Part shown: positions 1-64,000 of the stretch, one piece after another
Position numbering within the stretch: the stretch's first letter is position 1
Layout of the letters: the number at the start of each line of letters is the position of its first letter
Assembly: GCA_963921795.1 (NCBI GenBank)
Contig: OY997656.1
Coordinates: forward strand, 58,818,795 to 58,882,794
Direction: 5' to 3'
Source: Nannobrachium achirus
Taxonomy: Eukaryota; Chordata; Actinopteri; Myctophiformes; Myctophidae
Length of the DNA: 64,000 nucleotides
The notes under the pieces: model-generated
Told to the model about the DNA's origin: nothing
The model's input: the letters and a program-made list of their open reading frames with translations, nothing else
The model's database searches: none
Position numbers and translations under genes: made by a program

Positions 1-334
1 ATGGACCTGTTGTTAGATGTTTACAAATGGATACAGTCGATGTTGCTGTTTGTTGTTATTGCCTGAACTAACCTTATAATAATTGACACAATGTAGCTGG
101 TTAAGGGTTCATTTGGTTACATCTGTCACCACCTCAGAGGTACAAATAAATGACCATGTTTTAACAAATGTAACCAAATGACAGTGTAACAAAATGAGTG
201 TAACAAACTAGAGATAGAAACACATATAACCAAATGGACCTGTGAGATGTTTACAAACGGATAAAGTCGACCTTTTTTTTGGTGACAACTGTCACATAAG
301 TAACACAATATTTCTGATTTCAGATCTATTATGT
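1..334. other. Intergenic sequence, no gene seen
   Basis: No convincing coding signal is visible. An imperfect direct repeat (about 40 bp) links positions 1-45 with 234-275; both copies read through TGGACCTG and AGATGTTTACAAA. Phrases such as ACCAAATGGACC resemble the interior of hAT family P seen at 40383-40565, so this may be an eroded element. Confidence 0.4.
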
Positions 335-772
335 CAGTGGTTCTCAACCTGTGGCTCGGGACCCCCTGGGGGGTCACCACATTATTTTGGGGGGGTCCCC
401 AGATGATTAACTTAACGTGCAACATTGTTTTCTCACTCAACAGTAAACAATCCAACATAAAGTTTATGTGTATAGAGGGTATCTGCACATTTCTAAAGTG
501 AAAATGTAAGGACTTTTTTAACACCTCTAAAATGACAAATTACACATTGGCCAAATTGTCAAATATTAGAGGCAGAAATTTTGCTGCGAGGCGTTGTGAG
601 CATGTAGATCTGCTATTTTCACTATAGAACAGTGTTCTCAACAGTGTAGAGCAGTGTTTCCTCAACTCTTAGTGCTCGTCAGGGTGGGGGGGGGGGGGGG
701 GGGGTCCCCACTCCCCAGTTAAAATATGATTATTTTTGGGGGGTCGCAGGCTGAAAAGGTTGAGAACCACGG
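335..772 (+). mobile_element. hAT MITE, family A (SPIN/Charlie-like ends)
   Basis: The left end CAGTGGTTCTCAACC is mirrored by GGTTGAGAACCACGG at the right end. A perfect 8-bp target duplication TATTATGT flanks the element (327-334 and 773-780), which is the hAT signature. There is no transposase ORF. One arm of the shared hairpin module (GAGCATGTAGATCTGCTA) remains at 586-622; its partner arm has been lost. The end sequence resembles SPIN and Charlie hAT elements of vertebrates, from memory only. Confidence 0.88.
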
Positions 773-1727
773 TATTATGTCAAAGTATTTAGCCAGAGAT
801 GCCAACGTTATTCATTGCCAGCCCATCTGAGCACGTGTAGGCAGCAGCAGCCTCAGATTGATGTCATGATTGTATTTTTAGGCTATGGCTGTCTAGAGGG
901 TTGGAGCAGATGAGTTCATAGGCTGATGCTTGCTGTGGCCTCCTCGTCACAGATAATGGGACTTGGTGACATTGTAGGAGAGGTTGTTTTGCGAAGGGAT
1001 GCAATTGTTAAAAATATGTTCTAAACAGTGGCAATTTTTGGAATTTGAAATGTACAGATTTTGTCTTTGATAGAGAAGTGGCTGTTTTGGTCAGTTCTAT
1101 TTACGGTATGTATTGTTTTGTGAAGCGGATATTGATTGTTGGTTGTTTGTTTTGAGCATGTTGTTTAACTTGTTTTGTCATATTGGAGAATTCAAAGGCC
1201 ATTCTTAGTGTAACTTGCTGTAGCTGTTATCATGTCCAACCTAAACTAATATCGTTGTTTCGCTGCTAGTTGAATGTTGGTTTACATTAAACGAGGCACA
1301 GGCAAGCCATCTGAACTTTAGATGCTGTTATTCAAATGGAGTATAGGCTACAAATTGTCCAATTTGATAGATATCTTAATGGTATGAAAACTCAAAAACT
1401 CTTCTACTTTCTATCCTTTCGCTTTAACTTGATGCGTTATGTAGTCACTAGTTAGATTGACAAAGACACAGGCAAAACGACAAATCAGACGTGTATTATT
1501 ACATTGTTGAATTTGTGCTCTTAAAGGAATGCTATATATTCTTTGTGTTGTGTTTACATTTGTGCTTGTGTTGACCTGCAGAGATGCACTGCCCTCTAGC
1601 TGTATTTTGGTGATTTTTTCCTGTGTTTTGAGCCCTCAAAACATCCTCATTTATGAAAACAAACAGTGAAACACCAAAATGCAGAGCTAACACTATCACA
1701 TTACTCCACTGGCTGATAACGGCTGAT
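773..1727. other. Intergenic, nothing recognised
   Basis: About 950 bp of AT-rich unique-looking sequence. I see no ORF with coding character, no tandem repeat and no element ends. Confidence 0.4.
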
Positions 1728-1896
1728 CAGGGGTTCCCAAACTTTTTTGTCTCAGGGCACTCCATAAATATTTCTTTTAATCCGAGGCACCCCTACATTA
1801 TAATTTTCACTCCCAGCCCCTTAATTTATAGCATATCGTCGTTGTCGGGTGGAAACCTTGTATGTCCAAAACTGTTGTAGATCGGCTGTTTTGGCC
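1728..1896 (+). mobile_element. Truncated hAT family E with family B piece inside
   Basis: CAGGGGTTCCCAAAC at 1728 is the family E terminus. At 1833 the family B end (ATATCGTCGTTGTCGGG) begins, followed by a hairpin arm fragment TGTAGATCGGCTGTTTT. The copy stops at about 1896 and no right end was found. The same E-then-B order is seen at 59232-59693 and, inverted, at 62732-63182. Confidence 0.7.
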
Positions 1897-2969
1897 AGTG
1901 ATGGGTAGAAAACATGTATATATTTTTTTCTTATGTGTAAACACAGGGCAAAGTTATTTAAGTTGAATGAAAACGCAACCATGGCAACATAATTGATATA
2001 GAATGCTTCAAAACTGTAATAACAGTGAACCCTTAATAACGTACCATCTGTGTGGTAGTGCTGCAAACTCCTGAACGGTGTAATATTTTGTGTAGTGACT
2101 TTTGATTCTAATTCTTACAGCTACATAGAAAATGGGCAATTTAGCTCACTTAAGCTCTATCTACTTTGTCGTACGACAATCAGCTATGATAGCTGATTGC
2201 AGCACGTTTGGAGTGACGTGTTGCGAGTGACACTTTGTGAAGGTAACCAGAACGCCCCCATCTTTTCGAGCAGACCACTCGCCCCGAACTCTCGCCCCCA
2301 GTGGGCGGACCACTCACTTGCCGGTGCAGAACGCTGGCGCACTGAACACTCGCCCTGACGTTTCGGAATGCTCGCTCTGTTTGGTGAGACCAGACTAGAG
2401 ACTACAGCCCCTAACGTTAAGTTATGAAGTGGTTAGGAACAGTTGCGATGACAAAGGTGTGCCGTCTAAGGTGGCGTTGAGCCACGTGAGATACTGCCGT
2501 GCCGAACATGGCAGAGTCCGCTTCAGCCTTTCGAGTTACGTCCCGATAGGGACAGAATCGTAAATCATCAGCTATTTCTTTAGCACTAGAGTAGCCTTCT
2601 GTCGCCTCTCAGGTGCATTCAGCAGCTTTTTTCACACCATCAGTCCAACCGACTTGATCTCCCGACTTCATTCGACTGCCAGTCTGTAGTAATCTGTAGT
2701 CTGTTTGGTGGAGAGATACTAAGTCCATCTTTGTGTTTTCCCAGGTGTGGTTGTGGAGAGGGCATGGAGCACCCTATACACAGAGGGGAGACCATGATGC
2801 CTAACGGACTACATGACAGGTACTGTACCACTAACCACTGTTATTAATCATGACAGGTACCGTACTGTTACCACTCTGTAAGTAATCATGTGTAACCAGA
2901 AGGCCCCAGAACACACTCACCCCGAAGTTATTCTGTGGACCATTCGGCAGTTCTTTTATTCTTGTATTC
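1897..2969. other. Intergenic, nothing recognised
   Basis: About 1.07 kb with no supported gene. The 2210-2420 stretch is richer in GC and repeats short phrases such as CACTCGCCCC and CTCGCCCTGACG, but it has no clear unit or open frame. Confidence 0.35.
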
Positions 2970-3083
2970 GTTTTACTGAGGGTTCAGGTTAGGTTTAGAC
3001 ATAGTTTTACTGAGGTTAAGGTTAGGTTTAGACATAGTTTTACTGAGGTTAAGGTTAGGTTTAGACATAGTTTTACTGAGGTT
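2970..3083 (+). repeat. 33-bp tandem repeat, about 3.4 copies
   Basis: Units start at 2970, 3004, 3037 and 3070. Each reads GTTTTACTGAGGTTAAGG and then TTAGGTTTAGACATA. The first unit is 34 bp, the next two are 33 bp and the last is partial. Confidence 0.9.
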
Positions 3084-3501
3084 ATGTTTATGTGGTGACC
3101 GTTCCATGGTGGTTGGATTTGACCCGTTGTTGTACTTCTGTTTGTAGCCAATACCAGGAAATAGGAATCACAGAATCTGCAGATATTATAAAACATATTT
3201 TTGCTTCATAATGCCCCTTTGACAATGGAAATGGCCTACAGATTATATCTCAATACCGCCCACAATTTCCGTAAAAATTACAGTTTACCGGACATTGGTA
3301 CAAAGAAATAAACGGTTCCATTTTCAATGCACGAACATCAAGCAGCAAGTGCATAAATACAGCCTATAACTACAGCTAGAACAGTACATTTCAGGGTTGA
3401 AAAGTGAACATAAAGGAGTAGTATTAAAAAATGAATAATATAACGGCTTCATCTTGCACACAAGTGGCTTAATTAGCTACAGTACAGTCGTGCGTTCTGT
3501 G

Positions 3502-5033
3502 TAGGGGTGCCACGGTTCAGTCAGCCCACGGTTCGGTTCGTATCTCGGTTTTTGTATCACGGTTTCGGTGCGGTAAAAATTGAAAATGAAAAAAATAAAG
3601 AATCCAAAACGTTCAGTTAATTTTAAAGATGAGGGTGCAATCATTTGTTTCCCCCCTAAAACATGATAACCAGTTATTATGATTATACTAGGAGGAAGAT
3701 TTTCTCCAAAAAAGTGCACAGAAAGAGTTAAAACTAGAAGCAGTGCTCTTCCGAGCACAGGTCTCCACCAGGCCGTGCGTACTGGTGGTGTTACTGTATA
3801 ATAGGCCAATGTAAAAAGGGTGGCATATGTTCCTCACCTTAGATCTTTCATGGCAATCGGACGCTGCATGCATGATTTGAAGCATTGTGTTCCAAAAATG
3901 TGTTTTGCTAAAGTCTACCTAATGGTGGCGCTATAACAGGCCAATGTGAAAAAGGTAGCATTTGTTCCTTGACCTAGTGGGAATATGTGTGGCAAATTTC
4001 ATGGTAATCGCAAGCTGCGTTGATAATTTGAGGCATTTTGTTCAAAAGCGGAGCAATCCTGCGAAATTTGGAAGCTAATATTAGCCAATCAGGATGGAAT
4101 TTGAAATATCAGACTGATCGGACTTGATCACATGACTATAGAGATACTGTGTACCGATTCGCGTGATTTTTGCATAAAATCTCAAGGAGTAATATCCAAA
4201 AATGTGTTTTACATATGTCGGCCCAAAGGTGGCGCTATAAAAGGCTGATGTGAAAAATGCAGGGCAAAGGTTTATCCTTAGCCTCTAGGGAGTGCGCTTA
4301 CAAAGTTTGAAACTGATCGGTGGAGTTATAGGTAAAACCACAAATCGGCCTGTTATAGCGCCACCATAAGGCTGATTTCAAAAAATTTAAGTGGCATTTC
4401 TTCTTCGACCTAGTGGGAACGTGTGTGCGCGATTTCATGATGATTGCACTTTGCGTTTGGGATTTGAGGCATTTTGTACCAAACGGCTCAATCCTACAAA
4501 CTTTGGAAGCCAATTTCAGCCAATCAGGATGGAATATGCAAAATCGGACAGATCCGTGTCGATCACATGACTGTGGAGATACTGCCTACCGATTTGTAGG
4601 ATTTTTGGGCAAAATCTGTAAGAGTAGTGCACCGAAATGTGTTTTGCGAACATCGGCCACTAGGTGGCGCTAGAAAAGGCCCATTTGAAAAATGTAGGGC
4701 AGAGGTTCTAGATTGGCATCCAGGGAGTGTGTGTGCTCACTTTGGCAGCGTCCGGGCCAACGGCGACTGAGATTAGGTGGTCACAAACTGCGAGGACGCA
4801 CGGACGCACGGACGCACGGACGGACGCACGGACGCACGGACGGACGGACGGACGGAGGGGAAAACATACTCTCCCTCAGCCTTCGGCTGGTGGAGACAAT
4901 TATGTTTTTATGTGGCCACCCAAAAAAATAAAGACATTCGGTTCATTCGGTATGGGACTATGGGCTGTTCAGTTCGGTACAGGGCCATTCGGTTCGGTAT
5001 ACCGGTTGGGTTCAGTATTGTGGCACCCCGCTA
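3502..5033 (+). mobile_element. 1.5-kb non-autonomous hAT, family V, carrying family G repeats
   Basis: The ends TAGGGGTGCCACGG and GTGGCACCCCGCTA are flanked by a perfect 8-bp duplication GTTCTGTG (3494-3501 and 5034-5041). Terminal 150 bp regions are rich in CGGTTCGGT phrases. The interior (about 3780-4900) is two to three diverged tandem units of family G, each with 'tggcgcta' near its end, the phrase AGCCAATCAGGATGGAAT and 'gagatactg'. A CGGACGCA/CGGACGGA simple repeat sits at 4795-4858. No transposase ORF is present. Confidence 0.85.
4657..4670 (+). promoter_or_regulatory. CTCF-like motif inside a transposon
   Basis: CCACTAGGTGGCGC matches the vertebrate CTCF core CCASYAGRKGGCRS at all 14 positions. 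It lies in a family G unit inside hAT V. Motif match only; binding is inferred. Confidence 0.5.
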
Positions 5034-5299
5034 GTTCTGTGTGAGCGGTGCAGGGCTGGCTGCGCCCTCAATGATTCCTCATCATCCTTTTCAAGAGTGG
5101 CGAGCAATCAAAGGCTCCGGCACTAAACCCGGGCTCTTCAGAATGATCCTTCATAATGTTGATTGGCTCAGCTGGCCCGCAGTAAATGGAAAAGCCGTCG
5201 GTTACTCACAGGTCACGGCGTGATGTTCTGTGATGAGGGCTGTCTGTGTGTCCGACCGTGTGGTTCGAGCCACGCCGCTTTGGGACGGTTGATTAAAAC

Positions 5300-5443
5300 A
5301 AGGGGTCTTCAATGTGTTGTCAGGACAAGGACCCCCTTAGCTGAGATAGAGATGCAGGCAGGGACCACCACTACATTTTGGATTCATGTTAAACGTCTGT
5401 TTTCAGACATTCTTTCTTTTCAGTCTGTTTTCAGATAATAGCC
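5300..5443 (+). mobile_element. hAT family F, left fragment
   Basis: AAGGGGTCTTCAATG, then 'gacaaggaccccctta', then 'gggaccaccactacattttggattcatgtt' parallels the left half of the complete F copy at 31032-31453. It is truncated in the middle and has no hairpin. Confidence 0.65.
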
Positions 5444-5487
5444 AATCGACAGGCTCTCAACGTGCCACGTGCCAATTGTTATGTTGT

Positions 5488-5490
<3 letters not shown>

Positions 5491-5572
<82 letters not shown>
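5491..5572 (+). repeat. (AC)n microsatellite
   Basis: About 82 bp of nearly pure CA dinucleotide repeat. Confidence 0.98.
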
Positions 5573-5573
<1 letters not shown>

Positions 5574-5825
5574 ACAGAGAATAAAGTTGGGTAGAGGCAC
5601 AAATTAACTACACAATTTGTGTAATTATATTCTAACTGAACGTAATTGATCATTCCCACTGTTACACATGCATTACATCTTCGTGATTCACCTCCTGTAT
5701 GAGATCTCATCTTACACTGATGCTAGTAAACGGACAGCTTGTTGTGAAGTCTCTTTAGTTACCGGTGTTTGGACCATGCTTTGTCTACACCTGTGTGTGT
5801 GTCCTCCATACCTCCAAAAGCTGAT

Positions 5826-6268
5826 CAACCCCTACACCCCCACTCGTTCACTTAGATCAGCCAACACAGGGATGCTGACCGAACCCTCGCTAAAAACTCC
5901 AGGGCAAAAATCCACTCGTCCGAGACAGTTTGCCCTCTTGGCTCCCAAGTTGTGGAATAAACTCCCTGTCGCACTTAGAACAACGGACTCACTCGCTAGC
6001 TTTCGCCGTGGACTGAAGACTCACCTTTTCAGACTCCACCTAAACCCTTAGCACTACAGTAAAATCAATGACCATACATGAAGCTAGTTAACATTTGTTT
6101 GTTAGGTTTCTTTAGAACTTGATTATATTGTGTTTTTCTCTAGATAGATATCCATTTACATTGTTATATTGCTGTTAATGTACTGACCTATTATCTTGTT
6201 TATTATTGCGATGTTGTATCTGCTTATTGTAAGTCGCTTTGGATTAAAAGCGTCTGCTAAATGCCTAA
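5826..6268 (+). mobile_element. 5'-truncated LINE 3' end, L2-like
   Basis: The frame through about 5840-6049 encodes the C-terminus of a LINE ORF2, with APKLWNKLPVALRTTDSL and then FRRGLKTHLF before a stop. That tail is typical of fish L2/CR1-group non-LTR elements. The 3' UTR ends GTAAGTCGCTTTGGATTAAA and then AGCGTCTGCTAAATG, the tail shared by many fish L2-type LINEs and their SINEs. Only the last ~70 codons remain, so this is a dead 5'-truncated copy. A (GT)n tract follows directly. Confidence 0.85.
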
Positions 6269-6273
6269 ACTGT

Positions 6274-6410
<137 letters not shown>

Positions 6411-6943
6411 TGTTGATGTGTGGTTGTTGTAGGGCTACTTGGCATCGCACAGCTGGCACTCGACCTGGTTTTGATTTAATTAGTCGTAACTGTTCCTCCA
6501 TATAGGAAACATCTCGGACTGTTGTGCGTGCGTGCGTCTACTCTGTTTTAATGGAGTTTGTCTTATAACCAAACATCCAGTTTCTCGTTGAAGTGTCTGA
6601 AGTATTTTGTTTTCCGTTTCAGAATGCTTTGAAATCCATTACTTGCCTCACATTCTCGAACAAACCCCCATTTCTATATGGTCTTTGCTTTGACCTGGCC
6701 GGGAAATCTAACCCCTGACTTTCCCAATCTCAGGGCGGACACCGATCTGGTCGTGTGAGCTTGTACAGTAGATCTGCTAGGACAGAACAGGGAGTCTAGA
6801 GTTCATGTCCTGTAGTTAAAATAAACGTGTCTTTCAGTGCTTTTGCATATTTAATGATCAACCTCTCTCTGCTGGCCTCGGGGTTGGGATGAAGTGAGCT
6901 CCGTTTCACAGCTCTTTAATCTTGCTTTGGAGAAAAGCTTTAC
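6411..6943. other. Intergenic, nothing recognised
   Basis: About 530 bp between the GT tract and the 26-bp minisatellite. There is a short GTGCGTGCGTGC run near 6525 but no gene signal. Confidence 0.35.
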
Positions 6944-7994
6944 TTTATGTTGGGAGATAAAGAACTACCGCTAGTTCTTTATGTTGGGAGATACCGCTAG
7001 TTCTTTATGTAGTTCTTTATGTTGGGAGATACCGCTAGTTCTTTATGTTGGGAGATACCACTAGTTCTTTATGTTGGGAGATACCACTAGTTCTTTATGT
7101 TGGGAGATACCACTAGTTCTTTATGTTGGGAGATACCACTAGTTCTTTATGTTGGGAGATACCACTAGTTCTTTATGTTGGGAGATACCACTAGTTCTTT
7201 ATGTTGGGAGATACCACTAGTTCTTTATGTTGGGAGATACCACTAGTTCTTTATGTTGGGAGATACCACTAGTTCTTTATGTTGGGAGATACCACTAGTT
7301 CTTTATGTTGGGAGATACCACTAGTTCTTTATGTTAGGACCTAGTTCTTTATGTTGGGAGATACCACTAGTTCTTTATGTTAGGAGATACCACTAGTTCT
7401 TTATGTTAGGAGATACCACTAGTTCTTTATGTTGGGAGATACCGCTAGTTCTTTATGTTGGGAGATACCACTAGTTCTTTATGTTGGGAGATACCACTAG
7501 TTCTTTATGTTGGGAGATACCACTAGTTCTTTATGTTGGGAGATACCACTAGTTCTTTATGTTAGGAGATACCACTAGTTCTTTATGTTGGGAGATACCA
7601 CTAGTTCTTTATGTTAGGAGATACCACTAGTTCTTTATGTTAGGAGATACCACTAGTTCTTTATGTTAGGAGATACCGCTAGTTCTTTATGTTAGGAGAT
7701 ACCGCTAGTTCTTTATGTTGGGAGATACCACTAGTTCTTTATGTTAGGAGATACCACTAGTTCTTTATGTTGGGAGATACCACTAGTTCTTTATGTTAGG
7801 AGATACCGCTAGTTCTTTATGTTAGGAGATACCACTAGTTCTTTATGTTAGGAGATACCACTAGTTCTTTATGTTAGGAGATACCGCTAGTTCTTTATGT
7901 TAGGAGATACCACTAGTTCTTTATGTTAGGAGATACCGCTAGTTCTTTATGTAGTTCTTTATGTTGGGATTTTGGGAGATACCGCTAGTTCTTA
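6944..7994 (+). repeat. 26-bp minisatellite, about 39 copies
   Basis: The unit reads GTTGGGAGATACCACTAG and then TTCTTTAT. Two alternating single-base variants, GTTGGG/GTTAGG and ACCACT/ACCGCT, are distributed non-randomly: GTTGGG dominates the left half and GTTAGG clusters in the right third. The array edges contain shortened units (near 7009 and 7951). Confidence 0.95.
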
Positions 7995-8048
7995 ATCGCT
8001 CCTTTTTGCCATTTTGTCCATGATTGCTCGTTAGTGCGGCTACTTTAA

Positions 8049-8350
8049 GCTATTTAGGTCGGATATGCATTATTACACATTTTATGCTTTAACTATTAAA
8101 GAATAGCAGATCTACAAGCTCACAGCACGACACTGAGTGCCGCGCTGCTGAGCTTGTAGATCTGCTATTTCTTTTTTAAATCGTGAAAATTTGTTCAAGC
8201 CTTTGGATATTTTGACCCGATTCTGTAAGTGTCTTCTAAATCCTTCTAAGTTTTTTTTTTTTTTAAACCAGTGTTTCTAACTTTCTCAAACTTTATTTTC
8301 ATTTCAAGGACCCTCAGTTTGTTATGCATTAGGCAGGCCACAGACAGACA
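8049..8350 (+). mobile_element. piggyBac-like element (family PB), left part with hairpin
   Basis: TTAA at 8045-8048 is followed by GCTATTTAGGTCGG, a worn version of the PB end CCCATTTAGGCCT. The hairpin module occupies 8101-8170 (GAATAGCAGATCTACAAGCT ... GAGCTTGTAGATCTGCTATT). After it come the PB interior phrases 'ttttgacccgattct' and 'aaatccttctaag', then a hAT-like 'ccagtgtttctaact' patch. No right end was found. Confidence 0.7.
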
Positions 8351-8994
8351 CCCATAACTCTGAGAGTGTACGAATGGAACCAAATGGACTTTATTTTGAC
8401 CAATCTGTATTAGAGCTGGGTATTGCCTATAACCTCAGTCACGATGCGATGCATATCACGATACAGGTTCATTATCTTTTCCCCTGTGTTTTTTAAGTTA
8501 TCCAAAAGTGAATAACGTTAACTTTCGCCCCAAGTCAACTTGATGAAGCCGAAACGTTGGGCGACACTTTCATTGTTCACTTTTGGTTCAATAGAAAAAA
8601 TAAAGACAGGAGGTCAGTTTGTTGTGTGTGGATGTAACACCTGGGATTCGAACCCGGTTCTCCCACACACACGGTCTCCCACACGGAAGTCTATTTCATT
8701 TAATTTCAACCTTTATTTCGTTCTCGGTAAAACACTGCAGGGCTGGTACACTCTTTTTCAGCAGTGATTACAACACATTAACATAACACAGTTATACAAA
8801 ACACAACAACAATATGCAAAGGAAATGAGAATACATAATATGTAAATGAATAAAACAAATGATCAAAAGAAAATTCCATTACATGAATTATGAACATCAA
8901 TTAAAACAGGTACAGTTTTGATTTATCAAAATTGATATGTCCGATTAAAAGAAAAAAAAGAAAAACAAGAGAAGTATACTTGAGTGCAGAAATA
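8351..8994. other. Mosaic of short repeat scraps
   Basis: Around 8404 there is TAGAGCTGGGTATTGCC followed by 'cgatgcgatgcatatcacgat', a scrap of a hAT resembling families J and K. Near 8630-8660 the minus strand reads a tRNA B-box-like GGGTTCGAATCCC, but no tRNA fold follows, so it may be a SINE head relic. The rest is AT-rich with no gene. Confidence 0.4.
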
Positions 8995-9188
8995 GTGAAA
9001 ATAGCAGATCTACATGCTCACAACGCCTCGCAACGCGAGGCGTTGTGAGCATGTAGATCGTCTATTTTCACAATAAAACCGTGTTATACAAAATCCCTTT
9101 ACTCTTAGTGCTCGTCAGGGTGGGAAGGTCCCCAGTTCACATGTGATTATTTCAGGGGTCACGGCCTGAAAAAGGTTGAGAACCACTG
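8995..9188 (+). mobile_element. hAT family A, right half with complete hairpin
   Basis: The hairpin at 8995-9070 is intact: TGAAAATAGCAGATCTAC, CATGCTCACAACGCCTCG and their complements. It is followed by the family A right end, 'cttagtgctcgtcagggtggg' and GGTTGAGAACCACTG. The left half is missing. Confidence 0.8.
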
Positions 9189-9747
9189 GCAAACACTATA
9201 CTACCTGTCTTTGGGCATTGCGCATAGGAGTAAGCCACTCGTTATTGAGCTGAATTATTGTTATATAGTCCTGGAAATGGGGTTAAATATTCTGGAAAAG
9301 TTTTGGAAAAGTTTTGGAAATTAATTGGTAAAGATGTGTGGGAACCCTGAATGAATTCCAGGTATGTGAGGAACAACATCTTAACCACTTAGCACTAGAC
9401 CAAATGCATATTCCTTTTGCCATGGGGAGATGCTAGTCTTTCCTTCACTTGATTATGTTTTGGTCCTGATGGCCTCCTGGGTTTCCTGAATTCAGAGCTC
9501 CTCTTTATTATTCTGTATAACACTATAACTTCAGGAGCACAGAGATCTTAGAATTCAAATAACAGATTGTTTGTACTCCCAGAGTTCAGCTTCCTATTAT
9601 CTGACTTAAAGTGGTCTTTTCAGTTGGTGTGTATTTTTAGTTTTTTGTTGCCACATTCTTTTCCCAAGTGTTGTATGTGTGTGATCTTGCAACATCACTT
9701 ATTTTGGGCTTGTTTTTGGTAGACCAAAAACTCCATTGCAACCAGTC
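9189..9747. other. Intergenic, nothing recognised
   Basis: About 560 bp with no open coding frame of substance and no repeat that I recognise, apart from a short GGAAAAGTTTT duplication near 9293-9318. Confidence 0.35.
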
Positions 9748-9830
9748 TTGTGGTAAATGGTGCATTTATACAGCGCTTTACAATGAGTGTGCATTACATT
9801 CATCCATTCATACACAGTACACACACTCTC
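9748..9830 (-). mobile_element. Fish SINE/LINE tail fragment
   Basis: The plus strand reads AAATGGTGCATTTATACAGC and then GCTTTACA, the reverse complement of the common fish tail TGTAAAGCGCT...AAATGC. The same repeat is longer at 22711-22926. It abuts the H1 target duplication. Confidence 0.55.
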
Positions 9831-9835
9831 TAGGT

Positions 9836-10371
9836 CAGAGGTGGGCAACTTTGATGATGGCAAGGGCCACTATATTTCCACCTTCACTCCAGAGGGCCAC
9901 AATGCATATTGCTACGTCCTACTTTGTCATTCTAGTATGTCATACAAAAGAAGCAAAAGTAGCTGATCTACAAGCTCAAAACACATCGCGCTGCAAGATG
10001 TGTTTTGAGCTTGTAGATCGGCTATTTTTGCTTCTTTTGAATTGGAATCCTGAATTTTCTTTTTGTTATTTTTTAATTGGAATCCTGAAATGTTAACATT
10101 TTGATTACATTTCCAACGCATTTAGTTATATACTCATGTTAACTTTATGAACTTAAATACAAATACATTGGACATACAAAAAAATACATTTTAATACTAC
10201 TATACTAGTTATTAAGCTACAAATAGACTGACGGAATTATAGCAGATCATGGTTGTAATTGTAACAGCTGAAATCAATAATATATTCAGTATTCCGATAT
10301 TAACCTGTGGGCCGCATTAAGTGAAGGTGGGGCCCACATGTGGCCCCCGGGCCGTCAGTTGCCTATGCATG
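9836..10371 (+). mobile_element. hAT MITE, family H (copy 1)
   Basis: The left end CAGAGGTGGGCAACT pairs with a worn right end AGTTGCCTATGCATG. The 8-bp duplication is CTCTAGGT/TTCTAGGT (9828-9835, 10372-10379), with one mismatch. The hairpin at about 9945-10040 has arms of about 43 bp with two mismatches. Outside the shared core the arms continue as CAAAAGAAGCAAAA and its complement, specific to this family. Subterminal sequence is rich in GGGCCGC and TGTGGCCCCC. Confidence 0.87.
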
Positions 10372-10407
10372 TTCTAGGTTGTCCTCAGACAAACCCTCCA
10401 TCGGCGT

Positions 10408-10658
10408 TAGGCCTGTTATTACATAATCCTCTAATCGCAATTATTTGACATAATTGTAATTATTTTGTCATAATCGTTTCCATGTTGAATCAAGCTCACA
10501 ATGTGTTGCGATGCGACGCGTTGTGAGCTTGTAGACCGGCTCTTTCCACGATCAATGTCCTTTTTTAAGTATAAAGTTGTCAAACAGGTAAATCGTTAAT
10601 CGCTATTTTTGAGTCACAATTGATGGTCATGTAAAATGTCGTAATCGTGGCAGCCCTA
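10408..10658 (+). mobile_element. hAT MITE, family C (copy 1)
   Basis: TAGGCCTGTTATTACATAAT at the left and ATCGTGGCAGCCCTA at the right are flanked by a perfect 8-bp duplication ATCGGCGT (10400-10407, 10659-10666). 'Taatcg' repeats fill the subterminal regions. A partly eroded hairpin lies at 10491-10548. Confidence 0.88.
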
Positions 10659-10771
10659 ATCGGCGTCCCCAGTCATCTGTGTTCTCCATCGTGCTTTCTG
10701 CACCAGCATCTTTCTTTAGTAAATCCTGTAGCGTTCTCTTGATCCATGCCCGTGTGTTGGTTTCCGTATTA

Positions 10772-11096
10772 AGCCCCTATCATAGTAGGCACCGCGGTGA
10801 AGAGCTATCCACCGCGGTGTAGTCTTTTTAAGTCATAAAACTACAACATTGCGTCATTACTCGCGGTGAAGAGCTTTCCACCGCGAACCCCGACACATCT
10901 CTCTGTTTTTACTTTCAGACAGATCGGCCCATCACCCCGTTCACTGATTGGTCGATCTAGACCAGTCAGTCACAGTGATAGGACTTCACCGTGACTGACT
11001 ATGATGGCCTTCACTTTTTTTCCTCACTTTAGGTGGATAGCTGATCACCTAGAATTTGTGGTGAATAGCCCTTCACCCTGGACTCTGATAGAGGCT
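10772..11096 (+). mobile_element. PIF/Harbinger-like MITE
   Basis: The ends AGCCCCTATCA and TGATAGAGGCT are inverted repeats with one mismatch. They are flanked by the 3-bp duplication TTA (10769-10771, 11097-11099), as expected for PIF/Harbinger elements. Internal CACCGCGGTG palindromes and repeated 'gaagagct(a/t)tccaccgcg' give it strong internal symmetry. There is no ORF and no shared hairpin module. Confidence 0.72.
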
Positions 11097-11230
11097 TTAC
11101 AAGCTTTTTGTCTTGGAATTCTCTGTGTCGGTGGCAGACAGTGGCCGGCTATAGTCTCATCCTCCTGACTGCTATCTTCTCTGATGCACTCAGCAGTTAA
11201 CGTACAGACACTGGTTGGTGATGTGCTGGT

Positions 11231-12153
11231 TAGGGTTGGACACGGTAACCGCCGTACCGCGGTAAACCGAGGTCTACCGCGGTGTCAGTGTGCTTACCGC
11301 GGTAAAAAAAGACAAAAAAAAGTATTTTTTTTTTATTGGAAAACAAGCAAGTTTTAAAACGGGAGAAGCGAGGACCGCATGCGCTCCATGCCGCTCTGCT
11401 CTGGGCCGTGTACCACATGTTTGGAAGCCACACTGGGAGACACAGATAGTCAGACCTACACAGGGCAGCACAGCAGCACAGAGCAGCGTAAACTTTCTCT
11501 GTAATCCACACGACACAAGGATGTTAATACATACCTTGTGTTGTGGCATATCTTTTTTTATTCATACGGATTTCTGGCGGAGCGCGGGCCGCGTGGACTA
11601 AAACCGAAAATGAAACTATTTTACTTTTTCCACCGCGTTGCGCGTTGTGCCCCGTCCGGCGGCGCGTCGGCGATTTTATAACCTTTTCTGTCAAGTCTTG
11701 TAACTAAAACCTGTATATAGCAGCACTCAATCACTGCGATTTGAGAGTTGAGACGTGACGTGAGTTTACAGAATCACTGTACACGATCTGACTACCCTTC
11801 CTCTTCTGGTTTGTTCACACAGCTGTTTGTGTCTGAAAAGCTAAGTAGCTAGCCTACGTTACTATGGTAACCCGACAGTGCAGATCTAAAAGCTCAGAAC
11901 GCGTCACGGATGCGATGTGTTGTGAGCTTGTAGATCTGCTCCTTTCAAAGCCATACCCGCTGTGCTGTACGGAGAAGTATAACTCGGGCAGTCAGGCTGT
12001 GGAGAGGCGACTTTTGGGAAGATGATTGCAATATTTTGGCTTATCGCCGAACCTTAATTAATAGATACGGGGGTGCGGTAATTACCGCAGTACCGGCGGT
12101 AAATGGGAAGACGGTAATCGCGGTAACAAAATGTCGATACCGCCCCAGGCCTA
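11231..12153 (+). mobile_element. hAT MITE, family L (923 bp)
   Basis: The ends TAGGGTTGGACACGGTAAC and CGATACCGCCCCAGGCCTA are flanked by a perfect 8-bp duplication GTGCTGGT (11223-11230, 12154-12161). Subterminal repeats of 'taccgcggta' occur at both ends. The hairpin module at 11879-11947 keeps CAGATCTAAAAGCTCAGAAC and GTGAGCTTGTAGATCTGCTC. No transposase ORF. Confidence 0.88.
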
Positions 12154-12174
12154 GTGCTGGTCCTGGTTGATGTT

Positions 12175-12312
12175 CAGTTCCACACGTAACATGCAAGGCA
12201 CCAACCTGCTTATCAGGAGCAGTTAGGAGTTCAGATTCAGAGTCTTGCTCAAGGACTCTAACGCTGGAGGAGCCCGGGATCGAACTGGGAACCGCTCTAC
12301 CTCCTCAGCCAC
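12175..12312 (-). mobile_element. tRNA-head fish SINE fragment, reversed
   Basis: On the minus strand this reads a B-box-like 'ggttcccagttcgatcccggg' region followed by CTTGAGCAAGACTCTG and CTGCTCCTGATAAGCAGG. This is the internal phrase set of a common teleost repeat also seen at 22711-22926. The tail is missing here. Confidence 0.6.
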
Positions 12313-12454
12313 GGCCGCCAGTGCCATCTTGTGGGAATACTACTTAGAGGGATATTTCACTTTTCATCACTTCTGGGCTCATTTTAATATCTGCCTATTG
12401 CGTGTACCTCAGACAGTTTAGGGCGCACACAAAAGCCAGAGTAGTTGTAAGTAA

Positions 12455-12505
12455 GTGTGTGTGTGTGCGTGCATGCATGCGTGTGTGTGCGCGTGTGTGC
12501 GGCTG
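12455..12505 (+). repeat. GT/GCAT-rich simple repeat
   Basis: Interrupted GTGTGTGCGTGCATGCATGC repeat of about 50 bp. Confidence 0.8.
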
Positions 12506-12529
12506 TACGCTGACTGCAGCGCTCTGGAA

Positions 12530-12892
12530 CATGGTTTCCCAAAGTGGGAGCTGTGATGCCCGTCCAGGGGGGCCTCAGAATAATTTGATAATATTTGGAA
12601 TTCATCTATATCACTTCAGTTTAAACGTCAAGCTTAATGTTAATTTCAGTCAGTTCTAATGGAAACAAATATTCTTCTGTGATATAAACTATATCTTAGG
12701 GAGAAAGATTTGCATATTTACGTAGTGTATAAGATTCTCAAAGATTTGGTAATTCAGGGGTGACGTGGATGAAAACGTTATTTACAGAGGGTTTGAAATT
12801 CCCTTCTCTGGAAAAAGCTCTCTACTCAGCTCACCAATGTGTTGTGAGCTTGCAGATCAAAAGCTTGTAGATCGGCACCTTTTCTTCAATGT
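12530..12892 (+). mobile_element. Relic hAT family E-like copy with broken hairpin
   Basis: 'tttcccaaagtggg', 'ataatttgataatatttgga' and 'ttcagtcagttctaa' match the left part of family E (62732 onward). A disordered hairpin remnant lies at 12826-12886 (TTGTGAGCTTGCAGATC, then AAGCTTGTAGATCGGC). No right end or target duplication was found. Confidence 0.55.
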
Positions 12893-13006
12893 ATCAATTT
12901 GTCAGAATGAAAAAAATGCTTTTTCAGGCATTGTTTAATATTTTTCTATACCAGGACCATGTCATTGTAAATGTAACTTCTTAAAGAGGGCCTCTATTCA
13001 AATCTC

Positions 13007-13388
13007 TCCCAGTCTCTAATCAAATGAACAGGTTATCACACTTTAACCAGTCTCTAATCAAATGAACAGGTTATCATACCTTAACGAGTCTCTATTCAAA
13101 TGAACAGGTTATCATACCTTAACCAGTCTCTAATCAAATGAACAGGTTATCACACTTTAACCAGTCTCTAATCAAATGAACAGGTTATCATACTTTAACC
13201 AGTCTCTAATCAAATGAACAGGTTATCATACTTTAACCAGTCTCTAATCAAATGAACAGGTTATCACACTTTAACCAGTCTCTAATCAAATGAACAGGTT
13301 ATCACACTTTAACCAGTCTCTAATCAAATGAACAGGTTATCATACTTTAACCAGTCTCTAATCAAATGAACAGGTTATCACACTTTAA
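13007..13388 (+). repeat. 38-bp minisatellite, about 10 copies
   Basis: The unit is CAGTCTCTAATCAAATGAAC followed by AGGTTATCACACTTTAAC. Variants are CACAC/CATAC and one ATTCAA for AATCAA. Confidence 0.95.
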
Positions 13389-13460
13389 TGAGTGTGTTCT
13401 GTAATCAACAGTATCCATGGCAACCTAACAGGCCTCCTGTCCTGTCACTGGGAAGCTGTC

Positions 13461-13532
13461 TAACATTATTTTAATGAGAAGGTGTCTAACATTATTTTAA
13501 TGAAGGTGTCTAACATCACACAGACATGTTTT
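13461..13532 (+). repeat. Short tandem duplication
   Basis: GGTGTCTAACATTATTTTAA is repeated about three times in diverged form just after the 38-bp array. Confidence 0.7.
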
Positions 13533-13900
13533 AATGAGGCAGAATGTGTGAATGTCAGTGTGACAGGCGGTGCTGCTTAACAAGCTTCCACTCTGTGTTT
13601 TTATTAGACGGGTGTCTTGAAAGCGTGAGCTCTGGTATACGTGTCACGTTTGGACAAATCTCTTTGTGTTATTGTTTTTTCAAGGAGCATCGCTTCCCTG
13701 TTATTGATATTGGAATGTAATGTATGTTGTTGCCAGCTATTATGTCCAAAAAACAAAGAAAGAAGAAACCTGTGTTGCATTCGTTATTCAGTCAAAAGCT
13801 CTCGTTTTCCTCTTATTTTTCAATTTAGTTGTTGTCATGCCAGTGACTTCTCCCCACACATCTTTTACATGTTGTTGTCACTGCCGTTGTATCCTACTGA

Positions 13901-14325
13901 TAGGGCTGTCACAATTATTACATAATCGTCTAATCGTGATTTTTTTTTACATAATCGTGATTATTTTTCATAATCGTCATAATCGTTTCCATGTTGAAAA
14001 ATTTTCATATATTACAAAAAAAGGTCAAACATTGTGGAAATAGCCGATCTACAAGCTCACAACGCGACGCGACGCGGCGCGTTGTGAGCTTGTAGATCGG
14101 CTATTTCCACTATCAAAGTTATTTTTTAAGTAGTAAGTTGTCAAATATGTCAGTAATGTCTTTGTATATTCAGGTTATGTGTCATTTCTACCATGTGCAA
14201 CTTCAAAGCCTAAAAGCCAAACAGAAATGTAATTATCAACGACAAAAACACAATTAAATCGTTAATCGCCAATTATTTGAGTGACAATTAATCGTCATGT
14301 AAAATGTCATATCGTGACAGCCCTA
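13901..14325 (+). mobile_element. hAT MITE, family C (copy 2), intact hairpin
   Basis: TAGGGCTGTCACAATTATTA at the left and CGTGACAGCCCTA at the right have a perfect 8-bp duplication CCTACTGA (13893-13900, 14326-14333). The hairpin at 14031-14112 is near perfect: TGGAAATAGCCGATCTAC ... GTAGATCGGCTATTTCCA with a GC-rich tip. It is inserted in a low-copy repeat whose empty version lies at about 41450-41465. Confidence 0.93.
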
Positions 14326-14346
14326 CCTACTGACTCACCTGCCACT

Positions 14347-14752
14347 CAGGCCTCTGCCACAATTATGACCTACTCGTCTAATCGCAGTGATTTGAGCTAA
14401 TCGCAATTATTTTGCATTAATCGTCATCATCGTTTCCACGTTGAGAAATGTTCATATAGTTTCAAACACTTTCTCAAAAACGCATCGTGCTGCGATGCGT
14501 TGTGAGCTTGTAGATCGGCTATTCTCACTATAAATGTATACAGAATAAAGTTATTTAATATGTCAGTCATTCCTTTGTATATTTGTTATTTGTCGTCATG
14601 TGCCATGTGCACCTTCAGAGCACATGGCACATGTACACAGAGTGTACATATGCTCCAGTGTTCAGCGACAAAAACACAATTAAAGCGTTAATTGCAATTA
14701 TTTGTGTGACAATTAAAAGTCAGGGTAAAATGTCATAATGGTGACAGCCCTA
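14347..14752 (+). mobile_element. hAT MITE, family C (copy 3)
   Basis: CAGGCCTCTGCCACAATTAT at the left and GTGACAGCCCTA at the right. The 8-bp duplication is CTGCCACT/CTGCCAGT (14339-14346, 14753-14760), with one mismatch. The hairpin at 14478-14528 has lost its left arm. A separate 'gtgccatgtgcaccttcagagcacatggcac' inverted repeat lies at 14598-14630. It sits only 13 bp from copy 2. Confidence 0.88.
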
Positions 14753-14756
14753 CTGC

Positions 14757-14899
14757 CAGTGAGGAGCCCCCACCGGGAGGACGTAAATCCTCCTTTACGC
14801 TCAACACTCCCCCACAGCCGGTAGGATTACATGCAGTGACAAATATCACCTCCCCTCCGCACCCTGGCTTCCCTGCCCCGGGCCAATGCGTTGGTGTGT
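14757..14899 (+). repeat. Low-copy repeat, copy a
   Basis: CAGTGAGGAGCCCCCACCGG, then 'ggattacatgcagtgacaaatatcacctcccctccgc', matches copy b at 15431-15614. A shorter piece recurs inverted and tandem at 41412-41520. Family C copies 2 and 3 lie inside the left edge of this repeat. Confidence 0.85.
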
Positions 14900-15372
14900 T
14901 AGGGCATTAACAACTTGTGATTTTTGCAAGTCGACTCGACTCAGTAAAAAGTTGAGTTGAAGTCGACTTTATCGTTTGATGACATCATCACATCACACAC
15001 GACCCCCCTAATTATTTTGGGGGTCCCCAGATGATTAACTTAATGTGAAACATTGTTTTCTCTCTCAACAGTAAACAAACCAACATAAAGTTTAAGTGTA
15101 TAGAGGGTATCTTCACATTTCACAAGTGACAATTTAAGGACTTTTTAATACCTCTAGAATGACAAATTAAACATTGTCCAAATTGTCAAATGTATAGAGG
15201 CAGAAATTGTGAAAATTGTGAGGCTTTGTGAGCATGTAGATCTGCTATTTTCACAATATAAAGTATTTTTTATTTATTTTTTCAACTTCGACTTTTGACT
15301 TTCTCTGGTGGGAGTCAACTTGTGTAATGAAGTCGACTGAGTCGACTTGTCGACTTTTTCGTTGATGCCCTA
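14900..15372 (+). mobile_element. hAT family D with a family A interior
   Basis: The ends TAGGGCATTAACAACTTGTG and TTCGTTGATGCCCTA are inverted repeats, with 'gtcgact' subterminal repeats. The interior 15005-15260 is the family A interior ('ggtccccagatgattaactta', 'gtgtatagagggtatct') including a hairpin at 15205-15258 that has lost most of its left arm. No 8-bp duplication was found. Confidence 0.75.
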
Positions 15373-15407
15373 ATATCGATACATTTTCGATATATTGGCC
15401 AGCCTTA
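15373..15407 (+). mobile_element. hAT family J, right-end scrap
   Basis: ATCGATACATTTTCGATATA and then TTGGCCAGCCTTA matches the right end of the full J copy at 27038-27474. Only about 35 bp remain next to element D. Confidence 0.65.
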
Positions 15408-15430
15408 ATGTATTGCTAATGTTGTGTCCC

Positions 15431-15614
15431 ACTGACTCACCAGTGAGGAGCCCCCACCGGGAGGACGTAGATCCTCTTTCTGCCCAACTCTCCCCGCTGA
15501 CAGGTGCCCCCCCCCCCCCCCCCCCCAGCTCGTAGGATTACATGCAGTGACAAATATCACCTCCCCTCCGCGCCTGGCTTCCATGTCCCGAACACGGGCC
15601 AATGTGTTGGTGTA
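15431..15614 (+). repeat. Low-copy repeat, copy b (uninterrupted)
   Basis: ACTGACTCACCAGTGAGGAG continues into the same 150 bp as copy a, with a poly-C run at 15508-15527. It lacks the two family C insertions found beside copy a. Confidence 0.85.
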
Positions 15615-15763
15615 GCTCAACAAGCTCACAAGCTGTTGGTGCCTTTGGTTGGTTAAATATTTATAAAACAAACCCACAGACTGTCATAACCAATTTTGGG
15701 CAAGACATCATACTGTAGATGAAAACCATATTTTCTTTTCAAAATGTTTCACAAAACCGAAGA

Positions 15764-16231
15764 AAATAGCCTAATCTACAAGCTCACAACAATGCACCAC
15801 GGCGTGACAGGTCGTCCGTTTTTACACCAGTAAGACTCCCTAATCGGGAGATAAGTGACCGTCAGGTCGCAAACACAAACTTTAGAAGGCAATCGTAGCC
15901 AATCAGGAGGGAATGTGGGAAATGGGACAGATCCATGTTGATGACATGACTGTAGAGATACTGTGTACCGCTTTGGGCAAAATCTGTAGGAGCAGTGTCC
16001 AAAAATGTGTTTCATGGTGGCGCTAGAAGAGGGCCATGTGAGAAATGAGGGGTGGAGGTTGTGGTTTGGCAGCCAAGGAGTGTGTGTGCAAAGTTTGGCA
16101 TGGATAGGGGCAACGGTGGCAGAGATAAGACTAGGGGTAAAAGTGTGACGTGACGTGAAGTGACGGACACAGACGAACAGACGGATGGACATAGTAACTT
16201 GTGACCTGACGGTCGCAATCAGCTATTTTGC
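15764..16231 (+). mobile_element. Family G repeat inserted in a hairpin module
   Basis: The left hairpin arm 15764-15790 (AAAATAGCCTAATCTACAAG) breaks off, family G occupies 15826-16218, and CAGCTATTTTGCATG follows at about 16217-16231. G begins ACCAGTAAGACTCCCTAATC with GACCGTCAGGTCGCA and ends TGACCTGACGGTCGCA, so it has short inverted ends. Internal phrases are AGCCAATCAGGAGGGAAT and 'gtggcgctagaa'. Other copies are at 38214 and 46058, and within 3780-4900. Confidence 0.65.
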
Positions 16232-16429
16232 ATGTCAGGTGTCATACTGTCATTATGTGTACAGTAGAATTATAGATTTACACCAGTGCTGCCTAAACAT
16301 TTCTAATTAAATGCTTGATTTGGGGTTTTGTCTTGATGTGACAAAATGCCAATAATTCTGGGGTCTACTACTAAATGGTCTCTGTCGGGGGGAAAACCTC
16401 ATATGTCTAAAACAAATAAAAAAACAAAC

Positions 16430-16815
16430 CAAAAAAAAACAGCTAGCAGATCCACAAGCTGGAGCTAGTATATCTGCTACCTGCGACACATTTTGAGCTA
16501 TTAGATCTGCTATTTATTTTTATTTTTATTGGAATCCTGAAAAGTAAAATTTGTATTTAATTTCAAATGAGCGACTGACTGCATTTAGTTATACTTAGTT
16601 ATACTGTTAACTTCATGGACTTAAATACAAATACTTTGGACATAAAAAAAATATATATTTTTTGTACTATAGTCATACAGTATATAGTAAGTAATTAAAG
16701 CGGGTCATGTTTGTATGTTTGGACATGTAACAGCTGAAATCAATAATATATCAGTATTCTGATATTAACCTGCGGGCCCGGGGCCTCATGCGGCCCGGGG
16801 CCTCATGTGGCATGC
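16430..16815 (+). mobile_element. hAT family H (copy 2), degraded
   Basis: A scrambled hairpin (16441-16520) leads into 'attggaatcctgaaaagtaaaat', 'ttagttatactgttaactt' and 'gatattaacctgcgggcc', matching H copy 1. The left end is replaced by family B-like sequence (TCGGGGGGAAAACCTCATAT at 16386). No target duplication. Confidence 0.7.
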
Positions 16816-16902
16816 ATGTACTAATGGTCTAGATAGAATCATCACTAAGATGACACACACAGTTTGTACTGTAGCCCTCTGGGCTGTAACGACCACCGCT
16901 CT

Positions 16903-16916
16903 CCACAAGGTGGCAC
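16903..16916 (+). promoter_or_regulatory. CTCF-like motif upstream of klhl13
   Basis: CCACAAGGTGGCAC fits CCASYAGRKGGCRS at 13 of 14 positions. It lies about 720 bp before the klhl13 start codon, outside any element I recognise. Inferred from motif only. Confidence 0.4.
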
Positions 16917-17057
16917 TATTGCTGAGCACATATGGGCTTTAAACCCTGGATGAGAGAGTCAGTCAGGGGAAGGGAGGAGGGAGTTCTCCCCTCCCCTCCC
17001 TCCCTCCCTCCCTCCCTTCTCATCCCCCCCACCAGACCTGACAGTAGGAGTGGGGAG

Positions 17058-17058
<1 letters not shown>

Positions 17059-17123
<65 letters not shown>
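17059..17123 (+). repeat. (CT)n microsatellite in the klhl13 upstream region
   Basis: About 64 bp of CT repeat, preceded by a CCCT-rich run at 16988-17020. It lies 510-575 bp before the start codon, so it is in the promoter or 5' UTR. The transcription start cannot be placed from sequence. Confidence 0.95.
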
Positions 17124-17125
<2 letters not shown>

Positions 17126-17430
17126 GGTGGCTGCTGGCAGCAGATCCACTCAGCAGCAGTCATCAGATTTATCCCTGGATTCCCTGCGATGGCTTCTTCC
17201 TCTGGGTCTGCCTGTGTTACTGTAGCAGCTAGCTGGCTAATACTGTAGCCTGCTGCGTTTTTTCCTCTTCTCCTTCAGCAGCGGCCCTGCTGCGCTGCGC
17301 TGCGCTGGGCTGTGAGAGCTGCTGCTGCATCTCTCATCTCCTCCTCTCTTTATTTTTAAACCACCTGCCTTGCCTCGACTACTGCTATTTCCGCTACCAC
17401 CGCTGCTACTGCCTCCTCCTCTCCTCTCCC

Positions 17431-17613
17431 ATGGACAGCAGTGGGGCTCAGAGTGGGATGGAAGGACGGCTGCCTCCTCAACATCTAGTCCTCCTCTTCG
17501 GAAGCCTTTTCGTGGAAATGCTCCTCGACTTCATCTCCTGTTCCTCTATTGCTGCCTCTGCCATCGTTGTTGTTGTTGCCGGTACCGCTGCCTCTGTGGC
17601 GGCGCTGTGGTGA
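17431..17613 (+). CDS. Candidate upstream ORF in the klhl13 leader (60 codons)
   Basis: This open frame starts ATGGAC and stops at TGA 21 bases before the klhl13 ATG, in the same reading frame. The peptide begins MDSSGAQSGMEGRLPP and has two hydrophobic stretches, LVLLFGSLFVEMLLDF and AIVVVVAGTAASVAA, so it could in principle be membrane-inserting. The start context is moderate (C at -3, G at +4). Whether this stretch is in the mRNA depends on an unknown transcription start. It may equally be chance in a GC-rich leader; nothing shows the peptide is made or conserved. Confidence 0.3.
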   Translation: MDSSGAQSGMEGRLPPQHLVLLFGSLFVEMLLDFISCSSIAASAIVVVVAGTAASVAALW

Positions 17614-17634
17614 CTGACGGACGGAGACCCAAAC

Positions 17635-17732
17635 ATGCCGTTGAAATGGAAGAGCGGCTCGCCCGTTAGCTGGAAGTTCCCCGTGCCCGTGCTCAAGACC
17701 TCGCGCTCCTCGCCGCTCTCGCCCGCCTATAT
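17635..17732 (+). CDS. klhl13: klhl13 coding exon 1 (N-terminus)
   Basis: This is the first coding exon of Kelch-like 13, an adaptor that in vertebrates pairs with KLHL9 in a CUL3 ubiquitin ligase acting on Aurora B in mitosis. The 32 codons begin MPLKWKSGSPVSWKFPVPVL and end SPLSPAY, plus two bases (AT) of the next codon. This closely matches the KLHL13 N-terminus as I recall it (MPLKWKTSSPAIWKFPVPVL). The exon ends in a strong donor, AT then GTGAGT at 17733, in phase 2. Start context is good (A at -3). Exon 2, 43.2 kb away, completes the split isoleucine codon. The BTB, BACK and kelch parts are not in the window. KLHL9, from memory, lacks this extension, which favours KLHL13 over KLHL9. Confidence 0.85.
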
Positions 17733-17963
17733 GTGAGTATAGCAAGCAAGCGGGCAAAGGGTGGCAACCTTAAAGGGTTCTCTGTAGCCTCTGTGTGTGA
17801 GTAAGCAGCCGAGCGGAACGACATTATAGGATGCCTGGGTTCTGGTCTCACAGCTCCATGAGAAAGCATCCACGCCACGCAGAATGTTCTGAGTCAAATG
17901 TTTTTATTATATTTGATCATTTTTATCGATGGGATTCGCATCTGTGCGTTCCGTCCTCCTAGG

Positions 17964-18494
17964 CAGGGGCGTCACAAGGGGGTGGGGGGGGAAGTGGGAC
18001 TGAGTTACCAGGGCCCAAGGTGGTGGTGGGGCCTGGAATTATTTTATACTTGAGCTATTCAAAAATAGCAGAAATACAACCTCGCTCTGAGCTTGTAGAT
18101 CTGCTATTTTTATTTTTGAAACGTCGTGAAAATGTGTGCAAATCTATTTTTTGTACCATTTTTAACTCAAATTCTGCTTCTGGGAGGGGGGGTCCCTGGA
18201 GCTAAATATTTTGAGATGGAGGGGGGGGGTCCATGGGCCAAATACAAATCATTTTGGGGGTCCTTCACATGAAAAAAGTTTGACCACCACTGACATAACA
18301 TAGGTTTTTCAAAAAAAAAAACCTTAGAAGGATTTGAAATATTCAAAGACTTTTTCACGATTCTTCAAAAATAGCAGATCTGTGCCGCGCTGCGAGCTTG
18401 CATATCTGCTATTTTTCGATAGTTAAAAGCACAAGATGTGAACGAATCCAACCGTGTACCCAGCAGGGCCCCAGAAGGTGGTGTGACACCCTTG
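17964..18494 (+). mobile_element. hAT family M (copy 1), two hairpins
   Basis: CAGGGGCGTCACAAGGGGGT at the left and TGGTGTGACACCCTTG at the right are inverted ends. The interior is the PB interior, with worn hairpins at 18060-18117 and 18363-18420 around 'gggggtccttcacatgaaaa'. The 8-bp duplication is not clear. Confidence 0.75.
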
Positions 18495-18617
18495 CATGCA
18501 GGGCAGTGTATGTGATGTGGTGATTGAGGCCGTGGTGTCGTCTTCACTGGCCGCGTCGAGACGCCGCTTACTCCATCTGTGAGCGTCGTTGTGCGTCGGT
18601 CTCTGACGTGCGTCGTA

Positions 18618-18748
18618 ATGGCTCTATAGCTTATAGAAGAGGAGGGGGGGGGGGGCTGCCGTGATGCTGATGATGCCCAGGGCTCTATAGCTTATAGAAG
18701 AGGAGGGGGGGGGGGGGGGGGTGCCGTGATGCTGATGATGCCCAGGGC
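18618..18748 (+). repeat. Tandem duplication of about 65 bp with G runs
   Basis: GGCTCTATAGCTTATAGAAG, then 'aggaggggggg' and 'tgccgtgatgctgatgatgcccag', occurs twice. The G run is longer in the second copy. Confidence 0.9.
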
Positions 18749-18837
18749 GGGCAGGGTGGGCATACGGGCAGGAGGAGAGGGCAGGCCAGGCTGGGTTTGT
18801 AGTTTTGACCCATTTGAACGCAGCCGTAGCCACTTAA

Positions 18838-19374
18838 ACCCATTCAGGCCTAGAATCATTGAATGCTTTAACCAGTGAAAAATAGCAGATATACAAGCTC
18901 ACAGCGCGGCACCGAGTGCCGCGCTGCGAGCTTGTAGATCTGCTATTTTTGAAAGAAGTCGTGAAAATCTTGTGCACATCTTTGAATATATGTATTTTCA
19001 AAGCGAACGTTTGTAACATTTTGGGGGTCCTTCACATGAAAAGGTTTGAGAACCACTGACATATAATAGTCGTCTCTCAAGAACAGACTAACTGAGCTGA
19101 GCTGAAGTGAAAAGGACCTTTTCTTTGACGATGGCCGGCCAGATTGCTGACAATAGAAACATAGAGTTTTTAAAAAAAAATCTTAGAAGGATTCAAAAGA
19201 CACTCATAGAATCGGGTCAACATTCTAATTTTCACGATTTAAAAAAAAAATAGCAGATCTACAAGCTCGCAGCGTGGCACTCGGTGCCGCGCTGTGAGCT
19301 TGTATATCTGCTATTTTTCAATAGCTAAAGCATACAATAATGATACACAATAATGTGTACCCGTTCTGAATGGA
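18838..19374 (+). mobile_element. piggyBac-like MITE, family PB (two hairpins)
   Basis: TTAA (18834-18837) then 'acccattcaggcct' on the left; 'ttctgaatgga' then TTAA (19375-19378) on the right. Hairpins at 18878-18953 and 19245-19320 are near perfect (core AGATATACAAGCTCACAGCG or AGATCTACAAGCTCGCAGCG with tip GGCACTCGGTGCC). Between them is a one-sided hAT-like segment, 'aaaggtttgagaaccactgaca'. Confidence 0.8.
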
Positions 19375-19590
19375 TTAACTAGCCAGTCAGTGCCACGTCG
19401 TCCACAACATCCACGACCCCCTTGCCACCCCCACCCCCACCCCCACCTCACCCCCTCCTGTGTGGCAGTGTTTATACGGGCACAGAGAGAGAGGAGAGCT
19501 TTGGCTTTAAGGAGGAGCCGGGGGTTTGTCAGGTTATGTTGGCGTTGCCCTGGTTTTAGAAGAAGCTATTGTCATCACCCGCTGTTCTGG

Positions 19591-20050
19591 AGAGGAGAGG
19601 AGAGGAGGGGGGAGGAGGGGGGAGGGGAGAGGAGAGGAGAGGAGAGGAGAGGAGAGGAGAGGAGAGGAGAGGAGGGGGGAGGAGGGGGGAGGGGAGAGGA
19701 GAGGAGAGGAGAGGAGAGGAGAGGAGAGGAGAGGAGAGGAGAGGAGGGGGGAGGAGGGGGGAGGGGAGAGGAGAGGAGAGGAGAGGAGAGGAGGGGGGAG
19801 GGGAGGGGAGAGGAGAGGAGAGGAGAGGAGGGGGGAGGGGAGGGGAGAGGAGAGGAGAGGAGAGGAGAGGAGAGGAGAGGAGAGGAGGGGGGAGGGGAGG
19901 GGAGAGGAGAGGAGAGGAGAGGAGAGGAGGGGGGAGGGGAGGGGAGAGGAGAGGAGAGGAGAGGAGGGGGGAGGGGAGGGGAGAGGAGAGGAGAGGAGAG
20001 GAGAGGAGAGGAGAGGAGAGGAGAGGAGAGGAGGGGGGAGGGGAGGGGAG
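19591..20050 (+). repeat. GGAGA purine tract, about 460 bp
   Basis: Almost pure purine on the + strand: blocks of (GGAGA)n separated by GAGGGGGGAGGGGAGGGGA. Five-base units make it open in several frames, but it is not coding. It lies 1.9 kb into klhl13 intron 1. Confidence 0.95.
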
Positions 20051-20078
20051 CTGGTTGGATGGATGCTTGGTGCGCACA

Positions 20079-20079
<1 letters not shown>

Positions 20080-20128
<49 letters not shown>
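20080..20128 (+). repeat. (CT)n microsatellite
   Basis: About 48 bp of CT repeat closely following the purine tract. Confidence 0.95.
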
Positions 20129-20132
<4 letters not shown>

Positions 20133-20204
20133 GCCTTCAGGCCCTTATATTCTTTCCGTTTCAGCGCACCGCTTTAATGGATGAGTGTCTTGTGTGACAT
20201 TTGT

Positions 20205-20414
20205 GTACAGTACAGTACAGTACAGTACAGTACGGTACAGTAGCCTCCCTGGTCTGTGCACTAGTACAGGCCTGATCACAGCACAGCCTATGATGGGAGA
20301 GCCGGCGTTTTCTGCTGAAACGTACAGTGGTACATCTGTGCTGTGCTGTGCTGTGCTGTGCTGTGCTGTGCTGTGCTGTGCTGTGCTGTGCTGTGCTCTG
20401 CTGTGCTGTGCTGT
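20205..20414 (+). repeat. Two pentanucleotide arrays
   Basis: (ACAGT)n at about 20207-20240 and (GCTGT)n at about 20337-20414, separated by unique sequence. A similar (TACTG)n array is at 52982-53029. Confidence 0.92.
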
Positions 20415-20576
20415 CACAGCACAGGCCACACAGCGTTAAAAAAACAGAGGCAGTGCTACTGATACAAGATTGCTAAGTAATGACATTTATTTCTGGGTTC
20501 AGGTTGACGATAAAGAGAGGGGATGTTTTTCTTTTTGTGGTTCTGATTTCAGTTCGGGATTGTCTGTAGACTAGCA

Positions 20577-20665
20577 GCGATCTGTTAGCCTAAATCCTGT
20601 GATCTGTTAGCATAAATCCTGTGATCTGTTGGCCTAAATCCTGTGATCTGTTAGCCTAAATCCTG
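20577..20665 (+). repeat. 22-bp tandem repeat, 4 copies
   Basis: The unit is GATCTGTTAGCCTAAATCCT plus GT, with single-base variants. Confidence 0.93.
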
Positions 20666-20738
20666 ACGAGTTTTAAGAGATCCTGAGGTGAAATATTCCT
20701 GCATACCGGACCGGTGACGATGATGATGATGGTCCCAA

Positions 20739-20872
20739 TGTATGAATGAATGGAACATTGTAAGCGCTTTGAGTTCGCAACTTGCTTAGAAAAGCGCTAT
20801 AAAAATGCAATCCATTATCATTATTATCATTATTATGGTGATGATGATGATGATGATGATGATGATGACAGT
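20739..20872 (+). mobile_element. Fish LINE/SINE tail plus (TGA)n
   Basis: ACATTGTAAGCGCTTTGAGT and AAAAGCGCTATAAAAATGCA, then (ATT)n and (GAT)n repeats. This is the forward-strand version of the tail seen reversed at 9748 and 22711. The head is absent. Confidence 0.65.
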
Positions 20873-21106
20873 GGGATAATACTCCGGTCTCGCGGGGGGA
20901 TCGGTCCAGAGCACGTCTTCTTAATGCCGGTGCTTTGAACCGTGGCCTCAAAATGAAAGGTGACTCCCAGTCTGTGATGTCTTCTTCTTGTCATAGTGAA
21001 AGATGGAACTTAACATGCGTTGGAGGAAAAGGAAATAACAAAGAATCACTTCGATTTTAAGGTCCCCCCACAATTATTCATCCCGCAGCTTGTCTCTTAG
21101 AGTGGT

Positions 21107-21520
21107 TTAACCTTAAGGAAGCCCTTGGCGTTAAAAACACGTTAAAATAACGTGGAAACAAAGCCAGTGTCATGTCAAATATTTGCTTCTGGGGGTCCCT
21201 GGAACTGAATATTTTGAGATGGTTGTCTGTGGCCAAATGCATATCATTTTGGGGGTCCTTGACATGAAAGAGTTTGAGAACCACTGACATGGAAACATAG
21301 GTTTAAAAAAAAAAAAAAAAAAAAACATTAGAAGGATTTAGAAGACACTTTATACAATCGGGTCAAAATTTTCAAAGACGATTTCTCAAAAATGGCAGAT
21401 CTACAAGCTCACAGCGTGGGACTCGGTGCCGCGCTGTGCGCTTGTATATCTGCTATTTTTTAACAGTTAAAGCATAAAATAATGACTGGGAATAATGCTT
21501 TCCCAGTCTTAATGTGATAA
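21107..21520 (+). mobile_element. Diverged PB-type element, one hairpin
   Basis: The interior matches PB ('gggggtccctggaactgaatattttgagatgg', 'cagtgt' and 'gagaaccactgaca'). A hairpin lies at 21386-21460. The right end 'cccagtcttaatgtga' is a worn PB end. About 60 bp is directly repeated at the two sides (AAGGAAGCCCTTGGCG near 21116, AAGGAAGCCTTTGACG near 21520), so the true left boundary is uncertain. Confidence 0.6.
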
Positions 21521-22350
21521 GGAAGCCTTTGACGAAATCGTTAAATAATGACGAAACAAAACTGATTCATGTCTCATGATTTGATGAAGCTGATGATGAT
21601 TCTTTGATATTGACCGACGTGGAATTTTCCGTTTTCATGACGTGGTCCATTTAATCTGTGTATCAAACTGGATCATAAAGATGAGCTGTTCTTTTTGAAG
21701 AGCAGCCAGGACATGTAAATGAAATCATATTAAATAAATGCACAGTTCTGTTTATTTAGGATGAATAATCTGACGCCCCCTGAAACCCAAGACTCCCACA
21801 CGAACCCAATGAACTGGATTTATGTGATGAGCTGTGTAGGGATCGCAGCCATGTTACACAGTAGAATTAGTCTGTATTTTTAACAAGCTCACAACGTGTG
21901 AGCTTGTTGTTAGTATTGAGATGAGATTGTACAAAATCAAACTTTTTTTTCTTTCTTCTATTTTTAAACCACGATTTTTGTAACCCATTTTTTTTGACAA
22001 CGACGATTGGCTACAACAGTGAGCAGGAGTTTCAGCTGCGTGAGCACAAGGGCCAGTTTCTTTTTATTTTTTTCTGTGTGGCCACAATAACAACATGCAG
22101 AGAGACTCCACCTTGGCCCTGCCCTGTCTGGCTGTGCCCTGCTCTCCTCCCCACAACCACACGCTACTATTTTAAGACGGGCACATTGTGTGATGTGTCT
22201 TCCCAGGCAGGATGATATTGGGCCCCCGATTATAGGTTCCACTCTCTGTGTGGTCAGAGGAACCAGCCTCTGTTTATGGTCCTCTGGGAGGCTACCACCA
22301 CCACGCTCTGGGCTCCGTTTGGTGTGGGGTCATTTTTAACTTTAGTTTGC
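21521..22350. other. Intron sequence, no gene seen
   Basis: AT-rich, with no convincing ORF. A tiny inverted repeat, 'acaagctcacaacgtgtgagcttgt' (21884-21909), is a hairpin-module remnant. Confidence 0.4.
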
Positions 22351-22353
22351 ACC

Positions 22354-22549
<196 letters not shown>

Positions 22550-22710
22550 CGCCACCGTACAATTGCACCACCGTAAAATTGAAGTACAGGAAAGCAAAGT
22601 ATTTTTTTTTAGGAGCTGCTCTTGTGTGTGTGTTTGTGTATACAATTTATGATAGAGGCATTATTGTGCATGTGCATGTATGACAGTGTTTTTACAGAAA
22701 AAAAGGTTAA

Positions 22711-23084
<374 letters not shown>

Positions 23085-23643
23085 GCGGGCGTGTGCGCGG
23101 GCGTGTGTGCGCGCGACATGGACAATGTCCTATCATCTTATTTATGCCAAATATGTCAGTATTGATATGATATACGATATTGCCTTACACTTCATATTCA
23201 GTATTTGTAGTGTTGCATCAGTGAAAACCAAGCATTATTCAAAGACATCACAACAAGTCAATATCTCTTGATTTGAAGTGCTATTAGGTTCCCACACTTG
23301 TTATCTGATATTCTATGTGTAGCAAAAGGCATCAACTATATGGGCAACAATATGGATGATATATCGCCCAGCGTTGTCTTTTTTCTATACCGATATTGTG
23401 CATGGTCATACCTCGATAACGATACGATAGCGATAAATTGTGCAGGACTAGTGCATTTGGATTGATTGATTGATTGATTGATTGAAACCTTCTCAAAATG
23501 AGCATTAAGGTTTGCAGCTTTCGAGATTACACACACACAAATCAACAATTAAATGACACACACAGATACGGATATATAAGCACAGAAACAACAAAATAAG
23601 ACTAGCTAAAGTTAAAAACTGTTACATAGTGAAGTATTGAGAG
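23085..23643. other. Intron sequence with hAT scraps
   Basis: At 23340-23450 'tatatcgcccagcgttgtc' and 'cgataacgatacgatagcgat' look like a J/K-type hAT scrap. (ATTG)n lies at 23459-23486. No gene. Confidence 0.4.
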
Positions 23644-23824
23644 CAATGTTCCCTCTAAGCTGCGCGCATGCGCGCCCGCGCACAACTCAGGACGCTGTCG
23701 CGCACGACAAATCTTTGTAGCGCATGGCAGATTAACACCAATAGATTTGTGAAACGCAGCAGTTGATTTTTTTGTGTACTCAGACTCTGTCTGCCTGCAT
23801 ATGCTTAACTTAGGCAGCGCTAGG

Positions 23825-23876
<52 letters not shown>

Positions 23877-25223
23877 GGTGCCTCGGCTGCCTCCCCCCTC
23901 TCGCCAAATTCTCTCCCTCTCGCTCTCTGTCTCCGTCTCTCGACTCTCGCTCGCCTCCCCCCTCCTCTCTCTCTATCTCTCTCTCTCACACACACACATG
24001 CACGCAGGCACGTGTGGTAAACAGAGACTGCTTCGGACTACTAAATTGTTTTATTGCCGTCATAAAACTTTCTCAGTTACATCTTCTATGAGTGCATTAA
24101 CGTTAGCAACAGCGTGGCTGTAGGGAAGGCTACCAAAACAAAACGCATGTGCTTTGCTTCGCGTATCAGAAGCTCAAAGGACCATGGTTGCTAATGTGCA
24201 GTTTCATAAAGAAATCCCCCGCCTGTGCACAGCAGAGATTAGACCTACAGTACACACTACTCCTCCATCCAGCTTCCAGGTATGAACTATATAAACTGCA
24301 ATGTTTCTCTGGAGCTGACGAGCTTGGCGTCTCACCTTCACGACAAGTTACAGTAACAAAAATAACTCCAGTCCTGTAATGCATTGGTCCCAAATTGGGT
24401 CTGGGCTCTGGGGACCGCCGGGGATCTTGAGGTAGTTCCAGGGGTCCCCAGCAAAAGTTAGGAACCAAATGGACCCTTATGTAACTCAGAGTGTACAAAT
24501 GGAACCCCACACTCAGAGTTAAGTTAATTTGTTGATTTTATAAAAAATATAAATTGGGTTAGGGTTAGGGAGAGAGTCCACCTCTCTGTAAGGTTATGGG
24601 CTAGCTTAGGTCATATTATATGATTACATTTTTGGGAAAGCAATCTACAAGGTCAAAAGCCAGTGTTAATTTAAATTGAGTGTGAAATGGTAGGCCTATA
24701 CCAAATTTTCGCATGCATGCTTACATTGGCACTTTGGCACATACAGTAGGCTACACATAGTGCTTTTGGACTGTATTTTATTCATAATAATGACACTTCT
24801 TTAGATGTGTCAATATCAAAATGTCAATGTATTGTTATTTTGACTCATATTTAGGCCCATTGTTTGTATTGTATTTACACAACATGTTGTCAACATGTGT
24901 ATATACTATATAAGATAGATAGATTTATTATCCCAAGGGGGGAAATCAGTCTGTAGGCCTAATACTGAATAATAATGGATATAAAACCCTTTTTCCCCCG
25001 TCTTCTTAAATTTAACTGTCCTATAGCCTACAGTTTATTAACAGTAGTCGAACCGCTATTACTTATTCTGTAATTAAATTTGAATAAGCCATAACTTGAC
25101 ATGACTTGACGCACTGACGCAGTATACACTCGTGCACTCGACATATTTGCTCATCAGTGCTCAAGTTGTGCTCAGAAGGTTTGAGTGTTTGCTCAGACCG
25201 AAAAAGAATTAGAGGGAACATTG
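23644..25223 (+). mobile_element. 1.58-kb non-autonomous hAT, family S
   Basis: The ends CAATGTTCCCTCTAAGCTG and AATTAGAGGGAACATTG are flanked by a perfect 8-bp duplication ATTGAGAG (23636-23643, 25224-25231). It contains CT tracts (23826-23873 and 23905-23990) and a nested P-family scrap. There is no shared hairpin and no transposase ORF. Confidence 0.9.
24382..24515 (+). mobile_element. hAT family P fragment nested in S
   Basis: 'cattggtcccaaattgggtctgg', 'ttccaggggtccccagc' and ACCAAATGGACCCTTATGTA parallel the P copy at 40383-40565. The ends are indistinct. Confidence 0.5.
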
Positions 25224-25266
25224 ATTGAGAGGTTATTAAACTGTCCATGGGATATTTGGGCATTAA

Positions 25267-25861
25267 CCCATTTAGGCCTGAACACATTATGACGCATTAT
25301 TTTATGATTTAAATATAAAAAAAATAGCAGATATACAAGCTCACAGAGCGGCACCGAGTGCCGCGCTGCGAGCTTGTAGATCTGCTATTTTTGAAAAATC
25401 GTGAAAATTAGAATTTTGACCCGATTCTATAATTGTCTTTTGAATCCTTCTAAGATTTTTGGAAAAAACTCTATGTTTCTATGTCAGCAATCTGGCCAGC
25501 CATCGTCAAAGAAAAGGTCCTTTTCACTTAACTGGAGCTCAGTTAGTCTGTTCTTGAGAGACTGCCATGTCAGTGGTTCTCAAACCTTTTCATGTGAAGG
25601 ACCCCCAAAATGATATTTATTTGGCCACGGACCCCCATTTCAAAATATCTAGTTCCAGGGACCACCCCAGAAGCAAAATTTGAGTTACAAACATTCGCTT
25701 TGAAAATACATATATTCAAAGATTTGCACACATTTTCACAAGTTTTTCAAAAATAGCAGATCTACAAGCTCGCAGCGCGGCACTCGGTGCTGCGCTGTGA
25801 GCTTGTAGATCTGCTATTTTTCACTGGTTAAAGCATTCAATAATTCTAGGCCTAAATGGGT
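25267..25861 (+). mobile_element. piggyBac-like MITE, family PB, best copy
   Basis: TTAA (25263-25266) CCCATTTAGGCCTGAAC on the left; TAGGCCTAAATGGG then T and TTAA (25862-25865) on the right. TTAA duplication is the piggyBac hallmark. Near-perfect hairpins lie at 25318-25394 and 25747-25822. The middle holds CAGTGGTTCTCAAACC at 25572, a single hAT-type terminus without its partner. Confidence 0.88.
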
Positions 25862-25949
25862 TTAATTCTTAGCGCTAGTCGTAGATTGTTCCATGAACCT
25901 GGAGCATCAGAACGTGTAGAACCAGTATAACGTATGACCGTGTCTGTAG

Positions 25950-26987
25950 TAGGGATAAAATGTCATATCACGATTATTGTGACACAAGAAATCATGATTT
26001 ACGATATTATCGCGACACTCATTTGCCAAAAATAGCAGATCTACAAGCTTGCAAGGCGTCGCAACGCGACACGTAAGCTTGTAGATCTGCTATTTTTTTG
26101 GCAAAGACATTTTATAGAGTGAAAAAAAAGACTATTGTGTATATTATATGTACCTTTCACCAATTATAGAGGGTTTAAATGTTACCGGATATGCAGCTCT
26201 GTGAATTGATCCCAGTGCATGATTATCCCGATAGTAAGGGGAACATAAGAAAATCTGCGAAGTAAATCGTTTCTTCCATGGGCTACAAATGGCCCCCACA
26301 AAACGTTGAAACGTGATGATTCACCACTAAACCATCATTTTGTGGGTCTGAGTTCAGCTCAAATAAATGGTTTTTGTGCAAAACAAATGCTTGCAATGGA
26401 TTCAGCATCATGAAACACCCCTAGTTTGACCCCTCACATGCTACTTAAAGCAGATTTATTTTTTGTATTTTTTTTCCTGTATAGTAAATTAATGGGACAC
26501 AAACACAAATCAGTTTTTTTTTATGAGGTTTCCCCCGGGAGTTGAATTTCAACCTTTTAGTACATATTATTACACACCTTTAGAAACACATTGGTGAAGA
26601 AATTTCTTAGTAGCGATTTACTTCGCAGATTGGTCAAATATCTTATAAAATCCCCTTACGAGTGTTTTTTATCACGAAATATATATATATATATATTATA
26701 TATATATAATATAGTATCGTCCCTTCCCCAATCTGTAGTGAGGATTTTTTTTACATTTGCGTGTGCATTTATGAAGATGTCTTTACTAATGATGTTGGTG
26801 TGTGTTTATGTTTATTGTTTATGATACTGATACACATGAGCTTTTAGATCTGATATTTGTTTGGCAAATGTTCTGTCCCAGGATAATGGAAGTTGAGGAT
26901 AATTTGATTATTACGATAATATAGTAAATCACAATTATTTTGATCACAACAATCGTGACATGAAATGTTCATATCGGCCCATCCCTA
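25950..26987 (+). mobile_element. hAT family K (copy 1), 1.04 kb, with nested TIR element
   Basis: TAGGGATAAAATGTCATATC at the left and TTCATATCGGCCCATCCCTA at the right. Flanking GTCTGTAG/GTGTGTAT is a weak duplication. The hairpin at 26024-26106 extends into TTTGCCAAAAATAGC and its complement. Another inverted-end element interrupts it at 26253-26630. Confidence 0.78.
26253..26630. mobile_element. TIR element nested in K, superfamily unknown
   Basis: A perfect 17-bp inverted repeat, ATCTGCGAAGTAAATCG and CGATTTACTTCGCAGAT, bounds 378 bp. Family K sequence resumes on both sides. I cannot read a clear target duplication. No ORF. Confidence 0.65.
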
Positions 26988-27037
26988 GTGTGTATACAGT
27001 ATGTGTGCTTGCATGTTGTGCTGGTGTATGTGTGTTG

Positions 27038-27474
27038 TAAGGCTGAGCGATATTAGGAAAACTGTCGATATTCATTAACATTGTTAAATACCTCGATATC
27101 GATATTATTCACGATATTAGTAAAAACAATTGCATTATATAGTTTTTAACGTTTTTTCTGCTTTAGGTCCACTGCCTGCCTAACCCAGATAATGAATAAC
27201 ATCCATGCATGCACACTGCACAGTACACATAGAATAAAGACATTAAATTTATTATTTCCATTTTCCAATAATGGTTTTATTGAAATAACCACACCTGGTT
27301 ACAGATGGACAGCTTTTTGCATGTGCTACGTGCATGCATAGTAGTGTGTGTGTGTTAATGAATTTGACACATACACCAATACCTCATTTCAAGCTGTCTT
27401 CATCCATATGTACCGTATACCTTGCATGTTGGTACCTCGATATCGATACATTTTGGATATTTTGCCCAGCCTTA
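27038..27474 (+). mobile_element. hAT-like MITE, family J
   Basis: The ends TAAGGCTGAGCGATATTAG and ATATTTTGCCCAGCCTTA, with 'cgatatcgata' subterminal repeats. Flanks GTGTGTTG and TGTGCGTT are compatible with an imperfect 8-bp duplication in GT-rich DNA. It has no shared hairpin. Confidence 0.72.
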
Positions 27475-27501
27475 TGTGCGTTTGCATGTTGTGCTGGTGT
27501 A

Positions 27502-27510
<9 letters not shown>

Positions 27511-27589
<79 letters not shown>

Positions 27590-27626
27590 TGTATATGTGT
27601 ATGTGTGTGTATATGTGTGTGTGTGT
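27511..27626 (+). repeat. (GT)n microsatellite
   Basis: GT repeat with TATATG interruptions; the I1 hAT is inserted at its right edge. Confidence 0.95.
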
Positions 27627-28112
27627 TAGGGCATTCACGAATAGTGATTTTTAGTATTTGAATTATTCGACCTCAAAGTATTCGAATAGTTGAATATTCG
27701 ACCGAACTGACCAAAATGTCAAATATTAAGTAAGCAAGAGGCGAACATTGTGAAAATTGCAGATCTACATGCTCACAATGCCTCGCGTTGCGAGGCATTG
27801 TGAGCAAGTAGAACTGCTATTTTCACAATATTTATCTGCGGAACTGAGTCACATTAAATGTAATACCTACAATTCCAAGTGCTTGTCAGGGTGGGGGTCC
27901 CCAGTTCAAATATGTTTATTTTGGGGGTCACGGCCTAAAAAGGTTTGAGAACCCCTGGTATAGAGCATTATTCATTCTTATGACTTCCTATCTCGCCAAG
28001 CTTTATAAACTATATATTTTTAATTAGAAAACAAAAACATATTCGAATATTCGACTTCGGTGAACAACGTCGAATAGTGACTTTGATATTCGAATATTTG
28101 GTGAATGCCCTA
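27627..28112 (+). mobile_element. hAT family I (copy 1) inside a GT microsatellite
   Basis: The ends TAGGGCATTCACGAATAGTG and TATTTGGTGAATGCCCTA, flanked by GTGTGTGT on both sides. The middle (about 27705-27955) is the right half of family A including hairpin 27746-27829 and 'aaaggtttgagaacccctgg'. Confidence 0.85.
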
Positions 28113-28218
28113 GTGTGTGTATGCAGTGTGTGTGTGTGCGTGTGCACGTTGTGCTGGTGTGTGCATGGCAGCCCGTAGCGAGCCCACCCTCCAGTCTATA
28201 TATAGAGCAGTTAGGTTT

Positions 28219-28441
28219 CATGCTAGCAGCGCAGGATGCTATGGATGTGATCATAGAACTCATGCTAGCTGGATGCTATGGATGTGGTCATAGAACTCAT
28301 GCTAGCAGGATGCTATGGATGTGGTCATAGAACTCATGCTAGCAGGATGCTATGGATGTGGTCATAGAACTCATGCTAGCAGGATGCTATGGATGTGGTC
28401 ATAGAACTCATGCTAGCAGGATGCTATGGATGTGGTCATAC
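28219..28441 (+). repeat. 37-bp minisatellite, 6 copies
   Basis: The unit is CATGCTAGCAGGATGCTATG and GATGTGGTCATAGAACT, almost identical between copies. Confidence 0.95.
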
Positions 28442-28550
28442 TGTAGAACTCACACTGGAAGTCAGTGCAAAGTCAGCATCACTGCTTTATCCTTGATTCA
28501 TCAAACAAATACCTTTATCCTTCTGTTTTAAACAAGTTTCATCCTTCACC

Positions 28551-28592
28551 ACACACACACGCACACACACACACACACACACATACACACAC
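28551..28592 (+). repeat. (CA)n, left half of a split microsatellite
   Basis: CA repeat that resumes at 30351 after the I2 insertion. Confidence 0.95.
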
Positions 28593-29062
28593 TAGGGCAT
28601 TCACCGAATATTCGAATATTCGAATACTAACGTCACTATTCGACTTGGTAAACTGAATTCGAAAATCGCTTATTTTTTTAAAATATTTTTTTTTACTCTT
28701 TTTTTTTTTCTTTTTTTTAAATTATTATCATTATTATTGTTTATTCATGGTTCATACAGCTTGGCTAGATAGGAAGTCATAAAAGATGATTTGTCAATGC
28801 CCCTGGTGGATGAATTGGTGCAGTCTATATACTGATGTCATGATGCTTGCTGATGTTGTGACCTCCTGACTTAATTTCGGTACTCAGCGGTGTCTTCTCA
28901 TTCATTCATCCCGGCTTCACGTTCATATTCTCGGCTGTGAATCCAAGGAAACAGACGTCGTTTGAGTGGGAGACACGCCGACTTCCAAATGCTTGTGTGG
29001 CCGTGTATTGGGCATCAGAGAGCGGATACATATTCAGCTGGTGGACTGGGAGGCGCGCGCGC

Positions 29063-29063
<1 letters not shown>

Positions 29064-29130
<67 letters not shown>
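29064..29130 (+). repeat. (CA)n microsatellite within I2
   Basis: About 66 bp, bounded by GCGCGCGCG on the left and CGCGCC on the right. Confidence 0.96.
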
Positions 29131-29131
<1 letters not shown>

Positions 29132-29490
29132 GCCTTTGCTGCGTGTATCGCTGCGGGAGAAAGCCTGGTAGGCGAGGTTAATCGCTGCTAACGCGTCGCC
29201 GACCGCTTTAAAGAGAAAAGAGGAGCTTAAACACAACTTTGCTAATTGCTAGTGTTCCGTGTTGATATGTTTTCCTTTTCCACGACGAGTTGTGACTGCG
29301 TGATGACATGCAGCAAGGGAGGCGGCACGTCTATAATGTGAGCTTGTAGATTAAATGTTTTTGACAGAGCTCGAGCCGAGCGTTTGTGAGTGAGAGAGAA
29401 GAGACCCCGGCCCGCTGGTGCTGCTGACTGCTGGAGCTGCTACTCACTGGACCTCCAGTCATTCAGTGTAGTCAGAATTATGTATCCGCC

Positions 29491-29572
29491 TAGCCCTAGC
29501 TCTGGTCCATCGCGTCACCTCCCGCATCGCTCCCGGAGCGATGCGGGAGGTGACGCGATGGACCAGAGCTAG
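29491..29572. mobile_element. 82-bp fold-back element with 8-bp duplication
   Basis: Perfect 38-bp arms (CTAGCTCTGGTCCATCGCGT ... and its complement) are separated by a single base. The direct repeat TATCCGCC lies immediately outside (29483-29490, 29573-29580). It looks like an insertion consisting of almost nothing but its own inverted repeat. Confidence 0.75.
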
Positions 29573-30348
29573 TATCCGCCCTGCAATGCTCATTCATCGG
29601 CCACAAACATCGTCATGCCACGGACCTCCAATATTTACAAGCGACTTGGGCACTAGCCGTTAAGAAAGTATGAATGAACTTCCCCCGAACCTAAATAATT
29701 TCGGGTCGGGGCGTCCTCCCGAACCGAAATTATAACGGTATGGATCGACCCTAACTGCCTGTTGCTGATTATAGATTTGTTTGAACAGTCATTTTTTATT
29801 ATTATTTCCACCAGCTCACGGTGCGAGCCGCGGCGTTGTGAGCTTGTAGATCTGCTGTTTTCACTAGTTTGGGTCCTGGGCGATTGTCTAATTTCTATTT
29901 TGGGTCACGGGCTAAACTGTTTGGTAATGTGAACCGCTGGGTTAAAGTATTTTTATTTTAGAGCATGAAAGAGAAACTGATTAGAAACTGTTGCGCTGTG
30001 ATGCAGGCAAACTATACAGCTGTCAAATGTACTGTTCCAGGGGAAGCACTGAGCGCACCCATACTTGCTGGTCGCTTAGTCCAATCAGGTCGCGGCTCAT
30101 TTGTAAATGCCACGGTCAATAGCCAATCGTATTTCACTAACCTTCAGGTCTGTCCCGCCTCCAGTGGTTAACCCTCACTCGCATGTTGTGTTCAAGACTT
30201 GAAACAGCGCATCAATGATTGAGAGGCCGAGAATGGCTCGTTTTTATTGGATGAAAAAATATATATATAATTCCCGTCGAATTCCGACTATTTGAATACT
30301 TTGAGGTCGAATAATTCGAATTAAAAAAATCACTATTCGTGAATGCCC

Positions 30349-30350
<2 letters not shown>

Positions 30351-30427
<77 letters not shown>
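30351..30427 (+). repeat. (CA)n, right half of the split microsatellite
   Basis: Continuation of the 28551-28592 repeat on the other side of I2. Confidence 0.95.
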
Positions 30428-30431
<4 letters not shown>

Positions 30432-30597
30432 TACATGCACACACACATGCACACATGCACGCACGCCCATTCCCACCTTAGGATGTTAAGATGTAGTTGT
30501 TTTTGTCCTGGTGTTGGAATGCTGTGAGGATTAATAGGATATCGCTGATGGAAGGGGGAAGCGGTTTCTTTATTAACTCATTCAGTCTGATGACTTG

Positions 30598-30833
30598 AGA
30601 TGCGTTGTGAGCTTGTAGATCGGCTATTTCCACTATCAATGTTTTTTTTTATGTATAAAGTTGTCAAATATGTCAGTCATTTCATTTCTTTGTATGTTTA
30701 GGTTACGTGTCAACTTCAAAGCCTACAAGACAAACAGGAATGTAATTTTCAACGACAAAAACACAATTCAATCGTTAACTGCAATTATTTGAGTGACAGT
30801 TAATGGACAGTTAAAGTGTCATCATCGTGACAT
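30598..30833 (+). mobile_element. hAT family C, right half
   Basis: A single hairpin arm (GTTGTGAGCTTGTAGATCGG, 30603-30635), then the C interior ('aaagttgtcaaatatgtcagtca', 'cgacaaaaacacaatt') and an end CATCATCGTGACATGGCT. The left half is missing. Confidence 0.75.
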
Positions 30834-31031
30834 GGCTGATTGAAAATGAGAACCAGGAAGCAAAAGATGATTCTGTGAAAACGATAACATCACCAGACTT
30901 CAATGTGAGCAGACTCTTTATTCACTGGTCTTTGAAGAGTATTTGAAGACATTAAAGTAGTAATTATAATTCTGCCAGGCAAGCTTGTAAAGTTTGCACT
31001 TTGCAGATGATATGGATCATATACATTATAC

Positions 31032-31453
31032 CAGGGGTCTTCAACGTTTTCAGGCCAAGGACCCCTTAGTTGAGAGAGAGATGAAGCAGGGACCCCCACA
31101 ACCTGTTCATAGATTCCATATTGTTTCATTGTTTGACAGCACAATCATCAGTGTATTTTGGATTCATGTCAATTTGTGTTTTCAGATATTTAACCACTTG
31201 AACCGTCAATACTTGATAAACTTGAACTTTTACTCTGTACTTAGTCTGCTCTTTTTCTCCTCTACACCAAACTTCTTTGCCAAAAATAGCCGATCTACAA
31301 GCTCTGTAGATCTGCTATTTTTGGCTACAGTTCTCAGAATATGGACACCAGGGTTCAAGTTGTTAGTATAAAAAAGGAGACAGATTTGGAGGACCCCCTG
31401 TAGTAACTCTGAGGACCCCCAAGGGGTCCCGGACCCCCTGTTGAAGACCCTTG
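31032..31453 (+). mobile_element. hAT MITE, family F
   Basis: CAGGGGTCTTCAACGTTTTC at the left and CCCTGTTGAAGACCCTTG at the right have a perfect 8-bp duplication CATTATAC (31024-31031, 31454-31461). A short-tip hairpin lies at 31279-31325, with outer arms GCCAAAAATAGC and its complement. Confidence 0.92.
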
Positions 31454-31584
31454 CATTATACAGTACGTTTTTATTTGTTTGTTTGTTCGAGGGTGTTTAT
31501 GTGTGGACATAAATGTATTCATTTCCCAGTTTCAGCTTCACCCAGCTGATGTCTGGCTGCTCAGATGGTCGTGATGAGGGCTGT

Positions 31585-31690
31585 TAGAAGAGGGGCCTTC
31601 AAATGTCTTGCTCAAGGACTCTTGGACACATTGTTAGTCAGGGCCAGGGAATGGAACCTGGAAGGACTTTCTGTTCCCCAGGTGGGGCTT
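31585..31690 (-). mobile_element. Fish SINE head fragment
   Basis: AAATGTCTTGCTCAAGGACT and a box-B-like 'ggttccattcc' on the minus strand match the repeat at 22711-22926. Confidence 0.5.
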
Positions 31691-31717
31691 CATTCATCAT
31701 GGCATCAAGGTAGTCGT

Positions 31718-32425
31718 TTGTGGGATCTTTACCTAACTAGTCCTGTGGGATCTTTACCTAACTAGTCCTGTGGGATCTTTACCTAACTAGTCCTGTGGGG
31801 GATCTTTACCTAACTAATCCTGTGGGATCTTTACCTAACTAGTCCTGTGGGATCTTTACCTAACTAGTCCTGTGGGATCTTTACCTAACTAGTCCTGTGG
31901 GATCTTTACCTAACTAGTCCTGTGGGATCTTTACCTAACTAGTCCTGTGGGATCTTTACCTAACTAGTCCTGTGGGATCTTTACCTAACTAGTCCTGTGG
32001 GATCTTTACCTAACTAGTCCTGTGGGATCTTTACCTAACTAGTCCTGTGGGATCTTTACCTAACTAGTCCTGTGGGGGATCTTTACCTAACTAGTCCTGT
32101 GGGATCTTTACCTAACTAGTCCTGTGGGATCTTTACCTAACTAGTCCTGTGGGATCTTTACCTAACTAGTCCTGTGGGATCTTTACCTAACTAGTCCTGT
32201 GGGATCTTTACCTAACTAGTCCTGTGGGATCTTTACCTAACTAGTCCTGTGGGATCTTTACCTAACTAGTCCTGTGGGATCTTTACCTAACTAGTCCTGT
32301 GGGATCTTTACCTAACTAGTCCTGTGGGATCTTTACCTAACTAGTCCTGTGGGATCTTTACCTAACTAGTCCTGTGGGATCTTTACCTAACTAGTCCTGT
32401 GGGATCTTTACCTAACTAGTCCTTT
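31718..32425 (+). repeat. 25-bp minisatellite, about 28 copies
   Basis: The unit is GTGGGATCTTTACCTAACTA plus GTCCT. It is extremely uniform, with two units carrying two extra Gs (near 31796 and 32073). Confidence 0.96.
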
Positions 32426-32815
32426 ACCCGGGGGTGTGCGATGAGGGTCTGAATGCAGGAGTCATATCTGTGTGGCTGGTTCTACAGACGGGGATCTCCA
32501 TGTATGGGCATAAAAGAGATTGTATGTATGATGTCAGATGTCATAGACGTCATTGGGCGTTCACATAACGAATAACTGAGTAAGCATGTTTGGGCTCTCA
32601 CAGCATATCTCCATATACAGTACATGGATCTCCATATATGGGTACCAGGGGTCTCCATATATGGGTAACTGGTACAATATACTATACATCACTGGCCAGA
32701 TGGCCAAGACATGGTGCGAGGTTGCTTGTCGCCCTGAGGCGTCTTACTAGTTACCATGGTGGAGACACTGTTTACGGCGGACGGACAACAGACATTCGTT
32801 AAATTAATAGTTGTC

Positions 32816-32968
32816 ATGTCATGCAGGTCCTCTTTATCAATAAATCAGTTCAGATTCTGGTCAATCATGTCGAAGGCCTCCTTGAACTCCTGAATCTGAG
32901 ACTGGTCAAACATGGTGGTGCGCTGGGCGCTTCTAGGTGTTCTTTCCCTTGACCTTTTTGCTTGCCAT
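32816..32968 (-). pseudogene. Myosin regulatory light chain fragment (myl9/myl12-like), antisense
   Basis: Read on the minus strand, the start ATGGCAAGCAAAAAGGTC gives MASKKVKGKN, then an in-frame stop, then KR-P. After a one-base shift it continues MFDQSQIQEFKEAFDMIDQN and, after a stop, FIDKEDLHDM. This is the N-terminus and first EF-hand region of the smooth/non-muscle regulatory light chain, which phosphorylation by MLCK normally activates. The 'TSNVFA' region before MFDQ is missing. About 50 codons survive and no introns are seen, so it is probably a truncated processed copy in klhl13 intron 1. Paralog assignment (myl9, myl12) is not possible. Confidence 0.8.
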
Positions 32969-33352
32969 GTTGGCTGTAGTATTTGGGGCCTTCCTCAGTG
33001 GAAGCATTCCTAAACCTTTCCACAAAACCCCCCACAAAATATATACACTGTAGTTGTAGGCATTACATTTATTTTGAGACAACAGGGGTTAATGACATTG
33101 ACGTTTGCCAGACTGCCCGTGGCAATTATTTGCCATTCATGAAAGACAATTCTACATAACTATAGCAGCAAACACCGATTCTGGTTTTCAAAGTGACTGT
33201 CGCCACCCAGCAGCTATCGATTGAATTTAACATTAATTTGTCCTACAAGAGAAAGGATTTACTTTTTGGGCAAGCAGGCATAACCTTTGGGCAAGTAGAA
33301 CATGACCTTGTGCAAGTACAGTACCTCTGAGACCTTGGTGTCAACCCCTGTA

Positions 33353-33445
33353 CAAGCTCACAGTGAGTTGTGTTGTGAGCTTGTAAGCTTGTGACGCCCA
33401 AGCTTGTAATACTATTGTAGATCGTCTTATTTTCACAAAGTTTGC
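33353..33445. repeat. Rearranged hairpin-module remnant
   Basis: ACAAGCTCACAGTGAGTTGT, GTTGTGAGCTTGTAAGCTTG and TTGTAGATCGTCTTATTTTC occur in sequence, as if two damaged hairpins were fused. Confidence 0.6.
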
Positions 33446-33454
33446 GTCTTTCTT

Positions 33455-33733
33455 ACGGCCGGCCTACACCATGCCTTTTCACACGCGTATGCGTGGCGTG
33501 CGTGCATATGCACGTTTTGGAAAGATCCAATATATATATATATATATATATATACCGGATATGCATGCTGTAAAAATAGGATTGCTTCTATTTTGTGCGA
33601 GCGCATATGCGTTTTGTACACAAACTCCCTGGTCTCCCGCAGATATACTCTCTCCTTGGTGTAGCCAGGGGCTTTTCACACACGCACAGCCAGTGCACAC
33701 CTGCGCGTGCATTTTCTTGTGTAGCCCGGCCGT
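33455..33733. mobile_element. TIR element, superfamily unknown
   Basis: The ends ACGGCCGGCCTACACCA and TTGTGTAGCCCGGCCGT are inverted with a mismatch. 'gcgtatgcg'-like and 'gcatatgcg' motifs repeat inside, with an (AT)n tract at 33531-33554. No target duplication was identified. Confidence 0.55.
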
Positions 33734-34075
33734 CATGTAGTATTTGACAATTTGGCCAATTTGGCATTAAACCTTTCTTAAAAGTTATTACATTGTACTT
33801 TAGAAATGTGCCGATAACTCTAACAATGTTGCAGTTAAAGCTAATTATCTGGAGACCCCCAAAATACATTTGAGGTCCTCTCCTGGGGGTCCCGTTAACC
33901 AGTTTGGGAAGTGGTTGCGTAGAGGAAGGCAGCAGCTTTGCTCCCCCAGACCCATCCTATCCTGTCCCGTCCAGAACTACCAGATCATCTTTCTACTGTT
34001 GTCCCGAGCAGAGGTTTTTATAGACCCTCACAACCGATGGGCTGTCGGGCAGAAACCTACGCCCGCCAATTATAG

Positions 34076-34696
<621 letters not shown>

Positions 34697-34784
<88 letters not shown>

Positions 34785-34811
34785 CACAGACACACACACA
34801 CACACACACAC
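34697..34811 (+). repeat. (CA)n, right side of the split microsatellite
   Basis: About 115 bp with GCAC and GACA interruptions. Confidence 0.97.
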
Positions 34812-35231
34812 GCCCGCTTACAACTGTGTAAGCAAAGCAACCATTGGCGTGCCTGCCTGTTAATTCAAGGGAAGTGTGCATAGCAACTGTTAATCAAATT
34901 AGTTTGTGTTTATTATTGGGCTGCCAATTTTAGTCCCCATTTCTGAGGACCAGCTTTAGAAGGACAGCCTCGGACGCTGCATGTGTCCGAGGCTGGAGAG
35001 TCACCGCCGCGGCACGCGAGAGGAACGGCAACGTTGTGAATGGACGAAGAGTGAATAAAAATGAAAATATTGTAAGTTAATAACGCATTATGCTGATGGT
35101 GGCGTGTAGCTGGAATTATGCTTGTCGATTGTCTAACCTGTGGTAAATTTTAGTTTTAATTTGTGGTGACCGTTGTGTGATTTTTGCCTCTTATGTAGTA
35201 TTGAAATTGTACTAATATTTTTTGCATCTTG

Positions 35232-35520
35232 TAGGGCTGTCACGATTATGACATTTTAATTGACGGTTAATTATCACACAAATAACTGCGATTATTAAGG
35301 TTTAATTAATTAAATTAATGATTTAATAGTGTTTGCTTACATTAAACATTGGAACATATCTGCTGGCTTTACGGCTTTTTAAACAAAAGTTGCGCGGGCA
35401 GATGGCTTAAAAAATAAATCACTACCTGCAATAATATTTAATTATGGGATTGGCTATTTCCACATATATTCAGATAATATTTAATTATGTGAATGTATGT
35501 GGAAATAGACAATCCCATCC
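35232..35520 (-). mobile_element. hAT family C, reversed and partial, with an inverted repeat
   Basis: TAGGGCTGTCACGATTATGA at 35232 is a C end. At 35449-35515 the segments GGGATTGGCTATTTCCACAT and ATGTGGAAATAGACAATCCC face each other. These are the C outer hairpin arms with the common core AGATCTACAAGCTC absent, so this copy shows the outer arms without the module. Confidence 0.55.
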
Positions 35521-35671
35521 CTATCTCAAATAATTGATGCAAAGTTTAAAATGCACGTTCCAAGAGTTCAATAGTTTTCACCGTGTAAGTGTTGCTTTAA
35601 TGAGGGCATATTAATCTAAACCAGTCAGCATTTAGCTGTAGTCCCCGGTCTAATTTAGTCTCATTAGTGGA

Positions 35672-36251
35672 GGCTCCAATCAGAAGCAGCAGTAACCTGG
35701 GGGTCCTCCAATCAGAAGCAGCAGTAACCTGGGGGTCCTCCAATAGGAAGCAGCAGTAACCTGGGGGTCCTTCAATCAGAAGCAGCAGTAACCTGGGGGT
35801 CCTCCAATAGGAAGCAGCAGTAACCTGGGGGTCCTTCAATCAGAAGCAGCAGTAACCTGGGGGTCCTCCAATAGGAAGCAGCAGTAACCTGGGGGTCCTT
35901 CAATCAGAAGCAGCAGTAACCTGGGGGGCCTCCAATCAGAAGCAGCAGTAACCTGGGGGTCCTCCAATAGGAAGCAGCAGTAACCTGGGGGTCCTCCAAT
36001 AGGAAGCAGCAGTAACCTGGGGGTCCTTCAATCAGAAGCAGCAGTAACCTGGGGGTCCTACAATAGGAAGCAGCAGTAACCTGGGGGTCCTTCAATAGGA
36101 AGCAGCAGTAACCTGGGGGTCCTTCAATCAGAAGCAGCAGTAACCTGGGGGTCCTTCAATCAGAAGCAGCAGTAACCTGGGGGTCCTCCAATAGGAAGCA
36201 GCAGTAACCTGGGGGTCCTCCAATCAGAAGCAGCAGTAACCTGGGGGTCCT
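35672..36251 (+). repeat. 32-bp minisatellite, about 18 copies
   Basis: The unit is AAGCAGCAGTAACCTGGGGG plus TCCTCCAATCAG. Alternating AATCAG/AATAGG and CTCC/CTTC variants form a higher-order pattern. Confidence 0.95.
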
Positions 36252-36310
36252 AAACATACATCTGGTCTCTTGTCAGGTGGAAACAAACACGTTACTGTAA
36301 CAAAAATTAT

Positions 36311-36367
36311 AAAAATAGACAATCTACGAGCTCGCAACGTGTCGCGTTGTGAGCTTGCCATTTTCAC
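36311..36367. repeat. Hairpin module, partial
   Basis: AAAATAGACAATCTACGAGC ... GTTGTGAGCTTGCCATTTTC; the right arm lacks the GTAGATC segment. Confidence 0.65.
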
Positions 36368-36433
36368 TACTATTGCTTGACAATGAATCTAAAATCGATT
36401 AATTGCTGTTAAGAAATTGCCGTTGGCTAGTGA

Positions 36434-36543
<110 letters not shown>

Positions 36544-37469
36544 GATAACAAATGTTAGTTTAACATAATCACAGTAATCCTTAATCATATTCCATCACAT
36601 TCAAGAGCTTTTGGAGAGAAATTGTGTGTGTGTGTGTTCTATACATCATTGCACTCATTTTTGGTTTTGGACAAGAATTTTCCTTTTGGTCAAAAAAAAA
36701 AAAAGAAGCTTATTATTGAATTGATTAATCGATCGATAAGATTATCAACTTTCAATTAATGAATTAATCGATAATTTGTACGACAAAGTGTAGGGCAAAA
36801 AAAATGTAAAAAAAAAAAAAAACAGACATGGAAAGTTTACACATGGAGATACAAGGTTTTTGGACGATGGTGATGAAATAATCCTGCCAAGCAGCTGTAG
36901 ATGTTTGGAGGGAGGGTTAGCTACTCTTGACTGGGGGTGTTTGGGGAGGATAGCCAGAGATTCTAGCTTAATTTCACAGTTTATTAGGCATTTATGAACC
37001 ATAGCAAGATGATTTTAGGCCAGTCGTTTTGGCTTGTGCATATCTTAACATACAGTATCTTACAGAACTTTAGACAGAGAATACATACTTCAGACTCAGC
37101 TGTTGGTAGAACGTTTCCATTTCTAGCTTCTTGTTAGTAACACAGCTTTACAAATAGTCAAAATAGGTACGGTATGAGGAAAATGATATATGCGATATAT
37201 ATTATATATTTGTATGTCTAAAATTGCCAAACTTACATTCCCCTTTAAAGCTAAAATGACTCTTTGATGGAGTGTGTGTGTTGTCTGTTGTGTATTTACC
37301 CCTGCCATCACGTAACTCCAGATTATTCCAGATATCTTCAATCGTTGCTGGGTTGATTAGAAATTGACGCTCCATAATATCATCCTCATTGACTTGCATC
37401 GCACAGCAGCGAAGCAGCTCTCAAGGTCACTCTGTTTAGCTCTGCAAATTGTAAAATCAAAAGGAACTT
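36544..37469. other. Intron sequence, no gene seen
   Basis: About 0.9 kb, AT-rich. 'attgattaatcgatcgataagatt' near 36719 resembles worn hAT subterminal sequence. No coding signal. Confidence 0.35.
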
Positions 37470-37512
<43 letters not shown>

Positions 37513-37513
37513 G
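37470..37513 (+). repeat. (GCAC)n and (CA)n simple repeat
   Basis: Seven GCAC units grading into CA repeat, directly left of element M3. Confidence 0.95.
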
Positions 37514-38000
37514 GATTCACTGTGGGCCCCCCATCAATGTTAACCATTGAAAAATAGCAGCTATACAAGCTCACAGCGCGGCACCGATTGCCGCGCTGCG
37601 AGCTTGTAGATCTGCTATTTTTGAAACAATTGTGAAAATGTGTGCAAGAAACCTATGTTTCTATGTCAGTGGTGCTCAAACCTTTTCATGTCAAGGACGC
37701 CCAAGATGATATGTATTTGGCCACGGACCCCCATCTCAAAATATTTAGTTCCAGGGACCCCCCAAAATATGAGTTACAAATGTTCGCTTAAAAATACATA
37801 ATATTCAAAGATTTGCACACATTTTCACGACTTTTAAAAAATAGCAGATCTACAAGCTCGCAGCGCGGCACTCGGTGCCGCGCTGCGAGCTTGTATATCT
37901 GCTATTTTTCAATAGCTAAAGTATAAAATAATTAAGGCCCCTCCACCACCTTGGGCCCTGGTAACTTAGTCCCACTTTCCTACCCCTTGTGACGCCCCTG
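37514..38000 (-). mobile_element. hAT family M (copy 3), reversed, between CA repeats
   Basis: The right end CCTTGTGACGCCCCTG meets a CA repeat at 38001. The other end is eroded but 'ggattcactg' matches M2. Intact hairpins lie at 37549-37625 and 37836-37910. Confidence 0.8.
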
Positions 38001-38213
38001 CACACACACAATACAAAAATACATTATAGTTACTAATAGTGCATGACACATGAATGCCCTGCTGGGTTTGTGATGTTATATATTATTGGCATAAACTGCT
38101 TTGTTTGTGTTTGTTTATGGGCTGAAACTGTTTTATCTGTTCACGCCTCAAGATGCAAGTCAATGAGGAGACTGGATGATGTTGTGACATCATTGTACCA
38201 CAGAAAGTTTAAC

Positions 38214-38626
38214 ACCAGTAAGACTCCCTAATCGGGAGATAAGCGACCGGTCAGGTCGCATATACAAACTTTAGAAGGCAATGGTAGCCAATCAGGAGGG
38301 AATATGGGAAATGGGACAGATCCATGTTGATGACATGACTTTAGAGATACTGTGTACCGCTTTGTGTGATTTTTTGGGCAAAATCTGTAGGAGCAGTGTC
38401 CAAAAATGTGTTGTCATGGTGGCGCTAGAAGAGGGGCATGTGAGAAATCAGGGGCGGAGGTTGTGGTTTGCCAGCCAAGGCGTGTGTGTGCAACGTTTGG
38501 CATGGATAGGGGCAACGGTGGTGGAGATAGGAGTTGGTAGGGGCAAACGTGTGACGTGACGGACAGACAGACAAAGGGACAGCCGGTGGAGCTTTTCATA
38601 GTAACTTGCGACCTGACGGTTGCAAT
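38214..38626 (+). mobile_element. Family G repeat (copy 3)
   Basis: ACCAGTAAGACTCCCTAATC with GACCGGTCAGGTCGCA at the left and TTGCGACCTGACGGTTGCA at the right. The interior has AGCCAATCAGGAGGGAAT and 'tggtggcgctaga'. Superfamily unknown. Confidence 0.7.
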
Positions 38627-39856
38627 AAGTCTTAAGTGGTTTAAGTCGTAGATGCTTGACAGAATAATTCAACGTTGGTACTGTGTAGGTAGAGTTGAGA
38701 GCATGGGAGAATCCAAACTTGAGCTGATTCCACACTGCACTGCGTGTTTTCGTTGCGTTCTGGAAATCCGAAATCCTCGAAAGCATTTTTCAGGCCAAGG
38801 AGAGAGAGAGGAGAGAGAGAGAGCAAAGGACCAAGTGGCGACAGTTGCGAAAATCGACCCTGGTCCGAAAATAAATACGAAATGGGCGGCAGTGTGCAAA
38901 CGTGATTCACATAACATGAGGTTGTTTTTTTTTCTTCACTCGCTCCGAAATTCGCTCCGATATTTGGCCCGAAAAACGCGTACCGCGTTGAGAGAGAGAG
39001 AGAGAATTGCTCATGAATGTAGCAGCATATTGTGCACAGTGGCAGGAGTGTTGCACAGTATTGTCTACATGGAGCAGCCTCCACTCACACTGTTGTTACT
39101 GATGATAAAACAGGCCATGCATGGCAGCCTTACAACACCAGGGCTGGGCTAGGATTTCAATAGTCTGTCTGGCGCAGACAGACAACTATTCAATTTATTC
39201 CACAACATCAGAATGAATGCTATATGCAGTCTCTGGAACCACATACACATCCCCTGAAAGCCCAGAACGGAAGCCCGTCACCTGTTTCCGTTCCCGAAAA
39301 TATATTTTGCATATTTTATTTTTGGACTTCCTTTTCTGCTAAGCTGCAGAGCTATATGTGCTTTCTTTTGATTTATTTTAGGACAACTCTGCAGGACAGT
39401 AAAGACTAAGTGGGGAGGAGGAGGCTTCACGTTTAACCCTGTCATAATTCACCATTTGTCAGCCTTCTGATTGGTCCCTGAGACTCCCTGACTGGCCAAC
39501 CAGAAAAAAAAAACATTCACTTTTCGCTACCGGGGGTGGGCTGGCTGCCAGCTTCCTACCCAAGATGCACTGCGCTTTCTGTCTCTATTTCTCTCCTCTG
39601 CCTGTTCCAGAAGATTAAACTAATTAAAACATATATTTTCGGTGGGAAACTCTGCAATGTAACTACTGTACTTTTGTCTTCCCTTTGTATTAATATCACG
39701 TAGATGTGTTTCTTTTGGTACTTTAAATAGCTATTTAAATGAGGCTATGAAAAATATTTTTCCCCCATCCACTTCCACTATAAAATAATCTGCCCTCGTT
39801 GTTTTGTACCCCCTAGTAACAAGAGCAAAATGGGGCGGGATTTGACAAAGAGTGGA
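38627..39856. other. Intron sequence, no gene seen
   Basis: About 1.2 kb without recognisable elements. Short GA tracts occur at 38800-38823 and 38990-39004. Open frames here lack coding character. Confidence 0.35.
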
Positions 39857-39960
39857 TTATTACATAATCGTCTAATCGCAATTATTTGACATAATCGAAA
39901 TTATTTGACATAATCGCAATTATTTTGCATAATCATCATAATCGTTTCCATGTTTAAACA
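39857..39960 (+). mobile_element. hAT family C, left fragment
   Basis: ATTACATAATCGTCTAATCG, CATAATCGTTTCCATG. The rest is missing; a 29-bp tandem duplication around GTGATTGGCCGGTAGTGT follows at about 39989-40046. Confidence 0.65.
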
Positions 39961-40382
39961 TGTGAGAAATGGCAGAAATGGAAAGACGCACTGTGATTGG
40001 CCGGTAGTGTTTGATCCGCGCTGTGATTGGCCGGTAGTGTATGATCTGGAGACAACGTATACGGAAGAATGCAGATGACGTAATTTTGACGCGAAATGCA
40101 ACCCCCCTCACGGCTCAGTAAAAAACATTATAAAGAAAAGGCTTCCGAGGCTGAAATTAACAGAGTGGGTCTTCTAAAACTTTAGCGATTTAATAGTTAG
40201 GAAAATTTTAAGATTTGTTTTATTTGGAAAAGTTACCAAGTATAGCTTTAACGATCTGTTTCCTTAACGTTTCCCTTTTAACGATTCCTATATTTGGAAA
40301 ATCAGCATAATTTTGGGCCTTCATTATACTTTTTTTATACTTACAAATTCAGTCGTACATCACAGTATTGTGTACATATTAT

Positions 40383-40565
40383 TGTAGTGGTTCTCAAAGT
40401 GTGGTCCAGGGACCCTCTGGGATCCTTGAGGGTGTTCCAAATGGACCCTTACAGCTCGGTAACTTGGAGAGTGTACACATGGAACCAAATGGACCCTCAA
40501 AGGTCTGTAACTTGGAGAGTGTACACATGGAACCAAATGGACCCTTACTGGTCCATTTGGTTCAC
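40383..40565 (+). mobile_element. hAT family P, left part
   Basis: AGTGGTTCTCAAAGTGTGG and 'gggaccctctgggatcc', then ACCAAATGGACC repeated in tandem (a ~48-bp duplication). It ends in a TGGTCCATTTGGTTC inversion. Confidence 0.65.
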
Positions 40566-40662
40566 AAGATAGTGGATTCGCTGCATGTCACTCCCCCCCC
40601 TCCCCCCTTCCCTGTCTAGCGTCTCTGTACTATCAATGAAAGACAGAAAAGCTAAAACTAAG

Positions 40663-40908
40663 ATATCGTCGTCGTCCGATGAAAACCTTGTATGTCCAAA
40701 ACTGTTCGTTTAATGCAAAACTAGTGAAAACAGCAGATCTACAAGCACACAACGCCTCGCATCGCGAGGCGTTGTGTGCTTGTAGATCGGCTGTTTTCAC
40801 TACTTTTGTGTGACGGCCTTGTATGATGAAGCAGGGCTTTAATTTTTGTGAAAGACGTACACATTTGAAACTTGGAGATACGAGGTTTCCACCCGACAAC
40901 GACGATAT
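40663..40908 (+). mobile_element. Family B TIR element (copy 1), hairpin at its centre
   Basis: The ends ATATCGTCGTCGTCCGATG and CCACCCGACAACGACGATAT are inverted. The hairpin at 40720-40803 has the core AGATCTACAAGCACACAACG, with outer arms CTAGTGAAAACAGC. It is not bounded by family E here, so B can exist alone. Target duplication unclear. Confidence 0.8.
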
Positions 40909-41142
40909 ACTGTATGTATCTCTTCTTCTTCTTCTTCAATCTCATCAAGTCACTGCCAGTCAAACGGCTGGCAGAAGCGTGAAGGCTCCGAGCCGTCATT
41001 AAAACAGACATCCTTCTGGCTGACGGAGTGGCATAGCGCGCTGCGCTGGGTGTTTATCTGCTGCTTGCAGATGTTGGCATTATGCAAGGCTGCTGCGCGG
41101 GGCTCGCATCACCACCGTGATGATGCACTGGTGTCTGTTTCA

Positions 41143-41244
<102 letters not shown>

Positions 41245-41411
41245 GTAGCCTACATATCCATGATCAAATGTCTGCCAGCCAGAAGCAGCAGCAGCCAGGG
41301 AAAGCAACCAGCTGCCAGCTAAAAATATAAAAACACACGCTCCCTGCTTCAATGGAGAGCACACTTCAGACTGAGACAGAGATACAAGGTTGCAAAACAC
41401 GCTCAGGCAGC

Positions 41412-41520
41412 TCTAGTGTCCTCCTGGTGGGGGCTCCTCACTGGGTGAGGTGAGTCAGTAGGATACAGCAGTACGTCCTCCCGGTGGGGGCTCCTCACTG
41501 GCACGTGAGTCGGTAGCAGT
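41412..41520 (-). repeat. Low-copy repeat, inverted tandem copies (empty site for C2)
   Basis: On the minus strand it reads TATCCTACTGACTCACC and 'cagtgaggagcccccacc', twice at about 57-bp spacing. This matches the sequence around 13890-14346 and 14757 but without the family C insertions. Confidence 0.85.
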
Positions 41521-41549
41521 GGTGTAACAAGTCCTCAGATGTGATAGCA

Positions 41550-41682
41550 CATATTTTCACAACTTTTTCAAAAAATAGCAGATCTACAAGCTCACAGCGC
41601 GGCACTCGGTGCCGCGCTGTGAGCTTGTATATCTGCTATTTTTCACCGGTTAAAGCATTCAATAATTCTTGGCCTAAATGGG
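41550..41682 (+). mobile_element. Family PB, right end with hairpin
   Basis: An intact hairpin at 41570-41645, then 'aataattcttggcctaaatggg' and TTAA (41683-41686). The left part is missing. Confidence 0.82.
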
Positions 41683-42040
41683 TTAAAGTCATGATGTTCT
41701 TCTACCAGCTATATTGCGTGATAGCGTGCAGAACGTGAAAGCGTTGGGGTCCACTACTCGGTACAGGCCAGCTCTATGTATGATCATTACACCGTGCAGC
41801 AATTATCTCCATGAAATAGAATGTCATCTTATGTAACTGCTAACCGCCTTCCATCCTTCCTCATCCTCCTCCTCCTCTCTCGCTCTCGCTGTTCTTTGTA
41901 GGAAGATGACAGTGACGATAAAAGGCAGAATAATCACATTACAAGCCTCCTAACACGAGTGGCACTTTCTGAATTTAAAGTAGGAAGCGGTACAAGTGAT
42001 TCTGGTTGGCACCTGCCTGGCCCTGTAAATGCATCAGATG

Positions 42041-42890
42041 GTAGATAGGCAGGTCGGTAGGTACGGTAGGTACGGTAGGTAGGTAGGTAGGTAGGTAGGT
42101 AGGTAGGTGGGTGGGTGGGTGGGTAGGTAGGTGGGTGGGTGGGTGGGTGGGTAGGTAGGTGGGTAGGTAGGTAGGTGGGTGGGTGGGTAGGTAGGTGGGT
42201 GGGTAGGTAGGTAGGTGGGTGGGTGGGTAGGTAGGTGGGTGGGTGGGTAGGTAGGTGGGTAGGTAGGTAGGTAGGTAGGTAGGTAGGTAGGTGGGTGGGT
42301 GGGTAGGTAGGTGGGTGGGTAGGTAGGTAGGTGGGTGGGTGGGTAGGTAGGTGGGTGGGTGGGTAGGTAGGTGGGTAGGTAGGTAGGTAGGTAGGTAGGT
42401 AGATGGGTGGGTGGGTGGGTGGGTAGGTAGGTGGGTGGGTAGGTAGGTGGGTAGGTAGGTAGGTAGGTAGGTAGGTAGGTAGGTAGGTTGGGTGGGTAGG
42501 GTAGGTAGGGTAGGTGGGTAGGTAGGGTGGGTGGGTGGGTGGGTGGGTAGGTAGGTAGGTAGGTAGGGTGGGGTAGGTAGGGTAGGTAGGGTGGGTGGGT
42601 GGGTGGGTAGGTAGGTAGGTAGGTAGGTGGGTAGGTAGGTAGGTGGGTGGGTGGGTGGGTGGGTGGGTAGGTAGGTGGGTGGGTGGGTGGGTGGGTAGGG
42701 TAGGTAGGGTGGGTGGGTGGGTGGGGTAGGTAGGGTAGGTGGGTGGGTGGGTGGGTGGGTGGGTAGGTGGGTAGGTGGGTGGGTGGGTAGGTAGGGTGGG
42801 TGGGTAGGTAGGGTAGGTAGGGTAGGTAGGGTGGGTGGGTGGGTAGGTAGGTGGGTGGGTGGGTGGGTGGGTAGGTAGGTAGGTAGGTAG
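42041..42890 (+). repeat. (TAGG/TGGG)n tetranucleotide array, 850 bp
   Basis: GTAG and GTGG units alternate in patchy blocks, with a few five-base slips. Its reverse complement stays open as PTYLPTHPP repeats, which is a by-product of the repeat and not a gene. Element O is inserted at its right edge and 'gtaggtagatag' resumes at 43797. Confidence 0.95.
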
Positions 42891-43796
42891 TAGGGGTGTA
42901 ACAATAACTGAATCGAAACATCAATTTTAATTTGCAATGATTGATTGATTGATTGAAGACTTTATTAGAAGTTTGCATAGAAAAAAGTACAGTTTCATGA
43001 CTGTACAGTTCACTGGTACAAGGTCAACTAAAAGGAGATCCTAGAAAAGACGAAGCTTATTTCCATAGGAAACCATTGAAGTATCTCATATAACATTGAA
43101 TGACAGACGAATAGAATACAGTACTATGCAGTAGATATAGTAAAAAAAAGTAAATAGAAATACAATAAACAGCGCAAAAAATACATACAGTAGGTAAATA
43201 CAAAGTTTGTTATTGCCAGTTGTGAATGGCTGCCGCCTGTAAGTGGTTTTTCAGGGTGATTTTAAAGGATGCTAGGGAACCACACTCCTTTATCGTTTGC
43301 AAAAGTAAACTATCGTACCGTTTTGGTTTTGTATCGTATCGTTTTAAAATGCGGTAATCGGTATCGGATCGTTTTGCAATGCAAACAATTGATTGTATGG
43401 AAACTAAGTATTTGTGCCTTAAAATTTTGCAATTTTAAGAGGAAAAATAAAAAAGTGGGGTCTAATAACCTCTCCATTCCATATAGCTACTCTTGGTCTA
43501 TGGATAAATGTGTGTAATCTCTGTGTTCATGTCAAGGTGGGTTTGTCCATATGTGTTGAAATATAATGTCCATGTATTTGCAAGATAATCACAGCGTTTA
43601 CTTCCATAATAATAGATTTTGTACACGTTTTACACAGATTTAATGTCTTTAATAAATAGTCACTATATTGATTTTAAATCATTGAATCGAATCGTATCGT
43701 ATCGCCATGAATGAACCAATATCGTCCATGTATCGCATCGTTAACCATATCGTGATGCATATCATATCGTTGTTAAAATCTATCGTTACACCCCTA
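42891..43796 (+). mobile_element. hAT family O (906 bp) inside the tetranucleotide array
   Basis: TAGGGGTGTAACAATAACTG at the left and TATCGTTACACCCCTA at the right, with a perfect 8-bp duplication GTAGGTAG (42883-42890, 43797-43804). Subterminal 'tatcgtatcg' repeats are present, with no shared hairpin and no ORF. Confidence 0.9.
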
Positions 43797-44117
43797 GTAG
43801 GTAGATAGTTGTACTGACTCTGACCTCTAAGGACCTTCCAGGGAGGGTGCTCATGTGCGTCTGGCTGTGACACCCTTTCTAGTTTATTTTCCTTTTGAGT
43901 ATTTTTTTTCGCACTGACTTTTTTGACACTGCACTATTAGGTTGTGTTAGTATTTTTGGGTATTTTTGCTTATTCATTACCGTTCATAACCTTTCCATTC
44001 CTGTCCTGTCGAGTGCATCCATAATAAGTGGCCTAGGAAGCAACGGGAAAATAAATAGACTCAAGTTGTTTACGTGTGCTGGAATTTATATACTCTGGGA
44101 GGGGGCAAACATTCAAC

Positions 44118-44190
44118 GGAAATAGCCGATCAACAAGCAATGACGTGGCGTGTCGCGGCGTGGCGTTGAGCTTGTCGATCGGCTGTTAGC
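44118..44190. repeat. Hairpin module, diverged
   Basis: GGAAATAGCCGATCAACAAG ... GAGCTTGTCGATCGGCTGTT. The matching change ACA to CAA (and TGT to TTG/TCG) in both arms suggests partial co-variation. Confidence 0.7.
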
Positions 44191-44221
44191 GGAGGAGATG
44201 TTCAGTGTCAAGCGAAAAACG

Positions 44222-44255
44222 CAGGGGTCCTAGCATAGAGCCCTGGGGCACTCCA
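44222..44255 (-). mobile_element. LINE reverse transcriptase scrap
   Basis: On the minus strand it reads GVPQGSMLGPL, the conserved RT motif before the catalytic palm of non-LTR elements. Only about 11 codons are identifiable; family PB (44261 onward) is inserted beside it. Confidence 0.55.
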
Positions 44256-44260
44256 ATAAA

Positions 44261-44690
44261 CCCATTAAGATCTGGAATTATTTTATGCTTAAGCCTTTGA
44301 AAAATGGCAGATCGGTGCCGCGCTGCGAGCTTGTAGATCTGCTAATTTTGAAGAGATGCAAACTTTTCTATGCAAACTTTTGTAACTCAAATCTCAGCTT
44401 GTTCTCTGGGCGTCCCTGGAACAACATGTTTTGAGGCGGGGGTCCACGGCAAAATGCGTGTAATTTTTGGGGGTCCTTGACATGAAAACAGTTTGAGAAC
44501 CACTGATTTAGAAGAATGATTTAGAAGACATTTATAGAATTGGGTCAAAATACTGAAAAATTTGCACACACATTTTCACGATTTCTCAAAAATAGCAGAT
44601 GTACAAGCTCGCAGCGCGGCACTCGGTGCCGCGCTGCGAGCTTGCTATTTTTAAATAGCTAAAGCATAAAACAATAGTTAAAGTGGTTCA
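44261..44690 (+). mobile_element. Family PB (copy with two hairpins), right end lost
   Basis: CCCATTAAGATCTGGAATTA at the left, then hairpins at 44298-44350 (left arm lost) and 44584-44653 (right arm shortened), and a central 'gggggtccttgacatgaaaac'. The right end near 44690 is eroded. Confidence 0.7.
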
Positions 44691-44725
44691 AGTCTAGCGC
44701 CACGCATTCCACATTCTATAGAATA

Positions 44726-45187
44726 CAGGGGCAACTGGCGGCCCAGGGGCCACATGCGGCCCCCACCTCCACTTAATGCGGCCCGCAGGTTAATATCGGA
44801 AAACTAATAGACTTCAGGTATTCATTTATTTTCTAAACAAGCAAACATGACCCGCTTTAATTACTTCAGTCTATATTAGTAGCTTATTGACTTAGCACTA
44901 GTCTTTTTTTATGCCCAATATAATTCTATTTAAGTTCATAAAGTTGACATATATAACATTTTAAATTAAATATTTTCAGGGTTCAAATAAAAAAAATAGA
45001 CAAAAATAATTCAGGATTACAATAAAAAAATAGCAGATCTACAAGTTCAAAACACATCACACTGTGGCGTGTTTTGAGCTTGTAGATCGACTATTTTTGC
45101 GATTTTTGACTCTATATGCATTGTGGCCCTCTGGAGTGAGTGTGAAAATATAGTGGCCCTCTCCATCATCAAAGTTTCCCACCCCTG
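44726..45187 (-). mobile_element. hAT family H (copy 3), reversed
   Basis: CAGGGGCAACTGGCGGCCC at the left and AAAGTTTCCCACCCCTG at the right. TTCTATAG is present on both sides (44714-44721 with four extra bases, and 45188-45195). The hairpin at 45024-45100 has the core AGATCTACAAGTTCAAAACA. Confidence 0.82.
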
Positions 45188-45342
45188 TTCTATAGGGTTT
45201 AAGTGTTTTCATAATAACATGTCATCCTGCACTCCTCTCCCCGTCTCTCTTCACGGACCTGTCAGAATAAAACCAGAGGAAACAAGGCCTCAAAGCTCAG
45301 TAAATCCTCTCCAGGATGAACACCTCCCTCTGGGGAGCGTAG

Positions 45343-45858
45343 CAGTGGCGTGCGTCAGTTCAGAAAAAGCTAAGGTATGGCAACATGACTGGTGTCTTGC
45401 ACACGTGCAAAGACACCAGTCATGTTGCCATACCTTAGCAACAGGCATGATACATTTAATTTGAGTACATTTTATTTTTTTCCCCCCGTTTCTACAGTTT
45501 CTTGGGCTGGATATGGCAGCCTGGAACGGTTGTTCAAGTGCAGCTAAACTTGGCATGTTGGTAAACGTGCCACAATTAACAATAATGCATTGCACCTGTG
45601 CAGCTGACCTGCGGAACCTGGGAATATACCATTCTGTCAAGATGGGGAGAATATAATTATAATACCTTACGTTAAAGTGACCATTTTGTTAAATGTTGCA
45701 TTTGTAGTTATTTTACTGTAATTGAACAACATAATAACCAGCACAGATAGACAAAGAGACATTCATGGATTTATATTTAAAAGTAACTTTTATTTCCCCC
45801 CCCCTGGACCCAAGGTATGGCAGCTGCATACCCCTGCCATACCCAATTGACGCCCCTG
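45343..45858 (+). mobile_element. hAT family R with a different internal palindrome
   Basis: CAGTGGCGTGCGTCAGTTC at the left and CAATTGACGCCCCTG at the right. The 8-bp duplication is GAGCGTAG/GACCGTAG with one mismatch (45335-45342, 45859-45866). A 71-bp near-perfect palindrome (45369-45439, GCTAAGGTATGGCAACATGA ...) is unrelated to the common module. Confidence 0.85.
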
Positions 45859-46057
45859 GACCGTAGCAGTTCATGTATTGTTTTAATAAACAGTCCCACA
45901 GGTCAGCGGATGCACATCTTCAGATGTCATCAACCTGTCTGTGTGGTTTCCTGCTGCTCTTCCAGAGCATGGGCTGTCGTTGTCGTTGTATTGAGAGTGA
46001 GACGCTGTTCTGTAGCAGCTGCTACCGTGTGTTGAAGATGCACTATGAAGGGGACAG

Positions 46058-46453
46058 ACCAGTAAGACTCCCTAATCAGGAGATAAGTGACCGTCAGGTC
46101 GCATACACAAACTTTAGAAGGCAATCATAGCCAATCAGGAGGGAATATGGGAAATGGGACAGATCCATGTTGATGACATGACTTTAGAGATACTGTGTAC
46201 CGCTTTGTGTGATCTTAGGGCAAAAATCGGCCTGATGGTGGCGCTAGATGGGACAGATCCATGTTGATGACATGACTGTAGTGATATGTGTAGCGATTTG
46301 TGTGATTTTTTTTGGGCAAAATCTGTAGGAGCAGTGTCCAAAAATGTGTTTCGCAAGAATCTGCCTCATGGTGGCGCTAGAAAAGGGCCATGTGAGAAAT
46401 GAGGGATGGAGGTTGTGGTTTGGCAGCCAAGGAGTGTGTGTGTGTGTGCAAGA
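46058..46453 (+). mobile_element. Family G repeat (copy 4), internally duplicated
   Basis: ACCAGTAAGACTCCCTAATC start. The GGGACAGATCCATGTTGATG block occurs twice (46156 and 46251), with a 'tggtggcgctaga' after each. The right end is lost in a GT run. Confidence 0.7.
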
Positions 46454-47244
46454 ATATGTTGTAAAAGTAAATATTCTTGAAACTTTCGTATATTTCTTGA
46501 AAGTTTGATATATTCTAGATACATTGGACATTCGGTGAATTATTTCAAAGCTTTTTTTGTTAATTTTGTTTTCTTTTTTTTATGGCATACACTTACAGCT
46601 CATGAATATCAAAGGTCCATATTTCAAAATATTACAGTAGACTCAAAACAAGGATTTATAATAGAGAAATGTCAACCTGCTGAAGTCAGAGTTGCTTGAA
46701 GTCCAGTGGGAAGTTTCTGAAGTCAGTTAGGGTGCAATGCTGCAATGCTTTTTAACACAATATTTTAATTTTACACAATATTTTAATACGGGCAGTCAAC
46801 TGACAATATTTCAATTGTCAATTGAGATTGATCTGTATGTGTTGTGAAGGTGCTCTGTACAGGGTAGTCGTCATGACCTACTGTGAGCTTGTAGATCAGC
46901 TGTTTTCACTATAGTCTGGGACCCGGCGTGGACATATATAGTGTATATACTTGTACTAGTATAGAGCCTTGGGGAGCTCCTCAACAACCACACATGATTT
47001 AAGTGGTTAAACACTTTTAAGAATTCCATTGTGTTTTAAATCCTCCTCTGTTCACTAAATGACTCAATGTTCATCCATCAAGACTTTCTTCTCCCCTGAA
47101 AACCATCCATGTTTGAGCTTTCCAGCTTGGTTTCTCTGCTCTTATCTTTGCCCTCATTTAGCATCTCCATATATAGACGCTGGCAGGCAGATAACCTCGT
47201 ATCTCCATATATGGAACTTGTGTTTTCATAAACAAACTTCCTAC
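46454..47244. other. Intron sequence with one hairpin arm
   Basis: A single arm GTGAGCTTGTAGATCAGCTG lies at 46881-46900, followed by 'ttttcactatagtctgggacc' as in family A right halves. The rest has no gene. Confidence 0.45.
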
Positions 47245-47766
47245 TTGGGCATTCACCAAATATTCGAATATTCGAATATCAAAGTCACTCTTCGACGTGG
47301 TTCACCGAAGTCGATATATTATATATATATATTTTTTCTCTTTGAAAAATATATTTTATAAAGCTTGGCTAGATAGGAAGTCATAAGCATGAGTTGTCAA
47401 TGCCCCTGGTGGATGAATTTGTCAATGCTCTATACCAGGGGTTCTCAAACCTTTTTAGGCTGTGACCCCCAAAATAAACATATTTGAACTGGGGACCCCC
47501 ACCCTGACAAGCACTTGGAATTGTAGGTATTACATTTAATGTGACTCGGTTCTGCAGATAAATAATGTGAAAATAGCAGATCTACATGCTCACAACGCCT
47601 CGCGTTGCCAGGCGTTGTGAGCATGTAGATCTGCTATTTTCACAATGTTCGCCTCTTGTTTACTTATTATTTGACAGTTTGGCCAGTCCTGTTGAATATT
47701 CCACTATTTGAATACTTTGAGGTTGAATAATTCGAGTACTAAAAATCACTATTTGTGAATGCCCTA
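47245..47766 (-). mobile_element. hAT family I (copy 3) with family A nested
   Basis: TTGGGCATTCACCAAATATT at the left and TTTGTGAATGCCCTA at the right. The duplication is CTTCCTAC/CTCCCTAC with one mismatch (47237-47244, 47767-47774). The inside holds the reversed right half of A: 'aggggttctcaaacctttttag' near 47438, then an intact hairpin at 47567-47648. Confidence 0.88.
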
Positions 47767-47804
47767 CTCCCTACTTGATCTAAACCACAGCGTCAAACAG
47801 ACGC

Positions 47805-48142
47805 TACAACATTTTACATGACGATTAATTGTCACTAATACTTGTGATTAACAATTTAATTGTGTTTTTGTCGTTGACAATTACATTTCTGTTTGGCTTT
47901 TAGGCTTTGAAGTTGCACATGGCAGATAAAGAAATTACAGACATATTTGACAACTTTATACTTAAAAAATGAACATTGATAGTGGAAATGGCTCACAACG
48001 CGCATTGTGAGCTTGTAGATCTGCTATTCCCACTATTTTTGAACATGTTTGAAAACTTTGAATATATAGGAACATTTGTCAACATGGAAACAACAACAAA
48101 ATAATTGTGATTTGACGATTATGTAATAATTTTGACAGGCCT
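47805..48142 (-). mobile_element. hAT family C (copy 4), reversed
   Basis: ACATTTTACATGACGATTAA at the left (terminal bases lost) and AATAATTTTGACAGGCCTA at the right. The hairpin at 47981-48035 has a shortened left arm. Confidence 0.78.
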
Positions 48143-48297
48143 AACAAACCCATCAAAAGTAGCAGATCTACAAGCTCAAAACCGTTTCAAGCTTGTAGAT
48201 CTGCTACTTTGTTTGACGCTTTTGAATTTGAATCGTTGAGAAAGTGTCAGTCTTTGGACATATGAGGTTTTCCCCCCGACAGAGTGGATATTTATTA
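48143..48297 (+). repeat. Compact hairpin module plus family B-like end
   Basis: The hairpin at 48153-48217 (CAAAAGTAGCAGATCTACAA ... TTGTAGATCTGCTACTTTG) is followed by GGACATATGAGGTTTTCCCC and 'ccgacagagtgga', resembling the B right end. Confidence 0.65.
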
Positions 48298-48534
48298 TCC
48301 TATGAATTATGCATCCGTTTAATCCTCCAAGAACTTGTGTTATAATCCGGCGTGGATCCGCTGGAGAGCGAGACGCCAAAACGCAGCGCGACCGAAGAAC
48401 CAGGCGCGCCAGTCAGGGTTGCTTCTATCCTCTTTGATGGTGTTAGGGAGGGGAGGAGCGCTTGTTACGCACGACCCAGCGTCCCTGAGTAGCGCTACTC
48501 GCCCTCGTTCACTACGGCTGCAGGCGTTTTCTCT

Positions 48535-48536
<2 letters not shown>

Positions 48537-48600
<64 letters not shown>
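48537..48600 (+). repeat. (GT)n microsatellite
   Basis: About 62 bp of GT repeat. Confidence 0.97.
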
Positions 48601-48603
<3 letters not shown>

Positions 48604-48824
48604 TTACGGTTGTTGCCAACCATCCTTTGAAATACAAAATCGTCCCTTATATTATTTGGAAAATAAAAACAAAAAATGTGTTTATTTAAATGTGTAGACA
48701 CTTTTACCAGATACACATACAGAGACACACAGCCCTGACGAATGACCATAACAGCTCTGTATCTCTGACAGTGTACAAATGGAACCAAATGGACCCTTAC
48801 GGGACCATTTGGTTCCATTTGTAC

Positions 48825-49830
48825 TAGTGATGCACGGATAGGCTTTTGAGGTCATCTGAATTCATCCGCGCAAATTCATTATCTGCCCATTATCCAACCA
48901 CATTAATTATATTATCCAATTTATATGTCCGCATCCATCCTCATCCGCGTCTTCCATAGTGTATGTCAAATTATTATTGTTTTCTGGTATTCCCAGACAT
49001 GCATTGATTTAGCCTACGGAATGTCTGTTCGTTTTTTTGTGCTGCGCTGCGCTGATAGTCAGACACACACACAGAGTGAGAGAGAGAGAGAGCAAAAGAG
49101 AGACGCACACACAGCTTGTTAGTGGGAAGTTTAACTCACCTATACTTTGCAATATGTGCAAGGGATCTAAGAAAGAGATTAAACTTTTTAGTGCAGCGCT
49201 ACTATTAGACGTAAGGTATATGAGACGCGCCGAGGCATGCCGTGATGTTGATCCGATGCCTTTAAGTGGTCGCAGCTGTTTCGTTTTATTGTGGACTGGA
49301 CATTTAAAATGAACAAATTATACCTACAAAATAACACACTCACACAGACACAAGCATTCAGCAACTTGGCTTTTTACTGATAGATATATTATGTCATAAT
49401 TTATTTCCTGCATCATTTCATCCGCGGTTATCCAGAATTAATTCATAATTCTACCACTTTTTGTGGTCACATGTTCAGATACTGGATTCTGATTGGCTTA
49501 AAACAGTGGTAAATCAGTCAACAACCTTGAGTTGGCTCATGGACCCCGCCAACTGTTGTGTTGCAGTTGATTGTAACTAAATAACCTTGCAAGTTACAAC
49601 TGTGTTTTCTTTCATTTATATGGTAGAAGTGGTAGAAAAGCAATTTACCATTCGAGGGTCGTGGGTTGTTGGCTGATTTACCACTGTTTCAGGGTTGTTT
49701 GGTCACAACCCTGAAACAGTGGTAAATCAGCCAACAACCCACTCCCTCTCATTGTAAATGGCTTACTTCTATTTGATTGATCCAAATCCGCCTGCACCGC
49801 ACGGCTAAAACCGCCATCTGCGCATCACTA
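48825..49830 (+). mobile_element. hAT family Q (1.0 kb)
   Basis: TAGTGATGCACGGATAGGC at the left and CATCTGCGCATCACTA at the right, with a perfect 8-bp duplication ATTTGTAC (48817-48824, 49831-49838). 'atccgc' repeats occur subterminally. It contains a large palindrome at 49661-49742. No ORF with transposase features. Confidence 0.92.
49661..49742. repeat. 38-bp-arm palindrome inside Q
   Basis: Perfect arms (GTGGGTTGTTGGCTGATTTA ... and complement) around a 6-bp spacer. Weaker symmetry continues about 20 bp outward. Unrelated to the common module. Confidence 0.9.
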
Positions 49831-49905
49831 ATTTGTACCCTCTCAGAGTTAAGGGGGTCCTTCCTTGCAAATAGAACATGTGAGGACTGCTGTCCTAGTT
49901 GGACT

Positions 49906-50498
49906 CCTAATTATGCCATGGCAATCGATGGCATGTGTGGCGGGGCACTGTGCCACTGTGCCACAGTGGCCTCAATGCCCCAGCTGACTGGACCACTTTC
50001 TACATCCACTGGCTTTGATTGGTGCAGGGCTGAGCATTGATCGCATTGTAAATACCATCACTTATTTATTAGGACTGCAGATGGTCTACATTGAAGCATC
50101 CTTAATCCTTAAATTACCCTTTTTTGTTTGACATTTTCCAAAGTTCTACCAGTTCACGGTGCCATGTTAAATGTATTACATTTGTATCCCACGATTCACA
50201 CAATTTTTGTAACCCATTTTTCACCCAGTGCCAACTGGTCTAAGCTGTAATCCTGGTCTCTGCTCTCCCTCTGCCAGCCTGGGGAGAGCCCTGCACTGAG
50301 CTCATGCTTCATTCAGTGCATGAGGAGTGAGCAGGCCGCTTCGTATCGCCTGACAGTAGGGAGCTTCCCCGGTTGGACGTAGTAGCGCGTGGAAGGAACA
50401 TGTTATTCAGTGAGCTTGTTATAGAGCGTCGCAGCGGAAGTGGTTTCTTGGTGCCACTAAATATTCCCCATTCTTTTTGCCCATAGACTTTTACACAA
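49906..50498. other. Intron sequence, nothing recognised
   Basis: About 590 bp with no gene or repeat that I can support. Confidence 0.35.
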
Positions 50499-50730
50499 AT
50501 ATTTATTACAGTTATGTTAAGCCTCGAACCAAGCCATCCAGGATGGCAGTGAATCATGAACATACAACCTTTGTTTCTATGAAAAGAACATTTTGAAAAT
50601 CGCTAAAAAAGGGTAGTTATCAAATAATGTAATATTAAAATATGTTTTCAGATTGGATCAAAGGTTGTATGGTCATGATTCACTGCCATCCTGGATGGCT
50701 TGGTTTGAGGCTTAACATAATTGTTATAAA
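50499..50730. mobile_element. Long inverted repeat (fold-back), about 70-bp arms
   Basis: 50499-50572 and 50660-50730 are inverted copies (AGCCATCCAGGATGGCAGTG in the left arm) separated by about 90 bp. Arms are roughly 95% alike. It is probably a fold-back transposon; no target duplication was read. Confidence 0.75.
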
Positions 50731-50793
50731 TACAAATATAAAAAAAAACTTTTGGGAACCTCTGATGTATCTACCCTCTGTGTCATGACAGAG

Positions 50794-50985
<192 letters not shown>

Positions 50986-51366
50986 CTAGTATTCACCTCC
51001 TCCTGCTTGGTGTAACAAAGCCCATAATGAGATAATGACAGGCTACTGTTACACATGTTGACTCTATGACTCCAGGAGGTGTAGCCTCATAAGTCCATGT
51101 GAAGCCTGGAGGTGTTTTCTCCCCTTTGTGTTCCCTGTGCTTCTGTCTGTCTGTCCGCCTTCAATTTGTAGCGTTTAGCATACCTGTGTTTTTGTTCTTA
51201 AACGATGAATGAGCGTTTTAAAAACCCTCACTCAACAGCGGTGTTGTGGTTTCCACTACCTTTTATCCTGCTGTCTGGCCCATCAATCAACAGCCCATTA
51301 TGTCACCATGAAATACCATCTTTAAAAAAGACAACATTCTATGATCCTTCTAAACCCTGCTAGGAC

Positions 51367-51852
51367 GCGACCGTGGTTTTTCCCGGTGAACCTGAGCGCA
51401 ACGGTGGTGGCCGATGGGCAAGGAGGGTTGAGAGCTTATGAGAAACAACTAAAATATGACCTTAAAACCTGGTGAAAACAGTTGTGTGCATTATGGAAGA
51501 TGACGATAAAGGAAATCATTAAATGGAAAACACTGAATTAACTTCTGAAAATGCTTCTAATCTAAGCCTACACTAACCTACTATAAAAGTGCCTCATGTG
51601 ACTAATTGTGGTTGTAAACAATAACACAGACAATATACATTTCTAGGAAGAAGAGGTTATCATCATGGCCCCAAATAACTTTTAAATATCTTGCAATTGG
51701 CGACGAGTCTCTTACGAAATCAGCAAGAGTGCCTCTCATTTCATAAAGCTATATTATAACCTCTCCATCATCAGCAACAGTCAGTGTGTGTGTTCCCCAC
51801 ACTCCCGCGGCCCCACCGTTGCACTCAGGTTCACCGGGAAAACGGCGGTCGC
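51367..51852. mobile_element. TIR element with ~37-bp ends, family T
   Basis: 51367-51404 (GCGACCGTGGTTTTTCCCGG, 'tgaacctgag') is the inverse of 51814-51852 with about four differences. There is no ORF and no shared hairpin. The target duplication is unclear. Confidence 0.65.
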
Positions 51853-51955
51853 TGCTGGGACTTGTCTGGACGGGAGCCAGTGGGAAACGTCTTAGGTTTA
51901 AAGCCTGTTAAGAAGTAGTCCTGATGGCAGGAGGATAACAGAGAGATGGAGAGAT

Positions 51956-52388
51956 TAGGGATGGGATGATATGAAAATGTCACATCTAGATTATTGTGAC
52001 AAAATAAATAGCGATTTACGATATTATCGTGATAATCAAAATCCATTATCCTGGGGTGGAACATTTGCCAAACATTTGCCAACATTTGCCAAACATTTGC
52101 CAAAATGCGCTGCGACGCATTGTGAACTTGTAGATATTTTTTGGCAAAGACATAAACTGTTTTTGGCAAAGACTTTCAAAAGACTGTATCAAGTACATAC
52201 ATTATAAGTACCTTTGACCAATTCTAGAGGGTTAAAGTGGTAGTGGCAGCTCAGCAAATAAAAGGTGAATTGATCCCAGTGCATGACGGAGGACGATATC
52301 TCGATAAATTAAATCTCCACAATACGATTATTGTGAGTGTTTTTTTTTATCACAATAAACGATAATATCGCGTATCGTCCCATCCCTG
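51956..52388 (+). mobile_element. hAT family K (copy 2)
   Basis: TAGGGATGGGATGATATGAA at the left and ATATCGCGTATCGTCCCATC at the right, then CCTG. An 8-bp duplication GGAGAGAT (51948-51955, 52389-52396) is perfect. The hairpin at 52070-52146 is decayed: 'ttgccaaa' is amplified three to four times and only TTGTGAACTTGTAGAT remains of the core. Confidence 0.9.
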
Positions 52389-52455
52389 GGAGAGATGGAC
52401 GAATAGAAACGGAACACTTTCTGTTGTTATTACCACAGGCAAGGCACAGACGTGT

Positions 52456-52458
<3 letters not shown>

Positions 52459-52490
<32 letters not shown>

Positions 52491-52546
52491 GGGGGGGTGT
52501 TAAGTTCGACAGTGTGCGTGCGTGCGTGTGTGCGTGCGTGCGTGCG
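52459..52546 (+). repeat. GT and GTGC simple repeats
   Basis: (GT)n at 52459-52488, a G run, then (GTGC)n at 52515-52546. Confidence 0.92.
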
Positions 52547-52634
52547 TTGCCTACAGTGTTTTTCCATCGGGCAGCAGCTATTGATCAGGGTTGGCTATTG
52601 ATCGGTCCTGCTGGTTCTATCTGGTGCTAAACTG

Positions 52635-52902
52635 CTATGTCGTCACTGTCGGGCAGAAACCTCGTATCTCCAAGTTTCAAATTTGTAAATGTTTTCGCAA
52701 AGCAAAGCCCTGCTTCATCACACAAGGCCGTCGCACAAAAGTTGTGAAAACAGCTGATCTACAAGCACACAACGCCTCGCGGGTGCGAGGCGTTGTGTGC
52801 TTGTAGATCGGCCGTTTTCACTAGTTTAAATCATTTTAAAAATGATACATATAAAACAAACAGTTTTGGACATACAAGGTTTCCACCCGACAGCGACGAT
52901 AT
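52635..52902 (-). mobile_element. Family B TIR element (copy 2), stand-alone
   Basis: TATGTCGTCACTGTCGGGC at the left and CCACCCGACAGCGACGATAT at the right. The intact hairpin at 52742-52823 has the core GATCTACAAGCACACAACGC. No family E ends surround it. Confidence 0.78.
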
Positions 52903-52981
52903 ATTTGTTCAAACGGTGCCAGAACTCACAATGTCCAAGACAATTTTGTTTTGTTGCTGAGGTCCAATGTGAACTGTGTAC

Positions 52982-53029
52982 CTGTACTGTACTGTACTGT
53001 ACTGTACTGTACTGTACTGTACTGTGCTG
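52982..53029 (+). repeat. (TACTG)n pentanucleotide repeat
   Basis: Nine units of CTGTA. Confidence 0.95.
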
Positions 53030-53074
53030 CCAGTGCTGCCTGACTTGGTGCTGATTGTAAACTGTTCCACAGAT

Positions 53075-53118
53075 ACATATTGTGAAAATAGATGATCTAC
53101 AAGCTCACAACGCCTCAG
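53075..53118. repeat. Hairpin module, left arm only
   Basis: ATTGTGAAAATAGATGATCT and ACAAGCTCACAACGCCTC without a right arm; outer arm as in family A. Confidence 0.7.
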
Positions 53119-53309
53119 CCTCATACGATCAAGTATACAGTATATGGCTTAAATGGTGTTATCGGTCGGTGTTTTGGTGTGGCAAGATTACATGATAAAT
53201 AGATTGTATTTCAAATGATGTATTGTTTTTTTATTTTAAGTTTTTGTAATTCACAGATTATTTGAAACCCCTTTCAACCTGGCGTCTCTGTTTTGCGCAT
53301 GTAGTTTAA

Positions 53310-53862
53310 CTCATTGAGTGCCAGCCTATCACCACTAGAGGGCGCCCAGTGACCAGAGAATAATAGAGATATGCTGGTAATGCATGCCCAAGCCCTGGAG
53401 CCATGACTTTTTTTACAAAGGAAAGGACACTTTCCTTTGTGCATGTACAGGAAGAGGATGAAGTTAGCTTGAAGTTAGCTATTGGCTACCAAGCATTTTA
53501 GAAGCCTTATTTTCGTCAACTTAGCCATGATTAAACCTTGCACACCTCATGCATGGGAAAAAAACAGAGAAGAATGAGCTCTAAAAAATCCAATGCAATC
53601 CTGGATTGCATTGGAGTGGATTTGTGCAGTTTGTTCACAGCTTTCAAACAAAAAAATCCGATTGGAAATCCGTTCAGGCATTCTTGAGATAATCGCCATT
53701 ATGTTTTACATGTAATGTAAACAAAAATGGCTGCCCTGTATGTTAGATGGGGTTGTATGGGGGTGGAACATGCAAAATCGCGATTGAAATCATGTTCACC
53801 AGATTTGATGGGGTCCAAAAAAAAAAAAAAAAAATTCAAAAAAATTTTTTTCAAAAAAAAAA

Positions 53863-53903
<41 letters not shown>

Positions 53904-53977
53904 CCGAACTTGTTCGGGATCGGCACACTACGATACGCTAATAAAGCCGAACTAGTTCGGGATTGGCACTCAATGAG
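53310..53977 (+). mobile_element. Second piggyBac-like MITE family (X)
   Basis: TTAA (53306-53309) CTCATTGAGTGCCA at the left and TTGGCACTCAATGAG TTAA (53978-53981) at the right. 'aagccgaact(t/a)gttcggga' occurs twice near the right end. An A/T homopolymer tract at 53818-53900 could form a stem. No shared hairpin and no transposase ORF. Confidence 0.88.
53332..53345 (+). promoter_or_regulatory. CTCF-like motif in piggyBac-like element X
   Basis: CCACTAGAGGGCGC matches CCASYAGRKGGCRS at all 14 positions. It lies 22 bp inside the element's left end. Confidence 0.5.
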
Positions 53978-54234
53978 TTAAAAACAACGGTCAAAAATAA
54001 GTAAATCATCAAGAGCGATATTAAGCCGATCTACTATAAATCTGCTTATAGGGATGGTTATATTACTGTTATTGTATATTTGCGCTTCATATCATATATC
54101 AGCGACATATTAATGACCAGGCAGTGCAGGTCAAAGACCAAGCGAATACTGGAGGACAATAGCCAGCCGGCACATGGACATACTGTAACTATACTTATAT
54201 ATGGACACCTAGAATGGGCTTTCTTATCTATCAC

Positions 54235-54845
54235 TAGCCATGTTTCCATAAACTTATTCGAACTAGAGAAGCGAATGATCAGAAATGCGTATTAAGACAA
54301 AGTGAATTTAGCCCATTTGCGGGTGTCATTCGAATTAGCGACGGTCGCATGGGTTGACAGAGTGCTCATCCTGCAAGTTTCAGCGTCCTCTGGAAGGTGG
54401 CCGATCTGCAAGCTCACAGCGCAGCGCTGAGACGCGGATGCGAGCTGCTGTGAGCTTGTAGATCGGCCACTTTTGGGACGCAACACCTTGCGATGAGGAA
54501 GGGTTACCCACGGATGGCTTGACTCCGGGAGGTGAAAACGGGAGGAATTGTCACTCGGTCCGTGTCACTCCGTGTGTAACAAACAACCGTTGTTTACAGG
54601 AGAAAGTGTTAAGTTGGAGGACGATATGGACCCAGAACGTCATAATGTATTCGCATTTATTGTCTGACCCATTTCCATTCACAAATGCACATTTAGTTTA
54701 TTCGATAAAGCCTCAAAATCCACCTCCTCCAAGCGGATAATTTCTTTTGCGGATAATGAAAGTTTATTCGCATTTTGAAGTGTTTCCATAAAAAGATTTT
54801 GCGAATAAGCCATAAATGCGCATTATGAGGCTTTATGGAAACTTA
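54235..54845 (+). mobile_element. Element family U with hairpin
   Basis: TAGCCATGTTTCCATAAACT at the left and GCTTTATGGAAACTTA at the right are inverted ends with 'ttattcg' subterminal repeats. The hairpin at 54395-54475 has arms GGTGGCCGATCTGCAAGCTC and its near complement. The duplication is not clear. Confidence 0.7.
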
Positions 54846-55131
54846 TGTGGACTGAAAATGGAGTAACATGCTCCTATGTGCTTTAGGGGTTGATTATCTA
54901 ACTATTTTAGTCTACCCCTGTTTGTCTTGTTTTATTGATTACCATCTGTGGGGCTGATCTGTATGCATTCTTTTAATTGTATGTGACGAATACAGGTTGA
55001 TTGATTGATACAGTATATGCACAGGTTCATGTCAAATTGTTGAAAAAAACAGTGTGCTGAGAAACATGCATTGAAATGTTTGCATTTTGTAGCAATGCTA
55101 TTGAAATGCAACCCCATTTGTTCTGGTGGCA

Positions 55132-57201
55132 TTTATTATCCCAGTCTTTCTCCATTCCCTCTCTCTGTAGAAGACATCTATTATCCCAGTCTTTCTCCAT
55201 TCCCTCTCTCTGTAGAAGACATCTATTATCCCAGTCTTTCTCCATTCCCTCTCTCTGTAGAAGACATCTATTATCCCAGTCTTTCTCCATTCCCTCTCTC
55301 TGTAGAAGACATCTATTATCCCAGTCTTTCTCCATTCCCTCTCTCTGTAGAAGACATCTATTATCCCAGTCTTTCTCCATTCCCTCTCTCTGTAGAAGAC
55401 ATCTATTATCCCAGTCTTTCTCCATTCCCTCCCTCTGTAGAAGACATCTATTATCCCAGTCTTTCTCCATTCCCTCTCTCTGTAGAAGACATCTATTATC
55501 CCAGTCTTTCTCCATTCCCTCTCTCTGTAGAAGACATCTATTATCCCAGTCTTTCTCCATTCCCTCTCTCTGTAGAAGACATCTATTATCCCAGTCTTTC
55601 TCCATTCCCTCTCTCTGTAGAAGACATCTATTATCCCAGTCTTTCTCCATTCCCTCTCTCTGTAGAAGACATCTATTATCCCAGTCTTTCTCCATTCCCT
55701 CTCTCTGTAGAAGACATCTATTATCCCAGTCTTTCTCCATTCCCTCTCTCTGTAGAAGACATCTATTATCCCAGTCTTTCTCCATTCCCTCCCTCTGTAG
55801 AAGACATCTATTATCCCAGTCTTTCTCCATTCCCTCTCTCTGTAGAAGACATCTATTATCCCAGTCTTTCTCCATTCCCTCTCTCTGTAGAAGACATCTA
55901 TTATCCCAGTCTTTCTCCATTCCCTCTCTCTGTAGAAGACATCTATTATCCCAGTCTTTCTCCATTCCCTCTCTCTGTAGAAGACATCTATTATCCCAGT
56001 CTTTCTCCATTCCCTCTCTCTGTAGAAGACATCTATTATCCCAGTCTTTCTCCATTCCCTCTCTCTGTAGAAGACATCTATTATCCCAGTCTTTCTCCAT
56101 TCCCTCTCTCTGTAGAAGACATCTATTATCCCAGTCTTTCTCCATTCCCTCTCTCTGTAGAAGACATCTATTATCCCAGTCTTTCTCCATTCCCTCTCTC
56201 TGTAGAAGACATCTATTATCCCAGTCTTTCTCCATTCCCTCCCTCTGTAGAAGACATCTATTATCCCAGTCTTTCTCCATTCCCTCTCTCTGTAGAAGAC
56301 ATCTATTATCCCAGTCTTTCTCCATTCCCTCTCTCTGTAGAAGACATCTATTATCCCAGTCTTTCTCCATTCCCTCTCTCTGTAGAAGACATCTATTATC
56401 CCAGTCTTTCTCCATTCCCTCTCTCTGTAGAAGACATCTATTATCCCAGTCTTTCTCCATTCCCTCTCTCTGTAGAAGACATCTATTATCCCAGTCTTTC
56501 TCCATTCCCTCTCTCTGTAGAAGACATCTATTATCCCAGTCTTTCTCCATTCCCTCTCTCTGTAGAAGACATCTATTATCCCAGTCTTTCTCCATTCCCT
56601 CTCTCTGTAGAAGACATCTATTATCCCAGTCTTTCTCCATTCCCTCTCTCTGTAGAAGACATCTATTATCCCAGTCTTTCTCCATTCCCTCTCTCTGTAG
56701 AAGACATCTATTATCCCAGTCTTTCTCCATTCCCTCTCTCTGTAGAAGACATCTATTATCCCAGTCTTTCTCCATTCCCTCTCTCTGTAGAAGACATCTA
56801 TTATCCCAGTCTTTCTCCATTCCCTCTCTCTGTAGAAGACATCTATTATCCCAGTCTTTCTCCATTCCCTCTCTCTGTAGAAGACATCTATTATCCCAGT
56901 CTTTCTCCATTCCCTCTCTCTGTAGAAGACATCTATTATCCCAGTCTTTCTCCATTCCCTCTCTCTGTAGAAGACATCTATTATCCCAGTCTTTCTCCAT
57001 TCCCTCTCTCTGTAGAAGACATCTATTATCCCAGTCTTTCTCCATTCCCTCTCTCTGTAGAAGACATCTATTATCCCAGTCTTTCTCCATTCCCTCTCTC
57101 TGTAGAAGACATCTATTATCCCAGTCTTTCTCCATTCCCTCTCTCTGTAGAAGACATCTATTATCCCAGTCTTTCTCCATTCCCTCTCTCTGTAGAAGAC
57201 A
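55132..57201 (+). repeat. 45-bp minisatellite, 46 copies
   Basis: The unit is TCTATTATCCCAGTCTTTCT, CCATTCCCTCTCTCTGTAGA, AGACA. Units are identical except for one C/T change (CCCTCCCTC) in three units near 55431, 55791 and 56241. Because 45 is divisible by 3 and the unit lacks stops in several frames, open frames of about 750 codons run through it on both strands; these are artefacts of the repeat. Confidence 0.97.
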
Positions 57202-57585
57202 AAAGCTCAGACTTCCCACCCGATTCCATTTAGTTTGTCCGGGACTCTGCCTTGTAGAGAGAAAGAGAGATTTCACTTCTTGTGTTCACAAATATTGGCC
57301 TGTCCTAGAAAAAATGTATGAATAACATACAGGGAAATGTGCCTCTGCCCGGTAATTGAACCGCGTAGAGACAACAGAGCGGTGCAATGTGGTGCGGTGT
57401 TGGGGCGCTAGCGCTGAGCTGTGCTCCACACTGGAGCTTAAAATAGCTTTACCTTTTTTCTGTCAGTTCAGGTTTATTCCTACCTGGTACGTACACTACA
57501 CTGAACTGAAAACACCTTTTCTTTTAATAAAAAGATGGTGAAATATTTTGGTCTGTAACAAACTTACTTGGGATCCTTTTTGGAT
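57202..57585. other. Intron sequence, nothing recognised
   Basis: About 380 bp with no supported gene. Confidence 0.35.
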
Positions 57586-57589
57586 TTAA

Positions 57590-57675
57590 CCCATTTAGGC
57601 CTGAGACTGTTTCTAAAAAAACACTGACCTAAGTTTTATGAAAAACTTTTAATTCTATTCAAAAATTACAAAATA
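57590..57675 (+). mobile_element. Family PB left-end fragment
   Basis: TTAA (57586-57589) CCCATTTAGGCCTGAG, then unrelated AT-rich sequence up to the 40-bp array. Confidence 0.65.
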
Positions 57676-57680
57676 GGCGG

Positions 57681-58518
57681 AGAGAGGACAGTGTCTACAG
57701 GGCATTGAGTCCAGGGCCCTTGGGGACAGAGGACAGTGTCTACAGGGCATTGAGTCCTGGTGGGGACAGAGGACAGTGTCTACAGGGCATTGAGTCCTGG
57801 TGGGGACAGAGGACAGTGTCTACAGGGCATTGAGTCCTGGTGGGGACAGAGGACAGTGTCTACAGGGCATTGAGTCCTGGTGGGGACAGAGGACAGTGTC
57901 TACAGGGCATTGAGTCCTGGTGGGGACAGAGGACAGTGTCTACAGGGCATTGAGTCCTGGTGGGGACAGAGGACAGTGTCTACAGGGCATTGAGTCCTGG
58001 TGGGGACAGAGGACAGTGTCTACAGGGCATTGAGTCCTGGTGGGGACAGAGGACAGTGTCTACAGGGCATTGAGTCCTGGTGGGGACAGAGGACAGTGTC
58101 TACAGGGCATTGAGTCCTGGTGGGGACAGAGGACAGTGTCTACAGGGCATTGAGTCCTGGTGGGGACAGAGGACAGTGTCTACAGGGCATTGAGTCCAGG
58201 TGGGGACAGAGGACAGTGTCTACAGGGCATTGAGTCCTGGTGGGGACAGAGGACAGTGTCTACAGGGCATTGAGTCCTGGTGGGGACAGAGGACAGTGTC
58301 TACAGGGCATTGAGTCCTGGTGGGGACAGAGGACAGTGTCTACAGGGCATTGAGTCCTGGTGGGGACAGAGGACAGTGTCTACAGGGCATTGAGTCCTGG
58401 TGGGGACAGAGGACAGTGTCTACAGGGCATTGAGTCCTGGTGGGGACAGAGGACAGTGTCTACAGGGCATTGAGTCCAGGGCCCTTGGGGACAGAGGACA
58501 GTGTCTACAGGGCATTGA
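57681..58518 (+). repeat. 40-bp minisatellite, about 21 copies
   Basis: The unit is GAGGACAGTGTCTACAGGGC and ATTGAGTCCTGGTGGGGACA. The first and the next-to-last units share a different joint (CCAGGGCCCTTGGGGACA), so the array is bounded by matching variants. Confidence 0.96.
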
Positions 58519-58946
58519 CCGAAAGTATAATGTCGCGGGTGCTAGCGGCCGAAATGGGTTTCCTCAGACGGGTGGCTGGTATCTCCCTTAGAGATAGGGT
58601 GAGAAGTTCAATCACCCGAGAGAGACTTGGAGTAGAACCGCTGCTCATACACTTGGAAAGGAGTCAGCTTAGGTGGTTGGGGCATCTAGTACGGATGCCC
58701 CCCGAGCGCCTTCCTAGGAAGGTCCTCGATGCACGTCCCACTGGGAGGAGACCCCGTGGCAGACCAAAGACCAGATGGAGGGATTATATTATATCTCCAG
58801 ACTGGCTTGGGAACGCCCCGGTATACTCCCTGAGGGAGTGGAGGAAGTTGCTCGGGATAAGGAAATCTGTAGGTCTCAGTTGGAACTGTTACCCCCCACA
58901 ACCCGATTCCGGATAAGCGGTTGAAGATGGATGGATGGATGGATCT
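58519..58946 (+). mobile_element. 5'-truncated LINE, probably RTE/Rex3-like
   Basis: The frame ends with LRRVAGISLRDRVRSSITRE, LERSQLRWLGHLVRMPPERL and RPRGRPKTRWRDYI before PDSG and a stop at about 58914. This is a typical C-terminus of fish LINE ORF2. The tail GGATAAGCGGTTGAAGATGG and (ATGG)n fits Rex3-type RTE elements; clade assigned from memory. About 130 codons remain. Confidence 0.78.
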
Positions 58947-59231
58947 TGTTTCTGCAATGTCAATTTCTTTACTGCCCCCAGTAGTTCCTCCCAACGCTTA
59001 CACTTTGTTGTTGGCCCGTTTCTCTTAATTAAACTGAGTTACTGTTAGCGTTGTTTACGGAGGAGGATGGTTATTAAATAACTACTTTAGCACACTGCAT
59101 AAAATAACTTAGTTTAATGGCACTTTATTTAGTTTGGTTTTCTTGTATAGAAATGAAAGCTGCAGTAGATCAACTGTACGATGTACTGTATAGGCCGCTG
59201 AGTGAATACAGATGAACTTAATTATCATATT
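58947..59231. other. Intron sequence, nothing recognised
   Basis: About 285 bp between the LINE tail and the E1 copy; no gene seen. Confidence 0.35.
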
Positions 59232-59693
59232 TTTTAAGTGCTCCTGGGTTCTCAGTACATTATAATATTCACTCCCAGAACCGTATATTTATAGCATATC
59301 GTCATTGTCGGGTGGAAACCTTGTATGTCCAAAACCGTTTGTTTTGTATTTATCGTCTATAAAATGTACTAAATTAGTGAAAACAGCAGATCTACAATCG
59401 CGAGGCGTTGTGTGCTTGTAGATCGGCTGTTTTCACTAGTTTTGTGCGACAGTCTTGTATGATGAAGCAGGGCTTTGCTTTACCAAAAGACGTACACATT
59501 TGAAACTTGGAGATACAAGGTTTCTGCCCGACAGTGACGATATTTTAGTGATTATGTTGCGAGGAAAACGTTGAGATAACAGCCATTTTGGTTAGAACTG
59601 ACTGAAAATAACTTTGTACTTCAAGTTTAAAATGATACTGATGATGATGATATATACCCTAGGGTGCCCCGTCACCCACTTGGAAAACCCCTG
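59232..59693 (-). mobile_element. hAT family E (copy 1) containing family B
   Basis: The right end 'ggtgccccgtcacccactt' and GGAAAACCCCTG is the E terminus; the left end is truncated. Family B fills 59296-59543, with a hairpin at 59375-59439 that has lost its left tip. Confidence 0.75.
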
Positions 59694-59752
59694 CTCTAGC
59701 CTATACAGCATTGGGAGATAGTGGAATAGTTGTCATGGCTACACAAGAGTAT

Positions 59753-60088
59753 TAGTCTCGCGAGGCCAGACTGTTGCCTCCGCGATTTGGGCAAATGCTC
59801 CCGTCATACAGTCTGGTGCATCGAAAGAAGAACGATGAGTACCGGTCAAAGCGGAAGTGAAGCCTCCTCGTCACTTCCGTTTCCGTCTCACATCGCACAC
59901 ATTTATCATTATATAAATAAAAATCATATAAGCATGTTTAGCTGGCTGCTTGGCAGAAATGACATTTTAAAATATATTTTGTTGAACGGTAATGCGGTAA
60001 TTCCATTACTCGCCGTTCGGGAGCTGCTGTTCCAGACTCTATATAGCATTCGGAGATTGTGGAATATTTGTCTGGCTACGCGAGACTA
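59753..60088 (+). mobile_element. TIR element, family N (copy 1)
   Basis: TAGTCTCGCGAGGCCAGAC at the left and GTCTGGCTACGCGAGACTA at the right. The direct repeat CAAGAGTAT, nine bases, flanks it (59744-59752, 60089-60097). Nine bases would suit a Mutator-like element, but an 8-bp element plus a chance base is possible. Confidence 0.75.
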
Positions 60089-60105
60089 CAAGAGTATAGA
60101 CCGAC

Positions 60106-60797
60106 TAGTCTCGCGAGGCCAGACTGTTGCCTCCGCGATTTGGGCAAATGCTCCCGGCATACAGTCTGGCAAACGGAAATAGAAACGATGAGTGTGAGAT
60201 AAAGTGGATGTGACGCAACCGCTCCCTTGGTGCAGTAACAATAACATGTCCTACTGGAAGCGTTATGTCTCCTTTCAATATTTCTGGGGGCGTTATTTGG
60301 TCTTTCTCTGGTGTTATTGGTGTTACTTCCATGATTGCAAACGTTTTCTTAAAGGAGCTATAGATAACTTTTTCTTGAAAAACGGATGCTAACATAAAAA
60401 TAATGTTTCGAAAATATTTTATAAAAAAATAAGCTTCATATATGTGTTTCTATTCAAAAGTGACCACAAAAAGTGTAAAATAATGATAAAATAATCATTT
60501 TGGCCATTGTCAGACCGACACGTTGTTTACATTCTAGTCTATATACTAGGATGTAAACAAAGTGTCGGCCCTACAATGAAAAAAGTTGACTATAGCTCCT
60601 TTAAACTATACACCCATAACAAGAATAGGCCGCTCGAATGACTTTGTCTGAGCTATTGTGTTTCTGTTATGTTTCCAGTGGGACTACAGTTCAGTGCAGC
60701 ACTGGCTACTTCCGATACTCGCCGTTCTGGAGCTGCCGTTCCAGACTCTATATAGCATTCGGAGATTGTGGAATAGTTGTCTGGCTACGCGAGATTA
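60106..60797 (+). mobile_element. Family N, longer second copy
   Basis: TAGTCTCGCGAGGCCAGACT at the left and GTCTGGCTACGCGAGATTA at the right bound about 690 bp. A further worn N right end (GTTGTCATGGCTACACGAC) lies at 60858-60876, and an F-type end (AACGTTGAAGACCCCTG) at 60810-60826. An inverted pair, GACACGTTGTTTACATTCTA and TAGGATGTAAACAAAGTGTC, lies at 60518-60566. Confidence 0.6.
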
Positions 60798-60935
60798 TTG
60801 GCCTGAAAACGTTGAAGACCCCTGCTCTGGCCTATATAGCATTTGGAGATAGTGGAATAGTTGTCATGGCTACACGACAGTATAGACTGACTGACCACTC
60901 TGATGGTGATGATGTCACTTCCTCTTCCTGTCCAG

Positions 60936-61086
60936 ATCCCTGGTGGAGGACGACGACGCCCACATGAAGGTTGCCCTGGGTTACGGGGACCTTAGCTCCG
61001 CCCACCTGCACCTGCAGACCTCCAAGAGCGGAACCTCCAACACACGCTTCTTCACCTCCAACACACACTCCTCTGTGGTGCTGCAG
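60936..61086 (+). CDS. klhl13: klhl13 coding exon 2
   Basis: The acceptor CCTCTTCCTGTCCAG precedes the exon. Its first base completes the ATA (Ile33) codon split by intron 1. Fifty codons follow: SLVEDDDAHMKVALGYGDLS ... SGTSNTRFFTSNTHSSVVLQ, and the exon ends in phase 0. This is the KLHL13/KLHL9 segment just before the BTB domain (next expected residues GFDQLRLEG). The methionine in AHMKVALG (60964) aligns with the start of KLHL9 as I recall it, so a shorter product could begin there. The donor is CAG then GTCTGT at 61087, a weak match to GTRAGT. A near copy of the exon end with a better but out-of-phase donor lies 74 bp downstream, beyond a CA repeat. Confidence 0.87.
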
Positions 61087-61092
61087 GTCTGT

Positions 61093-61144
<52 letters not shown>

Positions 61145-61166
61145 CTCTGTGGTGCTACAGGTAGGT
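61087..61166 (+). promoter_or_regulatory. klhl13: klhl13 exon 2 donor, CA repeat and duplicate decoy donor
   Basis: The real donor GTCTGT (61087) is followed within nine bases by (CA)n, 61095-61142. Then CTCCTCTGTGGTGCTACAG GTAGGT repeats the exon end (CTCCTCTGTGGTGCTGCAG GTCTGT). The second donor at 61161 is closer to consensus, but its use would leave phase 2 and so break the frame into a phase-0 exon. Confidence 0.6.
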
Positions 61167-61383
61167 GCACACACACACTGGAACCTCCAACACACACATG
61201 GCGGGGGGAGTGGTACTTGTCAGGGGTTGACACTAAGGTCTCAGATACATGTAGTAGTACAGTAGTACAGGTCATGTTCTACTTGCCCTTGGGTCATGGC
61301 CACTTTTCCCCCAACGGACCATAACTGAAGAACGGATCGCTGCGGTCGCACCGTTGCGCCTCAGAGTGGTAACTGCCATAAAC

Positions 61384-61763
61384 TAGGGCTGTGACCATTA
61401 TGACATTTTACATGGCGATTAATTGTCAATAATTGCAATTAACAATTGAATTGTGTTTTTTGTCGTTGACAAAATATGGCATATAACCTAAATATACAAC
61501 AAAATGACATATTTTTGACAGCTTTATACTTAAAAAAAAAAAAGAACATTGATAGTGGAAATGGCCGATCTACAAGCTCACAACGCGTTGCGGTGGGTTT
61601 TGAGCTTGTAGATCTGATATTTCCACTTTTATGTTTGAAACTATTCTTTATGAAGTATTAACATCTTTCAACAAGGAAACAGTTATGACAATTAAGACAA
61701 AATAATTGCCATTATGTGAAATAATTGCGATTAGGCAATGATGTAATAACTGTGACGGGCCTA
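61384..61763 (-). mobile_element. hAT family C (copy 5), reversed
   Basis: TAGGGCTGTGACCATTATGA at the left and TAACTGTGACGGGCCTA at the right. The hairpin at 61553-61626 (TGGAAATGGCCGATCTAC ... GTAGATCTGATATTTCCA). The 8-bp duplication is not recognisable. It lies in intron 2, 300 bp after exon 2. Confidence 0.8.
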
Positions 61764-61918
61764 CTAGAAATACCTGGACAAACAAAACCGTTTCATATAC
61801 GTGTGTGAATACAGTTTACTGTGTGTGAAAGAGCTTGGTAGGGAAAAAAGGCTACAGTAACGACGTCAGTGCAGTCATGCACACCACTTAAATAATACAT
61901 AGCGTGCACACTGTGCAC

Positions 61919-62350
61919 GGTACTGTATGAACCATAGTGCACGTTAAGCACTACTGTATGAACCATAGTGCACGTTAAACACTACTGTATGAACCATAGT
62001 GCACGTTAAACACTACTGTATGAACCATAGTGCACGTTAAACACTACTGTATGAACCATAGTGCACGTTAAACACTACTGTATGAACCATAGTGCACGTT
62101 AAACACTACTGTATGAACCATAGTGCACGTTAAACACTACTGTATGAACCATAGTGCACGTTAAACACTACTGTATGAACCATAGTGCACGTTAAACACT
62201 ACTGTATGAACCATAGTGCACGTTAAACACTACTGTATGAACCATAGTGCACGTTAAGCACTACTGTATGAACCATAGTGCACGTTAAACACTACTGTAT
62301 GAACCATAGTGCACGTTAAACACTACTGTATGAACCATAGTGCACGGTAA
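61919..62350 (+). repeat. 31-bp minisatellite, about 14 copies
   Basis: The unit is CACTACTGTATGAACCATAG and TGCACGTTAAA, with AAA/AGC variation at the junction. Confidence 0.95.
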
Positions 62351-62639
62351 GCACACAGAGAGAGAGAGCTATGAAAAAATAATGCAAGCATCACTGTGAA
62401 TGAACACATAATGACTGTTAAACCATGCAACCTTTTGTTAACAAACCCTTTGTTAACACAGTTCTTTACGGCGTGGCTATTCCTCTATAAGAGGGTCCTT
62501 CTGTCTGTCTGTGTCTTGCGGTTGTTTCCTTTGGGGTCCTTGGTATTCATTTCATCAACATATAAAGTAGCATCAAAAACATTCAATATGATCACACGTA
62601 TAAAACACTATATGTACAGAGTAACATCATGTGCAACCT

Positions 62640-63442
62640 TGTTTTCAACATAAAGTTTAAGTGTATATACTATAGAGGGTATCTGCACGTTTCTAAAGTG
62701 ACAATTGAAGGACTTTTTAATACCTCTAAAACAGGGGTTTTCAAAGTGGGTGACGGGGCACCCTGGGGTGCCGCGACGGCAGTCCAGAGGTGCCGCGAGA
62801 TCATTTGATAATATTTGGAATTTATTTGGACACTTGAAGAAATGTTTAGTATCATGTTAAACTTGAAGTACAAAGTTATTTCAGTCAGTTATAACCAACA
62901 TGTCTATTATCTCAACGTTTTTCTCGCAACATATCACTAAAATATCGTCGCTGTCAGGCAGAAACCTCTGTCGCTTGTAGATCGGCTGTTTTCACTAGTT
63001 TAGTACATTTTATAGATGATAAATACAAAACGAACGGTTTTGGAACACAAGGTTTCCACCCAACAACGACGATATGCTATAAATATAAGGTGCTGGGAGT
63101 GAAAATTATAATGTAGGGGTGCCTCGGATTAAAAGAAAATACTTATGTGGTGCCCTGAGACAAAAAAGTTTGGGAACCCCTGCTCTAAAATGACAAATTA
63201 AACAGCCGATCTACATGCTCACAAGTCAACGCCTCGTAACGTGAGGCGTTGTGAGATCTGCTATTTCCACAATAAAATAGCATTGTGAAATCTAAATCTG
63301 TTATTTCCACAATAGAACCGTGCTATACAAAATGTAATGCCTCAGCTCTTAGTGCTCGTCAGGGGGCGGTGGGGGGGGGGGGGTCCCCAGTTAAAATATG
63401 ATTGTTTTGGAGGTCGCGGCCTGAAAAGGTTGAGAACCTCTG
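62640..63442 (+). mobile_element. hAT family A (copy 2), split by element E2
   Basis: The A interior ('caacataaagtttaagtg', 'gagggtatctgca') starts near 62640 without its left end. It is interrupted by E2 and resumes at 63191 with 'tgacaaattaaacagccgatctacat', a damaged hairpin (63201-63272), a G run and the end GGTTGAGAACCTCTG. Confidence 0.83.
62732..63182 (+). mobile_element. hAT family E (copy 2) nested in A2
   Basis: CAGGGGTTTTCAAAGTGGG at the left and AGTTTGGGAACCCCTG at the right, with a perfect 8-bp duplication CTCTAAAA (62724-62731, 63183-63190). The B-like part (62939-63075) keeps only the right hairpin arm. Confidence 0.93.
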
Positions 63443-63569
63443 CTTTAGACCACAAAGTGTAGCACAGAACGATCGCTGCTGCTGCAAGTGTGAATCCAGG
63501 CCATGGTCCACATTCTATGATTAGCATAACATTCATATAAAACCAGATCAGCGCTCTGCTGTGCTAAAG

Positions 63570-63760
63570 CAGGGGTTTTCAAAGTGGGTGACGGGGCACC
63601 CTGGGGTGCCGCGACGGCAGTCCAGGGGTGCCACGAGATCATTTGATAATATTTGGGATTCATTTGGACACTTTCTTTGGACACACAAATATTATTTAGT
63701 ATAATTTTAAACTTGGAAGTACAAAGTTATTTTCAGTCAGTTCTAACCAAAGAATAACGT
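63570..63760 (+). mobile_element. hAT family E (copy 3), left part
   Basis: CAGGGGTTTTCAAAGTGGG, then 'gacggggcaccctggggtgcc', nearly identical to E2 for about 170 bp; truncated after 'tcagtcagttctaacca'. Confidence 0.8.
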
Positions 63761-63881
63761 TTTAGTACACTCTGAGGTACTCACACACACTCATGGATTC
63801 ATAGGTAAAACAACCACTGACAGAACCTCGGACACACTGTAACCACTATGTCAGAGTAGTTTGTATTTGCAGGTCAGTCTA

Positions 63882-64000
63882 TGACGTCAGTCAACTACGA
63901 CACACAGACCTGACCTACACGTGACATCATGTCTACGTCACACATAGACCCACTAACCTATATAAGTGCTGACGCACACAGTAGGACTGAGTTCTCTTGC
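63882..64000 (+). promoter_or_regulatory. Promoter-like patch at the window edge
   Basis: TGACGTCA (63882-63889, a full CRE palindrome), CACGTG (63918-63923), TACGTCA (63934-63940) and TATATAAG (63959-63966) lie in order. A transcription start would be expected about 30 bp after the TATA-like box. It could be an internal or alternative promoter, a promoter inside a repeat, or chance. Confidence 0.35.

What the first reader, a model, noticed from the sequence alone, without database searches (positions are those of the whole stretch)
586..63272. One hairpin module embedded in at least ten unrelated transposon families
Sequence shows about 50 copies of an inverted repeat whose arm core is AGCAGATCTACAAGCTC (or GATCGGCTA / CATGCTC variants). 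Complete examples: 8995-9070, 9945-10040, 14031-14112, 18878-18953, 25747-25822, 37836-37910, 40720-40803, 41570-41645, 47567-47648, 52742-52823, 54395-54475. The hosts have different ends and even different superfamilies: hAT A, C, D, F, H, K, L, M, element B, piggyBac-like PB and U. Ordinary MITEs share interiors only within a family. Inference: the module is either mobile itself, spread by recombination between MITEs, or kept because it helps their amplification.
Basis: partly seen in the sequence, partly recalled or inferred. Interest (0 to 1): 0.88.

Follow-up and report, generated by a model that had tools for sequence, protein, structure and literature searches.

The report
One palindrome inside many unrelated MITEs
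In this fish-like genome a nearly perfect hairpin of about 73 base pairs sits inside at least ten kinds of small jumping DNA with different ends, with arms counted in the hundreds of thousands, which suggests that a short palindrome can pass from transposon to transposon.

Summary
Confirmed. The 11 hairpins named are present; the window holds 52 units, 28 two-armed. Genome-wide the 17-base arm occurs 155,994 times exactly, a 22-base arm 750,262 times at up to 3 mismatches, reversed control 8. The unit is a palindrome of about 73 bp, homologous across hosts; 26 of 42 pairs changed on both sides. Hosts differ in their ends: eight hAT-like with 8-bp duplications, two TTAA-flanked, others by end sequence only. 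Outside the hairpin 7 of 276 flank-consensus pairs are clearly alike, all explained. Transfer is visible in places: hATf holds PB1, hATb a hATc piece, hATi a PB2 core, two hATg copies hold different interiors, and one locus joins a PB1 half to a hATe half at the hairpin. Elsewhere the route is inferred. Outer arms are host-specific yet palindromic, suggesting fold-back copying. No empty site, autonomous partner or independent mobility was shown; a benefit to amplification is untested and, given abundant repeats without it, not required. Coral CMITEs are a precedent for shared interiors; this is a new variant.

The parts
8105..8166 (.). two-armed hairpin, 62 bp core-to-core (PB2-like host)
9003..9063 (.). 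two-armed hairpin, 61 bp (hATc-like right flank)
9961..10023 (.). two-armed hairpin, 63 bp (host hATh, CAGAGGTGGGCAA end at 9836)
11879..11940 (.). two-armed hairpin, 62 bp, host not identified
14042..14102 (.). two-armed hairpin, 61 bp (host hATa)
16445..16478 (.). hairpin with centre deletion, 34 bp
18067..18105 (.). hairpin with centre deletion, 39 bp (PB2 core within hATi-type ends)
18884..18944 (.). PB2 hairpin 1, 61 bp
19252..19312 (.). PB2 hairpin 2, 61 bp
21394..21454 (.). two-armed hairpin, 61 bp (PB2-like)
25263..25864 (.). PB2 host element with two hairpins, TTAA left, TTTA right
25326..25386 (.). PB2 hairpin 1, 61 bp
25755..25815 (.). PB2 hairpin 2, 61 bp
26034..26091 (.). two-armed hairpin, 58 bp (hATd-like flanks, TTTGCC arms)
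27627..28112 (.). host hATb, TAGGGCATTCAC ends, 8/8 duplication (in a GT run)
27758..27818 (.). two-armed hairpin, 61 bp, inside a hATc piece
34177..34696 (.). host hATi, CAGGGGYGTCACA ends around a PB2 two-hairpin core; duplication CACACACA lies in a microsatellite
34264..34291 (.). hairpin reduced to 28 bp between AGCT repeats of its arms
34573..34619 (.). hairpin with centre deletion, 47 bp
37556..37616 (.). hairpin 1 of a PB2 core in hATi-type ends, 61 bp
37843..37903 (.). hairpin 2 of the same element, 61 bp
40732..40792 (.). two-armed hairpin, 61 bp (hATe flanks)
41577..41637 (.). two-armed hairpin, 61 bp (PB2-like right flank)
44124..44184 (.). degenerate two-armed hairpin, 61 bp, flanks unclustered
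45032..45092 (.). two-armed hairpin, 61 bp (hATh-like left flank)
47245..47766 (.). host hATb, duplication 7/8
47575..47635 (.). two-armed hairpin, 61 bp, inside a hATc piece
48161..48205 (.). hairpin with centre deletion, 45 bp
52752..52813 (.). two-armed hairpin, 62 bp (hATe flanks)
54399..54468 (.). degenerate two-armed hairpin, 70 bp, flanks unclustered
59385..59428 (.). hairpin with off-centre deletion, 44 bp (hATe flanks)
61384..61763 (.). host hATa, duplication only 5/8
61563..61618 (.). two-armed hairpin, 56 bp
335..772 (.). host hATc, duplication TATTATGT 8/8, with a one-armed hairpin at 598
13901..14325 (.). host hATa, duplication CCTACTGA 8/8
31032..31453 (.). host hATf, duplication CATTATAC 8/8, holding a nested PB1 at 31190-31366 (TTAA/TTAG) with the hairpin remnant at 31288
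51956..52388 (.). host hATd, duplication GGAGAGAT 8/8, with a one-armed hairpin at 52124
62732..63182 (.). host hATg, duplication CTCTAAAA 8/8, with a hATe-type interior and a one-armed hairpin at 62971
14504..14520 (-). one-armed remnant; 23 others at 598, 5440, 10525, 12861, 15230, 15611, 15769, 16495, 18394, 26838, 29340, 29840, 30609, 31288, 36317, 44327, 44594, 46885, 48009, 52124, 53090, 62971, 63204 (the 4-mismatch ones may include chance hits)

Best explanation
The feature is an internal palindromic cassette of about 73 bp, of single origin, carried by non-autonomous DNA transposons (MITEs) and multiplied by their hosts' transposases. It passes between families in two ways: a MITE that bears it inserts into another MITE, which then amplifies as a composite and sheds the vehicle's ends; and, as inferred, by recombination or template switching at the palindrome during repair of transposition gaps, where any two 3' ends that stop inside the palindrome can anneal. 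Fold-back copying at the centre would keep the arms complementary and would explain the short host-specific extension of the palindrome. Shown: homology of the hairpin across hosts, largely unrelated hosts, foreign MITE sequence around it in four hosts, one half-and-half junction at the hairpin, palindromic host-specific outer arms, arm covariation. Inferred: repair-linked transfer, fold-back copying, and the ancestor (perhaps a MADE1-like palindromic MITE).
For: Flank consensus pairs: 7 of 276 alike at z>6, all explained, while hairpins align between hosts. Borrowed interiors: PB1 in hATf; a hATc piece in hATb; a PB2 core in hATi. Two hATg copies share ends (94 columns 88%, 75 columns 79%) but one has a hATe-type interior and the other a PB1/F21-like one. 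At L029 832-840 a PB1/hATf flank (110 bp, 96%) meets a hATe flank (102 bp, 91%) inside a hairpin remnant. Pairing on 41 copies of exactly 61 bp: 85.8% of cells against 77.7% shuffled, 26 of 42 pairs changed on both sides, score 0.251 against 0.129, slid 0.041-0.071. Outer arms of one host match over a mean of 12.8 bp in 6 hosts, 6.0 bp between hosts, 0 of 5000 derangements as high. In hATe both orientations of an A/C difference between the arms occur, and 17 intact pairs in the listing are 6 AA, 3 CC, 8 mixed, as expected for independently assorting arms.
Against: For most contexts (hATd, hATe, hATh, hATj, PB1, PB2, F16/19, F22) no clear vehicle remnant lies next to the hairpin. The L029 junction is one locus and could be a deletion between neighbours. 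No pre-insertion copy was found: 103 of 108 flank hits that reach the junction carry the hairpin, as do 25 of 41 truncated hits, for 18 of 24 consensuses that had been chosen because of the hairpin; hits may repeat. Seven further pairings that involve the mixed cluster F0 (PB2, hATi, hATb, hATc) gave arm matches of only 6-9 bp and were left out of the derangement test. The count of further pair types did not exceed shuffles (63 against 60.3, 107 of 500). Letters at core positions 12 and 15 stay mostly family-specific, so exchange is not constant, and the A/C site could be a mutation hotspot. Mismatches at positions 3 and 7 show that arms are not always corrected.
Confidence: 0.54

Rival explanations
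1. The palindrome is itself a mobile element (a MADE1-like MITE of another superfamily, with 30-bp inverted repeats and a one-base centre) that inserted separately into each host.
For: Sharp symmetric edges near -6 on both sides; flanking TA/TA in most copies would suit a TA duplication; 13 of 90 two-armed units have neither flank clustered.
Against: The flanking letters are complementary rather than direct repeats: hATe has CAGC...GCTG, and extensions of 10-17 bp are palindromic and host-specific in six hosts. No empty site was found. The unclustered copies look mostly degenerate (by eye).
Confidence: 0.18
2. The hairpin is retained because it helps host elements to multiply (a cis-acting transposition or replication aid, as has been proposed for fish inverted-repeat elements; content of that proposal recalled).
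For: Abundance; present at most host flanks sampled (ascertained by the hairpin); sequence plus pairing conserved between families; enriched near high-copy bases.
Against: Abundant dispersed repeats without it exist. Within families arms diverge about as fast as flanks: 9.5% and 10.6%, slower in 9 of 18 clusters. Association with abundance may be hitchhiking.
Confidence: 0.17
3. The hairpin works as RNA: a precursor of a small RNA whose conserved stretch of about 22 nt in the stem (-5 to +16) is the product.
For: Information is near or above 1 bit over these 22 positions except position 3; the stem extends beyond it on both sides.
Against: The stem is nearly perfect with almost no loop; no Rfam family matches the window at gathering thresholds; no expression data; the same pattern follows from DNA processes.
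Confidence: 0.06
4. All hosts descend from one ancestral element with a conserved centre and diverged ends.
For: Several hAT-like hosts share outer arms TAGTGRAAAY, and some pairs align beyond the hairpin at 69-79% over 105-132 columns (hATa-hATe, hATe-hATh, PB2-hATh, hATd-hATf).
Against: Two target-site classes (8 bp and TTAA); 269 of 276 flank consensus pairs stay below z 6 while cores differ by only 13.5%.
Confidence: 0.05

Closest known systems
CMITE families of Acropora corals (PMC2872659; abstract, passages and Discussion seen)
   Same: MITEs with different TIRs share one internal region of about 75 bases that is more conserved than the TIRs; a CMITE insertion made a new composite element.
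   Different: CMITEs are TTAA-flanked and piggyBac-like; the printed 60-bp interior is not a long palindrome (-11.0 kcal/mol against about -53 for three copies here) and is another sequence; here hAT-like and TTAA-flanked hosts share it.
MADE1 / miR-548 palindromic MITE (recalled)
   Same: A palindrome of about 80 bp spread in a vertebrate genome.
   Different: MADE1 stands as its own mariner MITE; here the palindrome lies inside other MITEs.
Angel and other short inverted-repeat elements of teleosts, Izsvak et al. 1999 (seen only as an entry in the reference lists of PMC2872659 and PMC6004289; content recalled)
   Same: Fish inverted-repeat elements and the idea that folding aids amplification.
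   Different: I recall no shared module across families with different ends; the text was not available.
V highly conserved domain shared by V-SINEs and the MITE MER6 (PMC6887750; abstract seen)
   Same: A conserved domain moved into an unrelated transposon class and was amplified by it.
   Different: A SINE domain, with no palindrome mentioned in the abstract; MER6 and its variant rather than many families.
Selfish palindromic repeats of Volvox organelles (PMC2670323) and prokaryotic REPs (PMC3733652); starts of abstracts seen in a search listing
   Same: Short palindromes present in many copies.
   Different: Organelle or prokaryote genomes; not described there, as far as seen, as transposon interiors.

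Membership tests
hAT superfamily (hosts) | 8-bp target-site duplication with hAT-type TIRs (TIR type recalled) | tested here: met
   Eight host ends with 8/8 duplications and a hairpin or hairpin arm inside, hATi only in a microsatellite
hAT superfamily (hosts) | relation to a hAT transposase gene | not tested
   PF05699 search did not complete
piggyBac superfamily (PB1, PB2) | TTAA target-site duplication | tested here: met
   TTAA at both ends in 3 of 5 PB1 and 2 of 3 PB2 hairpin-bearing paired copies; the others have one changed letter
piggyBac superfamily (PB1, PB2) | terminal motif CC[C/T]T | tested here: not met
   Ends read CCACTTG and CCCATTT; motif as stated in PMC2872659. Filed only as TTAA-flanked
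piggyBac superfamily (PB1, PB2) | relation to a piggyBac transposase | not tested
   PF13843 search did not complete in 15 tries
CMITE-like shared-interior MITEs | different TIRs with one conserved interior | tested here: met
CMITE-like shared-interior MITEs | homology to the CMITE interior | tested here: not met
   Only a fold and 8-mer comparison: the coral 60-mer does not fold alike; 5 of 90 copies share any 8-mer, chance level not computed
Independently mobile palindromic MITE (MADE1-like) | target-site duplication or empty site around the bare palindrome | tested here: inconclusive
   None found in the flanks or hairpin-less copies examined; no related genome held

The most novel reading that the evidence does not exclude
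A bare palindrome of about 73 bp behaves as a hitchhiker of transposons: it is captured into unrelated MITEs by fold-back DNA synthesis at transposition gaps, writes a few host bases into its own stem each time, and its arm words have thereby come to head the list of frequent non-simple 17-mers in a vertebrate-like genome sample.
Probability: 0.27. Interest if true: 0.85.

Novelty: new variant of a known kind. Interest (0 to 1): 0.62.

Why it matters
How MITEs get their interiors and why some explode in number are open questions. A single palindrome shared by hAT-like and TTAA-flanked MITEs at some 10^5 to 10^6 copies gives a natural experiment: the same insert in many hosts. It makes two ideas testable, transfer of sequence between transposons by nesting or gap repair, and promotion of amplification by a hairpin. 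Repeat annotation could also merge unrelated families through it.

Tried and rejected
Chance palindrome: rejected. One ancestral host: disfavoured. Known structured RNA: no Rfam hit in the window at gathering thresholds. 'PB3' (TTAAGTAAAAGTATCA) was first taken as a TTAA host and dropped: it is interior sequence of hATj. Empty sites in hATj: of the copies looked at, L018, L023 and L024 are larger deletions and L020 carries a short remnant; the rest could not be interpreted. Hairpin instability compared with flanks: inconclusive, because flank gap rates were as high and alignments ran into non-homologous flank; centre deletions are common (34 of 88 two-armed units shorter than 61 bp) but no excess is claimed. 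Terminal-repeat reading (arms as TIRs of a longer element): only looked for by eye, no support. IMG/VR scans for exact words of the arm and of hATj: 0 hits. Literature: the arm words are in no held paper; searches showed CMITE as the nearest precedent and no report of this module among what was listed; most subscription papers are not held. Transposase ORFs: the 45 of 139 ORFs listed were read by eye only. The likeness of hATj to a common teleost hAT MITE that elsewhere lacks the hairpin is recalled, not tested. That the genome is a fish's is an inference; the species was not identified.


Full report
OBSERVATION. The window carries 73 arm cores at up to 3 mismatches and 52 units at up to 4 mismatches, 28 two-armed and 24 one-armed. 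The window is G000:C19:58818795-58882794 of a 1.6585-Gb assembly. There the exact 17-mer occurs 77,977 + 78,017 times, and the 22-mer AAAATAGCAGATCTACAAGCTC at up to 3 mismatches 375,162 + 375,100 times; the same words read backwards give 0 and 8. In 26 arbitrary 10-kb stretches (248,814 non-N bases) 97 units were found, 54 two-armed, which extrapolates to about 0.65 million (95% 0.51-0.81 million); arm words head the list of non-simple 17-mers there, followed by words that look like one tandem repeat.

ANATOMY. Over 88 two-armed units (window and all loci, two near-duplicates left out) the commonest core-to-core length is exactly 61 bp, in 41; 34 are shorter and 13 longer. The 61 bp are 30 + 1 + 30. 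With RAAAAT and ATTTTY the shared unit is about 73 bp. On the 41 full copies with 12 extra bases each side, 85.8% of cells pair, 26 of 42 pairs show changes on both sides, and the covariation score is 0.251 against 0.129 when shuffled and 0.041-0.071 when slid; the number of further pair types does not exceed shuffles (63 against 60.3, 107 of 500). The shuffles do not allow for relatedness. An example folds as DNA at -51.8 kcal/mol, z -15.8. Between hosts the sequence is conserved from about -6 to +19 and identity falls to background by -7, but pairing between the two sides of one copy stays above control to about -9 to -11. On consensus sequences of six hosts the outer arms match over 14, 13, 17, 12, 11 and 10 bp (one mismatch allowed, mean 12.8), against 6.0 between hosts; none of 5000 derangements reached it (maximum 9.0). 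Seven pairings that involve the mixed cluster F0 (PB2, hATi, hATb, hATc) gave 6-9 bp and were left out of that test.

HOSTS. Ends plus target-site duplication with a hairpin or arm inside support hATa TAGGGCTGTCAC, hATb TAGGGCATTCAC, hATc CAGTGGTTCTCAAC, hATd TAGGGATGGGACGATA, hATe CAGGGACGTGCTGG, hATf CAGGGGTCTTCAAC, hATg CAGGGGTTTTCAAA and hATi CAGGGGYGTCACA with 8-bp duplications (hATi, and one of the hATb copies, in a microsatellite), and PB1 TTAACCACTTGAAC and PB2 TTAACCCATTTAGG with TTAA. hATh, hATj and the F16/F19 family are supported by end sequence only. The names are mine. 'hAT' rests on duplications and ends, since the transposase searches did not complete; PB1 and PB2 lack the CC[C/T]T motif, so they are called TTAA-flanked only. 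Of 248 flanks, 170 fall into 24 clusters and 78 stand alone. Of 276 pairs of cluster consensuses, 7 are alike beyond z 6, and each is explained by left/right of one host, subfamilies, or borrowed pieces. In single-copy alignments hosts match mainly over the hairpin (about 59-91 columns, 69-89%). Longer matches occur for nested pairs (up to 201 columns) and, at 69-79% over 105-132 columns, for hATa-hATe, hATe-hATh, PB2-hATh and hATd-hATf; the consensus comparison did not confirm these last beyond the hairpin. Two arm types were counted genome-wide at up to 2 mismatches: TAGTGGAAAT 115,142 (which also admits TAGTGAAAAT) and hATe-type TAGTGAAAAC...GCACAC 102,015, controls 0.

TRANSFER. Some hosts hold the hairpin with sequence of another MITE: PB1 within hATf; a hATc piece (by eye about 50 bp on one side, through to its TIR on the other) within hATb; a PB2 core within hATi; PB2's own interior holds a hATc-like end. 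Two hATg copies share their ends but not their interiors: W 62732-63182 has a hATe-type interior (99-104 columns, 88%), L004 1269-1696 a PB1/F21-like one. At L029 a PB1/hATf flank and a hATe flank meet within a hairpin remnant of some 8 bp; it is the one clear mixed junction besides L004 among 51 binned flank pairs, which may count some twice. About ten flank contexts remain for which the route is inferred. I favour capture at transposition gaps with fold-back copying, because the stem extension is host-specific and short. Position 3 of the core is A or C (T probably from CpG decay of C) in every arm class except PB2, which is nearly all A. In the listing, 17 intact hATe pairs are 6 AA, 3 CC and 8 mixed, as expected for independent arms (counted by eye from the 100 listed of 102,015 places), and 11 hATe units of the sample show both orientations. 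Exchange, flipping or a mutation hotspot could each cause this. Letters at positions 12 and 15 stay mostly family-specific, which argues against constant free exchange.

FUNCTION. Arms diverge within families about as fast as flanks (9.5% and 10.6% over 272 pairs; slower in 174 pairs and in 9 of 18 clusters), so individual copies show no clear constraint; between clusters the core differs by 13.5%. With the hairpin masked, 42%, 49%, 56% and 47% of the bases that match at least 1, 3, 5 and 8 other loci lie within 250 bp of a hairpin, against 22% of all bases; but at least two abundant repeats have none (families told apart by eye). So an amplification benefit is possible, not shown, and not required.

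COMPARISON. The nearest published case is the CMITEs of corals (PMC2872659; abstract, passages and Discussion read): different TIRs, one 75-base interior, and a composite made by insertion. There the hosts are of one type and the printed interior is not a long palindrome. A conserved domain shared by SINEs and the MITE MER6 (PMC6887750, abstract) is a second analogue. I therefore rate this a new variant of a known kind.

Noticed in passing
window 55027-57276: A tandem array of a 45-bp unit (15 residues in translation), about 2 kb long, open in several frames on both strands.
   Followed up: no
window 4064-4699, 38265-38528, 46108-46425; L021 6548-7207: An abundant dispersed repeat (CAAACTTTRGAAGSCAAT...GCCAATCAGGA) without the hairpin, matching up to 9 other sampled loci.
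   Followed up: partly
window 29496-29572, 35444-35518, 45369-45439, 48773-48824, 49633-49771, 50500-50732, 53817-53894: Further palindromes of about 52 to 236 bp that are not among the hairpin units.
   Followed up: no
core position 3 in all arm classes except PB2: An A/C dimorphism shared between families, with T as probable CpG decay of C; unexplained.
   Followed up: partly
L029 677-950: A hATf/PB1 half joined to a hATe half at a nearly deleted hairpin.
   Followed up: partly
L024 2153-5065: Reading frames that look like a Penelope-type retroelement (by eye).
   Followed up: no
L014 3141-6694: Reading frames that look like GIMAP-type GTPases (by eye).
   Followed up: no
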